54,115 nt of DNA, from NCBI GenBank assembly GCA_017744795.1, contig JAGIAQ010000050.1:1-54115 (forward strand), written 5' to 3'. Position numbers and translations under genes: made by a program. The first letter of the stretch is position 1, and each line of letters begins with the position of its first letter. Of the stretch, positions 1 through 54,115 are shown piece by piece. A model generated the notes under the pieces. It was given only the letters and a program-made list of their open reading frames with translations, did not search any database and was not told where the DNA came from. The DNA is from Niabella sp. (lineage in GTDB: Bacteria > Bacteroidota > Bacteroidia > Chitinophagales > Chitinophagaceae).

Positions 1-398
1 CAGTCGGGGAACCGGCGCATCAGCGATCCTACCTGAACTTCCGGGCTATCAAAAAGGGCTACAATTTTTTGGAGCGGTTCTGTTTGTATAAAAGGCTCAT
101 CACCCTGCACATTTACGATCACATCTGCGTCCATATCCCGCACTGCTTCCGCAATACGATCGGTGCCGCTTTCATGCTGCCCGATGCTCATAATTGCTTT
201 TCCGCCCAGGGCGATAATTGCGTCGTAAATAACAGTACTGTCGGTTACAACAAAAACCGCGTCAAACAAACCACTTTTTGCAACGGCCTCGTAGGTATGT
301 GCGATAACGGGTTTATCACCCAGCAGCTGCATCAGCTTGGCCGGGAACCGTGTAGCGGCATACCGGGCAGGGATCACTGCAATTATTTTTTGCTTCAT
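1..398 (-). CDS. kdsB: 3-deoxy-manno-octulosonate cytidylyltransferase, partial (C-terminus outside window)
   Basis: Reading the minus strand from the ATG at 396-398 gives 132 residues that run off the left edge. This is about half of the usual ~245 aa. The N-terminal nucleotide-binding motif [13 protein letters not shown] (residues 9-21), the SGTDR motif (77-81) and NVQGDEP (96-102) are diagnostic of CMP-KDO synthetase. The enzyme transfers CMP from CTP to KDO in the cytoplasm, activating the sugar for lipid A inner core assembly, so the organism should make KDO-containing lipopolysaccharide. A -7 promoter element TACTTTTG lies only 4 nt upstream of the ATG. The neighbour on the right is an unrelated toxin-antitoxin pair. 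No frameshift is seen in the visible part. Confidence 0.93.
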
Positions 399-402
399 GG
401 CT

Positions 403-410
403 CAAAAGTA
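403..410 (-). promoter_or_regulatory. -7 promoter element of kdsB
   Basis: TACTTTTG on the minus strand matches the Bacteroidota consensus TAnnTTTG. Only 4 nt separate it from the kdsB ATG, so the transcript should be leaderless or nearly so. Confidence 0.55.
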
Positions 411-417
411 GGAAAGA

Positions 418-720
418 CTAATAACTCTTTGGCTTCATACTTGTATGCCGCAACCGGACTATAAAAACTTCTTCTGGAGCTGCATAATAAACAATCCGGC
501 ATTTCAATACTTCAAAATATAAATAGCGGCCATCGTTGTTTTTCTTATAAGGATCTTTGCGATGCACAATTGTATTGTCTGCCAGCATTCCAACCTTTTG
601 TAATATCCTTTCTTTTACATTTTCTGCATTTTGAGGGGAGTTCAGCCGGATATATTCAATCGTTGCGTTAAACTGACGGATGGCGCTTTTGGTCCAGGTT
701 ATTTTTCGTTTTGTTATCAC
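418..720 (-). CDS. RelE/ParE-superfamily toxin of a type II toxin-antitoxin pair
   Basis: A 100-aa basic protein with the RelE/ParE pattern: an N-terminal helix with ITWTKSAIRQF, a central NGRYLYFEV strand and a C-terminal IVRLRHTSMKP stretch supplying basic residues. Members either cleave mRNA at the ribosome (RelE) or poison gyrase (ParE); the sequence alone does not decide which, although the C-terminal VRLRH pattern looks more ParE-like. The start is GTG at 718-720, overlapping the TGA of the upstream antitoxin gene (GTGA), so the toxin is probably translated by coupling. It lies beside a 182-bp inverted repeat, which suggests a small accessory insert between kdsB and the B12-binding gene. 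Confidence 0.8.
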   Translation of the reverse strand: MITKRKITWTKSAIRQFNATIEYIRLNSPQNAENVKERILQKVGMLADNTIVHRKDPYKKNNDGRYLYFEVLKCRIVYYAAPEEVFIVRLRHTSMKPKSY

Positions 721-947
721 CAGTCTTTTGCCATTTTTATCACCTCCTCATGGCTATAAGTAGCTCCATTTTTAACGTCTTCCATCGCTTCATCCAGCTC
801 TTTATTATATTGCTCGATACTGATAGGCTCAGGAGCGGGTTGACGACCCTTTAAAAAAGTTTTCAGCATTTGTACCACGGATTTCTTTTCCGCTTCATTC
901 AACCGGGTGAAATAATTAAACATCTCTTTATCTAGTACGCTTGCCAT
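717..947 (-). CDS. antitoxin of RelE/ParE-type pair
   Basis: A 76-aa acidic protein placed directly before the toxin with a 4-nt overlap, the normal order for type II systems. The N-terminal half (LNEAEKKSVVQMLKTFL) looks like a helical DNA-binding and dimerisation segment. The C-terminal half (ISIEQYNKELDEAMEDVKNG) resembles toxin-wrapping tails of bacterial antitoxins that contain an EQYNxEL-like motif. It would neutralise the toxin and repress the shared promoter. A TAAATTTG -7 element lies 15 nt upstream of the ATG at 945-947. The assignment rests on position and composition more than on a precisely recognised fold. Confidence 0.75.
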   Translation of the reverse strand: MASVLDKEMFNYFTRLNEAEKKSVVQMLKTFLKGRQPAPEPISIEQYNKELDEAMEDVKNGATYSHEEVIKMAKDW

Positions 948-962
948 GCTATTCGCTTTTTA

Positions 963-970
963 CAAATTTA
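963..970 (-). promoter_or_regulatory. -7 promoter element of the toxin-antitoxin operon
   Basis: TAAATTTG on the minus strand matches TAnnTTTG, 15 nt before the antitoxin ATG. Confidence 0.5.
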
Positions 971-1010
971 ACTTTAATAATCGAAAAGACCTTATTGACC
1001 GTTTAGGGTC

Positions 1011-1192
1011 AGGGCGGACGCATAAATTTCAAAAATTGCCACAAATACACGAATGAGCTAGTTGTTGACCCTATTCAAAGAAAATAAACACGAATTCCAT
1101 GCGCCGACGGCGCTATCGTGTTCATTGTTTTACGGGTAGATTAATCATTTTATTTGTGCATTCGTGGCTTAGCCAATTTATGCGTTCGCCCT
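1011..1192. repeat. 182-bp imperfect inverted-repeat element (MITE-like)
   Basis: Eighteen-base terminal arms AGGGCGGACGCATAAATT (1011-1028) and its near-perfect reverse complement (1175-1192) differ at one base. Inside are two GCCAC/CGAATG/CACAAAT-type segments in opposite orientation and a central GCGCCGACGGCGC palindrome. The sequence ATTGACC occurs just outside both ends (994-1000 and 1194-1200). No transposase is encoded. The layout resembles a non-autonomous palindromic element. It fills most of the ~290-bp gene-free gap between the toxin-antitoxin operon and the B12-binding gene. Confidence 0.6.
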
Positions 1193-1222
1193 GATTGACC
1201 ATGGACTATGAGCTTAAAAACA

Positions 1223-1230
1223 TACATTTG
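1223..1230 (+). promoter_or_regulatory. -7 promoter element of the B12-binding subunit gene
   Basis: TACATTTG matches TAnnTTTG and ends 5 nt before the ATG at 1236. This argues against the in-frame GTG at 1230, which overlaps the element. Confidence 0.55.
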
Positions 1231-1235
1231 TGCGC

Positions 1236-1643
1236 ATGAACAGACCCATTCGTGTTTTGGTTGCTAAAATCGGCCTGGACGGCCACGATCGTGGTGCAAA
1301 AGTTATCGCTACCGCTCTCCGCGATGCAGGCATGGAAGTGATCTATACCGGCCTGCGCCAAACCCCGGAAATGGTGGTGAATGCAGCCTTGCAGGAAGAT
1401 GTGGATGTTATTGGCGTTAGCATTCTCAGCGGTGCCCATATGACAGTATTTCCAAAAGTTATTGACCTGATGCATCAAAAACAGATGGACGATGTACTGC
1501 TCATCGGCGGCGGCATTGTTCCGGAAGACGACGCCGCACAGTTGCTGGCAATGGGCGTCGGAAAAATATTCGCCCCCGGAAGCACCACACAATCTATTTC
1601 AGAATATATAAAAGGAGAAGTGGCTAAAACCCGCAACTTTTAG
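1236..1643 (+). CDS. cobalamin-binding subunit of a methylmalonyl-CoA-type mutase (stand-alone)
   Basis: A 135-aa protein consisting only of a B12-binding Rossmann-like domain. The signature DGHDRG (residues 15-20) supplies the base-off/His-on ligand His17. A later SILSGAH and a GGG turn (IGGGIVP) match the conserved SxL and GG motifs. Such small subunits pair with a separate acyl-CoA mutase large subunit (methylmalonyl-CoA or isobutyryl-CoA mutase) that rearranges the carbon skeleton. No large subunit is encoded in the window. ATG 1236 is chosen over GTG 1230 because the -7 element overlaps the GTG. The TAG stop forms part of a heptamer-repeat tract that fills the space to proS. Confidence 0.88.
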
Positions 1644-1713
1644 TTACGGGTTACAAGTTACAGGTTCCAGGTGGTCAAACAAACCAGAAACTTGAAACCT
1701 GTAACCTGCAACC
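1641..1713. repeat. heptamer-phased hairpin tract between the B12 gene and proS
   Basis: The plus strand carries consecutive 7-bp units of the form RGTTNCA (AGTTACG, GGTTACA, AGTTACA, GGTTCCA) from 1642. From 1679 to 1713 come five units in the opposite orientation (for example TGAAACC, TGTAACC, TGCAACC). The arms can pair into a long imperfect hairpin. The tract starts in the stop codon of the B12 gene and ends one base before the proS stop, so it occupies the whole convergent gap and may terminate transcription from both sides. Confidence 0.75.
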
Positions 1714-1714
1714 G

Positions 1715-3190
1715 TTAATACGCCCTTGCAAACAATACCCGCTCTTTCGACGGCTGCCCTGAAAGAATACAAACGCCGTCTTCCTGCGGATTATCCAGCG
1801 GAATACAGCGGATCGTTGCTTTCGTTTTTTCTTTGATGGCTTCTTCGGTTTCAGCAGTGCCATCCCAGTGAGCAGATACAAAGCCTCCTTTTTCATCCAG
1901 CACTTTTACAAAATCGTCCCAGGTATCCACTTTGGTAATGCTATCCTGCATGAATTTGCGTGCCCGCTGCAACATTTCAAACTGCATTTTTATCAACAGG
2001 CCGTCTACATACTGGGAAATGCCATCCAGGTTGATAGTCTCTTTTTCCCGGGTGTCGCGTCGCGCCACTTCGATTTTATTGTTCTCCAGGTCGCGCGCGC
2101 CCAGTACCAGGCGTACTGGCACGCCTTTCATCTCGTACTCAGCAAATTTCCAGCCCGGCCGGGTATTATCGTTGTCGTCATATTTTGCCCGGATGCCCTT
2201 GCTTTTCAGATTCTCAAGGATCTCATTGGCCTTGGCATCGATCAGGTCTTTTTGTTCAGGGCCTTTATAAATAGGGATGATCACTACCTGCAAAGGAGCG
2301 ATCCGCGGGGGTAATACCAACCCTTCATCATCGCCGTGCGCCATGATCAGCGCTCCTACCAGTCGGGTACTCACGCCCCAGCTGGTGGCCCAAACATATT
2401 CCTGCTGGTTTTCTTTATTTAGGAACTTTACGTCAAACGCTTTTGCAAAATTCTGTCCCAGGAAGTGGGAGGTTCCCGCCTGTAATGCTTTGCCGTCCTG
2501 CATCAGGGATTCTATACAATAAGTATCTTCGGCACCGGCAAAACGCTCGCTCGCTGTCTTTACACCCTTTATCACCGGCAGCGCCATAAACTCTTCCGCG
2601 AAAGTGGCATATACATCCAGCATTTTGCGCGCTTCTTCAACAGCTTCATCACGCGTTGCGTGTGCGGTATGCCCTTCCTGCCATAAAAATTCGGCTGTGC
2701 GTAAAAATAAGCGGGTGCGCATCTCCCAGCGAACCACATTCGCCCACTGGTTGATCAGCAACGGCAGATCGCGGTACGACTGTATCCAATCTTTATACGT
2801 GCTCCAGATAATGGTTTCACTGGTCGGTCGTACAATCAGCTCTTCCTCCAGCTTTGCTTCGGGATCCACTACCACACCTTTTCCATCCGGGTCATTTTTC
2901 AACCGGTAATGTGTAACAACAGCGCATTCTTTTGCAAAGCCTTCCACATGGGCGGCCTCCTTGCTTAAAAAGCTTTTTGGGATGAACAGCGGGAAATAAG
3001 CGTTAACGTGGCCGGTATCCTTAAACATTTTATCCAGCGCATCGCGCATATGCTCCCAAAGGGTAAATCCATAGGGTTTTATAACCATACATCCCCGTAC
3101 GGCAGAATAATCGGCCAGGCCACCTTTAATTACCAGGTCATTATACCATTGCGAATAATCCGCTGCTCTTGAAGTAACTTCCTTGCTCAT
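1715..3190 (-). CDS. proS: prolyl-tRNA synthetase (archaeal/eukaryotic type)
   Basis: A 491-aa class II aminoacyl-tRNA synthetase that charges tRNA-Pro. Conserved segments include [14 protein letters not shown] near the N-terminus, motif 2 around RPTSETIIW, and [16 protein letters not shown], the class II motif 2 loop typical of ProRS. The protein ends in ARAY; the C-terminal tyrosine is typical of the archaeal/eukaryotic-like group, as is the length and the lack of the ~180-aa editing insert found in E. coli-type ProRS. The start is ATG at 3188-3190. The gene faces the B12-binding gene and diverges from the lipoprotein gene at 3404, leaving a 213-bp intergenic region with no clear promoter match. 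Confidence 0.96.
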
Positions 3191-3403
3191 GTGTTGCTAT
3201 TAAAAATAAATTTGTTGCGTTTTCCGCAGTTTTTCCGTCCTTTATCTGTGTAAAAACAACTTATTTTGCATCCAATTTAACAAGGGATACGTCATTTATT
3301 AACTTAACTTTACACAGAATTGCAAAGGTATATCTAAAACATTAAGAATTAACTGCAATTGCCTGTTAAAAATTGAAAACGAGAACATTTAAATACCGCC
3401 AAA

Positions 3404-4441
3404 ATGAATCTTAAAACACTTTTTTCTCTGTTGGCGTTTACACTGCTTCTGGGTAGCTGCGCAACCGCTTATAAAACCGGGCAAACGCCGGACGATGTAT
3501 ACAATTCCCCCCCTCCCCCGGCTGATGAATATGCCAATGTGCGCAAACAGGATGACAAGCGTTACCGCGCCTATGAATCGGGTGATGAGGAAGACGAATA
3601 TGCAGATTATGACGACCGCTACCTGCGGATGAAAGTGCGCAACCGTTATTTATGGTCCGACCTCGATGACTGGTATTATTACGGCAACCGGTACAATTTC
3701 AGCTATTATAACAACTGGAATTACTGGAACGATCCTTTTTACTGGAACAGCCCCTGGTCTCCCGTGGGCTACTGGAATATGTATTACAACCCCTATTATC
3801 CCGGTTTTGGCTGGGGTGGTGGCTTTGGCCTGGGCTATGCCTGGGGATGGGGCGGTTACTATAACCCCTGGTACTCCGGCTGGTATGGAGGTTTTGGCTG
3901 GGGCGGCGGCTGGTTCGATCCCTGGTACACCGGATGGTGGGGCAGCCCTTATTACTATGGTTACGGACCGGGAGTTATTGTAGGCAGCCGGGTTAATTAC
4001 CAGCAAAGACGTACGAATTTAAACACCTATAATGCGGCAATACTGAACGGAAGGGGCGCAGGCGTGCAAGCCGATGCGGACCGCAGAATACTGAGCAATG
4101 CTAACGGTGTTTTAAGAGAAACGTCCGGCGGCACCACCACAACCCGGAGAACTACCGGTAATTATGGTGAGTCCTTTAGTACCTACGGCGTGCGCACCAA
4201 CAGCAGCGTTAATACCAACGCTGCCAACTCCAGTTCGCAGGGAAGATCCGATGCCCTGCGCAGTCGTTTCAGCCAAAGCACTATTTCTAACAGAACCGTT
4301 GAAAACTATACCCCACAGGTAAACCGTTCCACCGATTACAGCAGACCTTCTACGCCCTCTTATTCACCACCCGCCTCATCAGGCAGTAGTGGTGGCAGCA
4401 GCGGCGGAAGCAGTGGCGGCGGAAGTGGCAGAAGATTTTAA
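3404..4441 (+). CDS. Tyr/Trp/Gly-rich lipoprotein of unknown function
   Basis: A 345-aa exported protein. The N-terminus is a lipoprotein signal with lipobox LLGSC (Cys at residue 19). An acidic segment (about 35-75) follows, then a low-complexity block (about 85-190) dominated by Tyr, Trp, Asn, Gly and Pro, for example YYNNWNYWNDPFYW. The C-terminal part is Ser/Thr/Asn-rich and ends in SGGSSGG-type repeats. No catalytic motif is recognised. Composition suggests a surface-anchored disordered or adhesive protein, but this is inference. Only 18 bp separate it from the OmpP1-like porin gene downstream, so the two are probably cotranscribed. Similar aromatic-rich lipoproteins occur in Bacteroidota as hypothetical proteins. 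Confidence 0.75.
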   Translation: MNLKTLFSLLAFTLLLGSCATAYKTGQTPDDVYNSPPPPADEYANVRKQDDKRYRAYESGDEEDEYADYDDRYLRMKVRNRYLWSDLDDWYYYGNRYNFSYYNNWNYWNDPFYWNSPWSPVGYWNMYYNPYYPGFGWGGGFGLGYAWGWGGYYNPWYSGWYGGFGWGGGWFDPWYTGWWGSPYYYGYGPGVIVGSRVNYQQRRTNLNTYNAAILNGRGAGVQADADRRILSNANGVLRETSGGTTTTRRTTGNYGESFSTYGVRTNSSVNTNAANSSSQGRSDALRSRFSQSTISNRTVENYTPQVNRSTDYSRPSTPSYSPPASSGSSGGSSGGSSGGGSGRRF

Positions 4442-4459
4442 TATTAAAAACTACTATTG

Positions 4460-5977
4460 ATGAAGAAAATCATACTGGCAGGTTTGTTGTTAACCGCTGC
4501 AAACTATCTTATAGCGCAAACCCCTGAGGACGCCTTACGTTATTCCTGGTACCCCGCGCAGGGCTCTGCGCGCGTTCAGGCATTGGGTGGCGCCAGTGGC
4601 TCTATAGGAGGCGAAATCTCCACCCTTTTTACCAACCCGGCCAACCTGGGATTCTATAAAACAGGTGATGCCGTTATCTCCGGCGGATTAAATACTATCG
4701 GTAATAAAGCTACTTATTACGGTCAAACAGTGAAGGATTCCAAAACAAGCGGTTTCCTGGGCACCAGCGGTATTGTTTTTGCCAATACCACCCGTGGCGA
4801 CCGTGCATTGAAAAGTTCCGCCTTTAGCGTTGGGATTACCCGCGTGGCAGATTTTAATAATAGTATCGAATACAACGGGCTGAATCATAAAAGTTCCATG
4901 GCCGATATGTTCCTGCAGCGCATCCAGGGGGATGGCGGGTCCCTGGCTACTTATGACACCAAGCTGGCATACGATGTAAACTGGGTAACCAAGGACGGCA
5001 ATGGCAATTATTTTTCACCCGCCGACGCGATCGTTGCCAGCACCGGTATCCAGCAGCACGGACAATTGAAATCAGAAGGAGGTATTACTGAAATAGCGGT
5101 AGGTGGCGCAGCCAACCTCAATGACAAGCTTTACCTGGGAGGTTCCGTGGGCATGCCCATTCTTCGCTACCGGGCGACACGCATTTTTGACGAGCTTGAC
5201 CCCACCAGCAATGCAAGCAATCAATTTGATGCGGCTCAGTTCGACGACTATCTGACCACAAAAGGCATGGGTATCAACCTGAAACTGGGCGCTGTATTTG
5301 CCCCGGTTCAGAATTTCCGGGTCGGGCTTTCGGCCATTTCGCCCACCTGGTACACGCTTACAGATACCTACGATGCGCGTGCATGGGCCAATACCGAAAA
5401 CCTTCCGCAGAATGGCGGCAAGAACGATGTGGAATCCCGTCCGAACGAAGCCTCCGTTTATGATTATGCCTTACAAACCCCTTATCGCTTAATGGGTAGC
5501 TTCACCTATCTTTTTGGGAACCTGAATAATGTTACCAGCCAAAAGGGTTTGGTTACTGCCGATGTGGAGTACGTAAATTATATGTCGTCCCGGTTCCGGA
5601 CCGTATCAAGCAACAACGGATCTTCCGACGTATCGTATTTTGACGGACTGAATACAGCAATTGGTAACGCATATAAGGGCGCCGTAAATGCACGACTGGG
5701 CGCCGAATTAAAATTCAACACTTTTATGGCCCGTGTAGGCGGCGCTTATTACGGTAACCCTTACAAGGACCTTGCCGGAGAAAAAGGAAATGTGTACCAG
5801 GGCACCGCGGGAGTAGGTTATCGTAACCGTGGATTCTTTATTGACCTTGGTTATGTGTACACTGCTAAAACAGATGTGTATTATCCTTACCGTCTTGAAA
5901 ACAGAAACAGCTTTGATCCGGCAAACATCAAGTCGAATGGCTCAAGGATCGTGCTGACGCTGGGCGTGAAAATCTGA
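4460..5977 (+). CDS. OmpP1/FadL-family outer membrane transport protein
   Basis: A 505-aa outer membrane beta-barrel protein with an N-terminal signal peptide (cleavage near IAQ/TPEDALRYS). The conserved N-terminal plug region is present: ARVQALGGASGSIGG followed by LFTNPANLGFYKTG, the FadL/OmpP1 hatch motif. Alternating aromatic beta strands continue to the C-terminus (RIVLTLGVKI). Relatives move hydrophobic compounds such as fatty acids or aromatics across the outer membrane; the substrate here is unknown. ATG 4460 is preferred over the in-frame TTG at 4457. It follows the lipoprotein gene closely and ends before a strong terminator. Confidence 0.85.
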   Translation: MKKIILAGLLLTAANYLIAQTPEDALRYSWYPAQGSARVQALGGASGSIGGEISTLFTNPANLGFYKTGDAVISGGLNTIGNKATYYGQTVKDSKTSGFLGTSGIVFANTTRGDRALKSSAFSVGITRVADFNNSIEYNGLNHKSSMADMFLQRIQGDGGSLATYDTKLAYDVNWVTKDGNGNYFSPADAIVASTGIQQHGQLKSEGGITEIAVGGAANLNDKLYLGGSVGMPILRYRATRIFDELDPTSNASNQFDAAQFDDYLTTKGMGINLKLGAVFAPVQNFRVGLSAISPTWYTLTDTYDARAWANTENLPQNGGKNDVESRPNEASVYDYALQTPYRLMGSFTYLFGNLNNVTSQKGLVTADVEYVNYMSSRFRTVSSNNGSSDVSYFDGLNTAIGNAYKGAVNARLGAELKFNTFMARVGGAYYGNPYKDLAGEKGNVYQGTAGVGYRNRGFFIDLGYVYTAKTDVYYPYRLENRNSFDPANIKSNGSRIVLTLGVKI

Positions 5978-6004
5978 GATGTGTTTTAAATTTGGTTATA
6001 AAGG

Positions 6005-6031
6005 CCTCCCGATTTTTCGGGAGGTTTTTTT
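6005..6031 (+). terminator. rho-independent terminator after the porin gene
   Basis: Perfect 8-bp stem CCTCCCGA/TCGGGAGG with a TTTT loop, followed by a run of seven T. It lies 28 nt after the porin stop codon. Confidence 0.9.
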
Positions 6032-6064
6032 AGACCTATAAGGTTTCGAAAACCTTATGGGTCT
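6032..6064. repeat. GACCTATAAGG-type hairpin repeat, copy 1
   Basis: Fourteen-base arms (6032-6045 and 6051-6064) pair with one mismatch around a short loop. The core is GACCTATAAGGTTT. Similar hairpins lie at 42615-42654 and 53001-53030. It sits 8 bp beyond the mutL stop and back-to-back with the porin terminator. Confidence 0.7.
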
Positions 6065-6072
6065 CTCTCAGG

Positions 6073-7938
6073 TTAACGCCCGAACATCTTCTCAATCTGC
6101 TCCTGCTTAAATTCAAGATAGGTAGGGTTACCGTCGGGGGAAGTGTTGTAAGGCTCGCATTGAAACAGGTCGGCAACCAGCCCGCGCAATTCGCGTTCAG
6201 TTAACCGGTTACCTTTCTTAACTGCCCGCTGGCGGGCCAGTGAGCGGATCAGCTTCTCCCTGTTGGAAACCCGTATGTCACTGTTAAAATGTTTGTATTG
6301 CTCCAGGGTGAAATCGATCAGTTGCTTCGGATCGGTATCGTCCAGGTCGGCAGGGGTGCCCTGCACCACAAAACTGTTGTTGCCAAAAGGTTCGATCTGG
6401 TAGCCCAGCAGCAGCAGATCGGCCAGCAGTTCGTTTAATAAAACCGTATCCGTTGGTGTTAACTCCAGTGTAACCGGGAACATCGATTGCTGCACCACCA
6501 CAGGTGTTCCGGCAGCAGCCTGCTTCATCTGGTTATACAATACCCGCTCGTGCGCTGCCTGCTGATCGATCAGCAAAAAGCTGCGTTCCACCGGCATAAT
6601 AATGTAGGAGTTTAGCACTTGCTCCAGGTGGGTATCCTCTCCGATCTCAATGCCGCTTTTCTTTTTTTGGATGGCCAGGTATTGCTGTTCGCTTTTTTCA
6701 TAGTCGAACACGGCTTCTTCTTTTTTAACCGGCTCATAAAATTCCTTCCAGCTTTTCAGTTCCCCGGCAGAAGGCTTTTCAATAAAATGCGCCTGGTTTT
6801 TCTGGGTGAATCCTTTGTACAAAGAGCCGCCGGTTATCTGCTCTTTTTTTTCTGTGGTAAAAGGCTGACTTACGGAAGGTAATTGTTGAATAGAAGCGTC
6901 CAGGTCAAAATCAAGTGTGGGGGTAATACTGAATTGCGCCAAAGCATGCTTTATTGCAGCCTGCACAAATGCATACACAATTTTTTCATCTTCAAACTTT
7001 ATTTCCTGCTTGGTGGGATGCACGTTTACGTCCACCTGTGTGGGATCCAGATCGATAAATAAAACATACATGGGAAAACTATCCGAGGGAATTAGTTCCT
7101 GGTAGGCGTTCATCACGGCATGATTCAGGTAGGCGCTTTTGATAAACCGGTTGTTCACAAAAAAATACTGGTCACCCCGGGTTTTCTTAGCCGTTTCGGG
7201 CTTACCTGTAAAACCGTGGATATTCATGTACGCCGTATTGTCGTTAACGGCCACCATTTTTGAATTATAGTTATTGCCCAGTAATTGTACAATGCGCTGC
7301 TTCAGACCCGCCTGCGCCGCTGCCAGGCTTCCCGGCTCCAGGTGCATCAGCTGCTGTCCGTTGCTGGTAAGCGTGAATTTAATATGCGGATACGCCATCG
7401 TAACCCGCGTAAACTCGTCTACAATATGCCGCATTTCAGCCGCATTGCTTTTTAGAAAATTCCGGCGCGCCGGGACGTTAAAAAACAGGTTTTTCATGGC
7501 CAGACTGGTACCATTGGGCGCCGCCACAGGTTCCTGTTTTACCACAACACTGTTGGCTACCTCAATAAAAGTTCCGGTTTCGTCCTCCGGTCGTTTTGTT
7601 TTTAATTCAACCTGTGCCACAGCGGCAATCGAAGCCAGCGCCTCTCCGCGAAAGCCCATAGTTCGTACATGAAAAAGATCATCGATATTGCGGATCTTGG
7701 AAGTGGCATGCCGTTCAAAGCACATCCGGGCATCGCTTTCGCTCATACCGCTGCCGTTGTCGATTACCTGCAATAATGTTTTGCCTGCGTCTGTTACAAT
7801 TAATTGGATGGATGTAGCTCCTGCATCTACGGCATTCTCCAGCAATTCCTTTACCGCGCTGGCGGGGCGTTGGATCACTTCGCCGGCCGCGATCTGGTTA
7901 GCAATATTATCGGGTAATAACAGGATCTTATCAGGCAC
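6073..7938 (-). CDS. mutL: DNA mismatch repair protein MutL
   Basis: A 621-aa GHKL ATPase that links mismatch recognition by MutS to strand removal. The N-terminal ATPase motifs are complete: NQIAAGEVIQRPASAVKELL with ENAVDAG (residues ~10-40), DNGSGM, and GFRGEALASIAAV. The C-terminal half is the dimerisation domain with QQAAHERV and a late CEP segment (QCEPYNTSPDGNPTYLEF). The C-terminal domain lacks an obvious DQHAxxExxxxE endonuclease motif: the aligned segment reads DQQAAHERVLYNQ, so the classical form needs an alignment to settle. The start is GTG at 7936-7938, because an in-frame TAG lies three codons upstream. Uma2 lies upstream on the same strand. Confidence 0.95.
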   Translation of the reverse strand: MPDKILLLPDNIANQIAAGEVIQRPASAVKELLENAVDAGATSIQLIVTDAGKTLLQVIDNGSGMSESDARMCFERHATSKIRNIDDLFHVRTMGFRGEALASIAAVAQVELKTKRPEDETGTFIEVANSVVVKQEPVAAPNGTSLAMKNLFFNVPARRNFLKSNAAEMRHIVDEFTRVTMAYPHIKFTLTSNGQQLMHLEPGSLAAAQAGLKQRIVQLLGNNYNSKMVAVNDNTAYMNIHGFTGKPETAKKTRGDQYFFVNNRFIKSAYLNHAVMNAYQELIPSDSFPMYVLFIDLDPTQVDVNVHPTKQEIKFEDEKIVYAFVQAAIKHALAQFSITPTLDFDLDASIQQLPSVSQPFTTEKKEQITGGSLYKGFTQKNQAHFIEKPSAGELKSWKEFYEPVKKEEAVFDYEKSEQQYLAIQKKKSGIEIGEDTHLEQVLNSYIIMPVERSFLLIDQQAAHERVLYNQMKQAAAGTPVVVQQSMFPVTLELTPTDTVLLNELLADLLLLGYQIEPFGNNSFVVQGTPADLDDTDPKQLIDFTLEQYKHFNSDIRVSNREKLIRSLARQRAVKKGNRLTERELRGLVADLFQCEPYNTSPDGNPTYLEFKQEQIEKMFGR

Positions 7939-8034
7939 TGTGCACTATTTGTTGAACGCGTAAAGGTACAGTTTACTGCCTATATCTTTTAAAGCAAGGG
8001 CTTGTAAATTTCGATTATGTGCTATGTCAAGGAT

Positions 8035-8577
8035 TCAAAACGAGATCGTTTTACGTAGTATTTTCGACTTTATCCGTGCTTTCTTGCTTTCCTGTAAAAT
8101 AAACTTCGTACCATCTGAATAATATGTGATCACTTCTTTATCAGCCGGATTGATGATGAAATATTCTTTCACCCCAAAGGTTTCATACAGATGCTTTTTT
8201 ACCTGCAGGTCGTGCTTTTTATTGCCCGATAAAACTTCCACTACCAGGTCCGGCGCGCCTTTTATTCTGCCTTCTTTTATTATGGAAAGATTTTCTTTGG
8301 CGATAAAAACGATATCCGGCTGCACCACGTTATTATGGCCCAGGTAAACGTCTACAGGAGAAAAAACACATTCTCCCAAATCATTTTCTGTTATGTAAAT
8401 ATTCAAAAAGGTGAATAATTTACCTAGTATCTGTTGGTGCTCAAAGGTTGGCGCGGGTGACATATAAAGCACATTATTAATTACTTCCGCCAGCGTGCCT
8501 TCCGGGAGCATTTCATATACTTCAACAGCGGTGCGTGGCGGCATTTGATAATTTTTATTTGCAATGGTGGTTCCCAT
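8035..8577 (-). CDS. Uma2-family (DUF820) PD-(D/E)XK nuclease-like protein
   Basis: A 180-aa single-domain protein. The family pattern is clear: an N-terminal EVYEMLPEGTLAEVINNVLYMSPAP, then QPDIVFI (the PD motif), then DLVVEVLSGNKKHDLQVKKHLYE, where the acidic residue and lysines complete a PD-(D/E)XK-like site, and finally VKEYFIINP. Uma2 proteins are predicted endonucleases, abundant in cyanobacteria and scattered in Bacteroidota, with no settled cellular role. The copy looks intact. It lies between mutL and a hairpin repeat upstream, and has no obvious partner gene. Confidence 0.85.
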   Translation of the reverse strand: MGTTIANKNYQMPPRTAVEVYEMLPEGTLAEVINNVLYMSPAPTFEHQQILGKLFTFLNIYITENDLGECVFSPVDVYLGHNNVVQPDIVFIAKENLSIIKEGRIKGAPDLVVEVLSGNKKHDLQVKKHLYETFGVKEYFIINPADKEVITYYSDGTKFILQESKKARIKSKILRKTISF

Positions 8578-8629
8578 AGCAGCAAGTTACAAAATAAATG
8601 GCTATATCAGCAATCCGCAACAAATCAAC

Positions 8630-8686
8630 GCCGGGAAGCCGGAAATGCGGGAAGATATTTTTTTCAATTGCCCCAGGCTTCCCGGC
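8630..8686. repeat. GCCGGGAAG hairpin repeat, copy A
   Basis: Perfect 11-bp inverted arms GCCGGGAAGCC (8630-8640) and GGCTTCCCGGC (8676-8686). After the left arm comes GGAAATGCGGGAAGATATT, shared with the copies at 10530 and 23239. It lies in the divergent space between the Uma2 gene and the DHS-like gene. Confidence 0.8.
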
Positions 8687-8756
8687 TGAATATTAGCTTT
8701 GAGACAATCTCAGATTATTTTATCGTAACTCTGAACTGCTTCCTTTTCAAAAACTG

Positions 8757-8764
8757 TATTTTTG
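8757..8764 (+). promoter_or_regulatory. -7 promoter element of the DHS-like gene
   Basis: TATTTTTG matches TAnnTTTG, giving a leader of roughly 50 nt before the ATG at 8823. Confidence 0.5.
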
Positions 8765-8822
8765 CCGCTCGCAATGTCTCACCTTATTGTGATCTGAAGG
8801 CGGAGTAAAATTCAAAAAATAT

Positions 8823-9797
8823 ATGAGTAAAGGACCTGTTTCTCAGTTTATTGAACATCATTACAGACATTTTAACGCTGCGGCATTAATGGATGCGGCC
8901 AAAGGATATGAAGCCCATATGAATGCGGGCGGTAAAATGATGATCACCCTTGCAGGTGCGATGAGCACGGCTGAACTGGGTATCTCTCTTGCTGAAATGA
9001 TCCGGCAGGACAAAGTACAGATCATTTCCTGCACCGGCGCCAACCTGGAAGAAGATGTAATGAACCTGGTGGCCCACTCCCATTATAAACGGGTGCCTAA
9101 TTACCGCGATCTTACGCCCAAAGAGGAATGGGACCTGCTGGAAAACCATTATAACCGGGTAACCGATACCTGCATACCGGAAGAAGAAGCGTTTCGCCGC
9201 CTGCAGAAACACTTGCACAAACAATGGAAGGACGCTGAAGAAAAGGGAGAACGCTATTTTCCGCACGAGTTTTTATATAAAACCGTTTTAAGCGGCGACC
9301 TGGAACAGTATTATGAAATCGATCCCAAAGACAGCTGGATCGTTGCTGCCGCCCAAAAAAATATTCCTATTGTTGTTCCGGGATGGGAAGACAGCACTAC
9401 CGGGAACATTTTTGCCAGCTACGTCATTAAAAATGAGCTGAAAGCAAGTACCGTTAAAAGTGGGATCGAATACATGGCCTGGCTGGCCGACTGGTACCGC
9501 AACAATAGCAGTGGCAAGGGCGTGGGTTTCTTCCAGATCGCCGGCGGTATTGCAGGAGACTTCCCGATCTGCGTGGTGCCCATGATGTACCAGGACCTGG
9601 AATGGCATGATGTTCCGTTCTGGAGCTATTTCTGCCAGATCAGCGACAGCACTACTTCCTACGGTTCTTATTCCGGCGCCGTTCCTAATGAAAAGATCAC
9701 CTGGGGGAAACTGGATATTGATACACCGAAATTCATCGTGGAAAGCGATGCTACGATTGTAGCTCCGCTGATGTTCGCATGGATCCTCGGATGGTAA
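8823..9797 (+). CDS. deoxyhypusine synthase-like protein lacking the catalytic lysine
   Basis: A 324-aa protein of the deoxyhypusine synthase fold. Recognisable segments are SCTGANLEEDVMNL (the NAD-site TTAGGVEEDL region of the human enzyme), AAQKNIPIVVPGWEDSTTGN (the [20 protein letters not shown] region) and ITWGKL (VSWGKI). At the lysine that forms the enzyme-substrate imine (human GGGVVKHH) this protein reads AGGIAGDFP, with no lysine, and the His of KNHIP is also not conserved. Bacteria have no eIF5A, so classical hypusination is excluded. A polyamine- or NAD-related reaction is possible but unproven. It has its own promoter and a bidirectional terminator after it. Confidence 0.85.
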   Translation: MSKGPVSQFIEHHYRHFNAAALMDAAKGYEAHMNAGGKMMITLAGAMSTAELGISLAEMIRQDKVQIISCTGANLEEDVMNLVAHSHYKRVPNYRDLTPKEEWDLLENHYNRVTDTCIPEEEAFRRLQKHLHKQWKDAEEKGERYFPHEFLYKTVLSGDLEQYYEIDPKDSWIVAAAQKNIPIVVPGWEDSTTGNIFASYVIKNELKASTVKSGIEYMAWLADWYRNNSSGKGVGFFQIAGGIAGDFPICVVPMMYQDLEWHDVPFWSYFCQISDSTTSYGSYSGAVPNEKITWGKLDIDTPKFIVESDATIVAPLMFAWILGW

Positions 9798-9819
9798 TAG
9801 AAAGCAACTATAATAAATG

Positions 9820-9849
9820 AAAAAAGAGCGGTTTGACCCGCTCTTTTTT
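9820..9849. terminator. bidirectional terminator
   Basis: Perfect 12-bp arms (AAAAAAGAGCGG and its complement) with a TTTGAC loop. The arms end in A and T runs, so the structure can work on both strands, for the DHS-like gene and the convergent lipoprotein gene. Confidence 0.9.
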
Positions 9850-9866
9850 GTTCAGATTTGAATCGT

Positions 9867-10433
9867 TTATTGGGCAATAAAATCGGCTTTAGTACTGGCT
9901 GAAGTGGTAACACTGAGCGCTGTTGTGCTCAATTGTTTTACCGCCCAGGTAACAGCCCCGGAAGACCCGCCACTGAACGAAAGGTTGCCGGAAGCATCCA
10001 CCTGAACCAGGCTGCAATATGCCTGCAATGCAATGTTGAAGGCCGCTAACCCGCCGGCATAACCATTTACAACCGCTTGAAAATTGGTCGCGGTACTTCC
10101 GTTGACAGTATAACTGATACTGGCGTTGGAGATCGTAATGTTGCTTCCGTCATAGCTCCATTTGCCTGTAATGGTTGCCCCGGCAGCATTGTTACCGCCG
10201 GCAGCACCCAGGGCGCTGTTTAATGTAAGCGTAAAATCCTGACTGGCATTGAAAGTAGCCACAGGACGTTGATTTTGAGCACTGTTGCTGTTGGACGCCG
10301 AAGCGGAGCTGTTGGTTTGCTGCCAGGAATGGGCTTCCAAAGCCTGTTGGCTGGAAGGGGTGTTAGAATCATTTTTGGAACAGGAAACCATCGACAGCAT
10401 TGCAAGACCTGCCGTAACAAATGTTAAACGCAT
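9867..10433 (-). CDS. small Ser/Asn/Ala-rich lipoprotein, unknown function
   Basis: A protein of 188 aa from ATG 10431-10433. It has a lipoprotein signal with lipobox MVSC (Cys at residue 18), then an Asn/Ser-rich linker, then beta-strand-rich sequence with GKWSYDGSNITISN, reminiscent of META/lipocalin-like 'remaining signal' domains of Bacteroidota lipoproteins. An in-frame ATG at 10466 would add 11 residues, but a TAGTTTTG -7 element at 10469-10476 would then overlap the start region, so the downstream ATG is preferred. No enzymatic motif is seen. It is transcribed alone toward a bidirectional terminator. Confidence 0.7.
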   Translation of the reverse strand: MRLTFVTAGLAMLSMVSCSKNDSNTPSSQQALEAHSWQQTNSSASASNSNSAQNQRPVATFNASQDFTLTLNSALGAAGGNNAAGATITGKWSYDGSNITISNASISYTVNGSTATNFQAVVNGYAGGLAAFNIALQAYCSLVQVDASGNLSFSGGSSGAVTWAVKQLSTTALSVTTSASTKADFIAQ

Positions 10434-10468
10434 AGAATAAAGTTTTGAATAAAAATGAATTTTCAATT

Positions 10469-10476
10469 CAAAACTA
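10469..10476 (-). promoter_or_regulatory. -7 promoter element of the lipoprotein gene
   Basis: TAGTTTTG on the minus strand. It predicts a leader of about 30 nt before the ATG at 10433 and helps decide that start. Confidence 0.5.
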
Positions 10477-10529
10477 TAATCGCATCATGAATAAAGAATG
10501 AAAAGGCAAAAAACCTGAAGACAAACAAT

Positions 10530-10605
10530 AGCCGGGAAGGCGGAAATACGGGAAGATATTGTTTTTTGATTATCTATAGCTTACCGTCTCGCCGCCTTCC
10601 CGGCT
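10530..10605. repeat. GCCGGGAAG hairpin repeat, copy B
   Basis: Perfect 14-bp inverted arms AGCCGGGAAGGCGG (10530-10543) and its complement (10592-10605). The left-arm extension CGGAAATACGGGAAGATATT matches copy A, and GCTTACCG before the right arm matches copy C. It lies between the M28 peptidase stop and the lipoprotein promoter. Confidence 0.85.
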
Positions 10606-10623
10606 GGTTCTACTTTTCATTCT

Positions 10624-12162
10624 TTATCGGGCAGTTTCCGGCAATTTTAAATCGCGCTTAAGCATATCGCTCCGGTTGGCCATTTCCCAGGCCGTGTAAA
10701 AGATCATTTGCGCTCTTTTGGCCATTAACGGAAAGTTTATTTTGTCAACGGTATCTGTAATTTTATGATAATCAGCCTTTAACATGCCGTCGTAGAAGAA
10801 CAGGATGGGCACGCCTTTCCGGGCAAAATTAAAATGGTCGCTCCGGTAATAAATACGCTCCGGATCACTTGGATCATCAAACTTATAATCCAGCGTCAGT
10901 TTGGTGTATTTATTATTCATGCCTTCGTTGATCACCGGAAGATCTGTGCTCAATTTATCATGTCCGATCACATAAATATAATTGAGGGTGTCTGCCGATT
11001 TTCTTTCTGTATCAACGCGCCCGATCATATCAATATTCAGGTCTGCAGTCGTTTTGTCCAAAGGATACACCGGGTTCTCAGAATAATATTCGGATCCCCA
11101 CAATCCTTTTTCTTCGCCGCTTACTGTCATGAAAACAAGTGTTCTCCGAGGGCCTTTACCCGCTTTTTTGGCGCGGGCAAACGCTTCAGCCATTGCCAGA
11201 ACACTTACCGTTCCCGATCCATCATCATCCGCTCCATAAAAAATATTGCCGGCAGCATCCTTGCCCAGGTGGTCATAATGGCCCGTGATAAAAAGATATT
11301 CATTTTTCTTATCCGTTCCCTCAATAACCCCTAAAACATTTGAGGCAGTAGCCGTATTCTTTTGCAGTTCGTAATCCAGCGAGGTAGCGGTATTTTTTAT
11401 TTCCGGTGCCGCCTGCCCGTTATCCATTGCTCCGGTAACATCATCAAAAGAGTATCCGCTGGTTTTTTCCACTACATTTTTACCAATAAAGAACACGGGG
11501 GGTTGTGTGGTTGTATTCTTTTTTACCCAGGATGGCCGGTAAGTAACCGTGCTTTTAAAACGGGGTGGAATGGCTTCAACCGCTACCAATACCGCAGCCG
11601 CCCCCTTTTTAATTGCATTGGCAATTTTTACCATCAGGGCTGTTGAAGCCATGCGTCCTTCCTGCGAGGGCGTAAACCCTTTGGGCGCCCCTGCAAAAAC
11701 CACTACCAGCTTGCCTTTTACATCAATACCTGCATAATCATCGCGGTCTTTATCTACAATGCCATAACCTGCAAACGCATACGCGTCAAATTTTAAATGA
11801 ACGTTCTCCCCATTGGTAAATAAGGGCGCTACATCATCTGCAGTAAAGCTATTATTGCCTAGTTTCAGATTCATTGTAACCAGGGAGTCTTTTTCCAGTT
11901 GATAGGTTTGCCGGTAGCTGCCCTGGTTGCCCGCAGCAAGCCCTTGTTCCCGGAACTGCGTGGTGATATAGTCCGCCGCCCGTTCCAGCCCTGGCGACGG
12001 CGTATTGCGCCCTTCCATGGCAGCGCTTGCAATTACAGACAAATGTTTTTTTAATAGCTCAGGAGTAATGGCTTTTGCAAAAACAGCCGGGTCTGCTGTT
12101 TTTTGAGCACCGGCAATACCCGCGGAAAACAGTGCGGCCACAAAAAGGAACCGTTTTATCAT
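10624..12162 (-). CDS. M28-family zinc metallopeptidase, exported
   Basis: A 512-aa protein with an N-terminal signal peptide ending near GIAGAQ. A protease-associated (PA) segment lies in the first half (for example AGIDVKGKLVVVFAGAP). The M28 catalytic domain carries the zinc ligands in order: TGHYDHLG, GADDDGSG, SGEEKGLWGSEYY (catalytic Glu pair) and NIDMIGR, with a late YHKITDT histidine. Such enzymes are aminopeptidases or carboxypeptidases of the periplasm or surface with two zinc ions. Substrate preference cannot be read from sequence. It follows rpiB on the same strand with a 56-bp gap and may be independently expressed. Confidence 0.9.
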   Translation of the reverse strand: MIKRFLFVAALFSAGIAGAQKTADPAVFAKAITPELLKKHLSVIASAAMEGRNTPSPGLERAADYITTQFREQGLAAGNQGSYRQTYQLEKDSLVTMNLKLGNNSFTADDVAPLFTNGENVHLKFDAYAFAGYGIVDKDRDDYAGIDVKGKLVVVFAGAPKGFTPSQEGRMASTALMVKIANAIKKGAAAVLVAVEAIPPRFKSTVTYRPSWVKKNTTTQPPVFFIGKNVVEKTSGYSFDDVTGAMDNGQAAPEIKNTATSLDYELQKNTATASNVLGVIEGTDKKNEYLFITGHYDHLGKDAAGNIFYGADDDGSGTVSVLAMAEAFARAKKAGKGPRRTLVFMTVSGEEKGLWGSEYYSENPVYPLDKTTADLNIDMIGRVDTERKSADTLNYIYVIGHDKLSTDLPVINEGMNNKYTKLTLDYKFDDPSDPERIYYRSDHFNFARKGVPILFFYDGMLKADYHKITDTVDKINFPLMAKRAQMIFYTAWEMANRSDMLKRDLKLPETAR

Positions 12163-12218
12163 ATGTTTTTTTTATACAGTTTTTCCGCAACCTGCGGCAA
12201 GCAATATTTTTTTAACCG

Positions 12219-12671
12219 CTAGCAGCTTATTTTAGATACACGATCTGCATGCCGTCCCCCCTCAAAATCAGTAGCAATAAAGGTTTCCACCAGCTCTTCC
12301 GCAACGGCTTCGGTAACAAACCGTGCGGGGATGCAGAGAATATTGGCGTTGTTATGTTTCCGGGCGAGCTCGGAAATTTCTTTATCCCAGCAAATGGCGG
12401 CCCGGATGCCCTGGTGTTTATTTGCAGTTATGGCTACTCCATTGGCACTGCCGCAAAGAAGTATCCCAAAAGCAAACCCGCCGCTTTCAACCGCAGTGGC
12501 TACAGGATGCGCAAAGTCCGGATAATCTACTGAATCTGCAGTATGCGTACCAAAATCCTGAAACAACAATCCTTTACCTTCCAGGAAAGAGATCAGTAGC
12601 TGCTTATACTCAAATCCGGCATGATCCGAACCTATAGCTATCGGTTTTTTAAGGTCAAAATGTGTATCCAT
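12219..12671 (-). CDS. rpiB: ribose 5-phosphate isomerase B
   Basis: A 150-aa RpiB/LacAB-family isomerase that interconverts ribose 5-phosphate and ribulose 5-phosphate in the non-oxidative pentose phosphate pathway. The N-terminal GSDHAGFEYK motif, the active-site cysteine in LLCGSANG, and NKHQGIRAAICWD with HNNANIL are all present. The length is normal. It starts 15 bp after tatC on the same strand and is probably cotranscribed. Together with the orphan transketolase half at 41773 it is one of two pentose phosphate genes in the window. Confidence 0.94.
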   Translation of the reverse strand: MDTHFDLKKPIAIGSDHAGFEYKQLLISFLEGKGLLFQDFGTHTADSVDYPDFAHPVATAVESGGFAFGILLCGSANGVAITANKHQGIRAAICWDKEISELARKHNNANILCIPARFVTEAVAEELVETFIATDFEGGRHADRVSKISC

Positions 12672-12686
12672 GATTTTACAATTTTG

Positions 12687-13541
12687 TCAGCTCCATTCCT
12701 CTTTGTCTTCCTCAGCATCCTGTTTTTGCACTTTGGCAGCCACGGAAATACTTGCCTCATATAATAAGTAGAGTGGAATGGTTACGATCATTAAACTAAA
12801 CGGATCGGTAGACGGGGTAATAATTGCCGCTGCGGTGATGATCACCACAAAAGCATGCCGCCGGTATTTACGCAGGAATTTCGCTGTAACGATCCCGATC
12901 TTTGCCAGCAGCAATACCAGCAAAGGCATCTGGAACAGGATCCCGATACCGACCGTTGTATAAATAAGATTTTCCAGGTAATCAGAAAACAGGGGGATGA
13001 TCACGATCGAAGGGCTCAGCTTGTAGTTGAAATAAAAATTGACCATAAACGGGGTCAGGATCAGGTACCCGAAAACCACGCCGACGAAAAATAAAATGGC
13101 TACCCAGAAAATGATCCCGGTTGTTTGCCGTTTTTCTTTTTCCGACAACGCAGGGCGTATAAATTTCCATAGTTCCCAGAAAACATAGGGGAAAGCCACA
13201 ATAAAGCCGCCCACAAAGGCAATGGTAAACGACGAAATAAACTGTGCCGTCATGGCCGTTTCCTGGAATTTGACATCGGCCGCATTTAAGCAGAGTGAAG
13301 CCACGTGCAGTTTCTGTCCCAGCCAGCAAAACCATTTTGCCGCAATAAAATCCGGCTTGGTGGGCGCCATAACGATACGATCAACGATGTCATTGATGTA
13401 GATGAAGATCACGATCGCACAAACCAGGATCGCAATAATAGAGCGGATTAAATGCCACCTTAAAACCTCCAGGTGATCAATAAAAGACATCTCTTCTTCA
13501 CTATCACCACTTCTTTTCTTTAAAAAATCCAGTAAAGCCAT
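12687..13541 (-). CDS. tatC: Sec-independent protein translocase TatC
   Basis: A 284-aa inner-membrane protein, the receptor for twin-arginine signal peptides. The conserved N-terminal MSFIDHLEVLRWHLIRSI (the HLxELRxR motif) is followed by six predicted membrane helices, including the conserved FPYVFWELWKFIRPALSEKEKR loop region and STDPFSLMIVTIPLYLLYE near the C-terminus. The periplasmic loop after the first helix is longer than in E. coli, as is usual in Bacteroidota. No tatA is present nearby. It is likely cotranscribed with rpiB. Confidence 0.95.
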   Translation of the reverse strand: MALLDFLKKRSGDSEEEMSFIDHLEVLRWHLIRSIIAILVCAIVIFIYINDIVDRIVMAPTKPDFIAAKWFCWLGQKLHVASLCLNAADVKFQETAMTAQFISSFTIAFVGGFIVAFPYVFWELWKFIRPALSEKEKRQTTGIIFWVAILFFVGVVFGYLILTPFMVNFYFNYKLSPSIVIIPLFSDYLENLIYTTVGIGILFQMPLLVLLLAKIGIVTAKFLRKYRRHAFVVIITAAAIITPSTDPFSLMIVTIPLYLLYEASISVAAKVQKQDAEEDKEEWS

Positions 13542-13603
13542 TGTTTATAAAAATGGGAACAAAGATGCAGATAAAAAACACAATATCATGGCTTTTGTTC
13601 AGG

Positions 13604-14851
13604 CTATTTTAGCTTTTTCAATTTTACCATCTCAATCCGCGTATCACTAACCGCCAGAATATCAAATTCAAAATCGCCGATAATGATGCGTTCCTTCTGT
13701 GCCGGGATGGTTTCGTAAAAATTAATGATATACCCGGAAAGGGTTTCCGACTCTCCTATATTGGTAAAGTAAAAGCCATATTTCTTTTCAATATAGTCCA
13801 GCTCCAGGCGGCCGGAAAAGATATATTCATCTTCCGAGATCCGCTTTTCTACAAAAAGCTGGGTATCATATTCGTCCCAGATCTCGCCAAAAAGCTCTTC
13901 CAGCAGGTCTTCCATGGTAATAACGCCCGCCGTTCCGCCAAATTCATCCACTACCCAGGCAATGCTTTTAGACTCCTTGCTGAATTTATTGATCAACCCA
14001 ACAGCCGTCATACTTTCGGGCACCGCAATGATGGGGATCATGATGGAGTCGATATCCACCGGGCGTTTGAACAGATCCAACTCGTGCACAAAGCCCAGGA
14101 TATTGTCGATATTGGACTCGTAAACAATGATACGGCTGCGTTTGGTATCGATAAATTTCGCCGCCAGATCCTCCACAGAACTATTGATCTCGACGGCCAC
14201 GATCTCTTTGCGCGGCACCATGCTCTGCCGGATCTTAATATTGGCCAGCTCCTGTGCATTCTCCAGCAAATGCGTGCTGGTCTCTTCCCGCTGGGTCTGC
14301 CGGCTGTCGCGAAACATAAACTGCAGGTCGTTGCGGGCAAAAGGCGATTTATTTTTATCGAGCCGCACATTGAACACATATTTCAATATCCAGTTAGATA
14401 AGCGGAACAAAGCCGCGGTGATGGGGTACAGGAGCCAGATAAAAAAATTGATAATGACCGCCAGGGAACTGAGCAGCGAAGTGCTGTTGGCCCTGAAAAC
14501 GGCCCTGGGTATGAATTCTACAAAAACGAGGACAATGAGCGTGTTAAAAACGATCTCAAAAACGATCTGCCAAAAACGGGAATCGATCCCGATCCGTACC
14601 CAGAAAGGAACCAATACCTCGCTGGTTTGGAGCACAAAAATAGTAAGCGCGGTGATGTAGCCGATTACTGATGTGCCCCAGAAAATGGCCGGCGTATCAA
14701 CAAATTTGCCCACGAGCCGCCCGGTTAAACTACCCTGCTTGCGTTTTAATTCAATGCTTAACCGGCTGGCGCTGAAAAAAGCCATCTCCACCCCGGCAAA
14801 GAAGATCATGAATAATAACGACGCAATCCATATGATTAACTGCCATTCCAT
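13604..14851 (-). CDS. gldE: CNNM/CBS/CorC-domain membrane protein, GldE type
   Basis: A 415-aa protein with an N-terminal CNNM (DUF21) membrane domain of about four helices beginning MEWQLIIWIASLLF, then a CBS pair (about residues 190-310, starting MVPRKEIVAVEINSS) and a C-terminal CorC_HlyC domain (LSGYIINFYETIPAQ). In Flavobacterium, GldE is linked to gliding motility and type IX secretion; the wider family concerns Mg/Co transport. Assignment as GldE rather than another CorC paralogue is inference. ATG 14851 is used because upstream in-frame sequence lies inside gmk. The gap to gmk is 23 bp. Confidence 0.82.
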   Translation of the reverse strand: MEWQLIIWIASLLFMIFFAGVEMAFFSASRLSIELKRKQGSLTGRLVGKFVDTPAIFWGTSVIGYITALTIFVLQTSEVLVPFWVRIGIDSRFWQIVFEIVFNTLIVLVFVEFIPRAVFRANSTSLLSSLAVIINFFIWLLYPITAALFRLSNWILKYVFNVRLDKNKSPFARNDLQFMFRDSRQTQREETSTHLLENAQELANIKIRQSMVPRKEIVAVEINSSVEDLAAKFIDTKRSRIIVYESNIDNILGFVHELDLFKRPVDIDSIMIPIIAVPESMTAVGLINKFSKESKSIAWVVDEFGGTAGVITMEDLLEELFGEIWDEYDTQLFVEKRISEDEYIFSGRLELDYIEKKYGFYFTNIGESETLSGYIINFYETIPAQKERIIIGDFEFDILAVSDTRIEMVKLKKLK

Positions 14852-14874
14852 AAGTATAAAGATATATTTTTTAT

Positions 14875-15504
14875 TCAGGGTTTGATGCCCAGAAATTTCT
14901 TTACGATCGTCTCCGCTTCTGCGCAAGCTTCTTCCAGATCATCATTAACAACTACTTCATTGAAGTGATTCATAAAAGAAAGCTCATATTCCGCCTTGTT
15001 CAGCCGCGTTTGCAACGATTCCTCGCTTTCGCTGCCTCTTGAGATCAGCCTCCGGCGCAACTCCTTTACAGACGGTGGTTCTATGAATATGGAAAGGCTT
15101 TGCCCGGGATATTGCTGCTGTACATGAATAGCGCCTTTTACATCAATATCCAGCAGGGGGTATTGCTGCCGCTTCCACAACCGGCTCAGTTCGCTTTTGA
15201 GCGTGCCGTAGTATTTGCCTTCATAAACCATTTCCCATTCAACAAACTCATTCTGTTTTATTTTTTCCTGGAAGGCCTCCGGGCTCATAAAGTAATAGTC
15301 GGTACCATCCCTTTCCCCCGCCCGCTTGGATCTTGTAGCCGCTGAAATGGAAAAGGCCAGCTGCGGAATCTGCTGCAGCAGATAGCGGGTGATGGAGGTT
15401 TTACCCGCCCCTGATGGTGCTGTAAGAATAATGATCTTATGGCCACTATCAGCAGCGGCGGCGGCTTTAGGAAAATAAAGAAAGTTGCGTTTCGTAAAAT
15501 TCAT
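14875..15504 (-). CDS. gmk: guanylate kinase
   Basis: A 209-aa enzyme converting GMP and ATP to GDP and ADP. The P-loop APSGAGKTSI lies near residue 30, followed by SAATRSKRAGERDGTDYYF (GMP binding), WEMVYEGKYYGT, DIDVKGA and IEPPSVKELRRRL. The reading frame stays open further upstream through a heptamer-repeat tract, but that sequence is not gmk-like and ATG 15502-15504 fits the family length. It is followed by gldE on the same strand, 23 bp apart. Confidence 0.95.
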   Translation of the reverse strand: MNFTKRNFLYFPKAAAAADSGHKIIILTAPSGAGKTSITRYLLQQIPQLAFSISAATRSKRAGERDGTDYYFMSPEAFQEKIKQNEFVEWEMVYEGKYYGTLKSELSRLWKRQQYPLLDIDVKGAIHVQQQYPGQSLSIFIEPPSVKELRRRLISRGSESEESLQTRLNKAEYELSFMNHFNEVVVNDDLEEACAEAETIVKKFLGIKP

Positions 15505-15583
15505 GTGCCTGCAAAATACTAAAGAAATGTAAATTGTAAAATAATCAATAAGAAATGTAAAATAATGCTGAACGTAAAACGCC

Positions 15584-15629
15584 CAATGGTCAATAGATCC
15601 CCCATTCACTATTGACCATTGACTATTGA
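15584..15629. repeat. heptamer-phased hairpin tract upstream of gmk
   Basis: Left units CAATGGT and CAATAGA (15584-15597); right units CTATTGA, CCATTGA, CTATTGA (15609-15629). Thirteen bases of the left arm (15584-15596) are exactly complementary to 15609-15621. It lies between the surA-like terminator and gmk. Confidence 0.75.
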
Positions 15630-15657
15630 CATTCTTCATTTTATAGCCTTACCGGCC

Positions 15658-15693
15658 AAAAAATACGGCCTGCATCGAGCAATCGTGCAGGCC
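15658..15693 (-). terminator. terminator of the surA-like gene
   Basis: Perfect 8-bp stem GGCCTGCA/TGCAGGCC (15667-15674, 15686-15693), followed on the minus strand by GTA and six T. It lies 27 nt after the stop codon at 15721. Confidence 0.75.
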
Positions 15694-15720
15694 TCAATCA
15701 ATTCTGTATTAATTCGTTAT

Positions 15721-17094
15721 CTAAAATCCTTTCGTACTGGTTTGGTATTTGCTCAGGTTCGGGCATTCCTGGGTGGCCTCCTTATCAAGCAGGATATAAT
15801 AGGTAGGTATCTTTTTTGTGAGCCATTTATCCAATACCTCGCCTTTTTTTTGCTCCAGCGCCAGGTCAGCAATCTTGGAATAATCGTCCACCAGGTTCAG
15901 CCGGTGCGGTGCAGTCTTTGATTTTAGGTAAACCAACCGAACGCCTTTCTTTCCCTGATCGTTAGTAAAAGCAACCGGTTTGGAAATATCCCCCACTTTC
16001 ATATCCTTAATGGTATTGACCATATCCTTATCCAGCGCATCGATGGTAACATAGGTAGAACCATCTCTGTTCAGCACAAACGGACCATAGTTCTTCACGT
16101 TCTCATCATCGCTATATTTATAAGCCGCGTCTTTAAAGCTTATTTTCTTTTCCTCAACTTCTGCGCGCACGCTATCCAGTTGTTTCCGGGCAACCGCCAA
16201 TTCATTTTCTGTAACCGGTGGAATACGCAGGATCATTTTTATTTTAGCCACATCGCCCCGGCGGCTTACCTGCTGTATCAGGAAGTACCCAAAGCGGTTC
16301 GATTTTACGGGCAATGCTATTTCCCCGGCTTTCAAACGAAATGCCGTTGAAAGAAAAACCGGGTCCCAGGTAGATTTATCCGAACGGTTCACCTCATAGC
16401 TACCGCCCCGCTCCCGACTTCCGGGATCTTCAGATACGCGCTTGGCAAGATTCTCAAAAGTTGTGGCGCCGGATTCGATCTGTTTTTTATAACCCAGCAT
16501 TTCATTGTAGATATAATCCTCCACATCTTTGGACGCAGGCGGTAATATAGCGATCTGACCTACTTCCAGCTCAGATTCCAGGAAGGGCAAACTGTCCTTG
16601 GGTATTTTATCGAAATACGATTTTACTTCTGTTGGGGTAATGTGCACGTCATTTACCACTTTGCTGCGCATCTTCTCGCTCAGCATTTGTTCTTTAATAA
16701 AAGGACGCTGGTCGTCTTTCAGCTGGTACACCGTTTTGCCCGCTACTTCTTCCAATGCGGCCTGACTTCCAAACTGGCTGATCCAGTTGCGCACCTTAAG
16801 ATCCATGTTTGCCTCTACATCTTCATCGGTTAAAGGAATGGAATCCCTTTCGGCCTGCAGGGCCAGAATTTTCTGCAACAGGGCATGTTCCATTATGATA
16901 CAAGGCGCATTATCAGGAAGCTTTTCCCCATTTCTCATCGCATCGGACACCGCATTTTGAATATCGGATTGCAAAATAATCCGGTCGCCCACCACCCCAA
17001 TTATTTTGTCGGCAACGGCTTTGTGAGCCTGTCCCTGGGCGGTAGCAATAAAAGTAAACAGGAGGCCTAAAGCAGTTAAAAAGCTTCTATTCAT
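15721..17094 (-). CDS. SurA-like periplasmic peptidyl-prolyl isomerase/chaperone
   Basis: A 457-aa exported protein. A signal peptide (cleavage near TAQGQ) is followed by the SurA N-terminal chaperone region (KIIGVVGDRIILQSDIQNA, then helices to about residue 165) and two parvulin-type segments. The first parvulin-like domain (about 175-280) contains FENLAKRVSEDPGSRERGG, and a second degenerate one lies around 290-390. SurA-type proteins help fold outer membrane beta-barrels. ATG 17094 places the signal peptide correctly; another in-frame ATG lies 9 nt upstream. It follows infB with a 73-bp gap containing a weak hairpin and ends at its own terminator. Confidence 0.88.
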   Translation of the reverse strand: MNRSFLTALGLLFTFIATAQGQAHKAVADKIIGVVGDRIILQSDIQNAVSDAMRNGEKLPDNAPCIIMEHALLQKILALQAERDSIPLTDEDVEANMDLKVRNWISQFGSQAALEEVAGKTVYQLKDDQRPFIKEQMLSEKMRSKVVNDVHITPTEVKSYFDKIPKDSLPFLESELEVGQIAILPPASKDVEDYIYNEMLGYKKQIESGATTFENLAKRVSEDPGSRERGGSYEVNRSDKSTWDPVFLSTAFRLKAGEIALPVKSNRFGYFLIQQVSRRGDVAKIKMILRIPPVTENELAVARKQLDSVRAEVEEKKISFKDAAYKYSDDENVKNYGPFVLNRDGSTYVTIDALDKDMVNTIKDMKVGDISKPVAFTNDQGKKGVRLVYLKSKTAPHRLNLVDDYSKIADLALEQKKGEVLDKWLTKKIPTYYILLDKEATQECPNLSKYQTSTKGF

Positions 17095-17108
17095 ATAAAA
17101 CATAGTTC

Positions 17109-17136
17109 AAAAATAAACCCGCAGGGAGAATCCCTG
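17109..17136 (-). terminator. weak terminator-like hairpin between infB and the surA-like gene
   Basis: Stem CAGGGA/TCCCTG with loop GAA (17122-17136), followed on the minus strand by GCGGG and then TTTATTTTT. The T-run is spaced from the stem, so termination may be partial. Confidence 0.35.
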
Positions 17137-17176
17137 TTCATCCCCATATTATTTAACAAAAGTTTCTCGCTGCCCT

Positions 17177-20080
17177 TTATAGTGTTCTCTTGATCTCTTC
17201 CAGTTCGTAGGCTTCCACCACATCTCCGGTTTTGATATCATTATAATTCTTAATGGTTAATCCGCACTCCATACCAGTCAGCACTTCCTTAGCATCATCT
17301 TTAAAGCGTTTTAAAGAGCCCAGTTCGGCTGTTGCGTTTTCTCCAACCGGGTAAATTACGATACCGTCGCGGATCAGGCGGATCTTATTATCGCGCTTAA
17401 TACGGCCATCTAGCACATAACATCCGGCAACCACTGCTTTGTCAAATTTAAATACCTCTCTGATCTCAACATTACCCACGATCTTTTCCTTAACCGTAGG
17501 CTCCAGCATTCCCTCCATAGCGCTCTTCACTTCTTCAATAGCGTTATAGATGATCGAGTACATCTTAATTTCGATGCCCGCATTATTGGCCAGCTGGGAT
17601 GCCTGCTGCGACGGACGCACGTTAAATGCGATCACGATAGCATCAGATGCTTCCGCCAGCACAATATCGCTTTCGTTGATCTGGCCTACACCTTTATGAA
17701 TAACATTTACCAGGATCTCTTCGGTAGAAAGTTTCTGTAACGAATCGCTCAATGCTTCCACAGAACCATCCACATCCCCTTTAATGATCACGTTCAGCTC
17801 TTTAAAGCTGCCCAACGCCAGACGGCGACCGATCTCATCCAGGGTAATATGTTTTTTGGTGCGCATGCCCTGCTCACGCAGGATCTGGGAACGGCGGTTG
17901 GCAATACTCTTGGCTTCCGATTCTTCATCGTACACCTTAAATTTCTCACCGGCCTGGGGCGCTCCGTTTAAGCCCAGTACCACGGCCGGAGCAGAAGGAC
18001 CTGCTTCGTCCTGTTTTTTATTGCGTTCATTGAACATGGCTTTCACCCGTCCAAAATACTGCCCGCTCACTAATATATCGCCATTGCGCAGGGTACCGTT
18101 CTCCACCAGTAAAGTGGCTACATAACCACGCCCTTTATCCAGAGTCGCTTCAATAATGGTACCGGTAGCTTCACGGTCCGGATTGGCTTTCAGATCCAGC
18201 AATTCGGCCTCCAGCAATATTTTCTCCAGTAATTTATCTACGTTCAGCCCCTGTTTGGCGCTCAGTTCCTGGCTTTGATATTTTCCGCCCCATTCTTCCA
18301 CCAAAATATTCATTTGCGATAACTGCTCATAAATTTTCTGGGGATTAGCGCCATCCTTATCGATCTTATTGATAGCAAAGATCATGGGAACACCGGCTGC
18401 CTGGGCGTGGCTGATCGCCTCCCTTGTTTGCGGCATCACGGCATCATCCGCAGCTACCACAATAACGGCAATATCCGTAACCTTGGCACCACGGGCACGC
18501 ATGGCAGTAAAGGCCTCGTGACCTGGTGTATCCAGGAAGGTAATTTCTTTATCGGCTGCTACTTTTACCCGGTACGCACCTATGTGCTGGGTAATACCCC
18601 CTGCCTCACCGGCAACCACATTGGCGTTGCGGATATAATCCAGCAAGGATGTTTTACCATGGTCTACGTGCCCCATTATGGTCACGATCGGGCTTCTGGG
18701 CACCCGTTCGCTTTCATCATCATCCTCGTCCTCATCCTCCTCCATTTCCATTTGCTGCTCCATATCGATAAAGGCAACATCAAAACCGAATTCGCTGGCT
18801 ACCAGCTCAATTACTTCCGCATCCAGACGCTGGTTAATGGATACCATGATCCCCAGGCTCATACATTTGCTGATCACATCAGCAAAACTTACGTTCATCA
18901 GGTTGGCCAGTTCGCTCACACTGATAAATTCTGTTACTCTTAATGTTTTATCAATGCCTTCTTCCTCTGCTGCTTCGGCTGCTTCATTGCGTTTATCCCT
19001 GCGCGCTTTTGCCCGCATGCTTTTTTGTTTGTTGCTGCTGCCGCCGCTTAATTTAGCCTGCGTTTCCCTTATTTTTTCCTGGATCTCTTTTTCGTCGATC
19101 TGTTTTTCTTCACGATGCGGTTTATGCCGGTCCCTGAAATTGCCCCTGCCATGCTGGCCTCCGCCAAACTGGCCATGACCGGTGTTGGTGCGGCCCTGTC
19201 CACCATGGGCCGGTCCCCTGCGTTGGTCAGTATCTGCTGCAGGTTTTACTTCTTTCTTTTCGATGGGGATGCGTTTGCGCTTCCGCTTCTCGTCGCGTTT
19301 CGGACGGGTATCGTTATCAACCGGCAATTCAATTTTTCCAAGGATCTTGGGTCCTTCAATCTTTTCTGCCTGAATATTAGATAGTTGTACGGGTTCCGGC
19401 TGCTGCGGCTGTGCTGCCACAACCGGTGGCTTTTCCGGTTCAGTAACCACTTCCGGTTTGGCGGGTTCTTTTTCTGCAACCGGCTCTGCTTCTTTTACAG
19501 GTGTTTCAACAGGCGCTTCTTCTACCGGCTGTTTCTCTGCAACGGGCTCCTCTTTTTTAGCAGCTCGCTTGGGCCTTGTAGAAGAATCGATCGCCGACAG
19601 ATCAATCTTGCTGATGATTTTGGGACCTTCGATATCCCGGGTTGATACTTTTGCTGTTGTCTCCTCGGGGACTTCTTTTGGCACTTCTGCCACCGGAGCT
19701 TCCGCTACCGGCTCGGGTTGAGGTGTTTCCACTACTGGTGCTTCCTGGACGGTTTCCTTCACTTCCGGCTGTGCTTCTTCTGCAGGTTCCGCTTCAACCA
19801 CCGGTGTTGCAGCAGGTGCTGTAACTTCTTCATCCCGGCGTTTTCTGCCCTCCCCGCCCAATCCTTTGGGCAGCTCAACCTTGTCGCTGATATTTTTTGC
19901 AGCCTTATCGCCATGAAACCCCTGCTGCAATGATGCGTACATGGCTTCCGTTAACTTCGAGGTCGGTTTCAGGTCGTCTTTTTCAAACCCTTTGCCTACC
20001 AAAAAATCTATAAGCGTATCCTGGCCAATATTAAATTCCTTAGCCGCTTGTAATAATCTTGGAAGTTTTTTTTCTGTCAT
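17177..20080 (-). CDS. infB: translation initiation factor IF-2
   Basis: A 967-aa GTPase that places initiator tRNA on the 30S subunit. The N-terminal IF2_N fold ([20 protein letters not shown]) is followed by a long Pro/Glu/Ala/Val-rich linker (about residues 70-330) that holds two copies of a GPKIxxKIxL...TRPKR module. The G domain carries GHVDHGKTS near residue 468, DTPGHE and NKIDKDG. Domains II-IV complete the protein (ending [12 protein letters not shown]). It is the last gene of the rimP-nusA-infB cluster; nusA lies 69 bp upstream. The linker is longer than in E. coli, which is common in Bacteroidota. Confidence 0.97.
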
Positions 20081-20149
20081 AAATATTTTTCATCCCGCCA
20101 TTGCGGAACATTTAATTTGTCATCCACGCAAAATCATACAAAAGGCTGT

Positions 20150-21397
20150 TTATTCTCTTTCCAGCTCTTCCTGCAAAATTTTGCGAACATCTTCTACGGT
20201 TTCTTTTTCTAAATCCGCTCTTTTTTCCAGTTCGGTAGGAGACATGCGCAATACGCTCCGGGCCGTATCGCAGCCGATCTTCTTCAATGCGTCGATCACC
20301 CATTCGTCAATCTCATCTGCAAATTCTTCCAGATCCACATCAAACTCTTCGTCTTCTTCTTCGGTATCGCGATACACGTCTAATTCATATTCTGTCAGGT
20401 CAGAAGCCAGTTTAATATTTACGCCGCGCTTACCAATAGCCAGTGATACCTGGTCGGGCTTCAGGAAGATGCTTGCTCTTTTGTTTTCCTGATCCAGGTT
20501 CATGCTGGTAATTTTTGCAGGGGTCAGTGAACGCTGGATCAGCAATTGGATATTGGTGGTCCAGTTGATCACATCGATATTCTCGTTCTTCAGTTCCCGA
20601 ACGATACCATGGATCCGGCTTCCCTTCATACCCACGCAGGCGCCCACGGGGTCAATGCGGTCATCATAGGATTCTACCGCAACTTTTGCACGCTCTCCGG
20701 GCTCCCGTACAATTCTTCTGATGGTAATTAAACCGTCAAAGATCTCAGGTACTTCTATTTCCAGCAGTTTCGCCAGGAAATCAGGCGAAGTTCTGGAAAG
20801 TATGATTACCGGATTGTTATTTTTAAGATCCACGCGGGTTACTACAGCGCGGATGTTCTCTCCTTTTTTAAAGTAATCCTGGGGGATCTGCTCGCTTTTG
20901 GGAAGGATCAGCTCATTGCCTTCTTCATCCAGCAGCAAGATCTCTTTTTTCCAAACCTGGTAAACTTCTGCACTGATGATCTCGCCAATGCGGTCTTCGT
21001 ATTTCTTTGCCAGCACATTTTTCTTTAAATCGCTGATGCGGCCCGCCAGTGTTTGTTTGGCAGCAAGAATGGCCCTGCGGCCAAAATCCACCAGGTCAAT
21101 TTCTTCATACAGATCCTCACCTACTTCATAATCGGGCTCCAGTTTAATGGCTTCAGAATAGGCCACCTGCGCCAGCGGATCTTCCACTTCGCCATCTTCC
21201 ACAATGGTGCGGTGTCTTACAATTTCAAGATCCCCTTTTTCCGCGTTTACGATAACGTCAAAGTTGTCGTCGGTGCCATATTTTTTACGCAGCAAGGTCT
21301 TAAATACATCTTCCACCACTTTCATCATTGTGGGACGATCTATATTTTCTGCGTCTTTAAAATCCTGGAATGCCTCAATTAAATTAATACTTGCCAT
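20150..21397 (-). CDS. nusA: transcription termination/antitermination factor NusA
   Basis: A 415-aa protein that binds RNA polymerase and modulates pausing and termination. The N-terminal domain (INLIEAFQDFKDAENID), an S1 domain (about 130-200, with GEIISAEVYQVWKKEILL) and two KH domains (IRRIVREPGERAKVAVES; DPVGACVGMKGSRI; DQVSLAIGKRGVNIKLA) are in order. A C-terminal acidic stretch (DTEEEDEEFDVDLEE) and a helical tail replace the E. coli acidic repeats. It lies between rimP (47 bp upstream) and infB, the near-universal bacterial operon. Confidence 0.97.
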   Translation of the reverse strand: MASINLIEAFQDFKDAENIDRPTMMKVVEDVFKTLLRKKYGTDDNFDVIVNAEKGDLEIVRHRTIVEDGEVEDPLAQVAYSEAIKLEPDYEVGEDLYEEIDLVDFGRRAILAAKQTLAGRISDLKKNVLAKKYEDRIGEIISAEVYQVWKKEILLLDEEGNELILPKSEQIPQDYFKKGENIRAVVTRVDLKNNNPVIILSRTSPDFLAKLLEIEVPEIFDGLITIRRIVREPGERAKVAVESYDDRIDPVGACVGMKGSRIHGIVRELKNENIDVINWTTNIQLLIQRSLTPAKITSMNLDQENKRASIFLKPDQVSLAIGKRGVNIKLASDLTEYELDVYRDTEEEDEEFDVDLEEFADEIDEWVIDALKKIGCDTARSVLRMSPTELEKRADLEKETVEDVRKILQEELERE

Positions 21398-21444
21398 AAT
21401 GAAGTACGATTTACCTTAATGAAACCCAGCTCCCTGAGCTGTTT

Positions 21445-21915
21445 TTAAAATTTGATCTGAATTTTTGTTGTTTTTATTGTTGATAACGGAACCTGCTGTT
21501 CTGTTTTTTCCAATTTCTTTCCCTTGCCGCTGGTCACTTCCACCAGCAGTTCCGTTTCGTTTGCCGCCAGCAGCTTTCCCTCAATTTTCTGTCCCTCCAG
21601 GGTGGTCACTTCCACGTCGCGGCCGATATTTTTAATATACTGCCGGTGCAGTTTCAGCGGCTCATCCAGGCCCGGGGAGGATACTTCGAGAGAAAAATCG
21701 CCTTCCGGGAAATAGCCTTCCGCCTCTATTTGTTTGTAAAGCGCCCGGTTGTACTTTACCAGGTCATCAATCCCTACGCCTTTATCGCCATCGATAAACA
21801 CTTTAAAGTTATTGGTGGGCTTTACACGAATATCTACCAAAAAATGAGACGGATTTTCGGTCAGCTGCGCAACTACTTTCTCTCTTATTGTTTCAATTAT
21901 TGTCTCTACGTTCAT
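21445..21915 (-). CDS. rimP: ribosome maturation factor RimP
   Basis: A 156-aa 30S assembly factor. The first domain includes HFLVDIRVKPTNNFKVFIDGDKGVGIDDL. The motif FSLEVSSPGLDEPLKLHRQYIKN is the family hallmark (EVSSPGLDRPL). The second, Sm-like domain (VTTLEGQKIEGKLLAAN) is complete. It is first in the rimP-nusA-infB operon. A predicted -7 element at 21972-21979 and a terminator-like hairpin at 21921-21952 precede the ATG at 21913-21915, suggesting control of the operon by attenuation. Confidence 0.94.
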   Translation of the reverse strand: MNVETIIETIREKVVAQLTENPSHFLVDIRVKPTNNFKVFIDGDKGVGIDDLVKYNRALYKQIEAEGYFPEGDFSLEVSSPGLDEPLKLHRQYIKNIGRDVEVTTLEGQKIEGKLLAANETELLVEVTSGKGKKLEKTEQQVPLSTIKTTKIQIKF

Positions 21916-21920
21916 ACTCT

Positions 21921-21952
21921 GGAAAAAAGAAGAAGGGAACGCCTCCGTTCCC
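21921..21952 (-). promoter_or_regulatory. candidate attenuator hairpin before rimP
   Basis: On the minus strand a 7-bp stem GGGAACG/CGTTCCC with loop GAGG is followed directly by TTCTTCTTTTTT. It lies between the predicted promoter and the rimP ATG, 5 nt from the start codon, so read-through at this point would set expression of rimP, nusA and infB. It could instead be a terminator for antisense or upstream transcription. Confidence 0.55.
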
Positions 21953-21971
21953 TCAAATTCCTTATCTGGCG

Positions 21972-21979
21972 CAAAATTA
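21972..21979 (-). promoter_or_regulatory. -7 promoter element of rimP-nusA-infB
   Basis: TAATTTTG on the minus strand matches TAnnTTTG, about 56 nt upstream of the rimP start. Confidence 0.5.
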
Positions 21980-22059
21980 AGTTATTTATGGTAAAACGGG
22001 AAGTTTTTTAAAAATTTACACGACCCAACAACATTTTTTCCAGGAGCGCGTTATTTGAG

Positions 22060-22067
22060 TATCTTTG
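22060..22067 (+). promoter_or_regulatory. -7 promoter element of the DUF4834 gene
   Basis: TATCTTTG ends 6 nt before the ATG at 22074, which argues against the in-frame TTG at 22065 inside the element. Confidence 0.55.
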
Positions 22068-22073
22068 AATACA

Positions 22074-22310
22074 ATGCTTCGAATTTTACTATACGCGCTG
22101 TTTTTTTATTTCGTTTACAATTTTATTGTAAAAGTTGCTTTTCCGGTTTACCGGACCACCAAACAGGTGAAAAAGCAGTTTTCCGACATGAAACAGCAAT
22201 TTCAGCAATCTGAGCAGCAACAACGCCCCGAGCAAGCTGCTGCTTCCACCCCACCCCTTAAAAAAGAGCCTGCCGCCGGGGAGTATATCGATTTTGAAGA
22301 AGTCAGGTAG
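22074..22310 (+). CDS. DUF4834-family small membrane protein
   Basis: A 78-aa protein with one N-terminal membrane helix (MLRILLYALFFYFVYNFIV), a short basic stretch, a Gln-rich linker (QQFQQSEQQQRPEQ) and the C-terminal EYIDFEEVR tail typical of DUF4834. This Bacteroidota family is usually found near rimP-nusA-infB or related genes and its function is unknown. It is divergent from rimP with its own -7 element close to the ATG. ATG 22074 is preferred over an in-frame TTG 9 nt upstream. Confidence 0.75.
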   Translation: MLRILLYALFFYFVYNFIVKVAFPVYRTTKQVKKQFSDMKQQFQQSEQQQRPEQAAASTPPLKKEPAAGEYIDFEEVR

Positions 22311-22752
22311 CTTTATACTTATCGTCTCCATTCTGCGATGCAACACGCTGCTTTACAAATAGATATGCATAATCTTTCGAAAAGGCTCCGTTCATACCTG
22401 GCATAATGTCATTGTCGATAATATCCTTTGCAAAAGTCGCCTCGCGGCGTCAAAACCGCCATTCGGCTTGATTTGACCTTTCACTCCCCGGCGTAAACCC
22501 TTCTAAGCAACAATCAGTTTCAAGCAGTGTGATTATCTTTTTATCGGAATGTTTTTTCAAAAATTGCACTCGTAATAATTAGTAAGATTCAGGGACTGTA
22601 CGTTCAGATACTTCTTTTGTCGATTAAGAAATATCAAAAAAGAACGAACACTGAATATTTCTAAGATAATGTCCTTCTACATTTCTTATTCAGTATTTCT
22701 TATTCTACATTGCCCGGAATGCCGCGCATAAGCAAGCAACATCCAATACTAA
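22311..22752. other. 442-bp gene-free interval with a possible gene remnant
   Basis: No convincing gene. On the minus strand one frame is open from about 22449 to a TGA at 22303-22305 (48 codons) and reads like protein (FAKDIIDNDIMPGMNGAF), overlapping the last bases of the DUF4834 gene. A second minus frame further out also reads like protein for about 35 codons before a stop. This could be a decayed gene. The right part (22626-22715) is a heptamer-phased tract. Confidence 0.3.
22626..22715. repeat. heptamer-phased hairpin tract downstream of the SnoaL-like gene
   Basis: Left units such as AAGAAAT and AACACTG (22626-22660). Right units ATTTCTT, ATTCAGT, ATTTCTT, ATTCTAC (22681-22708) in the opposite orientation. 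The phase is clear on the right arm and looser on the left. Confidence 0.55.
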
Positions 22753-23175
22753 TTAGCTGGTATGATCCTGGATGATCTTCCACAACCCGTTTATTTTTTT
22801 GAAAAGCAGCGTGTAGTAGCCCTGCAGATCGCCTGCTTTTCTTTTTAAATGCCATTTTCCTATCACATTGTAAAAATTATCGCTCAAGGGCTGCATTTTT
22901 ATGAGCTCGAACTCCAGTGTGCCCATGTCCTCTTTCGAAGGGTACGATCTTTTATAATTATCGAGCGTGTTTTGCCAGCCATAGGTTACACCCTTTTTAC
23001 CAACAAATACCAGGGAATCGCTTTTCCAATACGTATCCATAAAAGCATCAATAGCGCCGCTGTTCCAGCAGGTAATTTGTTGGTTCATTACCTTTTTTAT
23101 TTGCTGTTCGGCTGTGTTTTGAGAATACGCATTAACAATCAATAAATTAAATAAAATGATAAAAATATATTTCAT
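22753..23175 (-). CDS. exported SnoaL-like/DUF4440 (NTF2-fold) protein
   Basis: A 140-aa protein with a signal peptide (cleavage near NAYSQ) and one NTF2-like domain: QQIKKVMNQQITCWNSGAIDAFMDTYW, then VTYGWQNTLDNYKRSYP, and a C-terminal GYYTLLFKKINGLWKIIQDHTS, the usual DUF4440 ending. Members are small alpha+beta barrels with many or no known activities; a specific function cannot be assigned. It stands alone on the minus strand between two gene-free intervals of more than 300 bp. Confidence 0.8.
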   Translation of the reverse strand: MKYIFIILFNLLIVNAYSQNTAEQQIKKVMNQQITCWNSGAIDAFMDTYWKSDSLVFVGKKGVTYGWQNTLDNYKRSYPSKEDMGTLEFELIKMQPLSDNFYNVIGKWHLKRKAGDLQGYYTLLFKKINGLWKIIQDHTS

Positions 23176-23511
23176 GACCAGAAGTTTATTTCTATGTGTA
23201 GTAAAAAGCCCGCCAAAATATTAGAGAATCAATGATCTGCCGGGAAGACGGAAAGACGGGAAGTTTTTTCACTCGCTTCTGGCTTACCGCCGCACCGTTT
23301 TCACGGCAAAATATGCAGAAAAATAAAAACTTCTATGAAAATCTGCGGAATCTGTGAGCCAATTAAATTTCACGCGGAGACGCAACGGAGCAAAGACGCA
23401 GCGGAACTTTAACTAATGTTAGGCCAAATACATTTTATCAGGCCACAAAGCCATTATTCTTAGAGCTTTCGTGTCCTCGTGGCAATAGACATTCTTGACT
23501 TGACTTAGCTA
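23176..23511. other. 336-bp gene-free interval rich in dispersed repeats
   Basis: It contains GCCGGGAAG hairpin copy C, then fragments reading ATCTGCGGAATCTGTGAG, CACGCGGAGACGCAACGGAG (with CAAAGACGCAG after it) and CTTTCGTGTCCTCGTGGC. The last three resemble short intergenic motifs common in Bacteroidota genomes. No open reading frame or RNA gene is supported. Confidence 0.5.
23239..23307. repeat. GCCGGGAAG hairpin repeat, copy C
   Basis: Left arm GCCGGGAAGACGG (23239-23251); right arm CCGTTTTCACGGC (23295-23307), complementary at 11 of 13 positions. GGAAAGACGGGAAG after the left arm and GCTTACCG in the interior match the other copies. Confidence 0.75.
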
Positions 23512-23913
23512 TTAATAGTGATCGTGATCGCAATCCTCTGCATGGGCATGATTATGCCGGCGGCACAATTTATAATTAAACACATGTGCAGATATAATAA
23601 GTACTACCGCTGGGATGAGCAGCAAATTATGGTATAGCAAAAAAATCTGCTTTAGCACCAGAAAAGCCATTCCCAAGGTAAATAAAACAATCGGCATTAT
23701 TTTATGATGGTGCATCCGAAACCCATGAAACAGAGAATACACCCCCACCAAAAAGGCTAAAAGGATCATTCCCGCTTCAAAAGCCCGGTTTTCAATAATA
23801 TTAATGCCAAATAATGGCAAACTGGCCATAAATAATGGCAGCACCGCGCAATGGATCGCGCAAATAACAGACGCCGAGATGCCCAGCGCATCCCAGTTAA
23901 TCTTTGACCTCAT
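23512..23913 (-). CDS. MerC-domain membrane protein
   Basis: A 133-aa protein with four predicted membrane helices. The CAIHC motif (Cys18, Cys22) in the first helix is the MerC metal-thiol signature. The C-terminal tail is rich in His, Asp and Cys (RRHNHAHAEDCDHDHY), a likely metal-binding tail. MerC transports mercury in resistance operons; chromosomal Bacteroidota homologues often lie beside Fur-family regulators and are thought to act in zinc or other metal uptake. It is divergent from the SCO1-Fur pair, and its promoter TAAATTTG overlaps a TTGCAAAT motif. Confidence 0.85.
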   Translation of the reverse strand: MRSKINWDALGISASVICAIHCAVLPLFMASLPLFGINIIENRAFEAGMILLAFLVGVYSLFHGFRMHHHKIMPIVLFTLGMAFLVLKQIFLLYHNLLLIPAVVLIISAHVFNYKLCRRHNHAHAEDCDHDHY

Positions 23914-23914
23914 G

Positions 23915-24022
23915 TTGCAAATTTAGTTAAAAAAAGAAACAACGTTGCAAATATTTTAACCATTAACAGATATAAACGATTTTGCAGTTCATTTGTTAAA
24001 CTGTTGAGATACATTTGCAATT
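23915..24022. promoter_or_regulatory. divergent promoter region with repeated TTGCAA motifs (candidate Fur/Zur operators)
   Basis: TTGCAAAT occurs at 23915-23922 and 23945-23952, and ATTTGCAATT at 24013-24022. The first overlaps the merC -7 element (TAAATTTG, 23918-23925 on minus) and the last overlaps the sco -7 element (TACATTTG, 24010-24017). Since the operon encodes a Fur-family regulator, these are plausible autoregulatory sites. Confidence 0.5.
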
Positions 24023-24034
24023 ATTTTTAAGAAG

Positions 24035-24655
24035 ATGTCGAAAAAGGCTATTTTTTATACTTTATTTTTTGTGGCGTTGTCCATCACGTTTTACGCGGCG
24101 GCGGTCCACTTTATACCCGGTTATAACTCAAGAAAACTGGAACCCGTTAGTAAAGTGGGGCGGTTTAATTTTATCAACCAGGATGGGCAGCACTTTTCTA
24201 ATAAGGATGTGGCGGGCAAGGTTTATGTAACAGAATATTTTTTTACTACCTGCCCCGGCATTTGCCCGATGCTGAATAATAATATGAAGCAGGTGTATGA
24301 AAAATATAAGGGCGTGCCGGGGTTCCTGATCCTTTCACATACCTGCGACCCCGAAAAAGATTCAGCCGCCCGGCTAAAACATTATGCCGATTCTATGAAG
24401 GTCGACACCCGGCAATGGGTATTCCTGACGGGCAGAAAAGACAGTCTGTATAAAATGGCGCGGCTGAGCTACACTATTGACGACCCTGCGAACAATCTGA
24501 ACTCGGATAAAGACGATTTTTTGCATACGCAATTCTGGGCACTGGTAGACCGGAAGGGCAATGTGATAAAAATATACGACGGATTGAAGCAAAAGGAGAT
24601 CAACCAGCTGATAGCCGACATCGCTGATGAACTTAAAGAACCTAATGACAAGTAG
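24035..24655 (+). CDS. SCO1/SenC-family copper chaperone
   Basis: A 206-aa thioredoxin-fold protein anchored by an N-terminal helix (residues 5-25). The copper-binding CxxxC motif is CPGIC (Cys73, Cys77), and the distal histidine lies in DFLHTQFW near residue 163. SCO proteins deliver copper to the CuA centre of cytochrome oxidase or act as thiol reductases. It is 6 bp upstream of the Fur-family gene and divergent from merC, so the three genes form one metal-related unit. Confidence 0.9.
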   Translation: MSKKAIFYTLFFVALSITFYAAAVHFIPGYNSRKLEPVSKVGRFNFINQDGQHFSNKDVAGKVYVTEYFFTTCPGICPMLNNNMKQVYEKYKGVPGFLILSHTCDPEKDSAARLKHYADSMKVDTRQWVFLTGRKDSLYKMARLSYTIDDPANNLNSDKDDFLHTQFWALVDRKGNVIKIYDGLKQKEINQLIADIADELKEPNDK

Positions 24656-24661
24656 TTGACC

Positions 24662-25081
24662 ATGGATACTATTATTCAAATACTAAAGCAGAATAACCTG
24701 AGCGTAACGGATGGCCGCAGAGAAATTCTTTCACTTTTTTTAAACAGCGACGGAGCACTGGCACATGCGGATATTGAAAAGAATACCGATAAGCATTTTG
24801 ATCGCGTAACGGTGTACCGCACGCTTCAGTCTTTTGTGGATAAAGGGATCATTCATACCATTCCCACATCAGATAACAGTATCAAATATGCCCTGTGTAA
24901 AGACGACTGCAAGGAAGGGCATCATCATGATCAGCATATCCATTTGCTTTGCGCCAAATGCGGCAATACGTTTTGCCTGGACGATGTGGTAACACCGTCT
25001 GTACAGCTTCCGCAGGGGTACCTGATCAACCAGGTAGAAGTAGTAGTGAAAGGCGTTTGCAAGCAATGTAACCAGCAATAA
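24662..25081 (+). CDS. Fur-family metalloregulator
   Basis: A 139-aa repressor. The N-terminal winged helix (LSVTDGRREILSLFLNSDGALAHADIEK, then DRVTVYRTLQSFVDKGIIH) is followed by the dimerisation domain with the metal-sensing GHHHDQHIHLLCAKCG segment and two CxxC pairs (CAKC, CKQC) for structural zinc. The metal sensed (Zn or Fe) is not certain; the MerC partner suggests zinc. ATG 24662 is chosen over the in-frame TTG at 24656. It is probably cotranscribed with the SCO1 gene and followed by a terminator. Confidence 0.9.
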   Translation: MDTIIQILKQNNLSVTDGRREILSLFLNSDGALAHADIEKNTDKHFDRVTVYRTLQSFVDKGIIHTIPTSDNSIKYALCKDDCKEGHHHDQHIHLLCAKCGNTFCLDDVVTPSVQLPQGYLINQVEVVVKGVCKQCNQQ

Positions 25082-25082
25082 A

Positions 25083-25113
25083 AAAGCCCTGATGTAGAAA
25101 CATCAGGACTTTT
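25083..25113. terminator. terminator after the Fur-family gene
   Basis: Perfect 8-bp stem CCTGATGT/ACATCAGG with loop AGAA, flanked by A-rich and T-rich runs, 2 nt after the stop codon. It may also serve the convergent gene ending at 25176. Confidence 0.85.
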
Positions 25114-25175
25114 GATTAATGTTTTGATTAACTGTAAATTTACGACTTTCAGCCGTTTTTCCCAAATAAAAATCA

Positions 25176-25523
25176 CTACTCACTGCGCCCGCCCACCAGG
25201 GAATACAGCACGGAAGAGCCTATTGAAAGCAAAATACTGAAGATCAATGCCCACCAGAATCCGTCCACATGAACTCCTTTAAAAAAGTTGGCGGTCAGCA
25301 ACACCATAAACGCATTAATGACCAGCAGGAACAAACCCATGGTAAGGATGGTAACCGGAATGGTAAGGATGACCAGGATGGGCTTTACGATCGCATTTAA
25401 AATAGCTAACACGAAGGCAAACAAGGCGGCTGTTTTAATATCTACAATTTTAACTCCGGGCAAAATTTTTTGAAGCAGGTATGCAATAAGTGCGGTTATC
25501 AGCACTTTTAATAGAAAGTTCAT
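25176..25523 (-). CDS. phage-holin-4-2-like membrane protein (PF04020 type)
   Basis: A 115-aa protein made almost entirely of four hydrophobic helices, with the family pattern LLKVLITALIAYLLQKILPG, AILNAIVKPILVILTIPVTI and LLVINAFMVLLTA. Despite the family name, chromosomal homologues such as YvlD are not part of phages and have no settled role. No phage genes are present here. A perfect 9-bp inverted repeat lies 8 nt upstream of the ATG. Confidence 0.85.
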   Translation of the reverse strand: MNFLLKVLITALIAYLLQKILPGVKIVDIKTAALFAFVLAILNAIVKPILVILTIPVTILTMGLFLLVINAFMVLLTANFFKGVHVDGFWWALIFSILLSIGSSVLYSLVGGRSE

Positions 25524-25531
25524 CGACTAGA

Positions 25532-25553
25532 ATCTTTAATTAAGATTAAAGAT
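25532..25553. promoter_or_regulatory. perfect palindrome upstream of the holin-like gene
   Basis: Arms ATCTTTAAT and ATTAAAGAT flank TAAG, 8 nt before the ATG at 25523. AT-rich and without a T-run, it looks more like an operator than a terminator. Confidence 0.35.
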
Positions 25554-25651
25554 AGATAAATTGTAGAAGAACCCTTTCAATTATCAGCAGAAATCGATGA
25601 ATGCAAGCGCATCGCTTTAAAATCTGTTCTGTACGACATCTGCAGGCCAGA

Positions 25652-26092
25652 TTAACGTATGCGAACATAAGTGGAAGCGGAACCACCATCCAGCGGGAAA
25701 AAGCCTTGCAGGGTATAGAGACTGTCGTTAGAAATCTCATAAAACACTTTAGGGTCCGGCTTCCCGTTAAATTCTATTCTTGCAGGGAAGCGATTGGCAG
25801 GAATGACTAATCCGACGGCATTTTGTACACCATTATCCGCAACAATAGCAAAGGCGCCGGAATCGATCTGTTTATTTTGCTCAAAACGCGTAAACGTGGC
25901 TCCATCAAATACCAGCCTGGTTCCATTGCCGTTCGGAAAGGTGGGAATTGTAGTCATCATCCCGCCATACATCGCCCTCAGCTCCCAGGTACCCTGAAGG
26001 CTGTTATTTGGCGTACGCATTCCATCAGAAGGTTTTTTGCAGGCGTTAATCAATAAAACCAGGGCAATGGCAAAAGGCGCAACACATTTCAT
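25652..26092 (-). CDS. small lipocalin-like lipoprotein, unknown function
   Basis: A 146-aa protein with lipobox LINAC (Cys at residue 18) followed by a basic Lys-Lys. The pattern NNSLQGTWELRAMYGG, then LVFDGATFTRFEQNKQIDSG and a late SLYTLQGFFPLDGG, is the beta-barrel arrangement of Bacteroidota lipocalin-like 'GTWEL' lipoproteins. No ligand can be assigned. It is monocistronic, with no clear -7 match upstream. Confidence 0.72.
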   Translation of the reverse strand: MKCVAPFAIALVLLINACKKPSDGMRTPNNSLQGTWELRAMYGGMMTTIPTFPNGNGTRLVFDGATFTRFEQNKQIDSGAFAIVADNGVQNAVGLVIPANRFPARIEFNGKPDPKVFYEISNDSLYTLQGFFPLDGGSASTYVRIR

Positions 26093-26191
26093 AAATATTA
26101 GTTTAGCTTATATTGTGAAACGCGCTCTTCCAGCAAAAAAGCAACAAAAATCGAAAATAAATTTGTGCGCTACCTCCTGAATGTTTGAAAT

Positions 26192-27238
26192 TTATTTGCC
26201 TTTATTAGCCAGTTGTCCGCAGGCGGCATCAATATCTTTTCCCCGGCTTCTGCGCAGACGGGCATTTACTTTATGCTTTTCCAGATACTGCATAAAAGCG
26301 TCCACCTTTTCTTCAGAAGGCTTGGTGAATCTTGCAAATTCGATCGGGTTGTATTCGATCAGATTTACAAGATCTGCCGGAACCTGACGGTAAATTTTGA
26401 TCAGCTCGTCGGCATCCTCCAGCGAATCATTGAAATTATTAAAAAGGATGTATTCAAAAGTGATCTCGTTCTTCGTTTGTTTGTAGAAATAGTTGAGCGC
26501 TTCAATCAATGATTGAATATTATTGGTATCATTGATCGGCATGATCTCGTGGCGTTTTTTATCATTCGCGGCGTGTAATGAAAGCGCCAGTTTGAATTTC
26601 ACTTTATCATCTCCCAGATGTTTGATCTGTTTGGCAACGCCCGCGGTAGAAACGGTAATGCGCCGGGGGCTCATGGCCAGCCCGTCGGGTGCCGAAATTT
26701 TATCGATCGCGGCTAATACATTTTTATAATTCAGCAAGGGTTCGCCCATGCCCATAAAAACGATATTGGTCAGTTTTTTATCAAACACCTCCAGTGATTG
26801 CTGGTTGATGAGCGCCACTTCATCATAAATTTCATCAAAGCTCAGGTTGCGCTTCCGCTCCAGGTAGCCGGTTGCACAGAACTTGCAGCTCAGGCTGCAG
26901 CCGATCTGCGAGCTGACACAGGCGGTCTTGCGCTCTTCCGTGGGAATAAGAACACCTTCAGTCAAATGGCCTTCAATGGTCCGGAAACGTGATTTTATTG
27001 TACCATCAGCCGAATGTTGCGTAGTATCAATACTTAAAGCAGGGAAAGTAAAATCCTCGCTCAATTTCTGACGCAGGTCTTTACTCACATTGCTCATCGC
27101 CTCAAAACTTTGCACCGGCTTTAACCAGAGCCAGTCGTATACCTGCCTGGCCCGGAATTTTTTTTCCCCGACCGATAAAAAATAATCTTCCAGTTCCGTT
27201 AAACTCAGGGTACGAATATTTTGCTGCCTTTTGCTCAT
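26192..27238 (-). CDS. rlmN: 23S rRNA (adenine-2503-C2)/tRNA methyltransferase RlmN
   Basis: A 348-aa radical-SAM enzyme that methylates C2 of A2503 in 23S rRNA and A37 of some tRNAs. The cluster-binding motif CSLSCKFC (CxxxCxxC) lies near residues 112-120, with GMGEPLLNYKNVL and ISTAGV-type (RITVSTAGVAKQI) segments and the C-terminal VNARLRRSRGKDIDAACGQL, which contains the methyl-carrying cysteine. ATG 27236-27238 is used; the frame stays open upstream only because it overlaps the divergent phosphatase gene. The promoter mirrors that of the phosphatase gene. Confidence 0.95.
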   Translation of the reverse strand: MSKRQQNIRTLSLTELEDYFLSVGEKKFRARQVYDWLWLKPVQSFEAMSNVSKDLRQKLSEDFTFPALSIDTTQHSADGTIKSRFRTIEGHLTEGVLIPTEERKTACVSSQIGCSLSCKFCATGYLERKRNLSFDEIYDEVALINQQSLEVFDKKLTNIVFMGMGEPLLNYKNVLAAIDKISAPDGLAMSPRRITVSTAGVAKQIKHLGDDKVKFKLALSLHAANDKKRHEIMPINDTNNIQSLIEALNYFYKQTKNEITFEYILFNNFNDSLEDADELIKIYRQVPADLVNLIEYNPIEFARFTKPSEEKVDAFMQYLEKHKVNARLRRSRGKDIDAACGQLANKGK

Positions 27239-27242
27239 GGCG

Positions 27243-27266
27243 CAAAGATACCAAGGTTTATCTTTG
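27243..27266. promoter_or_regulatory. mirror-image divergent -7 elements of rlmN and the phosphatase gene
   Basis: CAAAGATA (27243-27250; TATCTTTG on minus) and TATCTTTG (27259-27266) form an exact inverted repeat with 8 bp between. Each ends 4 nt before its ATG (27238 and 27271), predicting two leaderless mRNAs from a 32-bp gap. Confidence 0.6.
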
Positions 27267-27270
27267 CCGG

Positions 27271-27726
27271 ATGAGGATTTTAATGGTCTGCCTCGGTAAT
27301 ATTTGCAGAAGTCCGCTGGCAGAGGGTATTTTACAGAAAAAAGCAGATGAACTTGGTTTAAACTGGCAGGTCGACAGCGCCGGAACCAATGGATATCATA
27401 CAGGGGAGGCGCCACACCGGCTTTCGCAGAAAGTGGCACAGTTGCATGGCATCAATATCAGTCAGCAGCGGTCCCGGGATTTTGTTCCGGAGGATTTCGA
27501 GCACTATGATAAAATTTACGCCATGGCAGGCGATGTGGTGCGTGATATCCGGTATCAGGCCGGCAGCAAATTTAATCCCGGGAAAGTGGAACTGATCCTG
27601 AACGAACTGCATCCGGGTAAGAATGAAGATGTACCCGATCCCTGGTATGGGACTGAGCCCGGATATCATGAAGTGTATGAAATGCTGGATCAGGTCACAA
27701 ACGAAATTATTAAGAAATACCAATAG
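27271..27726 (+). CDS. low-molecular-weight protein tyrosine phosphatase
   Basis: A 151-aa phosphatase. The P-loop CLGNICRS (Cys7 nucleophile, Arg13) is at the N-terminus, and the general acid lies in DPWYG (family DPYYG) near residue 125. The motif VDSAGTNGYHTGEAPHRL is typical of LMW-PTPs such as YfkJ and Wzb. It removes phosphate from protein tyrosines or small phosphoesters in the cytoplasm. No tyrosine kinase or polysaccharide export genes are adjacent, so its substrate is open. A heptamer tract separates it from hisS. Confidence 0.92.
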   Translation: MRILMVCLGNICRSPLAEGILQKKADELGLNWQVDSAGTNGYHTGEAPHRLSQKVAQLHGINISQQRSRDFVPEDFEHYDKIYAMAGDVVRDIRYQAGSKFNPGKVELILNELHPGKNEDVPDPWYGTEPGYHEVYEMLDQVTNEIIKKYQ

Positions 27727-27734
27727 CGTATAGT

Positions 27735-27790
27735 TCATGGATCATGGTTCATAGCAATACAAACCATGAACAATGAACCATAAACAATGA
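27735..27790. repeat. heptamer-phased hairpin tract between the phosphatase gene and hisS
   Basis: Left units TCATGGA, TCATGGT, TCATAGC (27735-27755). Right units ACCATGA, ACAATGA, ACCATAA, ACAATGA (27763-27790) in reverse-complement orientation. The tract ends 10 nt before the hisS ATG, so any structure would be in or next to its leader. Confidence 0.75.
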
Positions 27791-27800
27791 ACTAAAAAAA

Positions 27801-29207
27801 ATGAAACCATCCCTACCACAAGGAACAAGAGATTTTGATGCGGCAACAGTGCGCAAACGCAATTATATTTTTACCACCATAAAAAATGTTTTTGAATTGT
27901 ATGGTTTTCAACCACTGGAAACCCCGGCCATGGAGCAATTGGAGACCTTAATGGGCAAATATGGTGAAGAGGGCGATAAACTTATTTTTAAGATCTTAAA
28001 CAACGGGCTGGACAATGCCGACAAGGCAGCAAAAGTGAAGGCCGGATTTGAAAAGGTTCTGGAAGGCAAGTCCAGCACAACTATTACCGAGCGGGCCTTG
28101 CGCTACGATCTAACTATTCCCTTTGCCCGTTATGTGGCGATGAATTACAATCAGCTTACACTTCCTTTCAAGCGGTACCAGCTGCAGCCGGTGTGGCGTG
28201 CCGACCGCCCGCAAAAAGGCCGCTACCGCGAGTTTTACCAGTGCGATGCAGATGTGGTGGGCAGCAAATCTTTGCTGAATGAACTGGAGCTGGTAGCGAT
28301 GTACGCCACCGTTTTTGACCGGTTGAACCTACCGGTTGAGATACGACTGAACAACCGGAAAATATTGACCGCACTGGCCGAGCAATGTGGCGGAGCAGAT
28401 AAAATGACCTCAATCGCCATTGCAATTGATAAGCTGGACAAGATCGGGATGGACAAGGTAAAAGAAGAATTGCAGCAGCGCGGATTATTAGAAGAACAGA
28501 TCCTCCTGATCCAGCGCTTTCTTGAGATCAATGGAACCAATGAAGAGAAACTGGCCACGCTGAGATCTATTTTCTCCGGAAACGAAACGGGGGAAACCGG
28601 GATTAGTGAGCTGGAATATATTATTCAAACGTCAAACGTCAAACGTCAAACGTCGAACACGAAACATCAGATATCAGACATCGAACATCAGACATTGGTG
28701 ATCGATCCTACGCTGGCCCGCGGATTAAACTATTACACCGGAACCATCTTCGAGGTGAAAGCTTTGAACGTAAAAATCGGCAGCATTGGCGGCGGCGGCC
28801 GGTATGATGACCTTACCGGCTTGTTTGGCGTGCCCAACGTGCCCGGGGTGGGCATTTCCTTTGGCGTAGACCGTATTTATGACGTGCTTACCGAGATTAA
28901 CGGGTTCCCTGCCGATGTTCATACCGGCACCCAATTATTATTTTTTAATTTAGGTGAGCTGGAGGCATTGAAGGCTTTTGACCTCATGCAACAATTGAGG
29001 GCAAAAGGGATTCCTGCTGAATTGTTTCATGAACCGGCGAAATTTGACAAACAATTTAAATACGCAGAGCGGAAAGGCATTCCATATGTGGCTATTTTAG
29101 GTTCCAAAGAGCTGGAATCGGGCGAAGTGGTTGTAAAAAATTTAGCAACCGGCACCCAAACGCCGCTGTCTTTTGCCGCCCTGACAGATTTTTCTTTTAC
29201 CAAATGA
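27801..29207 (+). CDS. hisS: histidyl-tRNA synthetase with a heptamer-repeat insertion
   Basis: A 468-aa class II synthetase charging tRNA-His. Motifs: LPQGTRDFDA at the N-terminus, ERALRYDLTIPFARYVA, RPQKGRYREFYQCDADVVGS (motif 2), LARGLNYYTGTIFEV and GGGGRYDDL, with an anticodon-binding C-terminal domain. Between EYII and VIDPTLARG (residues about 275-298) the DNA consists of ten tandem 7-bp units, translated as three seven-residue repeats beginning QTSNVKR, QTSNTKH and QISDIEH. The frame is kept, and both flanks match normal HisRS, so the enzyme is presumably active with an added loop before the catalytic HisA motif. Confidence 0.95.
   Translation: MKPSLPQGTRDFDAATVRKRNYIFTTIKNVFELYGFQPLETPAMEQLETLMGKYGEEGDKLIFKILNNGLDNADKAAKVKAGFEKVLEGKSSTTITERALRYDLTIPFARYVAMNYNQLTLPFKRYQLQPVWRADRPQKGRYREFYQCDADVVGSKSLLNELELVAMYATVFDRLNLPVEIRLNNRKILTALAEQCGGADKMTSIAIAIDKLDKIGMDKVKEELQQRGLLEEQILLIQRFLEINGTNEEKLATLRSIFSGNETGETGISELEYIIQTSNVKRQTSNTKHQISDIEHQTLVIDPTLARGLNYYTGTIFEVKALNVKIGSIGGGGRYDDLTGLFGVPNVPGVGISFGVDRIYDVLTEINGFPADVHTGTQLLFFNLGELEALKAFDLMQQLRAKGIPAELFHEPAKFDKQFKYAERKGIPYVAILGSKELESGEVVVKNLATGTQTPLSFAALTDFSFTK
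28625..28694 (+). repeat. ten tandem heptamers inside hisS
   Basis: Exactly ten 7-bp units without gaps: four TCAAACG, two TCGAACA, two TCAGACA, one CGAAACA and one TCAGATA. All are translated in frame. Unlike the intergenic tracts, no inverted second arm is present. Confidence 0.9.
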
Positions 29208-29244
29208 AGATCGTACATTTAGAAAACGCTAAAACCAATAGAAT

Positions 29245-30936
29245 ATGACAAGAGTGAAAAACAGAGGACTGCTTATTCTGGGCACATGTATTGCCTTTTT
29301 AATCATGTCCTGTAACAAAGGCGGTAAAACGGGATTATTAATTCCCAATGACGCAGGTATTGCCATTCATGTAGACCTCTCAACATTATCTTCCAAAGTT
29401 TCGTGGGCAGAGCTGCAGCAAACTTCATGGGCAACGGAAGCTTTTAACAAATCGAAAGATTCCCTTGCGAAACAATTAATGCAAAACCCTGAATTATCCG
29501 GGATCGATCCCAAAGGCAACCTGGTATTTTTTATGAAACGCAGCGGCACAAACGGTTACGTAGCTGTGGAAGGCAGTCTTAAGGACGCAGAAAAGTTTTC
29601 CAAAATACTGGAACAAAGCAACCACGACATCAAAATAAATAAGGACGGTGACCTGAGTTATGCCGAGTTGGGCGGGGATGAAAAATCAGTTATTTATTTC
29701 AATAATAAACTTTTTATTTTTATTGCAGACGCTTCTGATCTGCAAAAGAAAGCGCCCGGCAGTTTGGGTTATACGCTGGGGAATACGGCAAAATATGGCA
29801 TCGACAGTTTAAAAATATTTGCGAAAAATACGTTTGCACTAAAAGGAAGTCAGTTGCTGGACAGCGACAAGCGTTTTGAAGCATTGATTGCTGATAAGGC
29901 CGATGTACATTACTGGATCAATTCAGGGGCCTTATACAGCGGAATGCTGCCGGGGGTATTGTCTATGATGAAATTCAGTGCTCTGTTGGATGGCAATATT
30001 GGCGCCGGCAAACTAAATTTTGATAATGGTAAAATAAGCCTGGAGGGTAAAAACTATTACGGGAAGGAACTGGCAGATTTTGTGAAAAAATACTCCGGAA
30101 GTAAAATAAGCAGCGAAACGATCAGCCATTTACCGGAAGGTGATGTGCTGGGCGCTTTTGCGTTGAATTTTCCCACTCAGGGGCTTTTAGATTTCATAAA
30201 ATTACTGGGGGTGGATGGGTTTGCGAATGCAGGGCTTGCTAAAGTGGGGGTAACGGCTTCAGACCTGACAAAAGCGTTGAAAGGAGAATATGCTTTTGCA
30301 CTGTCTAATATTAACGTTTCCAGTACGCCCGCTTCCGTCACCTTAAATAACGGGGAACGGGTTCCCTACGATAAAGACCAAACCCACCTGGATTTTGTTT
30401 TTGGCACTTCCGTTGGCGATCAGCCCTCCTTTCAGAAATTGATCGATGTTTTTGACAAAAATGTAAAGGACCAGTTACCGCCTTCCGACAGCACCAGCAA
30501 AACCGTGCAAAAGCTGAATGACAAATGGTTTGTAGTAAGCAATGCACAACCGGGGATCGATGCCTTCCTTTCCGGTGGAAAAAGAGCGCCCTATGCACAA
30601 TCTTTTCCGGGTCATACGTTCGCCGGATATATCAATCTTCAAAAAATTCTCCGGACCGCCATTGCCAATAACAAGGACACTGCTTACAGGAAAAACCTGG
30701 AAATATCTTCCGGCTTCTGGAAAACCGTTAATTTCTTTTCAGACCTGAAGGATGGAGAAGCCACAAGCAAAGCGGTGATAGAACTTGCGGACCCCAATGC
30801 AAATGCCCTGAAACAGTTAAATAAATATGCTGATGAAATGTACCAGGCCGCTCCTAAAAAACAATTGATTGATGAAGAACCGGCAACAGTGGATACTGCT
30901 ACTGCAGTGCCGGCGCCGGCGCCCCATCACCATTAA
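29245..30936 (+). CDS. DUF4836-family lipoprotein
   Basis: A 563-aa lipoprotein (lipobox LIMSC, Cys at residue 23). The family start is clear: LLIPNDAGIAIHVDLSTLSSKVSWAEL, followed by repeated beta-rich segments and a conserved mid-region (FALNFPTQGLLDFIKLLGVDG). The C-terminus ends in a Pro/Ala/His-rich tail (PAPAPHHH). DUF4836 proteins are restricted to Bacteroidota and have no known role. Its stop lies only 13 bp before the ABC ATPase start, suggesting it could work with that transporter. Confidence 0.85.
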   Translation: MTRVKNRGLLILGTCIAFLIMSCNKGGKTGLLIPNDAGIAIHVDLSTLSSKVSWAELQQTSWATEAFNKSKDSLAKQLMQNPELSGIDPKGNLVFFMKRSGTNGYVAVEGSLKDAEKFSKILEQSNHDIKINKDGDLSYAELGGDEKSVIYFNNKLFIFIADASDLQKKAPGSLGYTLGNTAKYGIDSLKIFAKNTFALKGSQLLDSDKRFEALIADKADVHYWINSGALYSGMLPGVLSMMKFSALLDGNIGAGKLNFDNGKISLEGKNYYGKELADFVKKYSGSKISSETISHLPEGDVLGAFALNFPTQGLLDFIKLLGVDGFANAGLAKVGVTASDLTKALKGEYAFALSNINVSSTPASVTLNNGERVPYDKDQTHLDFVFGTSVGDQPSFQKLIDVFDKNVKDQLPPSDSTSKTVQKLNDKWFVVSNAQPGIDAFLSGGKRAPYAQSFPGHTFAGYINLQKILRTAIANNKDTAYRKNLEISSGFWKTVNFFSDLKDGEATSKAVIELADPNANALKQLNKYADEMYQAAPKKQLIDEEPATVDTATAVPAPAPHHH

Positions 30937-30949
30937 TCTTATCTTTTTG

Positions 30950-31591
30950 ATGAAGCTTGAAATAAAGGACCTGTTACCTGAATATTTTGAAGAACAGCGG
31001 AAATCTGCATCGGAAGTGTGGGGAAAAGAGCTTGTTTTTTCAAACGGAGACCGGGTGCATATTGTAGCGCCATCGGGCACGGGGAAAACCTCGCTCATCC
31101 ATTTTCTTTATAAAATGCGGGAGCTCTATACCGGTTCTATTCTTTATGACGGCAAGCTTTTGGCAGATCACGACCGCGAAGCCATCGCCACGCTGCGCAA
31201 AGACCATCTGAGCATTGTATTCCAGGATATGCGTTTATTTGATGAGCAAACGTTATTGGAAAACCTGGAGCTCAAACGACAGCTAAACCCCTATCATGGT
31301 CCTGAGCGGGTCATTGAAATGGCAAAAACCCTGGGCATCGATCATCGCTTAACTACGCCGGCAAAAAATTGTTCTTACGGTGAACAGCAGCGCGCAGTGA
31401 TCATAAGAGCTTTGTTACAACCGTTTGACCTATTATTAATGGACGAGCCGGTCAGTCATTTAGACACTGTTAATGCAAAAAAAGCGATCGGGTTGGTGTT
31501 AGAAGAAGCGTCGTTAAGAAACGCAGGCATTGTTTATGCAGAACTGGAGCAGGCAGCTTTTTTCCCGGCAACCCATTTGTATCATTTATAA
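30950..31591 (+). CDS. ABC transporter ATP-binding protein with atypical H-loop
   Basis: A 213-aa ATPase of the LolD/MacB type. Walker A is APSGTGKTS (residues 40-48), Q-loop VFQDMRLF, signature CSYGEQQR (instead of LSGGQQQR) and Walker B LLLMDEPVSHLD. The H-loop histidine, normally in a VTHD-like segment, is missing; the region reads IVYAELEQ. ATP hydrolysis could therefore be altered. ATG 30950 is used because upstream in-frame sequence overlaps the DUF4836 gene. The permease gene follows 9 bp downstream. Confidence 0.88.
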   Translation: MKLEIKDLLPEYFEEQRKSASEVWGKELVFSNGDRVHIVAPSGTGKTSLIHFLYKMRELYTGSILYDGKLLADHDREAIATLRKDHLSIVFQDMRLFDEQTLLENLELKRQLNPYHGPERVIEMAKTLGIDHRLTTPAKNCSYGEQQRAVIIRALLQPFDLLLMDEPVSHLDTVNAKKAIGLVLEEASLRNAGIVYAELEQAAFFPATHLYHL

Positions 31592-31600
31592 ATCTTTATT

Positions 31601-32794
31601 GTGGCCGTATCTTTTAAGCCTATAAGACCTTTATTGCAGACCGGCACCAATACCTCCTCCCGTTGGTTCTCCTACATCGGGCTGGGCATCGGCGTATTGC
31701 TGCTGCTCTGTTCGGTACAAATGTTCATCAACATCCAGCAGTTGCTGAAAAAAGGCAGCATCCGTAAAGATGGATTTGATTTTGTATCCATCACTAAAAA
31801 CATTACCAATGAAACGATGGGGCAGCCGGAAAAGAATCTTTTTCAGCAGTCGGATGTTGAAGACGTAAAAAAACAGCCTTTTATCGCTGGTGTATCGCCA
31901 TTATTGGCCAACGATTTCCGGATACAATTAAGCGCAGGCAATGTGGTGCCCTTTAGCACCGACCTTTTTCTGGAGGCCCTGGATAATGATTTTATTGACA
32001 CCCTGCCGCCAAGCTTTAAGTGGCAGGAAGGAGAACGTAATATCCCGATCATCCTGTCATCCGATTTTTTTGAGATCTATAATATTTTCGCACCGGGCCA
32101 AGGGCTGCCGCAGCTTTCAAAAGAGTCGGCCATGGGAATGCCCGTTGTTATTACCTGTTATGGCAGGGATAATGCCGTCAATTTTACGGGGAGGATCGTT
32201 GCGTTCAGCGACCGGGTGAACTCTGTGCTGGTACCCAAAAATTTCCTGCAGTGGGCCAATCAAACATTCAGCGCCCGAAACCGGGAACAGGCAAGTCGTT
32301 TGTTCTTAAAATTAAAAGACGTCAACGACCCTCAATTGGTCCGGTACCTCGATGCAAAACATTATGTCGTCAACAAAGACAAAACCTTATTAGGAAGAAA
32401 TAAAATAGTATTGCAAGGTATCTTTAGCGCATTAGGCATCTTTGGATTGCTGGTAGTGGTGCTGGCCTTATTGCTGTTCTCTTTTTATCTGCAGCTTGTG
32501 ATCGCGCGCAGCAGGGAAAGTTTGCAGCTATTGTTAACCTTAGGCTATTCGCCGCAGTGGCTGGGCAAAAATGTATCCCGGCAGTTTGTGCCCGTTTATA
32601 TCATTATAGTAACGGCAGCCCTCCTGCTTACACAGCTGATACAATGGGCATTTCATGCATTTGTCCTCTATAACCGTCCGGAATTGTCAACACCACTGCA
32701 TTGGCTCGTGTTGGCTTTAGCCTTGTTATTGATCCTGCTCGCGATCAGCACCAATACCCGATTGGTAAGAAAGCTCCTGTACAAATTAGCATGA
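31601..32794 (+). CDS. FtsX-like ABC transporter permease
   Basis: A 397-aa permease of the MacB/LolCE class (type VII ABC): one N-terminal helix (about 25-45), a ~220-aa periplasmic domain, then three helices (about 265-295, 325-345, 365-390). The start is GTG at 31601, 9 bp after the ATPase stop; there is no suitable ATG nearby. Such transporters act by mechanotransmission on lipoproteins, peptides or periplasmic enzymes rather than moving substrates through the membrane. The DUF4836 lipoprotein two genes upstream is a candidate partner. Confidence 0.82.
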   Translation: MAVSFKPIRPLLQTGTNTSSRWFSYIGLGIGVLLLLCSVQMFINIQQLLKKGSIRKDGFDFVSITKNITNETMGQPEKNLFQQSDVEDVKKQPFIAGVSPLLANDFRIQLSAGNVVPFSTDLFLEALDNDFIDTLPPSFKWQEGERNIPIILSSDFFEIYNIFAPGQGLPQLSKESAMGMPVVITCYGRDNAVNFTGRIVAFSDRVNSVLVPKNFLQWANQTFSARNREQASRLFLKLKDVNDPQLVRYLDAKHYVVNKDKTLLGRNKIVLQGIFSALGIFGLLVVVLALLLFSFYLQLVIARSRESLQLLLTLGYSPQWLGKNVSRQFVPVYIIIVTAALLLTQLIQWAFHAFVLYNRPELSTPLHWLVLALALLLILLAISTNTRLVRKLLYKLA

Positions 32795-32833
32795 GTTTGA
32801 TTGATTTTTCGTTTGGATTGTACTTTTGGTTCT

Positions 32834-32891
32834 CCCGCAGATTTTTCGCAGAATAAACCAATCTGCGAATAGATCAGCGCTAATCTGTGGG
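32834..32891. repeat. CGCAGATT-type palindromic repeat overlapping the AI-2E gene end
   Basis: Outer arms CCCGCAGATT (32834-32843) and AATCTGTGGG (32882-32891), with an inner TTCGCAGA/TCTGCGAA pair. The right arm encodes the last residues and TAG stop of the AI-2E gene. Related fragments lie near 23333-23360 and 36260-36300. Confidence 0.6.
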
Positions 32892-33965
32892 AAATTCCTC
32901 TCCGTTTGTCTCCTCTTTGGTTTTAGCCACTTCACTTTTTTTACCAAACTCAATGCGGTACACCTGTATCAACAGAATAAAATAACTCATAAACAGCGGC
33001 CCAAAGATCAGCCCCATCACACCAAATAGTTTCAGGCCGAGGATCACCCCGAAAACAGTTATCAGCGGATGAATATTGCCGATCTTTTTAAGGATGGTAA
33101 AGCGCAGTACATTATCGATCCCTCCCACAGCAACCAGACAATACAAAGTGAGCCAGATCCCATTCACTGTATGACCGGTTGCAAATTGTACAATGCAGAT
33201 CGGCACCCAAATGATCATCGTTCCCACCGCCGGCACCATGGAAGCCGCGCCAGTAATCAATCCCCACATCACGAAATCATTTACCCCAAAGATCCAGTAC
33301 CCGATCACAGCAACCAATCCCTGGCACAGCGCCAGAATGGGTATGCCCAGCGCGTTGGCCCGCACCATCATTTTTGTTTCATCCCAGAGCGTTTGGGTAT
33401 TTTCATCACTAAAGGGAACAAACAAACGCACCCGCCGTTCCATGCCGCGCGCATTTACCTGCATAAAATACAGGATAAATAAAGCAGTGAAAATATTAAC
33501 CAGAATTTCGGCAACGGAATTGAGCAATCCGGGAAAATAAGCCGTCACCTTACCCAGCGCTCCCAATACGGCATCTTCAGAAAGATTGATGCGGTTTAAA
33601 ATAGGTTTGGTCGCCAGAAAGGCTTTTATAGCATTATATTTTTCTACGACCACCTGTTTATTCGCCAGCAGGCCGCCTATTTGCGGGATCATCACTTCAA
33701 TGATCAGCCATAAAGGCAATGCAACAACGATGAGCGTGAGGAGCATCAAAAAAATACTGGCCAGCGGTTTTCTCCATTTTCGTTCTTCGGTAAGGCGGAA
33801 ATAGGTTTTACGAAAAAGGATGTACAATGTGATGGCCCCTAAAATACCGGGGGTAAAATAGCGCAGGTTAAAAAAAATAAGAAAGCCGATCAAGCCGATC
33901 AGTAAAATCAGTACCAGCTGCCGGAGGATGTTATCATCGATTTTCTTAACATTCATAAAACGCAT
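32880..33965 (-). CDS. AI-2E family transporter (UPF0118)
   Basis: A 361-aa protein with about eight membrane helices, the PerM/TqsA topology: helices in the first 75 residues, a soluble stretch (about 100-140), then a C-terminal block with the conserved GLVAVIGYWIFG, VPAVGTMIIWVP and IHPLITVFGVILGLKLFG segments. Members export autoinducer-2 or act as Na+/H+ or osmolyte transporters; the role here is unknown. Either ATG 33965 or the in-frame ATG at 33956 may be used. Its C-terminus lies in a palindromic repeat. Confidence 0.87.
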   Translation of the reverse strand: MRFMNVKKIDDNILRQLVLILLIGLIGFLIFFNLRYFTPGILGAITLYILFRKTYFRLTEERKWRKPLASIFLMLLTLIVVALPLWLIIEVMIPQIGGLLANKQVVVEKYNAIKAFLATKPILNRINLSEDAVLGALGKVTAYFPGLLNSVAEILVNIFTALFILYFMQVNARGMERRVRLFVPFSDENTQTLWDETKMMVRANALGIPILALCQGLVAVIGYWIFGVNDFVMWGLITGAASMVPAVGTMIIWVPICIVQFATGHTVNGIWLTLYCLVAVGGIDNVLRFTILKKIGNIHPLITVFGVILGLKLFGVMGLIFGPLFMSYFILLIQVYRIEFGKKSEVAKTKEETNGEEFPTD

Positions 33966-33984
33966 TTATGATCCTAAAAATAGC

Positions 33985-33992
33985 TATATTTG
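33985..33992 (+). promoter_or_regulatory. -7 promoter element of the helicase gene
   Basis: TATATTTG matches TAnnTTTG. It lies downstream of the in-frame ATG at 33928, so that ATG cannot serve this transcript; the TTG at 34024 would. Confidence 0.5.
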
Positions 33993-34023
33993 TTTTGCTA
34001 ATCCTTTCGAAAAACAAACCAGT

Positions 34024-36144
34024 TTGACGGGTAAAATTTACAATATCATAGAGTTCACGCAGCGAAGTGTTTATCTGACTGGGAAAGCCGGTACAGGAAA
34101 AACCACTTTTCTTAATGAATTTACAAAAAAAACTTCCAAAAAATATATCGTAGTTGCGCCTACAGGCATAGCAGCCATTAATGCCGGCGGTGTTACGTTA
34201 CATTCTTTGTTCGGCTTACCGCTCACCACCTTTGTTCCTACCATTGAACCCATCGACCGTAACGAAGCAATAAATATTCCACAATTAATCCCGCATTTTA
34301 AATACCGGAAAGAAAAGCTGAAATTGTTGCAGGCCCTTGAGATCCTGATCATTGATGAGGTTTCTATGCTGCGGGCCGATGTGCTGGATATGATCGACCT
34401 GGCCTTAAAAGCAGCCCGGCGCTCTTCGCTTCCGTTTGGCGGAATTCAGTTATTGCTGATCGGCGACCTGTATCAATTGCCCCCGGTGGTAAAACAAAGT
34501 TCAGAAGGATTGTTAAACCGCTACTATGCTTCTCCTTATTTCTTCGATTCAAAAGCCCTGCAAATCGCTCCCTTTATTACCGTAGAACTGCAAACCATTT
34601 ACCGGCAGAATGATCCGCAGTTTATCACCCTGTTGAATGCCATCCGAAATGGAGCAACAGATCAGATCGATTTTAAACTGTTGAACAGCCGCTATCAACC
34701 GGCTTTTGAGCCCAAAGAGGCTTATATCTACCTGGTGTCGCATAACTATATGGCCGATGCAATTAACGCAAAACGATTGAACGCACTGCCTGAAAAAGGA
34801 CAGCAATGCAAGGCCATCATTAACGGTGAGTTTAAAGAGCACCTGTACCCCAACGATCCTGAATTAGTGCTCAAACCCGGGGCCCAGGTAATGTTCATAA
34901 GAAATGATGCTTCGGAAGAAAAAAAATACTTTAACGGCCGCCTGGCCAAAGTGTTGAAAGTGGAAGCAGACAAGGTTACCGTATTACCCGATGACAGCGC
35001 AACTGAAATAACAGTGGCAAGGGAAGTTTGGGAAAACAAGAAATACTACCTGGATGATAAAAAAGAAATAAAGGAAGATATTGTTGGCCGTTATGAACAG
35101 TTTCCCCTGCGGCTTGCCTGGGCGGTTACCATTCACAAGAGCCAGGGGCTTACGTTTGATAAGGTCATTATTGATGCCGGGCATTCCTTCACCAACGGGC
35201 AGGTATATGTGGCGTTGAGCCGGTGCCGGACCCTTGAGGGCATTGTGTTAAAATCCGCCATTCCGGCTACCGCTATCTTTAAAGACACCCGTATCGCCGA
35301 CTTTCATACCGCTACCAATGCTTCCGAAAAGATCGAAATTATTTACGAAGCCGAAAAAAATGATTTTGCCCTGGGCAAATTATTGCGCGCGCTGGGTGTT
35401 GCACCCTTGCATACCGCCCTGGAGCAATGGATCAAAGCGGGAACGGAAAGTTATATTGCCGACCAGGAAGATTTTGTTACTGTAAGCGAACAATTGCATA
35501 ACACCTGTAATCAGCTTGAAACTGTTTTTGCTAAGTTCGAAATATTTGTTGCCCGGCAGTCGAAAAGCGATGCGCCGGATAAATGGGAACTGATCACCGA
35601 AAAAAGCCGCGGTGCTGCGCATTATTTTTTTGAGCAGGTGCATCAACAGCTGTTCATCCCTTTAAAAGAGCATTATTCCGTTACAAAAAGTGTAAAGGGA
35701 TTAAAAACCTATAACACAGCCACCAAAGCCTTATTTGACGAATTACAGGAATACCTCGGCAGTCTTAAATCCCTTCATTTTTTAGACCAACCGCTACTTA
35801 CAGAGCAGGAAGACACCGTAATTGAAACCCCGGTTGTAAAGAAACCTTCCCATTTAATCAGCTATGAATTGCTGGAAGATGGTAAAACGGTGGCGGAGAT
35901 CGCCTCGCTGCGCAATCTGGCTGAAAGCACCATCTATGGCCATTTCGCTAAGATTGCCACCACCGGTATTATGGATATGGAAAAATTGTTTTCGCAGGAG
36001 CAGATCAACATTTTTCGCAAGCGTTTTGTCGTGGGCCAATGGGCTTCTATCACAGACGCCAAATCGGCTTTGCCGGCTTTCGAGTTTCATGAGCTGCGAC
36101 TGCTGATCAACCATTTCACTTATTTTGACAATAAGAAAGGCTAA
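34024..36144 (+). CDS. Pif1/RecD-like helicase with C-terminal helix-turn-helix domain
   Basis: A 706-aa superfamily 1 helicase if started at TTG 34024, or 738 aa from ATG 33928. Walker A GKAGTGKT (residues 20-27), IAAINAGGVTLHSLFGLP, Walker B LIIDEVSMLR, GDLYQLPPV and the UvrD-C-like AWAVTIHKSQGLTFDKVI with YVALSRCRTLEG are all present. The last ~70 residues form an HTH_40-like domain (ISYELLEDGKTVAEIASLRN). The TTG start is favoured because the -7 element lies between it and the ATG, which also overlaps the divergent gene. A role in DNA repair or replication is likely; no partner is adjacent. Confidence 0.88.
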   Translation: MTGKIYNIIEFTQRSVYLTGKAGTGKTTFLNEFTKKTSKKYIVVAPTGIAAINAGGVTLHSLFGLPLTTFVPTIEPIDRNEAINIPQLIPHFKYRKEKLKLLQALEILIIDEVSMLRADVLDMIDLALKAARRSSLPFGGIQLLLIGDLYQLPPVVKQSSEGLLNRYYASPYFFDSKALQIAPFITVELQTIYRQNDPQFITLLNAIRNGATDQIDFKLLNSRYQPAFEPKEAYIYLVSHNYMADAINAKRLNALPEKGQQCKAIINGEFKEHLYPNDPELVLKPGAQVMFIRNDASEEKKYFNGRLAKVLKVEADKVTVLPDDSATEITVAREVWENKKYYLDDKKEIKEDIVGRYEQFPLRLAWAVTIHKSQGLTFDKVIIDAGHSFTNGQVYVALSRCRTLEGIVLKSAIPATAIFKDTRIADFHTATNASEKIEIIYEAEKNDFALGKLLRALGVAPLHTALEQWIKAGTESYIADQEDFVTVSEQLHNTCNQLETVFAKFEIFVARQSKSDAPDKWELITEKSRGAAHYFFEQVHQQLFIPLKEHYSVTKSVKGLKTYNTATKALFDELQEYLGSLKSLHFLDQPLLTEQEDTVIETPVVKKPSHLISYELLEDGKTVAEIASLRNLAESTIYGHFAKIATTGIMDMEKLFSQEQINIFRKRFVVGQWASITDAKSALPAFEFHELRLLINHFTYFDNKKG

Positions 36145-36241
36145 CCCCTCCCTCAAAATGGGTATGGGAACGGCTGCTGCTATAGCTTAACTTTGAAGTT
36201 GTTTAGATTTTCAGATTCCTTTGCATTTCCCGCATTCCGAT

Positions 36242-36262
36242 AAATCGGAAGCCGATTTTTTT
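36242..36262 (+). terminator. probable terminator downstream of the helicase gene
   Basis: Stem AAATCGG/CCGATTT with loop AAG, continuing into a T-run. It lies about 98 nt after the stop codon. Confidence 0.5.
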
Positions 36263-36367
36263 GAACAGATTTTCGCAAAAAATCAATCCGCGAATATCAG
36301 TGGCAAAGCCAGGTCCAACATTGTTTCCATAAAAAGTTTAAACAACTTCTTTATCAAAACATCAATA

Positions 36368-36901
36368 ATGCCTTTTAAAACAATTGCGCTTTTAGCCCTC
36401 TTTGCTATTGTAACATTTAGTACGGCTGCACAGCATAAGCAAATAACAGAGTTTACCAAAGGGGGGATCCTTCTTATAAAACTGGACAACGGGTTTACAT
36501 CGGGTCTCAAATCCTATACACCAGACCTGTACACGGGCGGGCTTACGGCGAATCCTCAATTAACCGTTGTACCCGATGTGCTGCGCCTGGGCGTGAATGC
36601 AGGTGTGGCGTACAACGACAAACGTTTTTCAGGTTTATTTGGACCGATGGCGGCATTGAAACTTACCGACATCAAAACAAAAAATTACGGAAGCCTGGCC
36701 AATATTCATCTCATTGCCGAAGCCAATTGGGGCACCAATCACCAGCAAATGGCCGGCGGCGGTGTCGGTATCGAATTGCTGCAAAAGCTCCAGGTAGGTG
36801 CCACGGTTCAAAGAGATTATCATCTGAATAATTGGTGGTTTCGTTCTTTCATCGCGTATCAGCTCAATTTCAGAAAAAAAATCGTAAACGAATTTAATTA
36901 A
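36368..36901 (+). CDS. exported outer-membrane-like protein of unknown function
   Basis: A 177-aa protein with a signal peptide (MPFKTIALLALFAIVTFSTAAQ). The mature part alternates hydrophobic and polar residues with Gly turns (GVGIELLQKLQVGATVQRDY) and ends with a YQLNF strand, suggesting a small beta-barrel, but no family is recognised with confidence. ATG 36368 is used, since the frame stays open upstream only through repeat sequence. Its stop is 3 bp before the patatin gene, so the two are probably translated from one mRNA. Confidence 0.7.
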   Translation: MPFKTIALLALFAIVTFSTAAQHKQITEFTKGGILLIKLDNGFTSGLKSYTPDLYTGGLTANPQLTVVPDVLRLGVNAGVAYNDKRFSGLFGPMAALKLTDIKTKNYGSLANIHLIAEANWGTNHQQMAGGGVGIELLQKLQVGATVQRDYHLNNWWFRSFIAYQLNFRKKIVNEFN

Positions 36902-36904
36902 ACT

Positions 36905-37966
36905 ATGAACAAGGCATTAATCATCAGCGGCGGAGGTTCCAAGGGTGCTTTTGCCGTGGGGGTTATAAAAGACCTGATAACCACCTATCAATTAAATTTT
37001 GACACCGTGGTAGGCACCAGTACCGGTTCCCTTATTGCACCGCTTGCCGCTATGCAGCAGCTGGATGTGCTGGAGCGTTTATACACCACTTTTAACACGG
37101 ATGACCTCATTGAGCATTACAATATAGGTGCCCGGATAAATGAAAGCTCCCTTTTTACCGCAAACGGCCTGGGCGCAAATGTAAAACAGATCTTTACAGA
37201 TGATTTTTATGCAGCGTTGATAAAGGCAGGGAAAAAGATCTACCTTACCTCCACCTGCCTGCAATCGGAGGCGTTAGTAGTTTTTACCACGGACCCAAAT
37301 CCCGCACCGGGCAGTTATTATACTGTGCAAAAGATCCAGAACGCTGATCATTTCAGAAAGGCGATTATGGCATCGGCCAGTCAACCGGTCTTTATGCCGC
37401 CTATTCATGTAAACGACGGTCTGCCCGTTAATCCCAATTACCAGTTTGTAGACGGCGGTGTACGGGAATATGCCGGCGTGGGCATTGCGCTGGAAACCGG
37501 GGCTACCGAATTATTTACCATTTTACTGGCTGCTAAAAATGAAGCACCTGCTGCTAATCAGTTCAGTGATCTTGTTTCTATCCTGATGCAAACCATCGAT
37601 ATTTTCATCACGGATGTGAGCTCGAACGACTTGTACGGTCCCCGGCAGCTGATCAATTTTATAAACTACATCAATGACACCCGGCAGAATATGCTAAAGG
37701 CGGGCATACCTCCTCAAACGATCAATCAGGTTTTCAGCAACCAGAATCCTGCTTATGCGAACCTGATCAACCGGGCGCCCATAAAATGGCATATTATACA
37801 ACCTGATCAATCATTGGGCGGAGGGCCCGGCGGATTGGAATTTGATCCTGTAGCGATGAAACAAATGCTGGTAACCGGGCAGGTAACGGCTGCGGCTTAT
37901 GTAGCCGCATTAAAACCCGGTGAAGTGGATTGGATACATGGAACCCCGGAACCGGTGCCTGCCTAA
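36905..37966 (+). CDS. patatin-like phospholipase
   Basis: A 353-aa serine hydrolase with a Ser-Asp dyad. The oxyanion glycine loop is GGGSKG (residues 9-14), the nucleophile lies in GTSTG (Ser39), and the Asp lies in FVDGGVREY near residue 182. No signal peptide or membrane helix is visible, so it is probably cytoplasmic or secreted by another route. It would hydrolyse phospholipids or related acyl esters. It follows a small exported barrel-like protein by 3 bp. Its stop overlaps that of the convergent OsmC gene by 4 bp, with no terminator between. Confidence 0.9.
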   Translation: MNKALIISGGGSKGAFAVGVIKDLITTYQLNFDTVVGTSTGSLIAPLAAMQQLDVLERLYTTFNTDDLIEHYNIGARINESSLFTANGLGANVKQIFTDDFYAALIKAGKKIYLTSTCLQSEALVVFTTDPNPAPGSYYTVQKIQNADHFRKAIMASASQPVFMPPIHVNDGLPVNPNYQFVDGGVREYAGVGIALETGATELFTILLAAKNEAPAANQFSDLVSILMQTIDIFITDVSSNDLYGPRQLINFINYINDTRQNMLKAGIPPQTINQVFSNQNPAYANLINRAPIKWHIIQPDQSLGGGPGGLEFDPVAMKQMLVTGQVTAAAYVAALKPGEVDWIHGTPEPVPA

Positions 37967-38379
37967 GCAGTTAACTGCGCGTCCGTTGAAATTTTTGTAT
38001 TGAGTAATTTACTGATCGGGCAGTTAGCCTCCGCATCTTTAACCGCCGCATCAAATTGCTCATTAGTGATACCCGGAATGGTGGCCGTCAGCTCCAGATG
38101 ACTTTCTGTAATAGCCCCATTTTCAAGGGTTATCGTGCACTTTGTGCTGATGTTCGTTGCAGTGAACCCGGCTTCGTTCAAGACAAAACTCAGCTTCATA
38201 GTGAAACAGCCGGCATGCGCCGCCGCCACTAATTCTTCGGGATTGGTGCCGGGATTACCCTCTTCAAATCTCGTCTTGTATGAATAGTTGATATCCGTAA
38301 GAACGCCGGACTGTGTAGAGGTTGTACCACCCCCGTCTTTTCCGGTTCCCTGCCAGTTGGCTGTTGCAAAACGCTTCAT
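37963..38379 (-). CDS. OsmC-family peroxiredoxin
   Basis: A 138-aa protein of the OsmC/Ohr family. The family pattern is clear: TRFEEGNPGTNPEELVAAAHAGCFTMKLS with the first reactive cysteine, and the second in DAEANCPISKLL. The subtype is OsmC rather than Ohr (the GCFTM and NCPISK spacing fits). These proteins reduce organic hydroperoxides using paired thiols. It lies 17 bp downstream of scpA on the same strand and overlaps the end of the patatin gene. Confidence 0.92.
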   Translation of the reverse strand: MKRFATANWQGTGKDGGGTTSTQSGVLTDINYSYKTRFEEGNPGTNPEELVAAAHAGCFTMKLSFVLNEAGFTATNISTKCTITLENGAITESHLELTATIPGITNEQFDAAVKDAEANCPISKLLNTKISTDAQLTA

Positions 38380-38396
38380 AAATTTATTTTTTATAA

Positions 38397-39185
38397 TTAT
38401 GAAAATGTAGGCTCAATTGCCGTCATAGATTCTTCCCGGTCTTCGGGCTCAATATATTCCAGGATAAAATTATTTTTCCCTTCCCCGATCATGATCCTTA
38501 AAAAGCTTTGCTGCACCAGTTCCAAAACAGAAAGAAACAAAAAGATGGCGTGCACTTTTGTCTCCGCGCGATCAAAAAGTTTTTCAAAGGAAAGTGTTTT
38601 TGCCAGGCCTGCTTCTTCCATTACCTGTTCCCGGCTGTTCTCCATTGTATAGTGAGAACGCACGACGGTATGCACCGGTTTATTCACCCGATCCGAATAG
38701 CGCTGCATCGCCTTTTCAAACGCTTTCATCAGTTTGAACATCGTGATGGCTTGAATTTCGGTTCCTTCTCCGGCCTCTTCGCCAATTTCCGACAGCTCTT
38801 TCTGGATATTTCCGCGTTTCACCATCAGCATGCGCATCGCTTCCATTTCAGCCATCTCTGCCGATGCCTCTTTAAACCGCTTGTATTCCAGGATCTTATT
38901 TACCAGTTCTTCCCGTGGATCAATCTCGTTGCCCTGGGCATCCACTTCTTTGCGGGGGATCAGCATTTTTGCCTTGATCCGCATCAGTGTCGAAATAAAA
39001 AGAATAAATTCACTGGAAAGCTCAATATTCAGCGACTCCTGCTCTTTTATATATCCCAGGAAGTCGTTGGTTATCTGTGTGATCGGGATATTATAAATAT
39101 CCAGCTCATCTCTTTCAATAAAAAACAGCAACAGGTCAAACGGCCCTTCAAACTGCGAAAGCTTTATCTGGTAAGTCGTACTCAT
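38397..39185 (-). CDS. scpA: segregation and condensation protein A
   Basis: A 262-aa kleisin that links the SMC heads in the chromosome condensation complex. The N-terminal QIKLSQFEGPFDLLLFFIERDELDIYNI with ITQITNDFLGYI is the ScpA hallmark. The middle is helical and charged, and the C-terminal winged helix (VHAIFLFLSVLELVQQSFLRI) binds the SMC head. The length is normal. No scpB or smc is present in the window. OsmC follows on the same strand. Confidence 0.95.
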   Translation of the reverse strand: MSTTYQIKLSQFEGPFDLLLFFIERDELDIYNIPITQITNDFLGYIKEQESLNIELSSEFILFISTLMRIKAKMLIPRKEVDAQGNEIDPREELVNKILEYKRFKEASAEMAEMEAMRMLMVKRGNIQKELSEIGEEAGEGTEIQAITMFKLMKAFEKAMQRYSDRVNKPVHTVVRSHYTMENSREQVMEEAGLAKTLSFEKLFDRAETKVHAIFLFLSVLELVQQSFLRIMIGEGKNNFILEYIEPEDREESMTAIEPTFS

Positions 39186-39236
39186 TTATCTTGTATTCTT
39201 GCTTTACACAAATGTAGCAAATAAGCCCTGCACATG

Positions 39237-39266
39237 AAAAAGCGCCTCGTTAAAGGGAGGCGCTTT
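39237..39266 (-). terminator. terminator of mscL
   Basis: Perfect 10-bp stem AAAGCGCCTC/GAGGCGCTTT, followed by a short T-run on the minus strand, about 25 nt after the mscL stop. Confidence 0.85.
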
Positions 39267-39290
39267 GTGAATAATTTGGGAAGATTTTTA

Positions 39291-39713
39291 TTATTTCTTC
39301 AGTTGATCCCTGATTTCCATCAGCAACTTATCAGTTGAAGAAGGTTCGGCAGGCGGGGCCGGAGGTGCGTCCTTTTTCATCTTATTCATTGCTTTCACCA
39401 TCCAGAAAATGACCAGCGCCAGCAACAGGAAGTTGATAGCGATCGTGATGAAATTACCATACGCGAAAATAGACGTGTCGGCGATCTTGCGGGCTTCTTC
39501 CAGCTTGGTGCCCGGAGGCACATTGCCTTTCAAAACAAGGTACAGACTACTAAAATCGGGCTTACCAATGATAGCGCCTACTACAGGCATGATCAGGTCA
39601 TCAATAACACTGGTAACAATTTTACCAAAGGCACCGCCAATGATTACACCGACAGCAAGGTCGACGGCATTGCCTTTTACTGCAAATTCTTTAAATTCTT
39701 TCAGCATTCCCAT
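39291..39713 (-). CDS. mscL: large-conductance mechanosensitive channel MscL
   Basis: A 140-aa channel subunit with two membrane helices. The N-terminal [20 protein letters not shown] with [22 protein letters not shown] (pore helix TM1) is strongly conserved. The second helix is [19 protein letters not shown], followed by a charged and Pro-rich cytoplasmic tail. Homopentamers open under membrane tension to release osmolytes during hypo-osmotic shock. It is monocistronic with its own terminator. Confidence 0.96.
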
Positions 39714-39804
39714 GTGGTAGATTTTTTTAAGTTTTATAAATATGATTCGGGTACAGATTTACTTCAACCAAGTTCATGCTAAAAATAAACAATTAAACCA
39801 TTAT

Positions 39805-40380
39805 TTAAATGGCCATTATTTCTTTTTCTTTTGCGGCAAGGTGTTTATCAACGAAGCTGATGTATTTATCAGTAAGCTGCTGCGCAGCTGCTTCCGCATC
39901 CTTTGCGCCATCTTCACTTAACCCTTCTTTTTGCAATTTCTTAATACTTTCTATTACCTCCCGGCGGGCGCCCCTGATCACAATTTTTGAATTCTCACCT
40001 TCCCCCTGGGTTCTTTTAACCAGCTCTCTTCTTCTTTCTTCTGTAAGCGGCGGCAGGAACAAGCGAATATTAATCCCATCATTTTGGGGGTTGATCCCGA
40101 TGTTTGCCGCTATTATGGCCCGTTCAATGGGCTGCAGCATGTTTTTTTCCCAGGGCTGAATATTGATCGTTCTGGCGTCCAAAACGGTAATGTTCCCTAC
40201 CTGGTTTATAGGCATAGGGGAACCGTAGTAATCAACTGAAATTCCGTCTACTATTTGGGGGGTAGCTTTCCCGGCGCGAATTTTAACTAATTCCGACTCT
40301 AAATGGGTAAGCGCTTTTTTCATACCCTCTTCCGTTGCTCCAATTAACTTACTAAGTTGTTCCTGCATAAAATCAATCAT
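39805..40380 (-). CDS. frr: ribosome recycling factor
   Basis: A 191-aa factor that, with EF-G, splits the post-termination ribosome. The hallmarks are MKKALTHLESELVKIRAGKATP, INQVGNITVLDARTINIQPWEKN and NDGINIRLFLPPLTEERRRELVK. The ATG at 40380 is used; a second in-frame ATG at 40368 is also possible. A TAGATTTG -7 element lies 10 nt upstream of the first ATG. pyrH, a frequent neighbour elsewhere, is not present. Confidence 0.96.
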   Translation of the reverse strand: MIDFMQEQLSKLIGATEEGMKKALTHLESELVKIRAGKATPQIVDGISVDYYGSPMPINQVGNITVLDARTINIQPWEKNMLQPIERAIIAANIGINPQNDGINIRLFLPPLTEERRRELVKRTQGEGENSKIVIRGARREVIESIKKLQKEGLSEDGAKDAEAAAQQLTDKYISFVDKHLAAKEKEIMAI

Positions 40381-40390
40381 TTAAAGGTTG

Positions 40391-40398
40391 CAAATCTA
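40391..40398 (-). promoter_or_regulatory. -7 promoter element of frr
   Basis: TAGATTTG on the minus strand matches TAnnTTTG, 10 nt before the ATG at 40380. Confidence 0.5.
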
Positions 40399-40451
40399 GT
40401 AAATGCAAATGAAACAATAGGTAAACAAGTAATAATGGGAGAAAAACCGCT

Positions 40452-41609
40452 TTAGTGTACCTGTTCCTGAACGGATTCCTTGGTTTGGATGCTTATTACC
40501 CTTGAATGAGTGGGTTGCGCTTGTTTTTGCTGCTCTCTTGCCTGGTTTACGATATACCGCCGGTGTATGACCAGTTTGCGCTTGGGCAAGGTATAGTAAA
40601 GAATGGCCAATGCGGCAAATGAAGTTCCAAAAAGTGCTAAAATAAGAAAGGTATTTCCCAGGGCTCTTGTAAAGTAAGTAGCCAGCAGCAACACAATATT
40701 TGCGCTAACACATATTAACGTTACGCGTGAATGCGTTAGCCCGCGGTCTAATAACAGATGGTGCACATGGTTCCGGTCCGGCGAAAAAGGTGAACGCCCC
40801 CGAATGATACGGTTACTAAACACTCTTATTGTGTCCACCAATGGTACTATTAAAATAGAAATGCCTACGGCTACCGCTGCGGGAATAGGCAGCAGTGCAT
40901 CCGGCTGGCTGGCCACGTTGATGAATTTTAACACCAATATTGATACTACCATTCCTACCAGCAATGAGCCCGAATCGCCCAAGAAAATTTTTGCCGGATG
41001 GTAATTAAAGATCAAAAAGCCGATCAGCGCAGCGGAAAGCGAAAAGGAAAAAACCGAATAGGGATACATTTTTGCCAGGAAAAAATAAGTCCCGAAAAGC
41101 AAAGTAGCCATTAACCCAAGGCTACCGGAAAGGCCATCGATGCCATCGATGAGGTTATATGCATTAATTATAAGAATAATAACAAAGTAGGTGATCGGCA
41201 CACCAATAGTAGCAGGTATCTGTTCCAATCCTAAAAAACCGTAAAGATTCTGAATCTGAATGCCGCCGAGGTGCACAATAATTGCCGCTGCCAGGATTTG
41301 CGCCAGGAATTTTTTAGTGGCCGAAAGCGCTACGATATCGTCTTTAAGTCCAATAAAGAAGGTGAGAACAGCCGCCGCATAAAAATACCGGATCTCGGGG
41401 CTTTCAGACAAATTGGTACAAAGCAGGCCCGCAAACACAAACCCCAGAAAAACACCTACACCGCCCAGTGAGGCTATGGCATGCGTGTGCAACTTTCGTT
41501 CATCCGGTATATCAAATAATTTTTTCTTATCAGCGATTAGGATAACAACAGGGATCGCGAGGAACGCAACTATAAAGGCTACGATAGCTGTTAACAGAAT
41601 TTCCAGCAT
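40452..41609 (-). CDS. WecA/TagO-type polyprenyl-phosphate glycosyl-1-phosphate transferase
   Basis: A 385-aa integral membrane enzyme of the MraY/WecA superfamily with about ten helices. The catalytic aspartates lie in GLKDDI and NAYNLIDGIDGLSG, with FLGDSGSLL and the GRSPFSPDRNHVHH histidine motif in a cytoplasmic loop. The HxHH form points to WecA/TagO-type enzymes rather than MraY. They start O-antigen, enterobacterial common antigen or teichoic-type glycan synthesis by loading a sugar-1-phosphate onto undecaprenyl phosphate. No other glycan genes are nearby. Confidence 0.9.
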   Translation of the reverse strand: MLEILLTAIVAFIVAFLAIPVVILIADKKKLFDIPDERKLHTHAIASLGGVGVFLGFVFAGLLCTNLSESPEIRYFYAAAVLTFFIGLKDDIVALSATKKFLAQILAAAIIVHLGGIQIQNLYGFLGLEQIPATIGVPITYFVIILIINAYNLIDGIDGLSGSLGLMATLLFGTYFFLAKMYPYSVFSFSLSAALIGFLIFNYHPAKIFLGDSGSLLVGMVVSILVLKFINVASQPDALLPIPAAVAVGISILIVPLVDTIRVFSNRIIRGRSPFSPDRNHVHHLLLDRGLTHSRVTLICVSANIVLLLATYFTRALGNTFLILALFGTSFAALAILYYTLPKRKLVIHRRYIVNQAREQQKQAQPTHSRVISIQTKESVQEQVH

Positions 41610-41772
41610 TTGATCAGGTTTATAGACGGCAAAAGTAAGACTTCTTTACAAGATACCAATTTTTTCCAACTTTGGTTAAAATTAACAAAAAATCTTTATT
41701 TGAGAAAACATTGTTACTGAACCCGTTTTTCAAAAAAAAATCGCACTTTTGCCATCTAAATTTATTTAGTTT

Positions 41773-42609
41773 ATGGCCACATTGCAGGAAATAGCTTCCC
41801 AGGTAAGAAGAGATATTGTCAGAATGGTTCACGGAGCCAACAGCGGTCACCCGGGAGGGTCTCTGGGCTGTGCTGATTTTTTGACTGCTCTGTACTTTAA
41901 GGAAATGAAAATCACCCCCTCACCCTTTAGTATGGATGGTGTAAACGAGGATCTTTTCTTCTTATCGAACGGCCATATTTCTCCTGTATTCTATTCCGTT
42001 TTAGCCCGTGCCGGCTATTTTGATATTAAAGAATTGGCTACTTTCAGAAAGATCGACAGCCGCCTGCAGGGGCACCCCACCACGCACGAACATCTTCCGG
42101 GTGTGCGCGTGGCCAGCGGTTCCCTGGGACAGGGGATGAGCGTGGCTATTGGCGCAGCATTAAGCAAAAAATTAAATAATGACCCTTGCCTGGTGTACTC
42201 TCTGCACGGAGATGGTGAACTGAACGAAGGGCAGAACTGGGAAGCCATTATGTTTGCTGCGGCACATAAAGTGGATAACCTTATTTCTACGGTTGACTGG
42301 AACGGTCAGCAGATTGACGGCCCCACCGACAAGGTGCTGAATATGGGCAACCTGGATGATAAATTCCGTTCTTTTGGCTGGGAAGTACTTGAAATGAACG
42401 GCAATGATATGGCCGAGGTAACAGCGACCATCGAAAAAGCCAAATCACTGACCGGAAAAGGCAAGCCCATTGCTATTATGATGCACACTATTATGGGTAA
42501 GGGCGTTGATTTTATGGAAAATGATCATGGCTGGCATGGCATTGCCCCTAATGACGAGCAGCTGGCAAAAGCATTGACAGAGTTGCCTGAGACTTTGGGT
42601 GACTATTAA
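41773..42609 (+). CDS. transketolase, N-terminal (TPP-binding) subunit
   Basis: A 278-aa protein equal to the first half of a normal transketolase. Conserved parts are GANSGHPGGSLGCADF, LSNGHISPVFY, GHPTTHEHLPGV with the GSLGQGMSVAIGAALS TPP-binding region, and HGDGELNEGQNWEA. Split enzymes use a separate C-terminal subunit that completes the active site. That second half is normally the next gene, but here a convergent permease follows instead, so the partner must be elsewhere. Transketolase moves two-carbon units in the pentose phosphate pathway. Its 3' end carries a GACCTATAAGG-type hairpin. Confidence 0.92.
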   Translation: MATLQEIASQVRRDIVRMVHGANSGHPGGSLGCADFLTALYFKEMKITPSPFSMDGVNEDLFFLSNGHISPVFYSVLARAGYFDIKELATFRKIDSRLQGHPTTHEHLPGVRVASGSLGQGMSVAIGAALSKKLNNDPCLVYSLHGDGELNEGQNWEAIMFAAAHKVDNLISTVDWNGQQIDGPTDKVLNMGNLDDKFRSFGWEVLEMNGNDMAEVTATIEKAKSLTGKGKPIAIMMHTIMGKGVDFMENDHGWHGIAPNDEQLAKALTELPETLGDY

Positions 42610-42614
42610 GAATA

Positions 42615-42654
42615 AATAAACCTATGAGGTTTTAAGAACCCTCATAGGTTTATT
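42615..42654. terminator. bidirectional hairpin terminator; GACCTATAAGG-type repeat copy 2
   Basis: Perfect 15-bp arms (AATAAACCTATGAGG at 42615-42629, complement 42640-42654) six nt after the transketolase stop and overlapping the stop of the convergent permease. The core resembles the hairpins at 6032 and 53001. Confidence 0.8.
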
Positions 42655-43873
42655 CGCTTTTTAGCGAAAACTCCCTGCGCGCCGCTTTCCGTGCGGGCAT
42701 CCAGGATGCAACAAACGCAATCACAAACACCGTAAGGGTCACCAGCAGGAAGTCCCGGATCTTTAATTCCACAGGAAAATAATCAATCAAAAAAGACCCG
42801 CCCTGTAAGGGAATGAGATGTAACTGTTGCTGCAACACTACCATGATCAGCGCTAGCACCATCCCGATGCCGCCGCCAATAAGCGCCAGCAGGAACCCTT
42901 CATTTAAAAATATTTTAAGAATAAAGTTACGATCCGCTCCCAGCGCATTTAACACGCTGATGTCTTTTTGTTTTTCCAACACCAGCATGGTCAGCGCGCC
43001 CACCATATTAAAGGCCGCCACTACGAGTATCAAACTTAAAATGGCGTAAAACACCCAGCGCTCCAAATTCATAATGGAATATAAACTTTGATTTTGCTGG
43101 TAACGGTTTTGAAGGGTATATCCTGGTCCGAGTAATCGTTGCAGCGACTGCTGCACCGTTGCGGTACTGGATGGATTGGTGACCGCTATTTCAACCGCCG
43201 AATATTCATTTGCCTGGAGACCGGCTGCATTTTTTAAAAAATCAATATTGGTTATAGCATATTTGGTATCAAAATCCTGCTGAATAACGAATACCCCAGA
43301 ATTGCGGATGGTATCACTGCTGATGCTGGAAGCCTCGTCCAACGCTTCGGTTCCGCCATGACGGGGAATATAGATCGTCATGGGATCTACGTTTTGGCTC
43401 GTTCTCACTCCTAATGAGCTCTGCACCCCGCCGCCGATCACCAAAAAAGGGTGCTCTGTCGTTCCCAGGTCAAAGCGGCCGCTAATGATATGACCCGCGA
43501 TATCATTTACGGATGAAAACCGGCTATCGGCTCCCTTCAGGGTCACCAGCGCCTGGTTCTCCCCGTTTCGGATCAGGGCTTTTTCTTCTACAACCAATGA
43601 GAAATTTTTTATTCCCGAAACACCTTTCAGCTGTTTTAGCTGCTCGTTAGTAAGCGTTAATACCTTGCCTGTAGCAGGCGCCACTTTTATATCAGGGTAA
43701 AAAGAAGAGTAGAGCGATTTTACCAGCCCTTCAAATCCGTTGAACACGCTCAGCACCAAAATCAAAGCTGCCGTGCCTATCATAATAGCCACAATACAGA
43801 TCCATGCAATAATATTAATTACATTGGTGGATTTTTTTGCTCTGAAATAGCGCCAGGCGAATAAGAATTGCAA
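42650..43873 (-). CDS. LolC/LolE-like FtsX-family ABC permease
   Basis: A 407-aa inner-membrane protein. The N-terminus LFAWRYFRAKKSTNVINIIAWI is the LolC/E signature, followed by a helix, a large periplasmic domain (about 50-265) and three C-terminal helices with the conserved VLEKQKDISVLNALGA and ending in PARKAARREF. LolCDE releases lipoproteins from the inner membrane for transport to the outer membrane. The start is TTG at 43871-43873; no in-frame ATG fits. It follows rbfA on the same strand across a heptamer tract. The ATPase partner LolD is not in the window. Confidence 0.88.
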   Translation of the reverse strand: MQFLFAWRYFRAKKSTNVINIIAWICIVAIMIGTAALILVLSVFNGFEGLVKSLYSSFYPDIKVAPATGKVLTLTNEQLKQLKGVSGIKNFSLVVEEKALIRNGENQALVTLKGADSRFSSVNDIAGHIISGRFDLGTTEHPFLVIGGGVQSSLGVRTSQNVDPMTIYIPRHGGTEALDEASSISSDTIRNSGVFVIQQDFDTKYAITNIDFLKNAAGLQANEYSAVEIAVTNPSSTATVQQSLQRLLGPGYTLQNRYQQNQSLYSIMNLERWVFYAILSLILVVAAFNMVGALTMLVLEKQKDISVLNALGADRNFILKIFLNEGFLLALIGGGIGMVLALIMVVLQQQLHLIPLQGGSFLIDYFPVELKIRDFLLVTLTVFVIAFVASWMPARKAARREFSLKSE

Positions 43874-43885
43874 TGATTGATTTTT

Positions 43886-43960
43886 ATGCTGGATGCTTGA
43901 TACCTGATACTCGAGTCCCCTCTGGATAACTGATAACTTAAAACTAAGAACTGGTTACTC
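43886..43960. repeat. heptamer-phased tract between rbfA and the LolC/E-like gene
   Basis: Left units ATGCTGG, ATGCTTG, ATACCTG, ATACTCG (43886-43913). Right units ATAACTG, ATAACTT, AAAACTA, AGAACTG, GTTACTC (43926-43960). The right end runs through the rbfA stop codon; the left end stops 12 nt before the TTG start of the permease. Confidence 0.7.
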
Positions 43961-44335
43961 CCCCGCCTCCCCGTTTTTGTTCCGTTCTTCTTCTATTTTT
44001 TTAAACAAGGCTTCCATTTTAAAGACATGATCCAGTGTATCATCTCCATAAAATTTAAGCACCGGTATATTGCGCAACTGATGCCGTACGGAAGCAGCCA
44101 GCTCTTTTTTTATTTCATGATGGCGGTCTTCAATGCGTTTGAGGGCAGCTGCAGCATCCTTTACCTTGAAGAAACTCAGGTAAAACCGGGCTTCCAGCAG
44201 GTCGGGTGTCACCTTCACCCCGGAAACAGAAACCATTCCCCCATCCAGCATATTCAATCCCAAGCGTTGAAAAATACTGTTTATTTCTTCGTTCAGCAGC
44301 GCCGCTACCTGTTTTTGCCGTTTACTTTCCTCCAT
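43955..44335 (-). CDS. rbfA: ribosome-binding factor A
   Basis: A 126-aa 30S maturation factor with a type II KH fold. The family pattern is ESKRQKQVAALLNEEINSIFQRLG at the N-terminus, VSVSGVKVTPDLLEARFYLSFF in the middle and LRNIPVLKFYGDDTLDHVFKMEALF near the end. The length is normal. In many bacteria rbfA follows infB; here it lies more than 20 kb away, upstream of a LolC/E-like permease, which is common in Bacteroidota. Its stop codon is part of a heptamer tract. Confidence 0.94.
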   Translation of the reverse strand: MEESKRQKQVAALLNEEINSIFQRLGLNMLDGGMVSVSGVKVTPDLLEARFYLSFFKVKDAAAALKRIEDRHHEIKKELAASVRHQLRNIPVLKFYGDDTLDHVFKMEALFKKIEEERNKNGEAGE

Positions 44336-44392
44336 GATCTGTTGTTTCTATTCGCTGTAAAATTAGTTACTTTGTGGGTTTAAATTTATAGA

Positions 44393-46207
44393 ATGAAGAA
44401 ATATTCGAGGGTTTTACATTATTTACGACCCTATACCGGTGGTGTGCTCCTTTATTTTTTATTTACCATCCTTTCGATTGTTTTTGCACTTTTCAGCTTT
44501 GGACTACTGCAGCCTTTTTTTGATATTATTTTCAACGGGAATAAATCGGCCCCTGCCGCCAACGGCAGTACCGACCGCCTGGCAGGGATAAAGGAACATT
44601 TTATCACGCTGATCAATGGCGCCCATTTTACCCCCGTTCAATTGCTGGGTGTGATCTGCATCGTCCTGGTTTTTGCTATTTTCCTGAAAAACCTCTTCCT
44701 ATACCTTTCCTCTTATGTGCTCAATCCCATAAAAAATAAAATTGTTAATAATTTCCGGGAAGATATCTACAACAAAATACTGCAGTTACCCATCGGCTAT
44801 TTTACAGAACAGCGTAAAGGAGATCTTATCAGCCGGGTTACCAACGATGTAAACGAGGTGGAAGGTTCGGTAATCGGTGTTTTAGAGGGCTGGATCAAGG
44901 ACCCTTTGAATATTATCCTGACGCTGGTGGCGCTTTTTGTTATCAGTCCGTTGCTTACGGGCGCGATCCTGGTTTGTATTCCCGCGATCGGTTTTATACT
45001 GGGGCGCATTTCAAGGGCTTTAAAAAAACAATCGAATGAAGCGGCCATAAAACAGGGCGAATCGTTGTCGATCCTGGACGAAACGCTGAATGGGTTACGG
45101 GTAATCAAAGCATTTAATGTGGAAGGTGTGCTGAGAAACCGCTTTGACGCCGTAAACGATGAACTGATGGATGCTAAAAACCGCATCAGCCGGCGCAGGG
45201 ATATGGCCTCGCCGATGTCGGAATTTTTGGGGGTGATGGTATTTGTGGGCATTTTATGGTTTGGCGGGCGGCTGATCCTATCTAATAATATCGACCTGGG
45301 CGCCCCTGCTTTTTTCGCTTACCTGGCGATGTTTTACAACCTGATCAACCCGGTAAAAACCTTATCTACCTCTTTCAGCAACCTGGCCAAAGGAGCTGCG
45401 GCTATTACAAGAATTGAAGAAGTGCTGAACACGCCGGTAACGGTGGATGAAAATCCGGAAGGGAAAAAACTGGAACATTTTGAGCAACAGATCGAATTCC
45501 GGAATGTGGGGTTTGCCTATAATGAACATGTGATCATCAGCAATATTGACCTGACCATAAAAAAAGGACAAACCGTTGCCCTGGTGGGCTCTTCCGGTGC
45601 AGGAAAATCGACCCTGGCCGACCTGGTACCGCGTTTTCATGATGTAACCAGCGGTGAAGTTTTAATTGACGGGGTTAATATTAAAGATTATTCATTGCAT
45701 TCGGTAAGAGAATTAATGAGCATTGTAACACAAGAGCCGATCTTATTCAATGATTCCATTGCCAATAATATCGCCCTGGGGCATACCAGCGCTACTACTG
45801 CCGAAATAGAACAGGCCGCTAAAATTGCCAACGCGCATAATTTCATTATGCAAAAGGAAGCACAGTACGACACTAACATTGGCGACCGGGGCAGCAAACT
45901 GAGTGGTGGTGAGCGTCAGCGACTGACGATTGCCCGGGCCGTTTTAAAAAATCCGCCGATCCTTATTCTGGACGAAGCAACTTCTTCTTTGGATACGGAA
46001 AGTGAACGACTGGTGCAGGACGCCATCAACAAAATGATGCAGAACCGTACCAGCATTGTTATTGCGCACCGCCTGAGCACGATCCGCAATGCGGATGAGA
46101 TCATCGTGCTGCAAAAAGGAAAGATCGTTGAAAGAGGCACACATAACAGCCTGATTGAGCAAAACGGTTTTTACAAAAAGCTCGTGGACATGCAGGAAGT
46201 CAAATAA
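44393..46207 (+). CDS. MsbA-like ABC exporter (fused permease-ATPase)
   Basis: A 604-aa half-transporter. Six membrane helices (about residues 15-320) with the family YFTEQRKGDLISRVTNDVNEVE segment are followed by an ATPase: Walker A GSSGAGKST, signature LSGGERQR, Walker B ILILDEATSSLD and H-loop IAHRLST. The sequence layout fits lipid A flippases of the MsbA group, and the organism makes KDO lipids (kdsB), but other lipid or peptide exporters cannot be excluded. It is divergent from rbfA with a near-consensus TTACTTTG element 18 nt upstream of the ATG. Confidence 0.88.
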   Translation: MKKYSRVLHYLRPYTGGVLLYFLFTILSIVFALFSFGLLQPFFDIIFNGNKSAPAANGSTDRLAGIKEHFITLINGAHFTPVQLLGVICIVLVFAIFLKNLFLYLSSYVLNPIKNKIVNNFREDIYNKILQLPIGYFTEQRKGDLISRVTNDVNEVEGSVIGVLEGWIKDPLNIILTLVALFVISPLLTGAILVCIPAIGFILGRISRALKKQSNEAAIKQGESLSILDETLNGLRVIKAFNVEGVLRNRFDAVNDELMDAKNRISRRRDMASPMSEFLGVMVFVGILWFGGRLILSNNIDLGAPAFFAYLAMFYNLINPVKTLSTSFSNLAKGAAAITRIEEVLNTPVTVDENPEGKKLEHFEQQIEFRNVGFAYNEHVIISNIDLTIKKGQTVALVGSSGAGKSTLADLVPRFHDVTSGEVLIDGVNIKDYSLHSVRELMSIVTQEPILFNDSIANNIALGHTSATTAEIEQAAKIANAHNFIMQKEAQYDTNIGDRGSKLSGGERQRLTIARAVLKNPPILILDEATSSLDTESERLVQDAINKMMQNRTSIVIAHRLSTIRNADEIIVLQKGKIVERGTHNSLIEQNGFYKKLVDMQEVK

Positions 46208-46249
46208 TTACTGATTTATAATTTCTTATTCCTTATTTTCTGTTTATTA
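46208..46249. repeat. possible heptamer tract between the exporter gene and gltX
   Basis: The 39-bp convergent gap divides into units such as TTTCTTA and TTCCTTA in 7-bp phase, but the units are low-complexity TA sequence, so this is a weak case. Confidence 0.35.
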
Positions 46250-47773
46250 TAACAGTCCCAGCGTATGCTGCATCCGCCGGATGGTTTCGTCTTTGCCCAG
46301 GATTGCGGCGATATCAAATACATGCGGACCAAATTTACCGCCTACCAGCATAATACGCAGGGGCAGCATTACTTCTCCCGGCTTGATCTGGTTGGCCGCA
46401 GCAATTTCTTTAAAATTGTTTTCCAGTGTTTGCGCATCCCAAAGTCCGGATAATTCATAATTGCGGATCACCTCATTGAAAAAAAGCTTTTTAGGTTCGT
46501 TCCATTTGGGCTGAATAGCCGCCAGGTCGATCGTTTCGGGCGTTTTAAAGAAATAAGATACCTGGTCATAGAAGTCGGTGAGTAATGTTGCCCGATCTTT
46601 TACCAACTCTATAATTTGCTGCAATTGATGATCGTCTGCAACCGATAACCCACTTGCTGTTAATACGGCCTTTACCCTTTTTGTAAGCTCCTTCGGATCC
46701 AGTTTCTTTATCCATTCATGGTTGAACCATTTGGCTTTTTCATAATCGAACTTCGCCCCGGCGCTATGCACCCGGTCCATAGAAAATTTTTGAACCAACT
46801 CATCTAAAGTGAACAGTTCCTGCGCTGTGCCGTCGTTCCAGCCCAGCAGCGCCAGCATATTGATAAAAGCCTCCGGTAAAAATCCTTTTTCTTTAAACCC
46901 TTCGGTTAGCTCTCCGGTTTTAGGATCCGTCCAGTTCATAGCAAATACCGGGAAGCCATACTTAGCGCCATCCCGCTTGCTCAGCTTGCCGCTGGGGCCC
47001 AGTATCAACGGGAAGTGCGCCCACTTGGGCATATTTTCGATACCAAATAAATACTTCCATAGCAAAACATGCACGGGTGCGCTGGGCAACCATTCTTCCC
47101 CGCGAAACGCGTGTGAAATCTTCATCAGGTGGTCGTCCACTACCACAGCCAGGTGGTAAGTAGGCATGCCATCCGCCTTCAGCAATACTTTATCGTCCAC
47201 CAGGGAAGTATTAAAATTCACCTCACCCCGGATCATATCTGTAAAACCTACCGTTTCATTTTCCGGCATTTTAATGCGAATGACGTGCCGGGTATTGTCT
47301 TTTAATAACTGCGTTACTTCTTCCTTTGACAGCGTCAGTGAGTTGCGCATTTTACTCCGCACATTATGATCATATTGCGGAGAAGGATTTTGCTCTGTCT
47401 TATAATCCCGGCGCATTTTTTCTAATTCTTCAGGAGTATCAAAAGCATAATAAGCCTGCCCGTTTTCGACTAATTGTTCCGCATATTTGCGATACATTTC
47501 TTTGCGTTCACTCTGCCGGTACGGGCCAAAAGCGCCGCCATGCTGCACACTTTCATCCGGCACCAGCCCAACCCATTCCAAACACTGAAAGATATATTCT
47601 TCTGCCCCCGGCACAAAACGGGTCTGATCCGTATCCTCAATTCTTAAAATAAATTCACCTCCATGTTTCCGTGCAAACAAATAATTATATAACACGGTTC
47701 TCACACCTCCTAAATGCAATCCGCCGGTAGGCGAAGGAGCAAAACGCACTCTTACTTTTTTATCAGTTGTCAT
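46247..47773 (-). CDS. gltX: glutamyl-tRNA synthetase
   Basis: A 508-aa class I synthetase that charges tRNA-Glu. The HIGH-type motif lies in RFAPSPTGGLHLGGVRT and the KMSKS-type motif in KLSKRDG. The C-terminal helical anticodon-binding region is complete. ATG 47771-47773 is used, because a TACCTTTG -7 element at 47780-47787 lies just upstream and further in-frame sequence runs toward a heptamer tract. No glutaminyl-specific features are seen. It converges with the exporter gene. Confidence 0.96.
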   Translation of the reverse strand: MTTDKKVRVRFAPSPTGGLHLGGVRTVLYNYLFARKHGGEFILRIEDTDQTRFVPGAEEYIFQCLEWVGLVPDESVQHGGAFGPYRQSERKEMYRKYAEQLVENGQAYYAFDTPEELEKMRRDYKTEQNPSPQYDHNVRSKMRNSLTLSKEEVTQLLKDNTRHVIRIKMPENETVGFTDMIRGEVNFNTSLVDDKVLLKADGMPTYHLAVVVDDHLMKISHAFRGEEWLPSAPVHVLLWKYLFGIENMPKWAHFPLILGPSGKLSKRDGAKYGFPVFAMNWTDPKTGELTEGFKEKGFLPEAFINMLALLGWNDGTAQELFTLDELVQKFSMDRVHSAGAKFDYEKAKWFNHEWIKKLDPKELTKRVKAVLTASGLSVADDHQLQQIIELVKDRATLLTDFYDQVSYFFKTPETIDLAAIQPKWNEPKKLFFNEVIRNYELSGLWDAQTLENNFKEIAAANQIKPGEVMLPLRIMLVGGKFGPHVFDIAAILGKDETIRRMQHTLGLL

Positions 47774-47779
47774 AGCCGG

Positions 47780-47787
47780 CAAAGGTA
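47780..47787 (-). promoter_or_regulatory. -7 promoter element of gltX
   Basis: TACCTTTG on the minus strand ends 6 nt before the ATG at 47773. Confidence 0.55.
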
Positions 47788-47791
47788 GCCT

Positions 47792-47864
47792 AAAGTTCAA
47801 AGTTTAAAGTTTAAAGTTTAAGGTTGGGAGACGAGAAACCTTGAACATCAAACCTTTAACTTTG
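47792..47864. repeat. heptamer-phased hairpin tract between the S9 peptidase gene and gltX
   Basis: Left units AAAGTTC, three AAAGTTT and AAGGTTG (47792-47826). Right units AACCTTG, AACATCA, AACCTTT, AACTTTG (47837-47864) in the opposite orientation. It ends 4 nt before the peptidase stop and begins next to the gltX -7 element. Confidence 0.8.
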
Positions 47865-47868
47865 AGCC

Positions 47869-50742
47869 CTACTGTTCCAATCCCCAATCAATACCCTTTT
47901 CAACAGCAGGTACCCCTTCGGTGAGCCATTTTGCGGGTTTTGCCCCCTTCAGCAGCCAATCGAAGAATTGCTGTTCGCGAACGGAGATATCTTTCCTGTT
48001 TTTGCGCTGCACCAAATTGTGTTCTTCCCCATTGTAGTTCAGCATCCATACTTTTTTACCCAGGCGCCGCATGCCGGTAAATAATTCTATACCCTGGTAC
48101 CAGGGCACGGCGCCATCGTTGTCATTGGCCATGATCACCAGCGGTGTTGTTACTTTGGGCAGGTGAAACAGGGGCGAGTTTTCGATGTACAGATCGGGCT
48201 TTTGCCAAAGGGTAGCGCCAATCCGGCTTTGTGTTTTCTCATACTGAAACTGACGGTTAACCCCGCCTTTCCAGCGAATACCACCATAGGCACTGGTCAT
48301 ATTGGCCACCGGCGCTCCTGCCCATGCAGCAGCGAACATAGGTGTCATCGTAACCAACTGTGCCGTTTGGATGCCACCCCAGCTCTGCCCCTGGATGCCC
48401 ATATGTTTGGCATCCACCCATGAATGTTTTGTCAGATCTTTCGCTCCACTTACAATATAGTCATAGGCACTTTTTGCAGGATGCCCAACGGTGTAGGAGA
48501 TATCCGGGGTCATTACTATATACCCGCGACTTACAAAAAATGAAATGGCAAGCCGACTGGGCGTAGGCGCCGGGGCAATATACCGATACAAATTGTCTGA
48601 AAGTTTTTCATAGAAATACAAAATGACCGGGTACTTTTTGGTGCTGTCAAAATCTTCCGGCTTGTATAGAATACCAGTGGCTTGTTTGCCGGAGAATGTT
48701 TTCCAATAATACAGCACTGCTGTTCCCCAGTTATAGCCAGACTGCTGCGGATTGGTAGCCGATAATTTTTGTTCTTTTTCATTATTGTAAACATATACAT
48801 CCGGCGACTGCGTGTAACTTTCCCTTGTATACGCGAATACCAGTGCGTCTTTTGCCCTGATGGCCTGATCAAAATAGCAAGGCTGCTCACTGAATCGCTG
48901 TGGTATAAAGAACTGATCGTTTCGTTTATTGTTCTGAAGAAGGGTGAGCCCGCTTTTTTTAGTGCGGTTATCAAACACATTCAGCAAATTCTTATTTTCC
49001 GGGTCGATGTATTTTTCTTCCCGGTCGGTTTGTACGTACCGGTAGGTTATTTTATTTTCCCGGCCGTTCTTTGTAAGATTTGCGGGGGCCGCGTTTCCGG
49101 TCAGATCCACGCGCCAGATATCATACCGGTCGTAGATCAACACGTACCGTTCGCCTTTTTCCCAACCCATTATGCCGTAGGGCGGCGGAGCATCCGGCAC
49201 ATCATTCTCCTCATTATATAAAGGCACTTTGATGGCGCTGGTAAGATTGCGGGTTGCTTTTCCATCAGAAACAAAATAGGCCCTTGTGCGGTTATCATAC
49301 CACAAAATATACTTTCCGGCGGGCGAAAACCAGGAAGCATTTATATCCCCGTCCAGATTTTTAATGATGGGAATATATTTACCATCGGTTATTGCAATCT
49401 TGTAAATATCCTTCCGTGTATTGCCCATCCATTGAGATTCCACACGCCGGCCCGTATCGGTTACCGCAACAAAATAATTCCCATCGCTTTCCGGAGCTTC
49501 ATAAACGGTTGGCAAATATTTGCTGCCAACCTGGGTCATCTTGTTCTGATCAAAATCATACACCGCGAGCCAGCTTTTTTCAAGGTCGCGCTTTTGATTT
49601 TCCAACTGGTAGGGCTGCAAATAATCATCTTTATAATTCCATACGTCTACATTCACTTTATCAATATCCACTAGTGATGTATCTTTTACCGGTTTGATAT
49701 CAGTGGTGCCAAAAAGCAGGCGGTTTCCTGATTTGCTAAAGCTGATCTTTGCAAACTCGCTCACGGTGCTTCCTTTGGGAAAATTTTTTGTAGCTGCATC
49801 CACTAAAAGCTGCGCGCTATCCATCCCTTCTTTATAATACCACAACTTGTAAAACTTCCGCAAAGCCTTCGGTTTGGCATCCCTTTCGGCAACAAAAGCG
49901 GCGCGGTTCCCATCGTCGGAAAGCGCCAGGTTGCTGAAATCATTTCCGCCACGCAGCAACGTATCTGACCGTTGTGCCTTTAAGTTGTAGCGGACCACCC
50001 GGGCGGTTCCGGCAGTATCGGCCAGGTTAAGGGTTTGCTCCAGCAGCAGATGCGTCCCTTTTTTATTAAACACATAATCGCTTACATTACTAAAGGAACG
50101 TTGTGATCCATCGGCGGTACTGATCAATAATAATTGGTTATTGCGCCCCTGGTTGACTGCACTGTCTTTTCCCCCTTCGCCTTTCGACGGCTTCAGCGTT
50201 GCAACCAGGTATTGCAGCGAATCAATGACCTGCCGCAGGCTATCCTTGCTTTTGTCCGTTTTATATAATTGCTTTGAAGGCTGTGAATTTTTTAATAATA
50301 CAGCAACCCATTCATTGGCGTCCTCAGGCATTTTATAAGACACGAGGTCAGGAAACTTCAGCACCTGTTCTTTTCCCAGCACCAGAACACCCATTGAATC
50401 TTTGGGTAGATCCTCCGGTTTTTTCTTTTTGATCTTTGCCTGGCGGGTTTCCTTAAAAGTGGGTTTTATTTTAAAAAGAACCGACCGGCTGTCACCGGTA
50501 ATACTTGCGTCATACCCGCGCGGAATTATTTTTTTGTAGGATGTAGCGGCCGATTGTACCACCAGCGCATCATCTCCCTCCTGCACATTAACATTATAAA
50601 CGATCCACCGGCCATCTTTGCTGATAGTTATTTTCCCAACACTCTGCCATCCGTCATAAACCGTGTGATCCAGTGGTTTTTTCTGGGCGATGGCGCAAAG
50701 GGATATTAATCCGAGCAACGCGGATACTGTCAATTTTTTCAT
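47869..50742 (-). CDS. S9-family prolyl oligopeptidase, exported
   Basis: A 957-aa protein with a signal peptide (cleavage near CAIAQ). The first ~650 residues form a predicted beta-propeller; the C-terminal hydrolase domain carries the nucleophile in GIQGQSWGGIQ (near residue 785), the Asp in NDNDGAVPW (near 875) and the His in NGEEHNL (near 907). Such periplasmic S9 enzymes cleave short peptides, often after proline or dipeptidyl ends. It is longer than DPP IV-type proteins because of an extended propeller. nth lies 45 bp upstream on the same strand. Confidence 0.92.
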   Translation of the reverse strand: MKKLTVSALLGLISLCAIAQKKPLDHTVYDGWQSVGKITISKDGRWIVYNVNVQEGDDALVVQSAATSYKKIIPRGYDASITGDSRSVLFKIKPTFKETRQAKIKKKKPEDLPKDSMGVLVLGKEQVLKFPDLVSYKMPEDANEWVAVLLKNSQPSKQLYKTDKSKDSLRQVIDSLQYLVATLKPSKGEGGKDSAVNQGRNNQLLLISTADGSQRSFSNVSDYVFNKKGTHLLLEQTLNLADTAGTARVVRYNLKAQRSDTLLRGGNDFSNLALSDDGNRAAFVAERDAKPKALRKFYKLWYYKEGMDSAQLLVDAATKNFPKGSTVSEFAKISFSKSGNRLLFGTTDIKPVKDTSLVDIDKVNVDVWNYKDDYLQPYQLENQKRDLEKSWLAVYDFDQNKMTQVGSKYLPTVYEAPESDGNYFVAVTDTGRRVESQWMGNTRKDIYKIAITDGKYIPIIKNLDGDINASWFSPAGKYILWYDNRTRAYFVSDGKATRNLTSAIKVPLYNEENDVPDAPPPYGIMGWEKGERYVLIYDRYDIWRVDLTGNAAPANLTKNGRENKITYRYVQTDREEKYIDPENKNLLNVFDNRTKKSGLTLLQNNKRNDQFFIPQRFSEQPCYFDQAIRAKDALVFAYTRESYTQSPDVYVYNNEKEQKLSATNPQQSGYNWGTAVLYYWKTFSGKQATGILYKPEDFDSTKKYPVILYFYEKLSDNLYRYIAPAPTPSRLAISFFVSRGYIVMTPDISYTVGHPAKSAYDYIVSGAKDLTKHSWVDAKHMGIQGQSWGGIQTAQLVTMTPMFAAAWAGAPVANMTSAYGGIRWKGGVNRQFQYEKTQSRIGATLWQKPDLYIENSPLFHLPKVTTPLVIMANDNDGAVPWYQGIELFTGMRRLGKKVWMLNYNGEEHNLVQRKNRKDISVREQQFFDWLLKGAKPAKWLTEGVPAVEKGIDWGLEQ

Positions 50743-50787
50743 TCGTTGGTTTTTATTTAGTCAAATACCCGCCGCGAAAGTAAAATT

Positions 50788-51417
50788 TTATTCCTTACCG
50801 TTATAAAACTGGCATACGGCGTTCACAACACATGCGGTGCATTTGGGGTGGGTCGGTCTGCAGATCTCTCTTCCTAAAAAGGACAGTGCCATACCTGCAT
50901 CCCAGTCTTTTTGCGGCAGCACGTCCATCAACTGTTTTTCGATTTTGTTGGCATCGGTACCGGTGGCAATGCCGAGGCGTGGTGCTACGCGTACTACGTG
51001 AAGGTCCACTATAACCCCCTCCGGCGGCCGATTGCTTTCGCGCAGGATAACATTGGCCGATTTTCTGCCGATGCCTTTCAAAGCGGTCAGCGAAGCAAGA
51101 TCTAAAGGAATATCGGCATCTTTTTTTATGGTTTTTGCAATTCCGGAGAGCCACTTCGCTTTGTTGCCAAAATTGCGCACATCACTGATCTGTTCTTCAA
51201 TAGCGGCCTCTGTTGCTTTGGAAAGCGCCGCCATCGTTGGAAAGGATTTAAAAAAATCAGGAGCGATCTGGTTAATATGCCGGTCCGAATCCTGTGCCGA
51301 TAATACCACCATTACCAGGAGCTGATAGGTATTTTTATAATCTAAAGGGTGCTTTGTTGCCTTGTACTTCTTTAAAAGAGGCTGGAGCGCCTTTGACCAG
51401 TTAACAGAAGTGTCCAT
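50788..51417 (-). CDS. nth: endonuclease III (DNA glycosylase/AP lyase)
   Basis: A 209-aa base-excision repair enzyme for oxidised pyrimidines. The helix-hairpin-helix motif LKGIGRKSANVIL holds the catalytic lysine, and VDLHVVRVAPRLG the catalytic aspartate. The 4Fe-4S cluster motif CxxxxxxCxxCxxxxxC is complete (CRPTHPKCTACVVNAVC). The usual VDTHV reads VDLHV, a mild change. It lies between the S9 peptidase and a patatin gene on the same strand. Confidence 0.95.
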   Translation of the reverse strand: MDTSVNWSKALQPLLKKYKATKHPLDYKNTYQLLVMVVLSAQDSDRHINQIAPDFFKSFPTMAALSKATEAAIEEQISDVRNFGNKAKWLSGIAKTIKKDADIPLDLASLTALKGIGRKSANVILRESNRPPEGVIVDLHVVRVAPRLGIATGTDANKIEKQLMDVLPQKDWDAGMALSFLGREICRPTHPKCTACVVNAVCQFYNGKE

Positions 51418-51494
51418 GGTATAATTTTACCCTGAAGTTACAATCTTTCTTTTAATTTTTAAAATACCGGATCGGGTCGAAACACGCGCCGGGC

Positions 51495-52952
51495 CTATTT
51501 TATATCATTTTTTAAAGTAGCGCGCATAAAGCTGCGATCCTTCTTATAGGCCTCCCAGTCAAATTGCAATAAAAATGCAGTAGCGGTGGCCACACCCCTT
51601 TCAAAAAGAACGCGTTTTTCGGCATCGGTGATAAAAAAATCCAACCAGTTAAATTCAGGGAGAGCAATGGTGCCGATCCCTTTTGAATATACTTTATTCT
51701 TTAGCTGGAAGTCTTTATCGTAATAATTCCGGGTCGTATTAAATATCCTGAAAAGATAACCCATAAAGGTCCAGGAAGCCGCTTGTTTGCTTTTATCACT
51801 GGGCGCAGTATCATTCAGATCTATTCCAAACACCGGCAGGCGCGGTATTGCTATTGCTGAATTATAAAATATGCTAACAGGGAAGTTTGACAGGATACCG
51901 CCATCCACAAAACGGGCTTCTGCCGGAGGTGTTGTTTCTCCAAAAGCATCCCGCCAGGCCTTTTGAACGGATGGATCGCTTTGCGGAATACCATAAATAA
52001 AATAGGATTCAAAAAGCAGCGGTATCGACATAGAGGCACGCACCAGTCCTGCAGGATGCAATTCGTTCAGCCGGTCTTGTGGCCGGAACAGATTACACAT
52101 CCGGGGAAACTCGATCTTATTTTCGGTGATCAGTTCTGAAGCAATAAAGGTAACGTCGGGCTCCAGCTGAGCGGTTCCCTCCGGGTTATTGGTCCGCAAA
52201 TGCAAGCCAGGAATGGGTTGCGTCGCTTTGCCGACCAGCGCATCGATCGTATCCACACCGTTCTGCTGCATCAGGGTTTTGATCCAATCGTAAAAAAAGT
52301 TGCCGGGGTTAATTCCATAGCCACTTGATTTGAGTCGTTTTAGCAATCTTGTTATATAATAAACAAGGGCGCCGAGGAAACCGGTAGCCACCAGCAATAG
52401 GATCACCAGGGTTTGGGTAAAATGCACCATGGGCTGGTTGTGGGGCAGCAGCCACAAGCAAATGAACGTAGTAATTAACAACAGCGTGTAAAAAATGCCA
52501 ATGCCCAGCCATACAGCTTTCAGCTTATTCAGGAACCCCTTTGTCGCAATAAACTGTTTGGTCAGCCATCGTGCTACGGGATGCCCGTCCAGCAGATCCG
52601 GCAGTTGCAGCGCGGCGACCGCTTCCAGTACTTTTAATGATTTGGCGTCTTCTTTTTCACCAACAATGGCCAGCATTGCAGTATTGATGGCACCGGCGCT
52701 GGTTCCCGCCAAACGCAAAAAGCGAACGCCCATTTGCTCCAATGTGTAAGTATAGCCGATAAGTGCGATGCCCAAAACGCCGCCGCCTTTTTGAACCAGA
52801 TTTACGTATTGATGGCCTGTGAGGTCCAATTCATCTGAAATAATAAGGTCGCGTCCGCCTTCACCAAAGGCAGCCTTCAGCTTTTGCAGGTTCTGAACTA
52901 CTGCCGGGCTGTTAATAAAATCGGCGGTGCTTAATTTTTTTGGCGTGCTCAT
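51495..52952 (-). CDS. patatin-like phospholipase with internal membrane helices
   Basis: A 485-aa protein. The oxyanion loop is KGGGVLGIAL (residues 55-64), the nucleophile lies in GTSAG (Ser85), and the Asp lies in FVDGGILSNFPV near residue 345. Between the two halves of the fold are two predicted membrane helices (about 145-170 and 183-206), so the catalytic domain is probably tethered to the inner membrane. A conserved tail (IPLPVFGIDLN region) follows. It would act on membrane lipids. It is the second patatin in the window and is unrelated in architecture to the one at 36905. Confidence 0.88.
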   Translation of the reverse strand: MSTPKKLSTADFINSPAVVQNLQKLKAAFGEGGRDLIISDELDLTGHQYVNLVQKGGGVLGIALIGYTYTLEQMGVRFLRLAGTSAGAINTAMLAIVGEKEDAKSLKVLEAVAALQLPDLLDGHPVARWLTKQFIATKGFLNKLKAVWLGIGIFYTLLLITTFICLWLLPHNQPMVHFTQTLVILLLVATGFLGALVYYITRLLKRLKSSGYGINPGNFFYDWIKTLMQQNGVDTIDALVGKATQPIPGLHLRTNNPEGTAQLEPDVTFIASELITENKIEFPRMCNLFRPQDRLNELHPAGLVRASMSIPLLFESYFIYGIPQSDPSVQKAWRDAFGETTPPAEARFVDGGILSNFPVSIFYNSAIAIPRLPVFGIDLNDTAPSDKSKQAASWTFMGYLFRIFNTTRNYYDKDFQLKNKVYSKGIGTIALPEFNWLDFFITDAEKRVLFERGVATATAFLLQFDWEAYKKDRSFMRATLKNDIK

Positions 52953-53000
52953 GCTACGGATTTAAAAAGGGTAGCATAAAGGTAGCCGATTGCAGATAAA

Positions 53001-53030
53001 GACCTGTGAGGTTTCAAAGCCTCAGAGCTC
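53001..53030. repeat. GACCTATAAGG-type hairpin repeat, copy 3
   Basis: Arms GACCTGTGAGG and CCTCAGAGCTC pair at 9 of 11 positions around TTTCAAAG. It lies 8 nt after the korA-like stop and could act as its terminator. Confidence 0.55.
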
Positions 53031-53038
53031 TTTACTTC

Positions 53039-54115
53039 TTACAGATATTCTTCAATTGCCTCCACCAGCTCCTGTTTGGTGATGGGCACGCCCATTATTT
53101 TATGATAACCTTTGGCATCCACCAAAAACTGGTCGCGGATAATTTTGATCAACTGCCCGTTATTAATCTCCGGAATTAACACGGTTTTAAACCGGCGCAG
53201 CAGCTCGCCCAGGTTTCTGGGAAAAGGGCGTAAATGCCTTAAATGTGCATGGCTCACCGCTTTTCCCTGCTCCTGCAGTTCCAGCACCGCCGATTTGATC
53301 ACCCCATAGGTAGACCCCCAGCCGAGAACGAGTACATCTCCTTCAGCTTTACCGGTATCTATTTTCTGTTCGGGAATAAATTCGGCGATCTTATCCACTT
53401 TTTCCTGGCGGATCTTTACCATCAGCTGGTGGTTAGCTGGGTCATAACTGATATTTCCGGTTATATTTTGTTTTTCAATACCACCGATACGGTGCTCTAA
53501 TCCTTTTGTTCCGGGCACTACCCAGGGGCGCACCTGGTTCTCATCCCGTTCATAGGGTTGAAATTTATCTTCGTGATGCCCCAGTTCGGTTTTAAACTGT
53601 ACATGGATCGGGTGCAAAGAAGCCGTATTGGGGAAGCGCCAGGGCTCCGCTCCGTTTGCGATGTATCCATCGCTCAGAAAAATAATGGGCACCATATGTT
53701 GTACACTGATCTTTACCGCTTCATAAATAGCATCAAAACAATCCGCGGGAGAGGATGCGGAAATCACGGGCATCGGACACTCTCCGTTTCTTCCATAATA
53801 CGCCTGCAACAGGTCCGATTGCTCAGTTTTTGTAGGCAGACCGGTAGAAGGCCCTCCCCGCTGTACATCTATAATAACCAGGGGCAGTTCCAGCATCACT
53901 GCCAGTCCCATGGCTTCGGTTTTCAACGCCATTCCCGGACCGGAAGTAGTGGTTACCCCCAGCGCACCGCCGTAAGATGCGCCAATAGCGGCGGTGATGG
54001 CGGCAATCTCATCTTCGGCCTGGAAGGTGCGTACACCAAATGATTTATAGCGACTCAACTCATGCAAAATATCTGAAGCCGGTGTAATGGGGTAAGTTCC
54101 CAAAAATAAAGGCAA
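53039..54115 (-). CDS. korA: 2-oxoacid:acceptor oxidoreductase subunit alpha, partial (N-terminus outside window)
   Basis: The 358 visible residues are the C-terminal part of the alpha subunit (whole fused gamma-alpha proteins are about 600 aa). The pattern FLGTYPITPASDILHELS, FQAEDEIAAITAAIGASYGGA, TTTSGPGMALKTEAMGL and VDVQRGGPSTGLPTKTEQSDL is diagnostic of 2-oxoglutarate/2-oxoacid:ferredoxin oxidoreductases. The enzyme converts a 2-oxoacid and CoA to acyl-CoA with ferredoxin as acceptor. A beta subunit gene would normally lie downstream at a 3' position, but a hairpin and an unrelated gene follow, so the partner is probably elsewhere or upstream beyond the window edge. Confidence 0.9.
   Translation of the reverse strand: MPLFLGTYPITPASDILHELSRYKSFGVRTFQAEDEIAAITAAIGASYGGALGVTTTSGPGMALKTEAMGLAVMLELPLVIIDVQRGGPSTGLPTKTEQSDLLQAYYGRNGECPMPVISASSPADCFDAIYEAVKISVQHMVPIIFLSDGYIANGAEPWRFPNTASLHPIHVQFKTELGHHEDKFQPYERDENQVRPWVVPGTKGLEHRIGGIEKQNITGNISYDPANHQLMVKIRQEKVDKIAEFIPEQKIDTGKAEGDVLVLGWGSTYGVIKSAVLELQEQGKAVSHAHLRHLRPFPRNLGELLRRFKTVLIPEINNGQLIKIIRDQFLVDAKGYHKIMGVPITKQELVEAIEEYL

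Follow-up and report, generated by a model that had tools for sequence, protein, structure and literature searches.

Convergent tracts of degenerate heptamers recur in the gene spacers of a Bacteroidota genome

The window analysed here (the whole stretch of 54,115 nt, part of the source genome G000, which is 90% complete) carries, mostly between its genes, tracts built from consecutive degenerate units of 7 bp. The typical layout is a run of units on the plus strand, a loop of ~11 bp and a run on the minus strand whose units may share the class of the first run or differ from it; arms mostly have 3–5 units. The first tract borders the gene at 1715-3190, which from its sequence we take to be a proline-tRNA ligase-like gene. 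The initial annotation had pointed to six places of this kind. All six were read and five are clear phased tracts, TRF giving period 7 in each of them; at the sixth (cited as 22626-22715) the right arm is phased, and the site is otherwise the weakest of the set. The tract at 43886-43953 combines arms of two classes (GGATNCT on the left, GATAACT on the right), and an inverted-repeat search reported nothing there. One array lies inside a gene, in a linker of the hisS-like gene that differs between species.

Heptamer tracts and arrays in the window
Feature	Position	Strand	Remarks
Left arm, RGTTNCA, 4 units	1643..1672	+	directly 3' of the stop codon of the + gene 1230-1643
Right arm, RGTTNCA	1683..1713	-	ends at the 3' end of gene 1715-3190
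Left arm, RGTSAAT (CAATGGTCAATAG)	15584..15596	+	13/13 complementary to 15609-15621
Right arm, RGTSAAT, 4 units	15602..15630	-	TRF period 7; not kept in G011
Left arm, AAATNAG-like, weakly phased	22618..22644	+	arms 78% complementary, 38 nt apart; weakest site
Right arm, AAATNAG	22680..22712	-	phased: ATTTCTT ATTCAGT ATTTCTT ATTC
Left arm, RGTTYAT	27731..27752	+	upstream of the hisS-like gene
Right arm, RGTTYAT	27762..27794	-	G011: same class with 13-column insertion, ~two units
Direct array, YGTYTGA (TCAAACG/TCAGACA)	28625..28695	-	in frame within the hisS-like gene
Left arm, GGATNCT	43886..43915	+	same class in G011
Right arm, TAACTGA/CAGTNNT type	43925..43953	-	TRF period 7
Single-arm tract, AAATNAG	46216..46243	-	additional to the six cited sites
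Left arm, RGTTYAA, 5 units	47791..47825	+	TRF period 7
Right arm, RGTTYAA	47837..47865	-	G011 spacer carries GGATNCT instead

With a threshold of 15 of 21 matches, the window contains 9 noncoding and 2 coding segments of period 7 (coding and noncoding DNA being separated in our counts by a simple ORF caller), against 0.3 in a first-order Markov shuffle, and 0–1 noncoding segments for each of the periods 5, 6, 8, 9 and 10. An every-sixth-contig grid through G000 (31 contig starts, 387 kb) gave 57 noncoding and 11 coding segments of period 7; period 8 came next with 16 noncoding segments, and periods 4–6 and 9–13 gave 0–3 each. From a wider sample of 40 contig starts, reduced to 36 (487,208 bases) by dropping four that were all N, we obtained 68 noncoding and 12 coding segments compared with 3.7 in shuffled sequence, five of the 36 starts lying off the grid and having been picked with earlier hits already known. 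The observation of heptamer tracts is confirmed as real and genome-wide. The period and the two-arm layout are, as first suggested, what is conserved, throughout the genome, between species and in scattered Bacteroidota, and no single repeat family emerges when the tracts are aligned. Tracts of period 8 also exist in G000.

The units belong to about ten classes and hold one or two G each. In a larger G000 set of 899 kb, eight classes (RGTTNCA, RGTSAAT, RGTTYAT and others) are each present at between 7 and 49 places, the 49 being RGTTNCA arrays in a sample partly chosen for that motif. About 358 kb of this set was selected for RGTTNCA hits and enters the counts of classes, spacer types, arm matching, G-U pairs, T-runs, unit likeness, array order, haplotypes, phase, divergence and run lengths. 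Two classes were also searched in other genera, RGTTNCA among them, and both are abundant in several; class abundance varies by genome. Since the classes recur at many loci, the units are dispersed, and not private to each locus as the initial annotation had it. At RGTTNCA loci of G000 and other genera chosen for the pattern, positions 2–4 and 6 are mostly fixed and position 5 is free.

Local expansion of heptamers, also part of the original proposal, finds no backing in the pooled data, in which the likeness of adjacent units does not exceed that of units from different loci (excess −0.007 ± 0.005, n = 632). The exception among the eight classes is YGTYTGA, whose neighbours are more alike than shuffled ones (p 0.013). 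Identical neighbouring units are depleted in G000 (23 compared with 40.8 expected, seven classes summed) and show no depletion in the sister species G011 (9 for 10.0 expected, four classes). Two-unit haplotypes common to different loci are in marginal excess in the one class concerned, RGTTNCA (120 against 93 expected, p 0.03), and three-unit haplotypes are not (2 against 4.2). On the whole, the units behave largely as independent draws from genome-wide classes and not as products of slippage. A resemblance of units to anticodon loops fitted only some classes and was dropped.

One polarity holds across classes. Neighbouring arrays are head-to-head in 36 cases, with the G-richer strand first, tail-to-tail in 2 (p 5e-9) and in the same direction in 13; by subset, head-to-head and tail-to-tail stand at 8:1, 19:1, 2:0 and, in G011, 7:0. 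This order does not depend on gene direction; in tandem spacers, single arms split 21 to 12 relative to the gene (p 0.16). The sizes of the two arms are uncorrelated (rho 0.02), and the phase across the loop is uniform (p 0.72, median gap 11), which speaks against a filament locked across the loop. Arm matching was assessed in hairpins fitting a class rule, as also in the G-U counts below (25 of 57 hairpins fit none). Arms of RGTTNCA and CAGTNNT hairpins match their own partners no better than swapped ones, which speaks against exact mirroring as a general rule; in RGTTYAT, own arms match better than swapped arms (13 of 5000 permutations). The idea that heptamers arise and are then mirrored is unsupported in the first two of these classes.

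Comparisons were made with G011 (99% complete, one contig), with the more distant species G002, G006, G008 and G010, and across a genus panel of 17 genomes that includes G000, G011 and G015. Among 89 spacers (spacer counts being confined to spacers up to 400–800 nt, a limit differing by script), G000 and G011 share tracts in 19, have 3 and 2 private ones and lack them in 65, so that 19 of 24 tract spacers are shared. Position sharing with G006 gives p 0.005 at a threshold of 14 matches (4 both, 2, 1, 18) and 0.13 at 15, with G002 p 0.23 at 14 and 0.03 at 15, and with G008 and G010 it is not significant. Within conserved flanks, the class differs between the window and G011 at no fewer than two spacers, i.e. 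at least at 1644-1714 and 47774-47868. The spacer of the 1643-1713 tract is phased also in relatives, with classes, assigned by eye, that run from mixed units in G011 and RGTTYAA in G006 to RGTTNCA/RGTTYAA mixtures in G002 and G010. In aligned tracts of the sister species, degenerate positions differ more often than fixed ones (0.246 vs 0.128, p 2e-4), and the fixed positions diverge about as much as other spacer DNA (0.13–0.15).

We propose, as a weak commitment with a probability of about 0.35, that the tracts arise and are renewed through patchwork copying in the course of DNA repair. A break, forming most easily at the hairpin centre, would leave two 3' ends, both finishing in the G-richer strand. 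Each end would be extended separately by one or two units copied from tracts at other genomic sites, the template changing often, and the extended ends would then be rejoined; spacers would tolerate the insertion of units, genes rarely. The head-to-head excess, the independent arms, the unlike units, the replaced classes and the in-frame array of the hisS-like gene support such copying, as do the slight excess of shared two-unit haplotypes without a three-unit excess, the greater divergence of degenerate positions and the varying abundance of classes among genomes. Against it count the marginal size of that haplotype excess, confined to one class, the lack of an excess of multiples of 7 among gap lengths (see below) and the RGTTYAT arms that match their own partners, which mirroring or selection for pairing would give. 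Repair copying does not require the depletion of identical neighbours in G000, and copying alone leaves the G-richer strand as 3' end unexplained. Ku, a protein usual in such joining, went undetected in G000 (90% complete) and is present in 12 of the 17 genus members; its presence does not track tract richness. A long shot is that an undescribed repair activity adds degenerate G-richer-strand heptamers to both 3' ends of a break and then joins them; the resulting head-to-head scars, with the build of fused telomeres, would sit in gene-free places all over the chromosome. Such an activity would be spread over Bacteroidota and possibly be common to Xanthomonas and cyanobacteria.

Selected arrays of binding sites are a possible, though doubtful, alternative, in which a protein reading DNA in 7-bp steps over contiguous units, direct or convergent, would hold the consensus, in the manner of Omega/ParB of pSM19035 on its WATCACW heptads. 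Fixed positions diverge far less than 4-fold sites (0.145 vs 0.405, a value at which neutral simulation yields 0.37), so that selection remains a candidate, but they are not clearly slower than other spacer DNA (0.179). Units that look like independent draws from a consensus and the near absence of tail-to-tail order also fit binding. So does the preponderance of four-unit over three-unit runs at up to one mismatch per unit, control subtracted (65 vs 45 in G000, 28 vs 26 in G011), a mode that disappears at zero mismatches or in a class-free count, where run lengths simply fall. The many classes and their replacement at one spacer are harder to reconcile with a reading protein, as are the lack of a link to gene direction, the array inside the hisS-like gene and the unlocked phase across the loop. 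A search of the 17 genomes with the Omega_Repress profile gave no match, the control search being likewise silent.

Slippage in 7-nt steps, as Mrazek proposed for bacterial heptamers (cited in PMC4679880 and PMC4692102), seems unlikely here. It would account for the dominance of period 7, with period 8 next, for the likeness of YGTYTGA neighbours and for tracts that differ between the sister species by 14 bp (L030 1245-1329) or 7 bp (L154 7233-7308). However, pooled neighbours resemble each other no more than unlinked units do, G000 has fewer identical neighbours than expected, and multiples of 7 are not over-represented among the gap lengths of aligned tracts (6 of 52, compared with 30 of 416 in other places). 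Slippage yields neither convergent polarity nor degenerate positions common to several genera.

That the tracts act as RNA hairpins at mRNA ends, as terminators or 3'-end protection, is in our judgement rather improbable. In G000 they are commoner between convergent genes (29 of 83 vs 70 of 422 spacers, p 4e-4), a bias that was not repeated in G011 (10 of 67 vs 51 of 421, p 0.55). At 42610-42649 an ordinary hairpin in the window, G011 and G008 corresponds to phased units in G002 and G006 (14 and 13 of 21 matches). But a T-run follows only 3 of 47 phased hairpins compared with 32 of 133 ordinary ones, so that intrinsic terminators are not supported; the gene strand of classed hairpins in tandem spacers has no excess of G-U over A-C (26 vs 24); and tracts occur in all spacer types, divergent included. 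These three results speak against the termination role initially considered, and pairing in RNA gives no reason for G to lie in the 5' arm. We read the tract as a DNA-level feature rather than an RNA hairpin.

Very improbable is RNA-templated addition of heptamers to DNA ends by a telomerase- or DRT-like enzyme. It would explain independent arms and units that are born degenerate, and fused telomeres have the order (G-strand)n(C-strand)m, as the tracts do. Yet RVT_1 was not found in G000, G011 and G015, the genomes richest in RGTTNCA (116, 87 and 40 places), in a search whose control was positive in 3 of 14 genomes, and the seven others of the 17 genomes in which it was found have only 2–13 RGTTNCA places; the lack of RVT_1 in G011, whose one contig is 99% complete, is a strong argument against a present-day reverse transcriptase of that family. 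To REP-like elements moved by RAYT transposases we give a very low probability. Y1_Tnp matches occur in 16 of the 17 genus genomes, and a period-7 tract lies ~0.3 kb downstream of the single RAYT gene read in G000 (L032 9919-9953). No period-7 segment lies within 2 kb of the three G011 genes looked at (of 10 Y1_Tnp matches; a weak test, ~0.5 being expected for each by chance), and the two G011 genes with resolved frame are flanked, by eye, by other palindromes.

Several published systems resemble parts of this architecture. The Omega operators and parS sites of pSM19035 are contiguous degenerate 7-bp WATCACW heptads in direct or inverted order (PMC9499535), and our tracts are likewise runs of degenerate 7-bp units, direct or inverted. 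As described there, however, Omega heptads form a plasmid centromere with a known protein, contiguous across the inversion, whereas here the inversion has a gap of free phase; the native array has tail-to-tail neighbours, so that Omega does not explain the polarity found here. In the P6b stem-loops of the Nostoc trnL intron, the stem consists of seven-nucleotide repeats, TDNGATT or NNTGAGT (Kaasalainen et al. 2015, PMC4476775). Replacement of a whole stem class at one locus with a similar structure is a shared trait, but P6b, by that account, is a single locus in a self-splicing RNA that needs pairing, while here there are many DNA loci with no RNA-pairing signal.

The literature covered, mostly open, yielded nothing on heptamer tracts of convergent order in Bacteroidota. 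The nearest describes TAACTGA direct repeats in Beggiatoaceae, cyanobacteria and Bacteroidetes (MacGregor 2015, PMC4679880). The same unit occurs in the window at 43925-43953, and the distribution is similarly patchy. In the orange Guaymas Beggiatoaceae the repeats are reported as mostly direct and just before start codons, unlike the convergent tracts without gene-direction bias seen here.

The closest known kind are the convergent degenerate GGGANTN heptamers of Xanthomonas, so that the first impression of a feature without a named family does not hold. Rehm et al. (2015, PMC4692102) report 186 and 183 GGGAATC/(GGGANTN)n arrays in two genomes, mostly intergenic and most commonly of four units, with 70 and 75 convergent pairs; most of them sit between corresponding genes in two species, and they are highly variable in length and sequence and prefer one side of the neighbouring gene. 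Fixed and free unit positions, dispersal, mostly intergenic location, convergent pairs and spacers kept in relatives are common to both systems. The Xanthomonas arrays, in the account available, belong to a single G-rich class, which the authors connect with G-quadruplexes. In our genome none of ten class consensus motifs contains GGG, as quadruplex-forming G-tracts would; with one or two G per unit and about ten classes, quadruplexes cannot be the reason for the architecture. What differs from Xanthomonas is the many unit types, the replacement of one class by another at one spacer and a polarity that has been counted; much as there, the period and the facing layout are kept among relatives even where the unit sequence changes. 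The architecture itself, with its seven-base step, convergent order and mix of fixed and free positions, is thereby detached from any single sequence and from G-quadruplexes, and the old puzzle of heptamer dominance among bacterial simple repeats becomes testable as a search for whatever reads or writes DNA seven bases at a time.

All six sites in the window at which the initial annotation had placed heptamer-phased hairpins are real, the weakest being 22618-22712, and the period-7 excess over shuffled sequence and neighbouring periods is found across the genome that holds them (G000, a draft assembly of 4.57 Mb in 241 contigs, 90% complete). In thirty-six contig starts (487,208 bases; threshold 15 of 21 matches), 68 of the period-7 segments found were noncoding and 12 were coding, against 3.7 after Markov shuffling. 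The 31 starts lying on an every-sixth-contig grid (387,208 bases) gave 57 noncoding and 11 coding segments at period 7; noncoding segments numbered 16 at period 8, 38 at period 14 (a multiple of 7) and 0–3 each at periods 4–6, 9–13 and 15. Sixteen further genomes belong to the genus, the nearest being G011 (97% for the protein of gene 1715-3190, which we take to be proline-tRNA ligase-like); among named records the nearest to this protein was the metagenome genome 'Chitinophagales bacterium 33-2' (81%). In the first 400 kb of G011, 55 noncoding segments had period 7 and 18 had period 8. Eighty loci around the same gene as 1715-3190 (record titles Bacteroidota, one Acidobacteria; threshold 16 of 21) gave 58 noncoding segments at period 7, 24 at period 8 and 2–13 at periods 4–6 and 9–13.

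Clustering of the units yielded recurring classes common to G000 and G011. Eight of them had 7 to 49 arrays of at least three units in the 0.9 Mb of G000 sampled; AAATGTN and GGATNCT had one array each. RGTTNCA reached 49 arrays with 207 units (reversed pattern, 2), a count inflated because about 358 kb of this sample was picked for RGTTNCA hits. In some genera a 16-base RGTTNCA pattern had as many as 523 occurrences per genome, but most of the 394 family genomes had 0–20; its backwards control mostly gave 0–7 (37–58 in three genomes). Around an exact anchor, neighbouring units in other genera, read at loci chosen for the pattern, had the same fixed and free positions. Genera rich in an RGTSAAT pattern (244 genomes) were partly others than those rich in RGTTNCA. 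The suggestion that each unit is private to its locus is therefore wrong. The backwards control pattern used for RGTSAAT coincides by chance with a TAACTGA array; G062 and G070 are rich in it (167 and 158 places, up to two mismatches), which may widen the TAACTGA distribution reported so far.

In 115 spacers with class arrays from G000 and G011, neighbouring arrays at most 100 bp apart were convergent in 36 cases, tail-to-tail in two, both involving AAYGCTN, and in the same direction in 13. Convergent to tail-to-tail counts were 8:1 in grid and window, 19:1 at loci chosen for RGTTNCA, 2:0 off the grid and 7:0 in G011. Class orientation was fixed from examples, hence what the same-class count (20 to 0) demonstrates is that the loci agree with one another. 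Counted from sequence only, the order of G minus C was GC 24, CG 2, GG 11 and CC 7. When hairpins were found by pairing, the G-richer arm came first in 35 and second in 6 (6 ties), against 73 and 47 (13 ties) for the remaining inverted repeats in these genomes (p 0.004). The same order prevailed 17 to 4 in other genera, at loci chosen for RGTTNCA, and 7 to 2 in the eighty named loci. The gap between arms has a median of 11 bp, phase across it is free, and the arm sizes of one hairpin do not correlate. Octamer-phased or G-rich hairpins, also with the G-richer arm first, were seen as well (TTTGAAAA, GTTTAAAR, GCCGGGAAGGCGG; Table).

Forty-two of the 48 genes called in the window were matched in the fetched G011 stretch, in a single, reversed order. 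Among 89 spacers between orthologous neighbours, 19 had a tract in both species, 3 in G000 only, 2 in G011 only and 65 in neither; agreement of position with more distant species was mixed. With classes called by eye, spacers 43793-43954 and 27727-27848 kept their class in G011, 47774-47868 has GGATNCT there, and the RGTSAAT hairpin of 15505-15720 is missing. Spacer 1644-1714 holds mixed units in G011, RGTTYAA in G006 and RGTTNCA/RGTTYAA mixtures in G002 and G010. In well-aligned columns, divergence was 0.128 at fixed positions, 0.246 at degenerate ones, which misplaced units would raise, and 0.132–0.154 in other spacer DNA (unfiltered: 0.145, 0.270 and 0.179; fourfold sites, 0.405). Simulated at a neutral rate of 0.405, fixed positions would end at 0.37, so their maintenance or renewal is roughly on a par with that of the surrounding spacer DNA. 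The G011 orthologue of locus L154 7233-7308 carries a short palindrome, CCCGATAGCCATCGGG, within its array, absent in G000. A dispersed hairpin of another type (like AACCTATGAGGTTT ... AAACCTCATAGGTT) stands at gene ends (42610-42649, 5978-6072, 52953-53038); in G002 and G006 its place at 42610-42649 is taken by phased heptamer units.

Two explanations are left. The tracts may arise or be renewed through patchwork copying in end repair, a process that fits the independent arms and units, the class replacement and the in-gene array. We slightly prefer it, at a probability of roughly 0.35, to the second, selection exerted by a protein that recognises seven-base sites. The latter, which we consider rather unlikely, fits the unit consensus but does not say why classes interchange; a search for Omega, the pSM19035 heptad-binding protein, gave no match, its control being equally silent. 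Patchwork copying leaves the leading position of the G-richer strand without reason, and neither explanation accounts for everything.

As a general explanation, slippage fails in at least one respect. In the pooled data, adjacent units did not resemble each other more than they resembled units elsewhere (excess -0.007 ± 0.005 for lag 1, 0.004 ± 0.006 for lag 2 and -0.012 ± 0.007 for lag 3), and gap lengths in tracts showed no excess of multiples of seven (6/52 against 30/416 elsewhere), single 7- and 14-bp gaps being seen. The proposed local expansion is unsupported in the pooled units, YGTYTGA neighbours, which were more alike (p 0.013), being an exception; AAYGCTN neighbours showed less likeness (no shuffle of 300 reached so low a value), and at lag 2 RGTSAAT (p 0.03) and RGTTYAT (p 0.007) units were more alike. 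Identical neighbours were depleted in G000 (23 against 40.8 shuffled, 7 classes) and not in G011 (9 against 10.0, 4 classes). Sharing between loci did not exceed chance for three-unit blocks and was in slight excess for two-unit blocks of RGTTNCA (120 against 93, p 0.03). Exact mirroring also fails as a general explanation: own arms matched no better than arms of different hairpins in RGTTNCA (n = 8 and 11) and CAGTNNT (n = 6). They did match better in RGTTYAT (n = 7; 13 of 5000) and weakly so in AAYGCTN (n = 4; 430 of 5000).

Nor do terminators explain the tracts generally, as had been thought possible: a T-run followed 3/47 phased hairpins against 32/133 others (p 0.009), and mismatched pairs on the gene strand showed no G-U excess (G-U 26, A-C 24). 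All three spacer types (tandem, convergent, divergent) contain tracts, with a convergent excess in G000 only, and single arms in tandem spacers have no clear gene-direction bias (21 against 12, p 0.16). One array lies in frame within a presumably hisS-like gene, in a linker that has another length and another sequence in G011, G008, G002 and G006. Taken together, these findings argue against hairpins formed in RNA and in favour of a feature of the DNA itself, tolerated rather than placed.

A reverse transcriptase also fails as a general explanation, RVT_1 having no match in G000, G011 or G015. Ku matched in 12 of 17 genomes, with none in the 90% complete G000, and Y1_Tnp in 16 of 17. Of four REP-associated transposase (RAYT) genes viewed, three in G011 lacked period-7 segments out to a distance of 2 kb, and one in G000 had a segment 0.3 kb downstream. 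A stretch of about 200 bp at 987-1200, judged by eye to have inverted ends GTCAGGGCGGACGCATAAATT / AATTTATGCGTTCGCCCTGA and inner CACGAAT-type arms, is possibly a small inserted element.

Table. Features located in the window and at loci read outside it (L-numbers).
Feature	Position	Units	Remarks
Octamer-phased/G-rich hairpins	L125 5172-5262; L149 8775-8870; window 10401-10623		Order resembles heptamer tracts
In-frame heptamer array	window 28625-28695	TCAAACG, then TCAGACA-like	Linker of presumed hisS-like gene
RAYT-like transposase genes	L032 9205-9648; L255 (G011:C1:777268-777750)		REP-like palindromes around, by eye
Period-7 tract beside G000 RAYT-like gene	L032 9919-9953

The initial annotation knew of no named family, yet Rehm et al. 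(PMC4692102) already describe degenerate, mainly intergenic GGGANTN heptamers in Xanthomonas, with four units as the commonest array and convergent pairs (70 and 75). Most of those arrays lie between corresponding genes of two species and vary considerably. Their four units are tied by the authors to G-quadruplexes; the architecture is common to both, except that our tracts have no G-tracts, and a preference for four units shows only weakly in them. In Nostoc, trnL P6b stems undergo class replacement at a single locus (PMC4476775). We file the present tracts with the convergent degenerate heptamers of Xanthomonas, as a variant without G-tracts.
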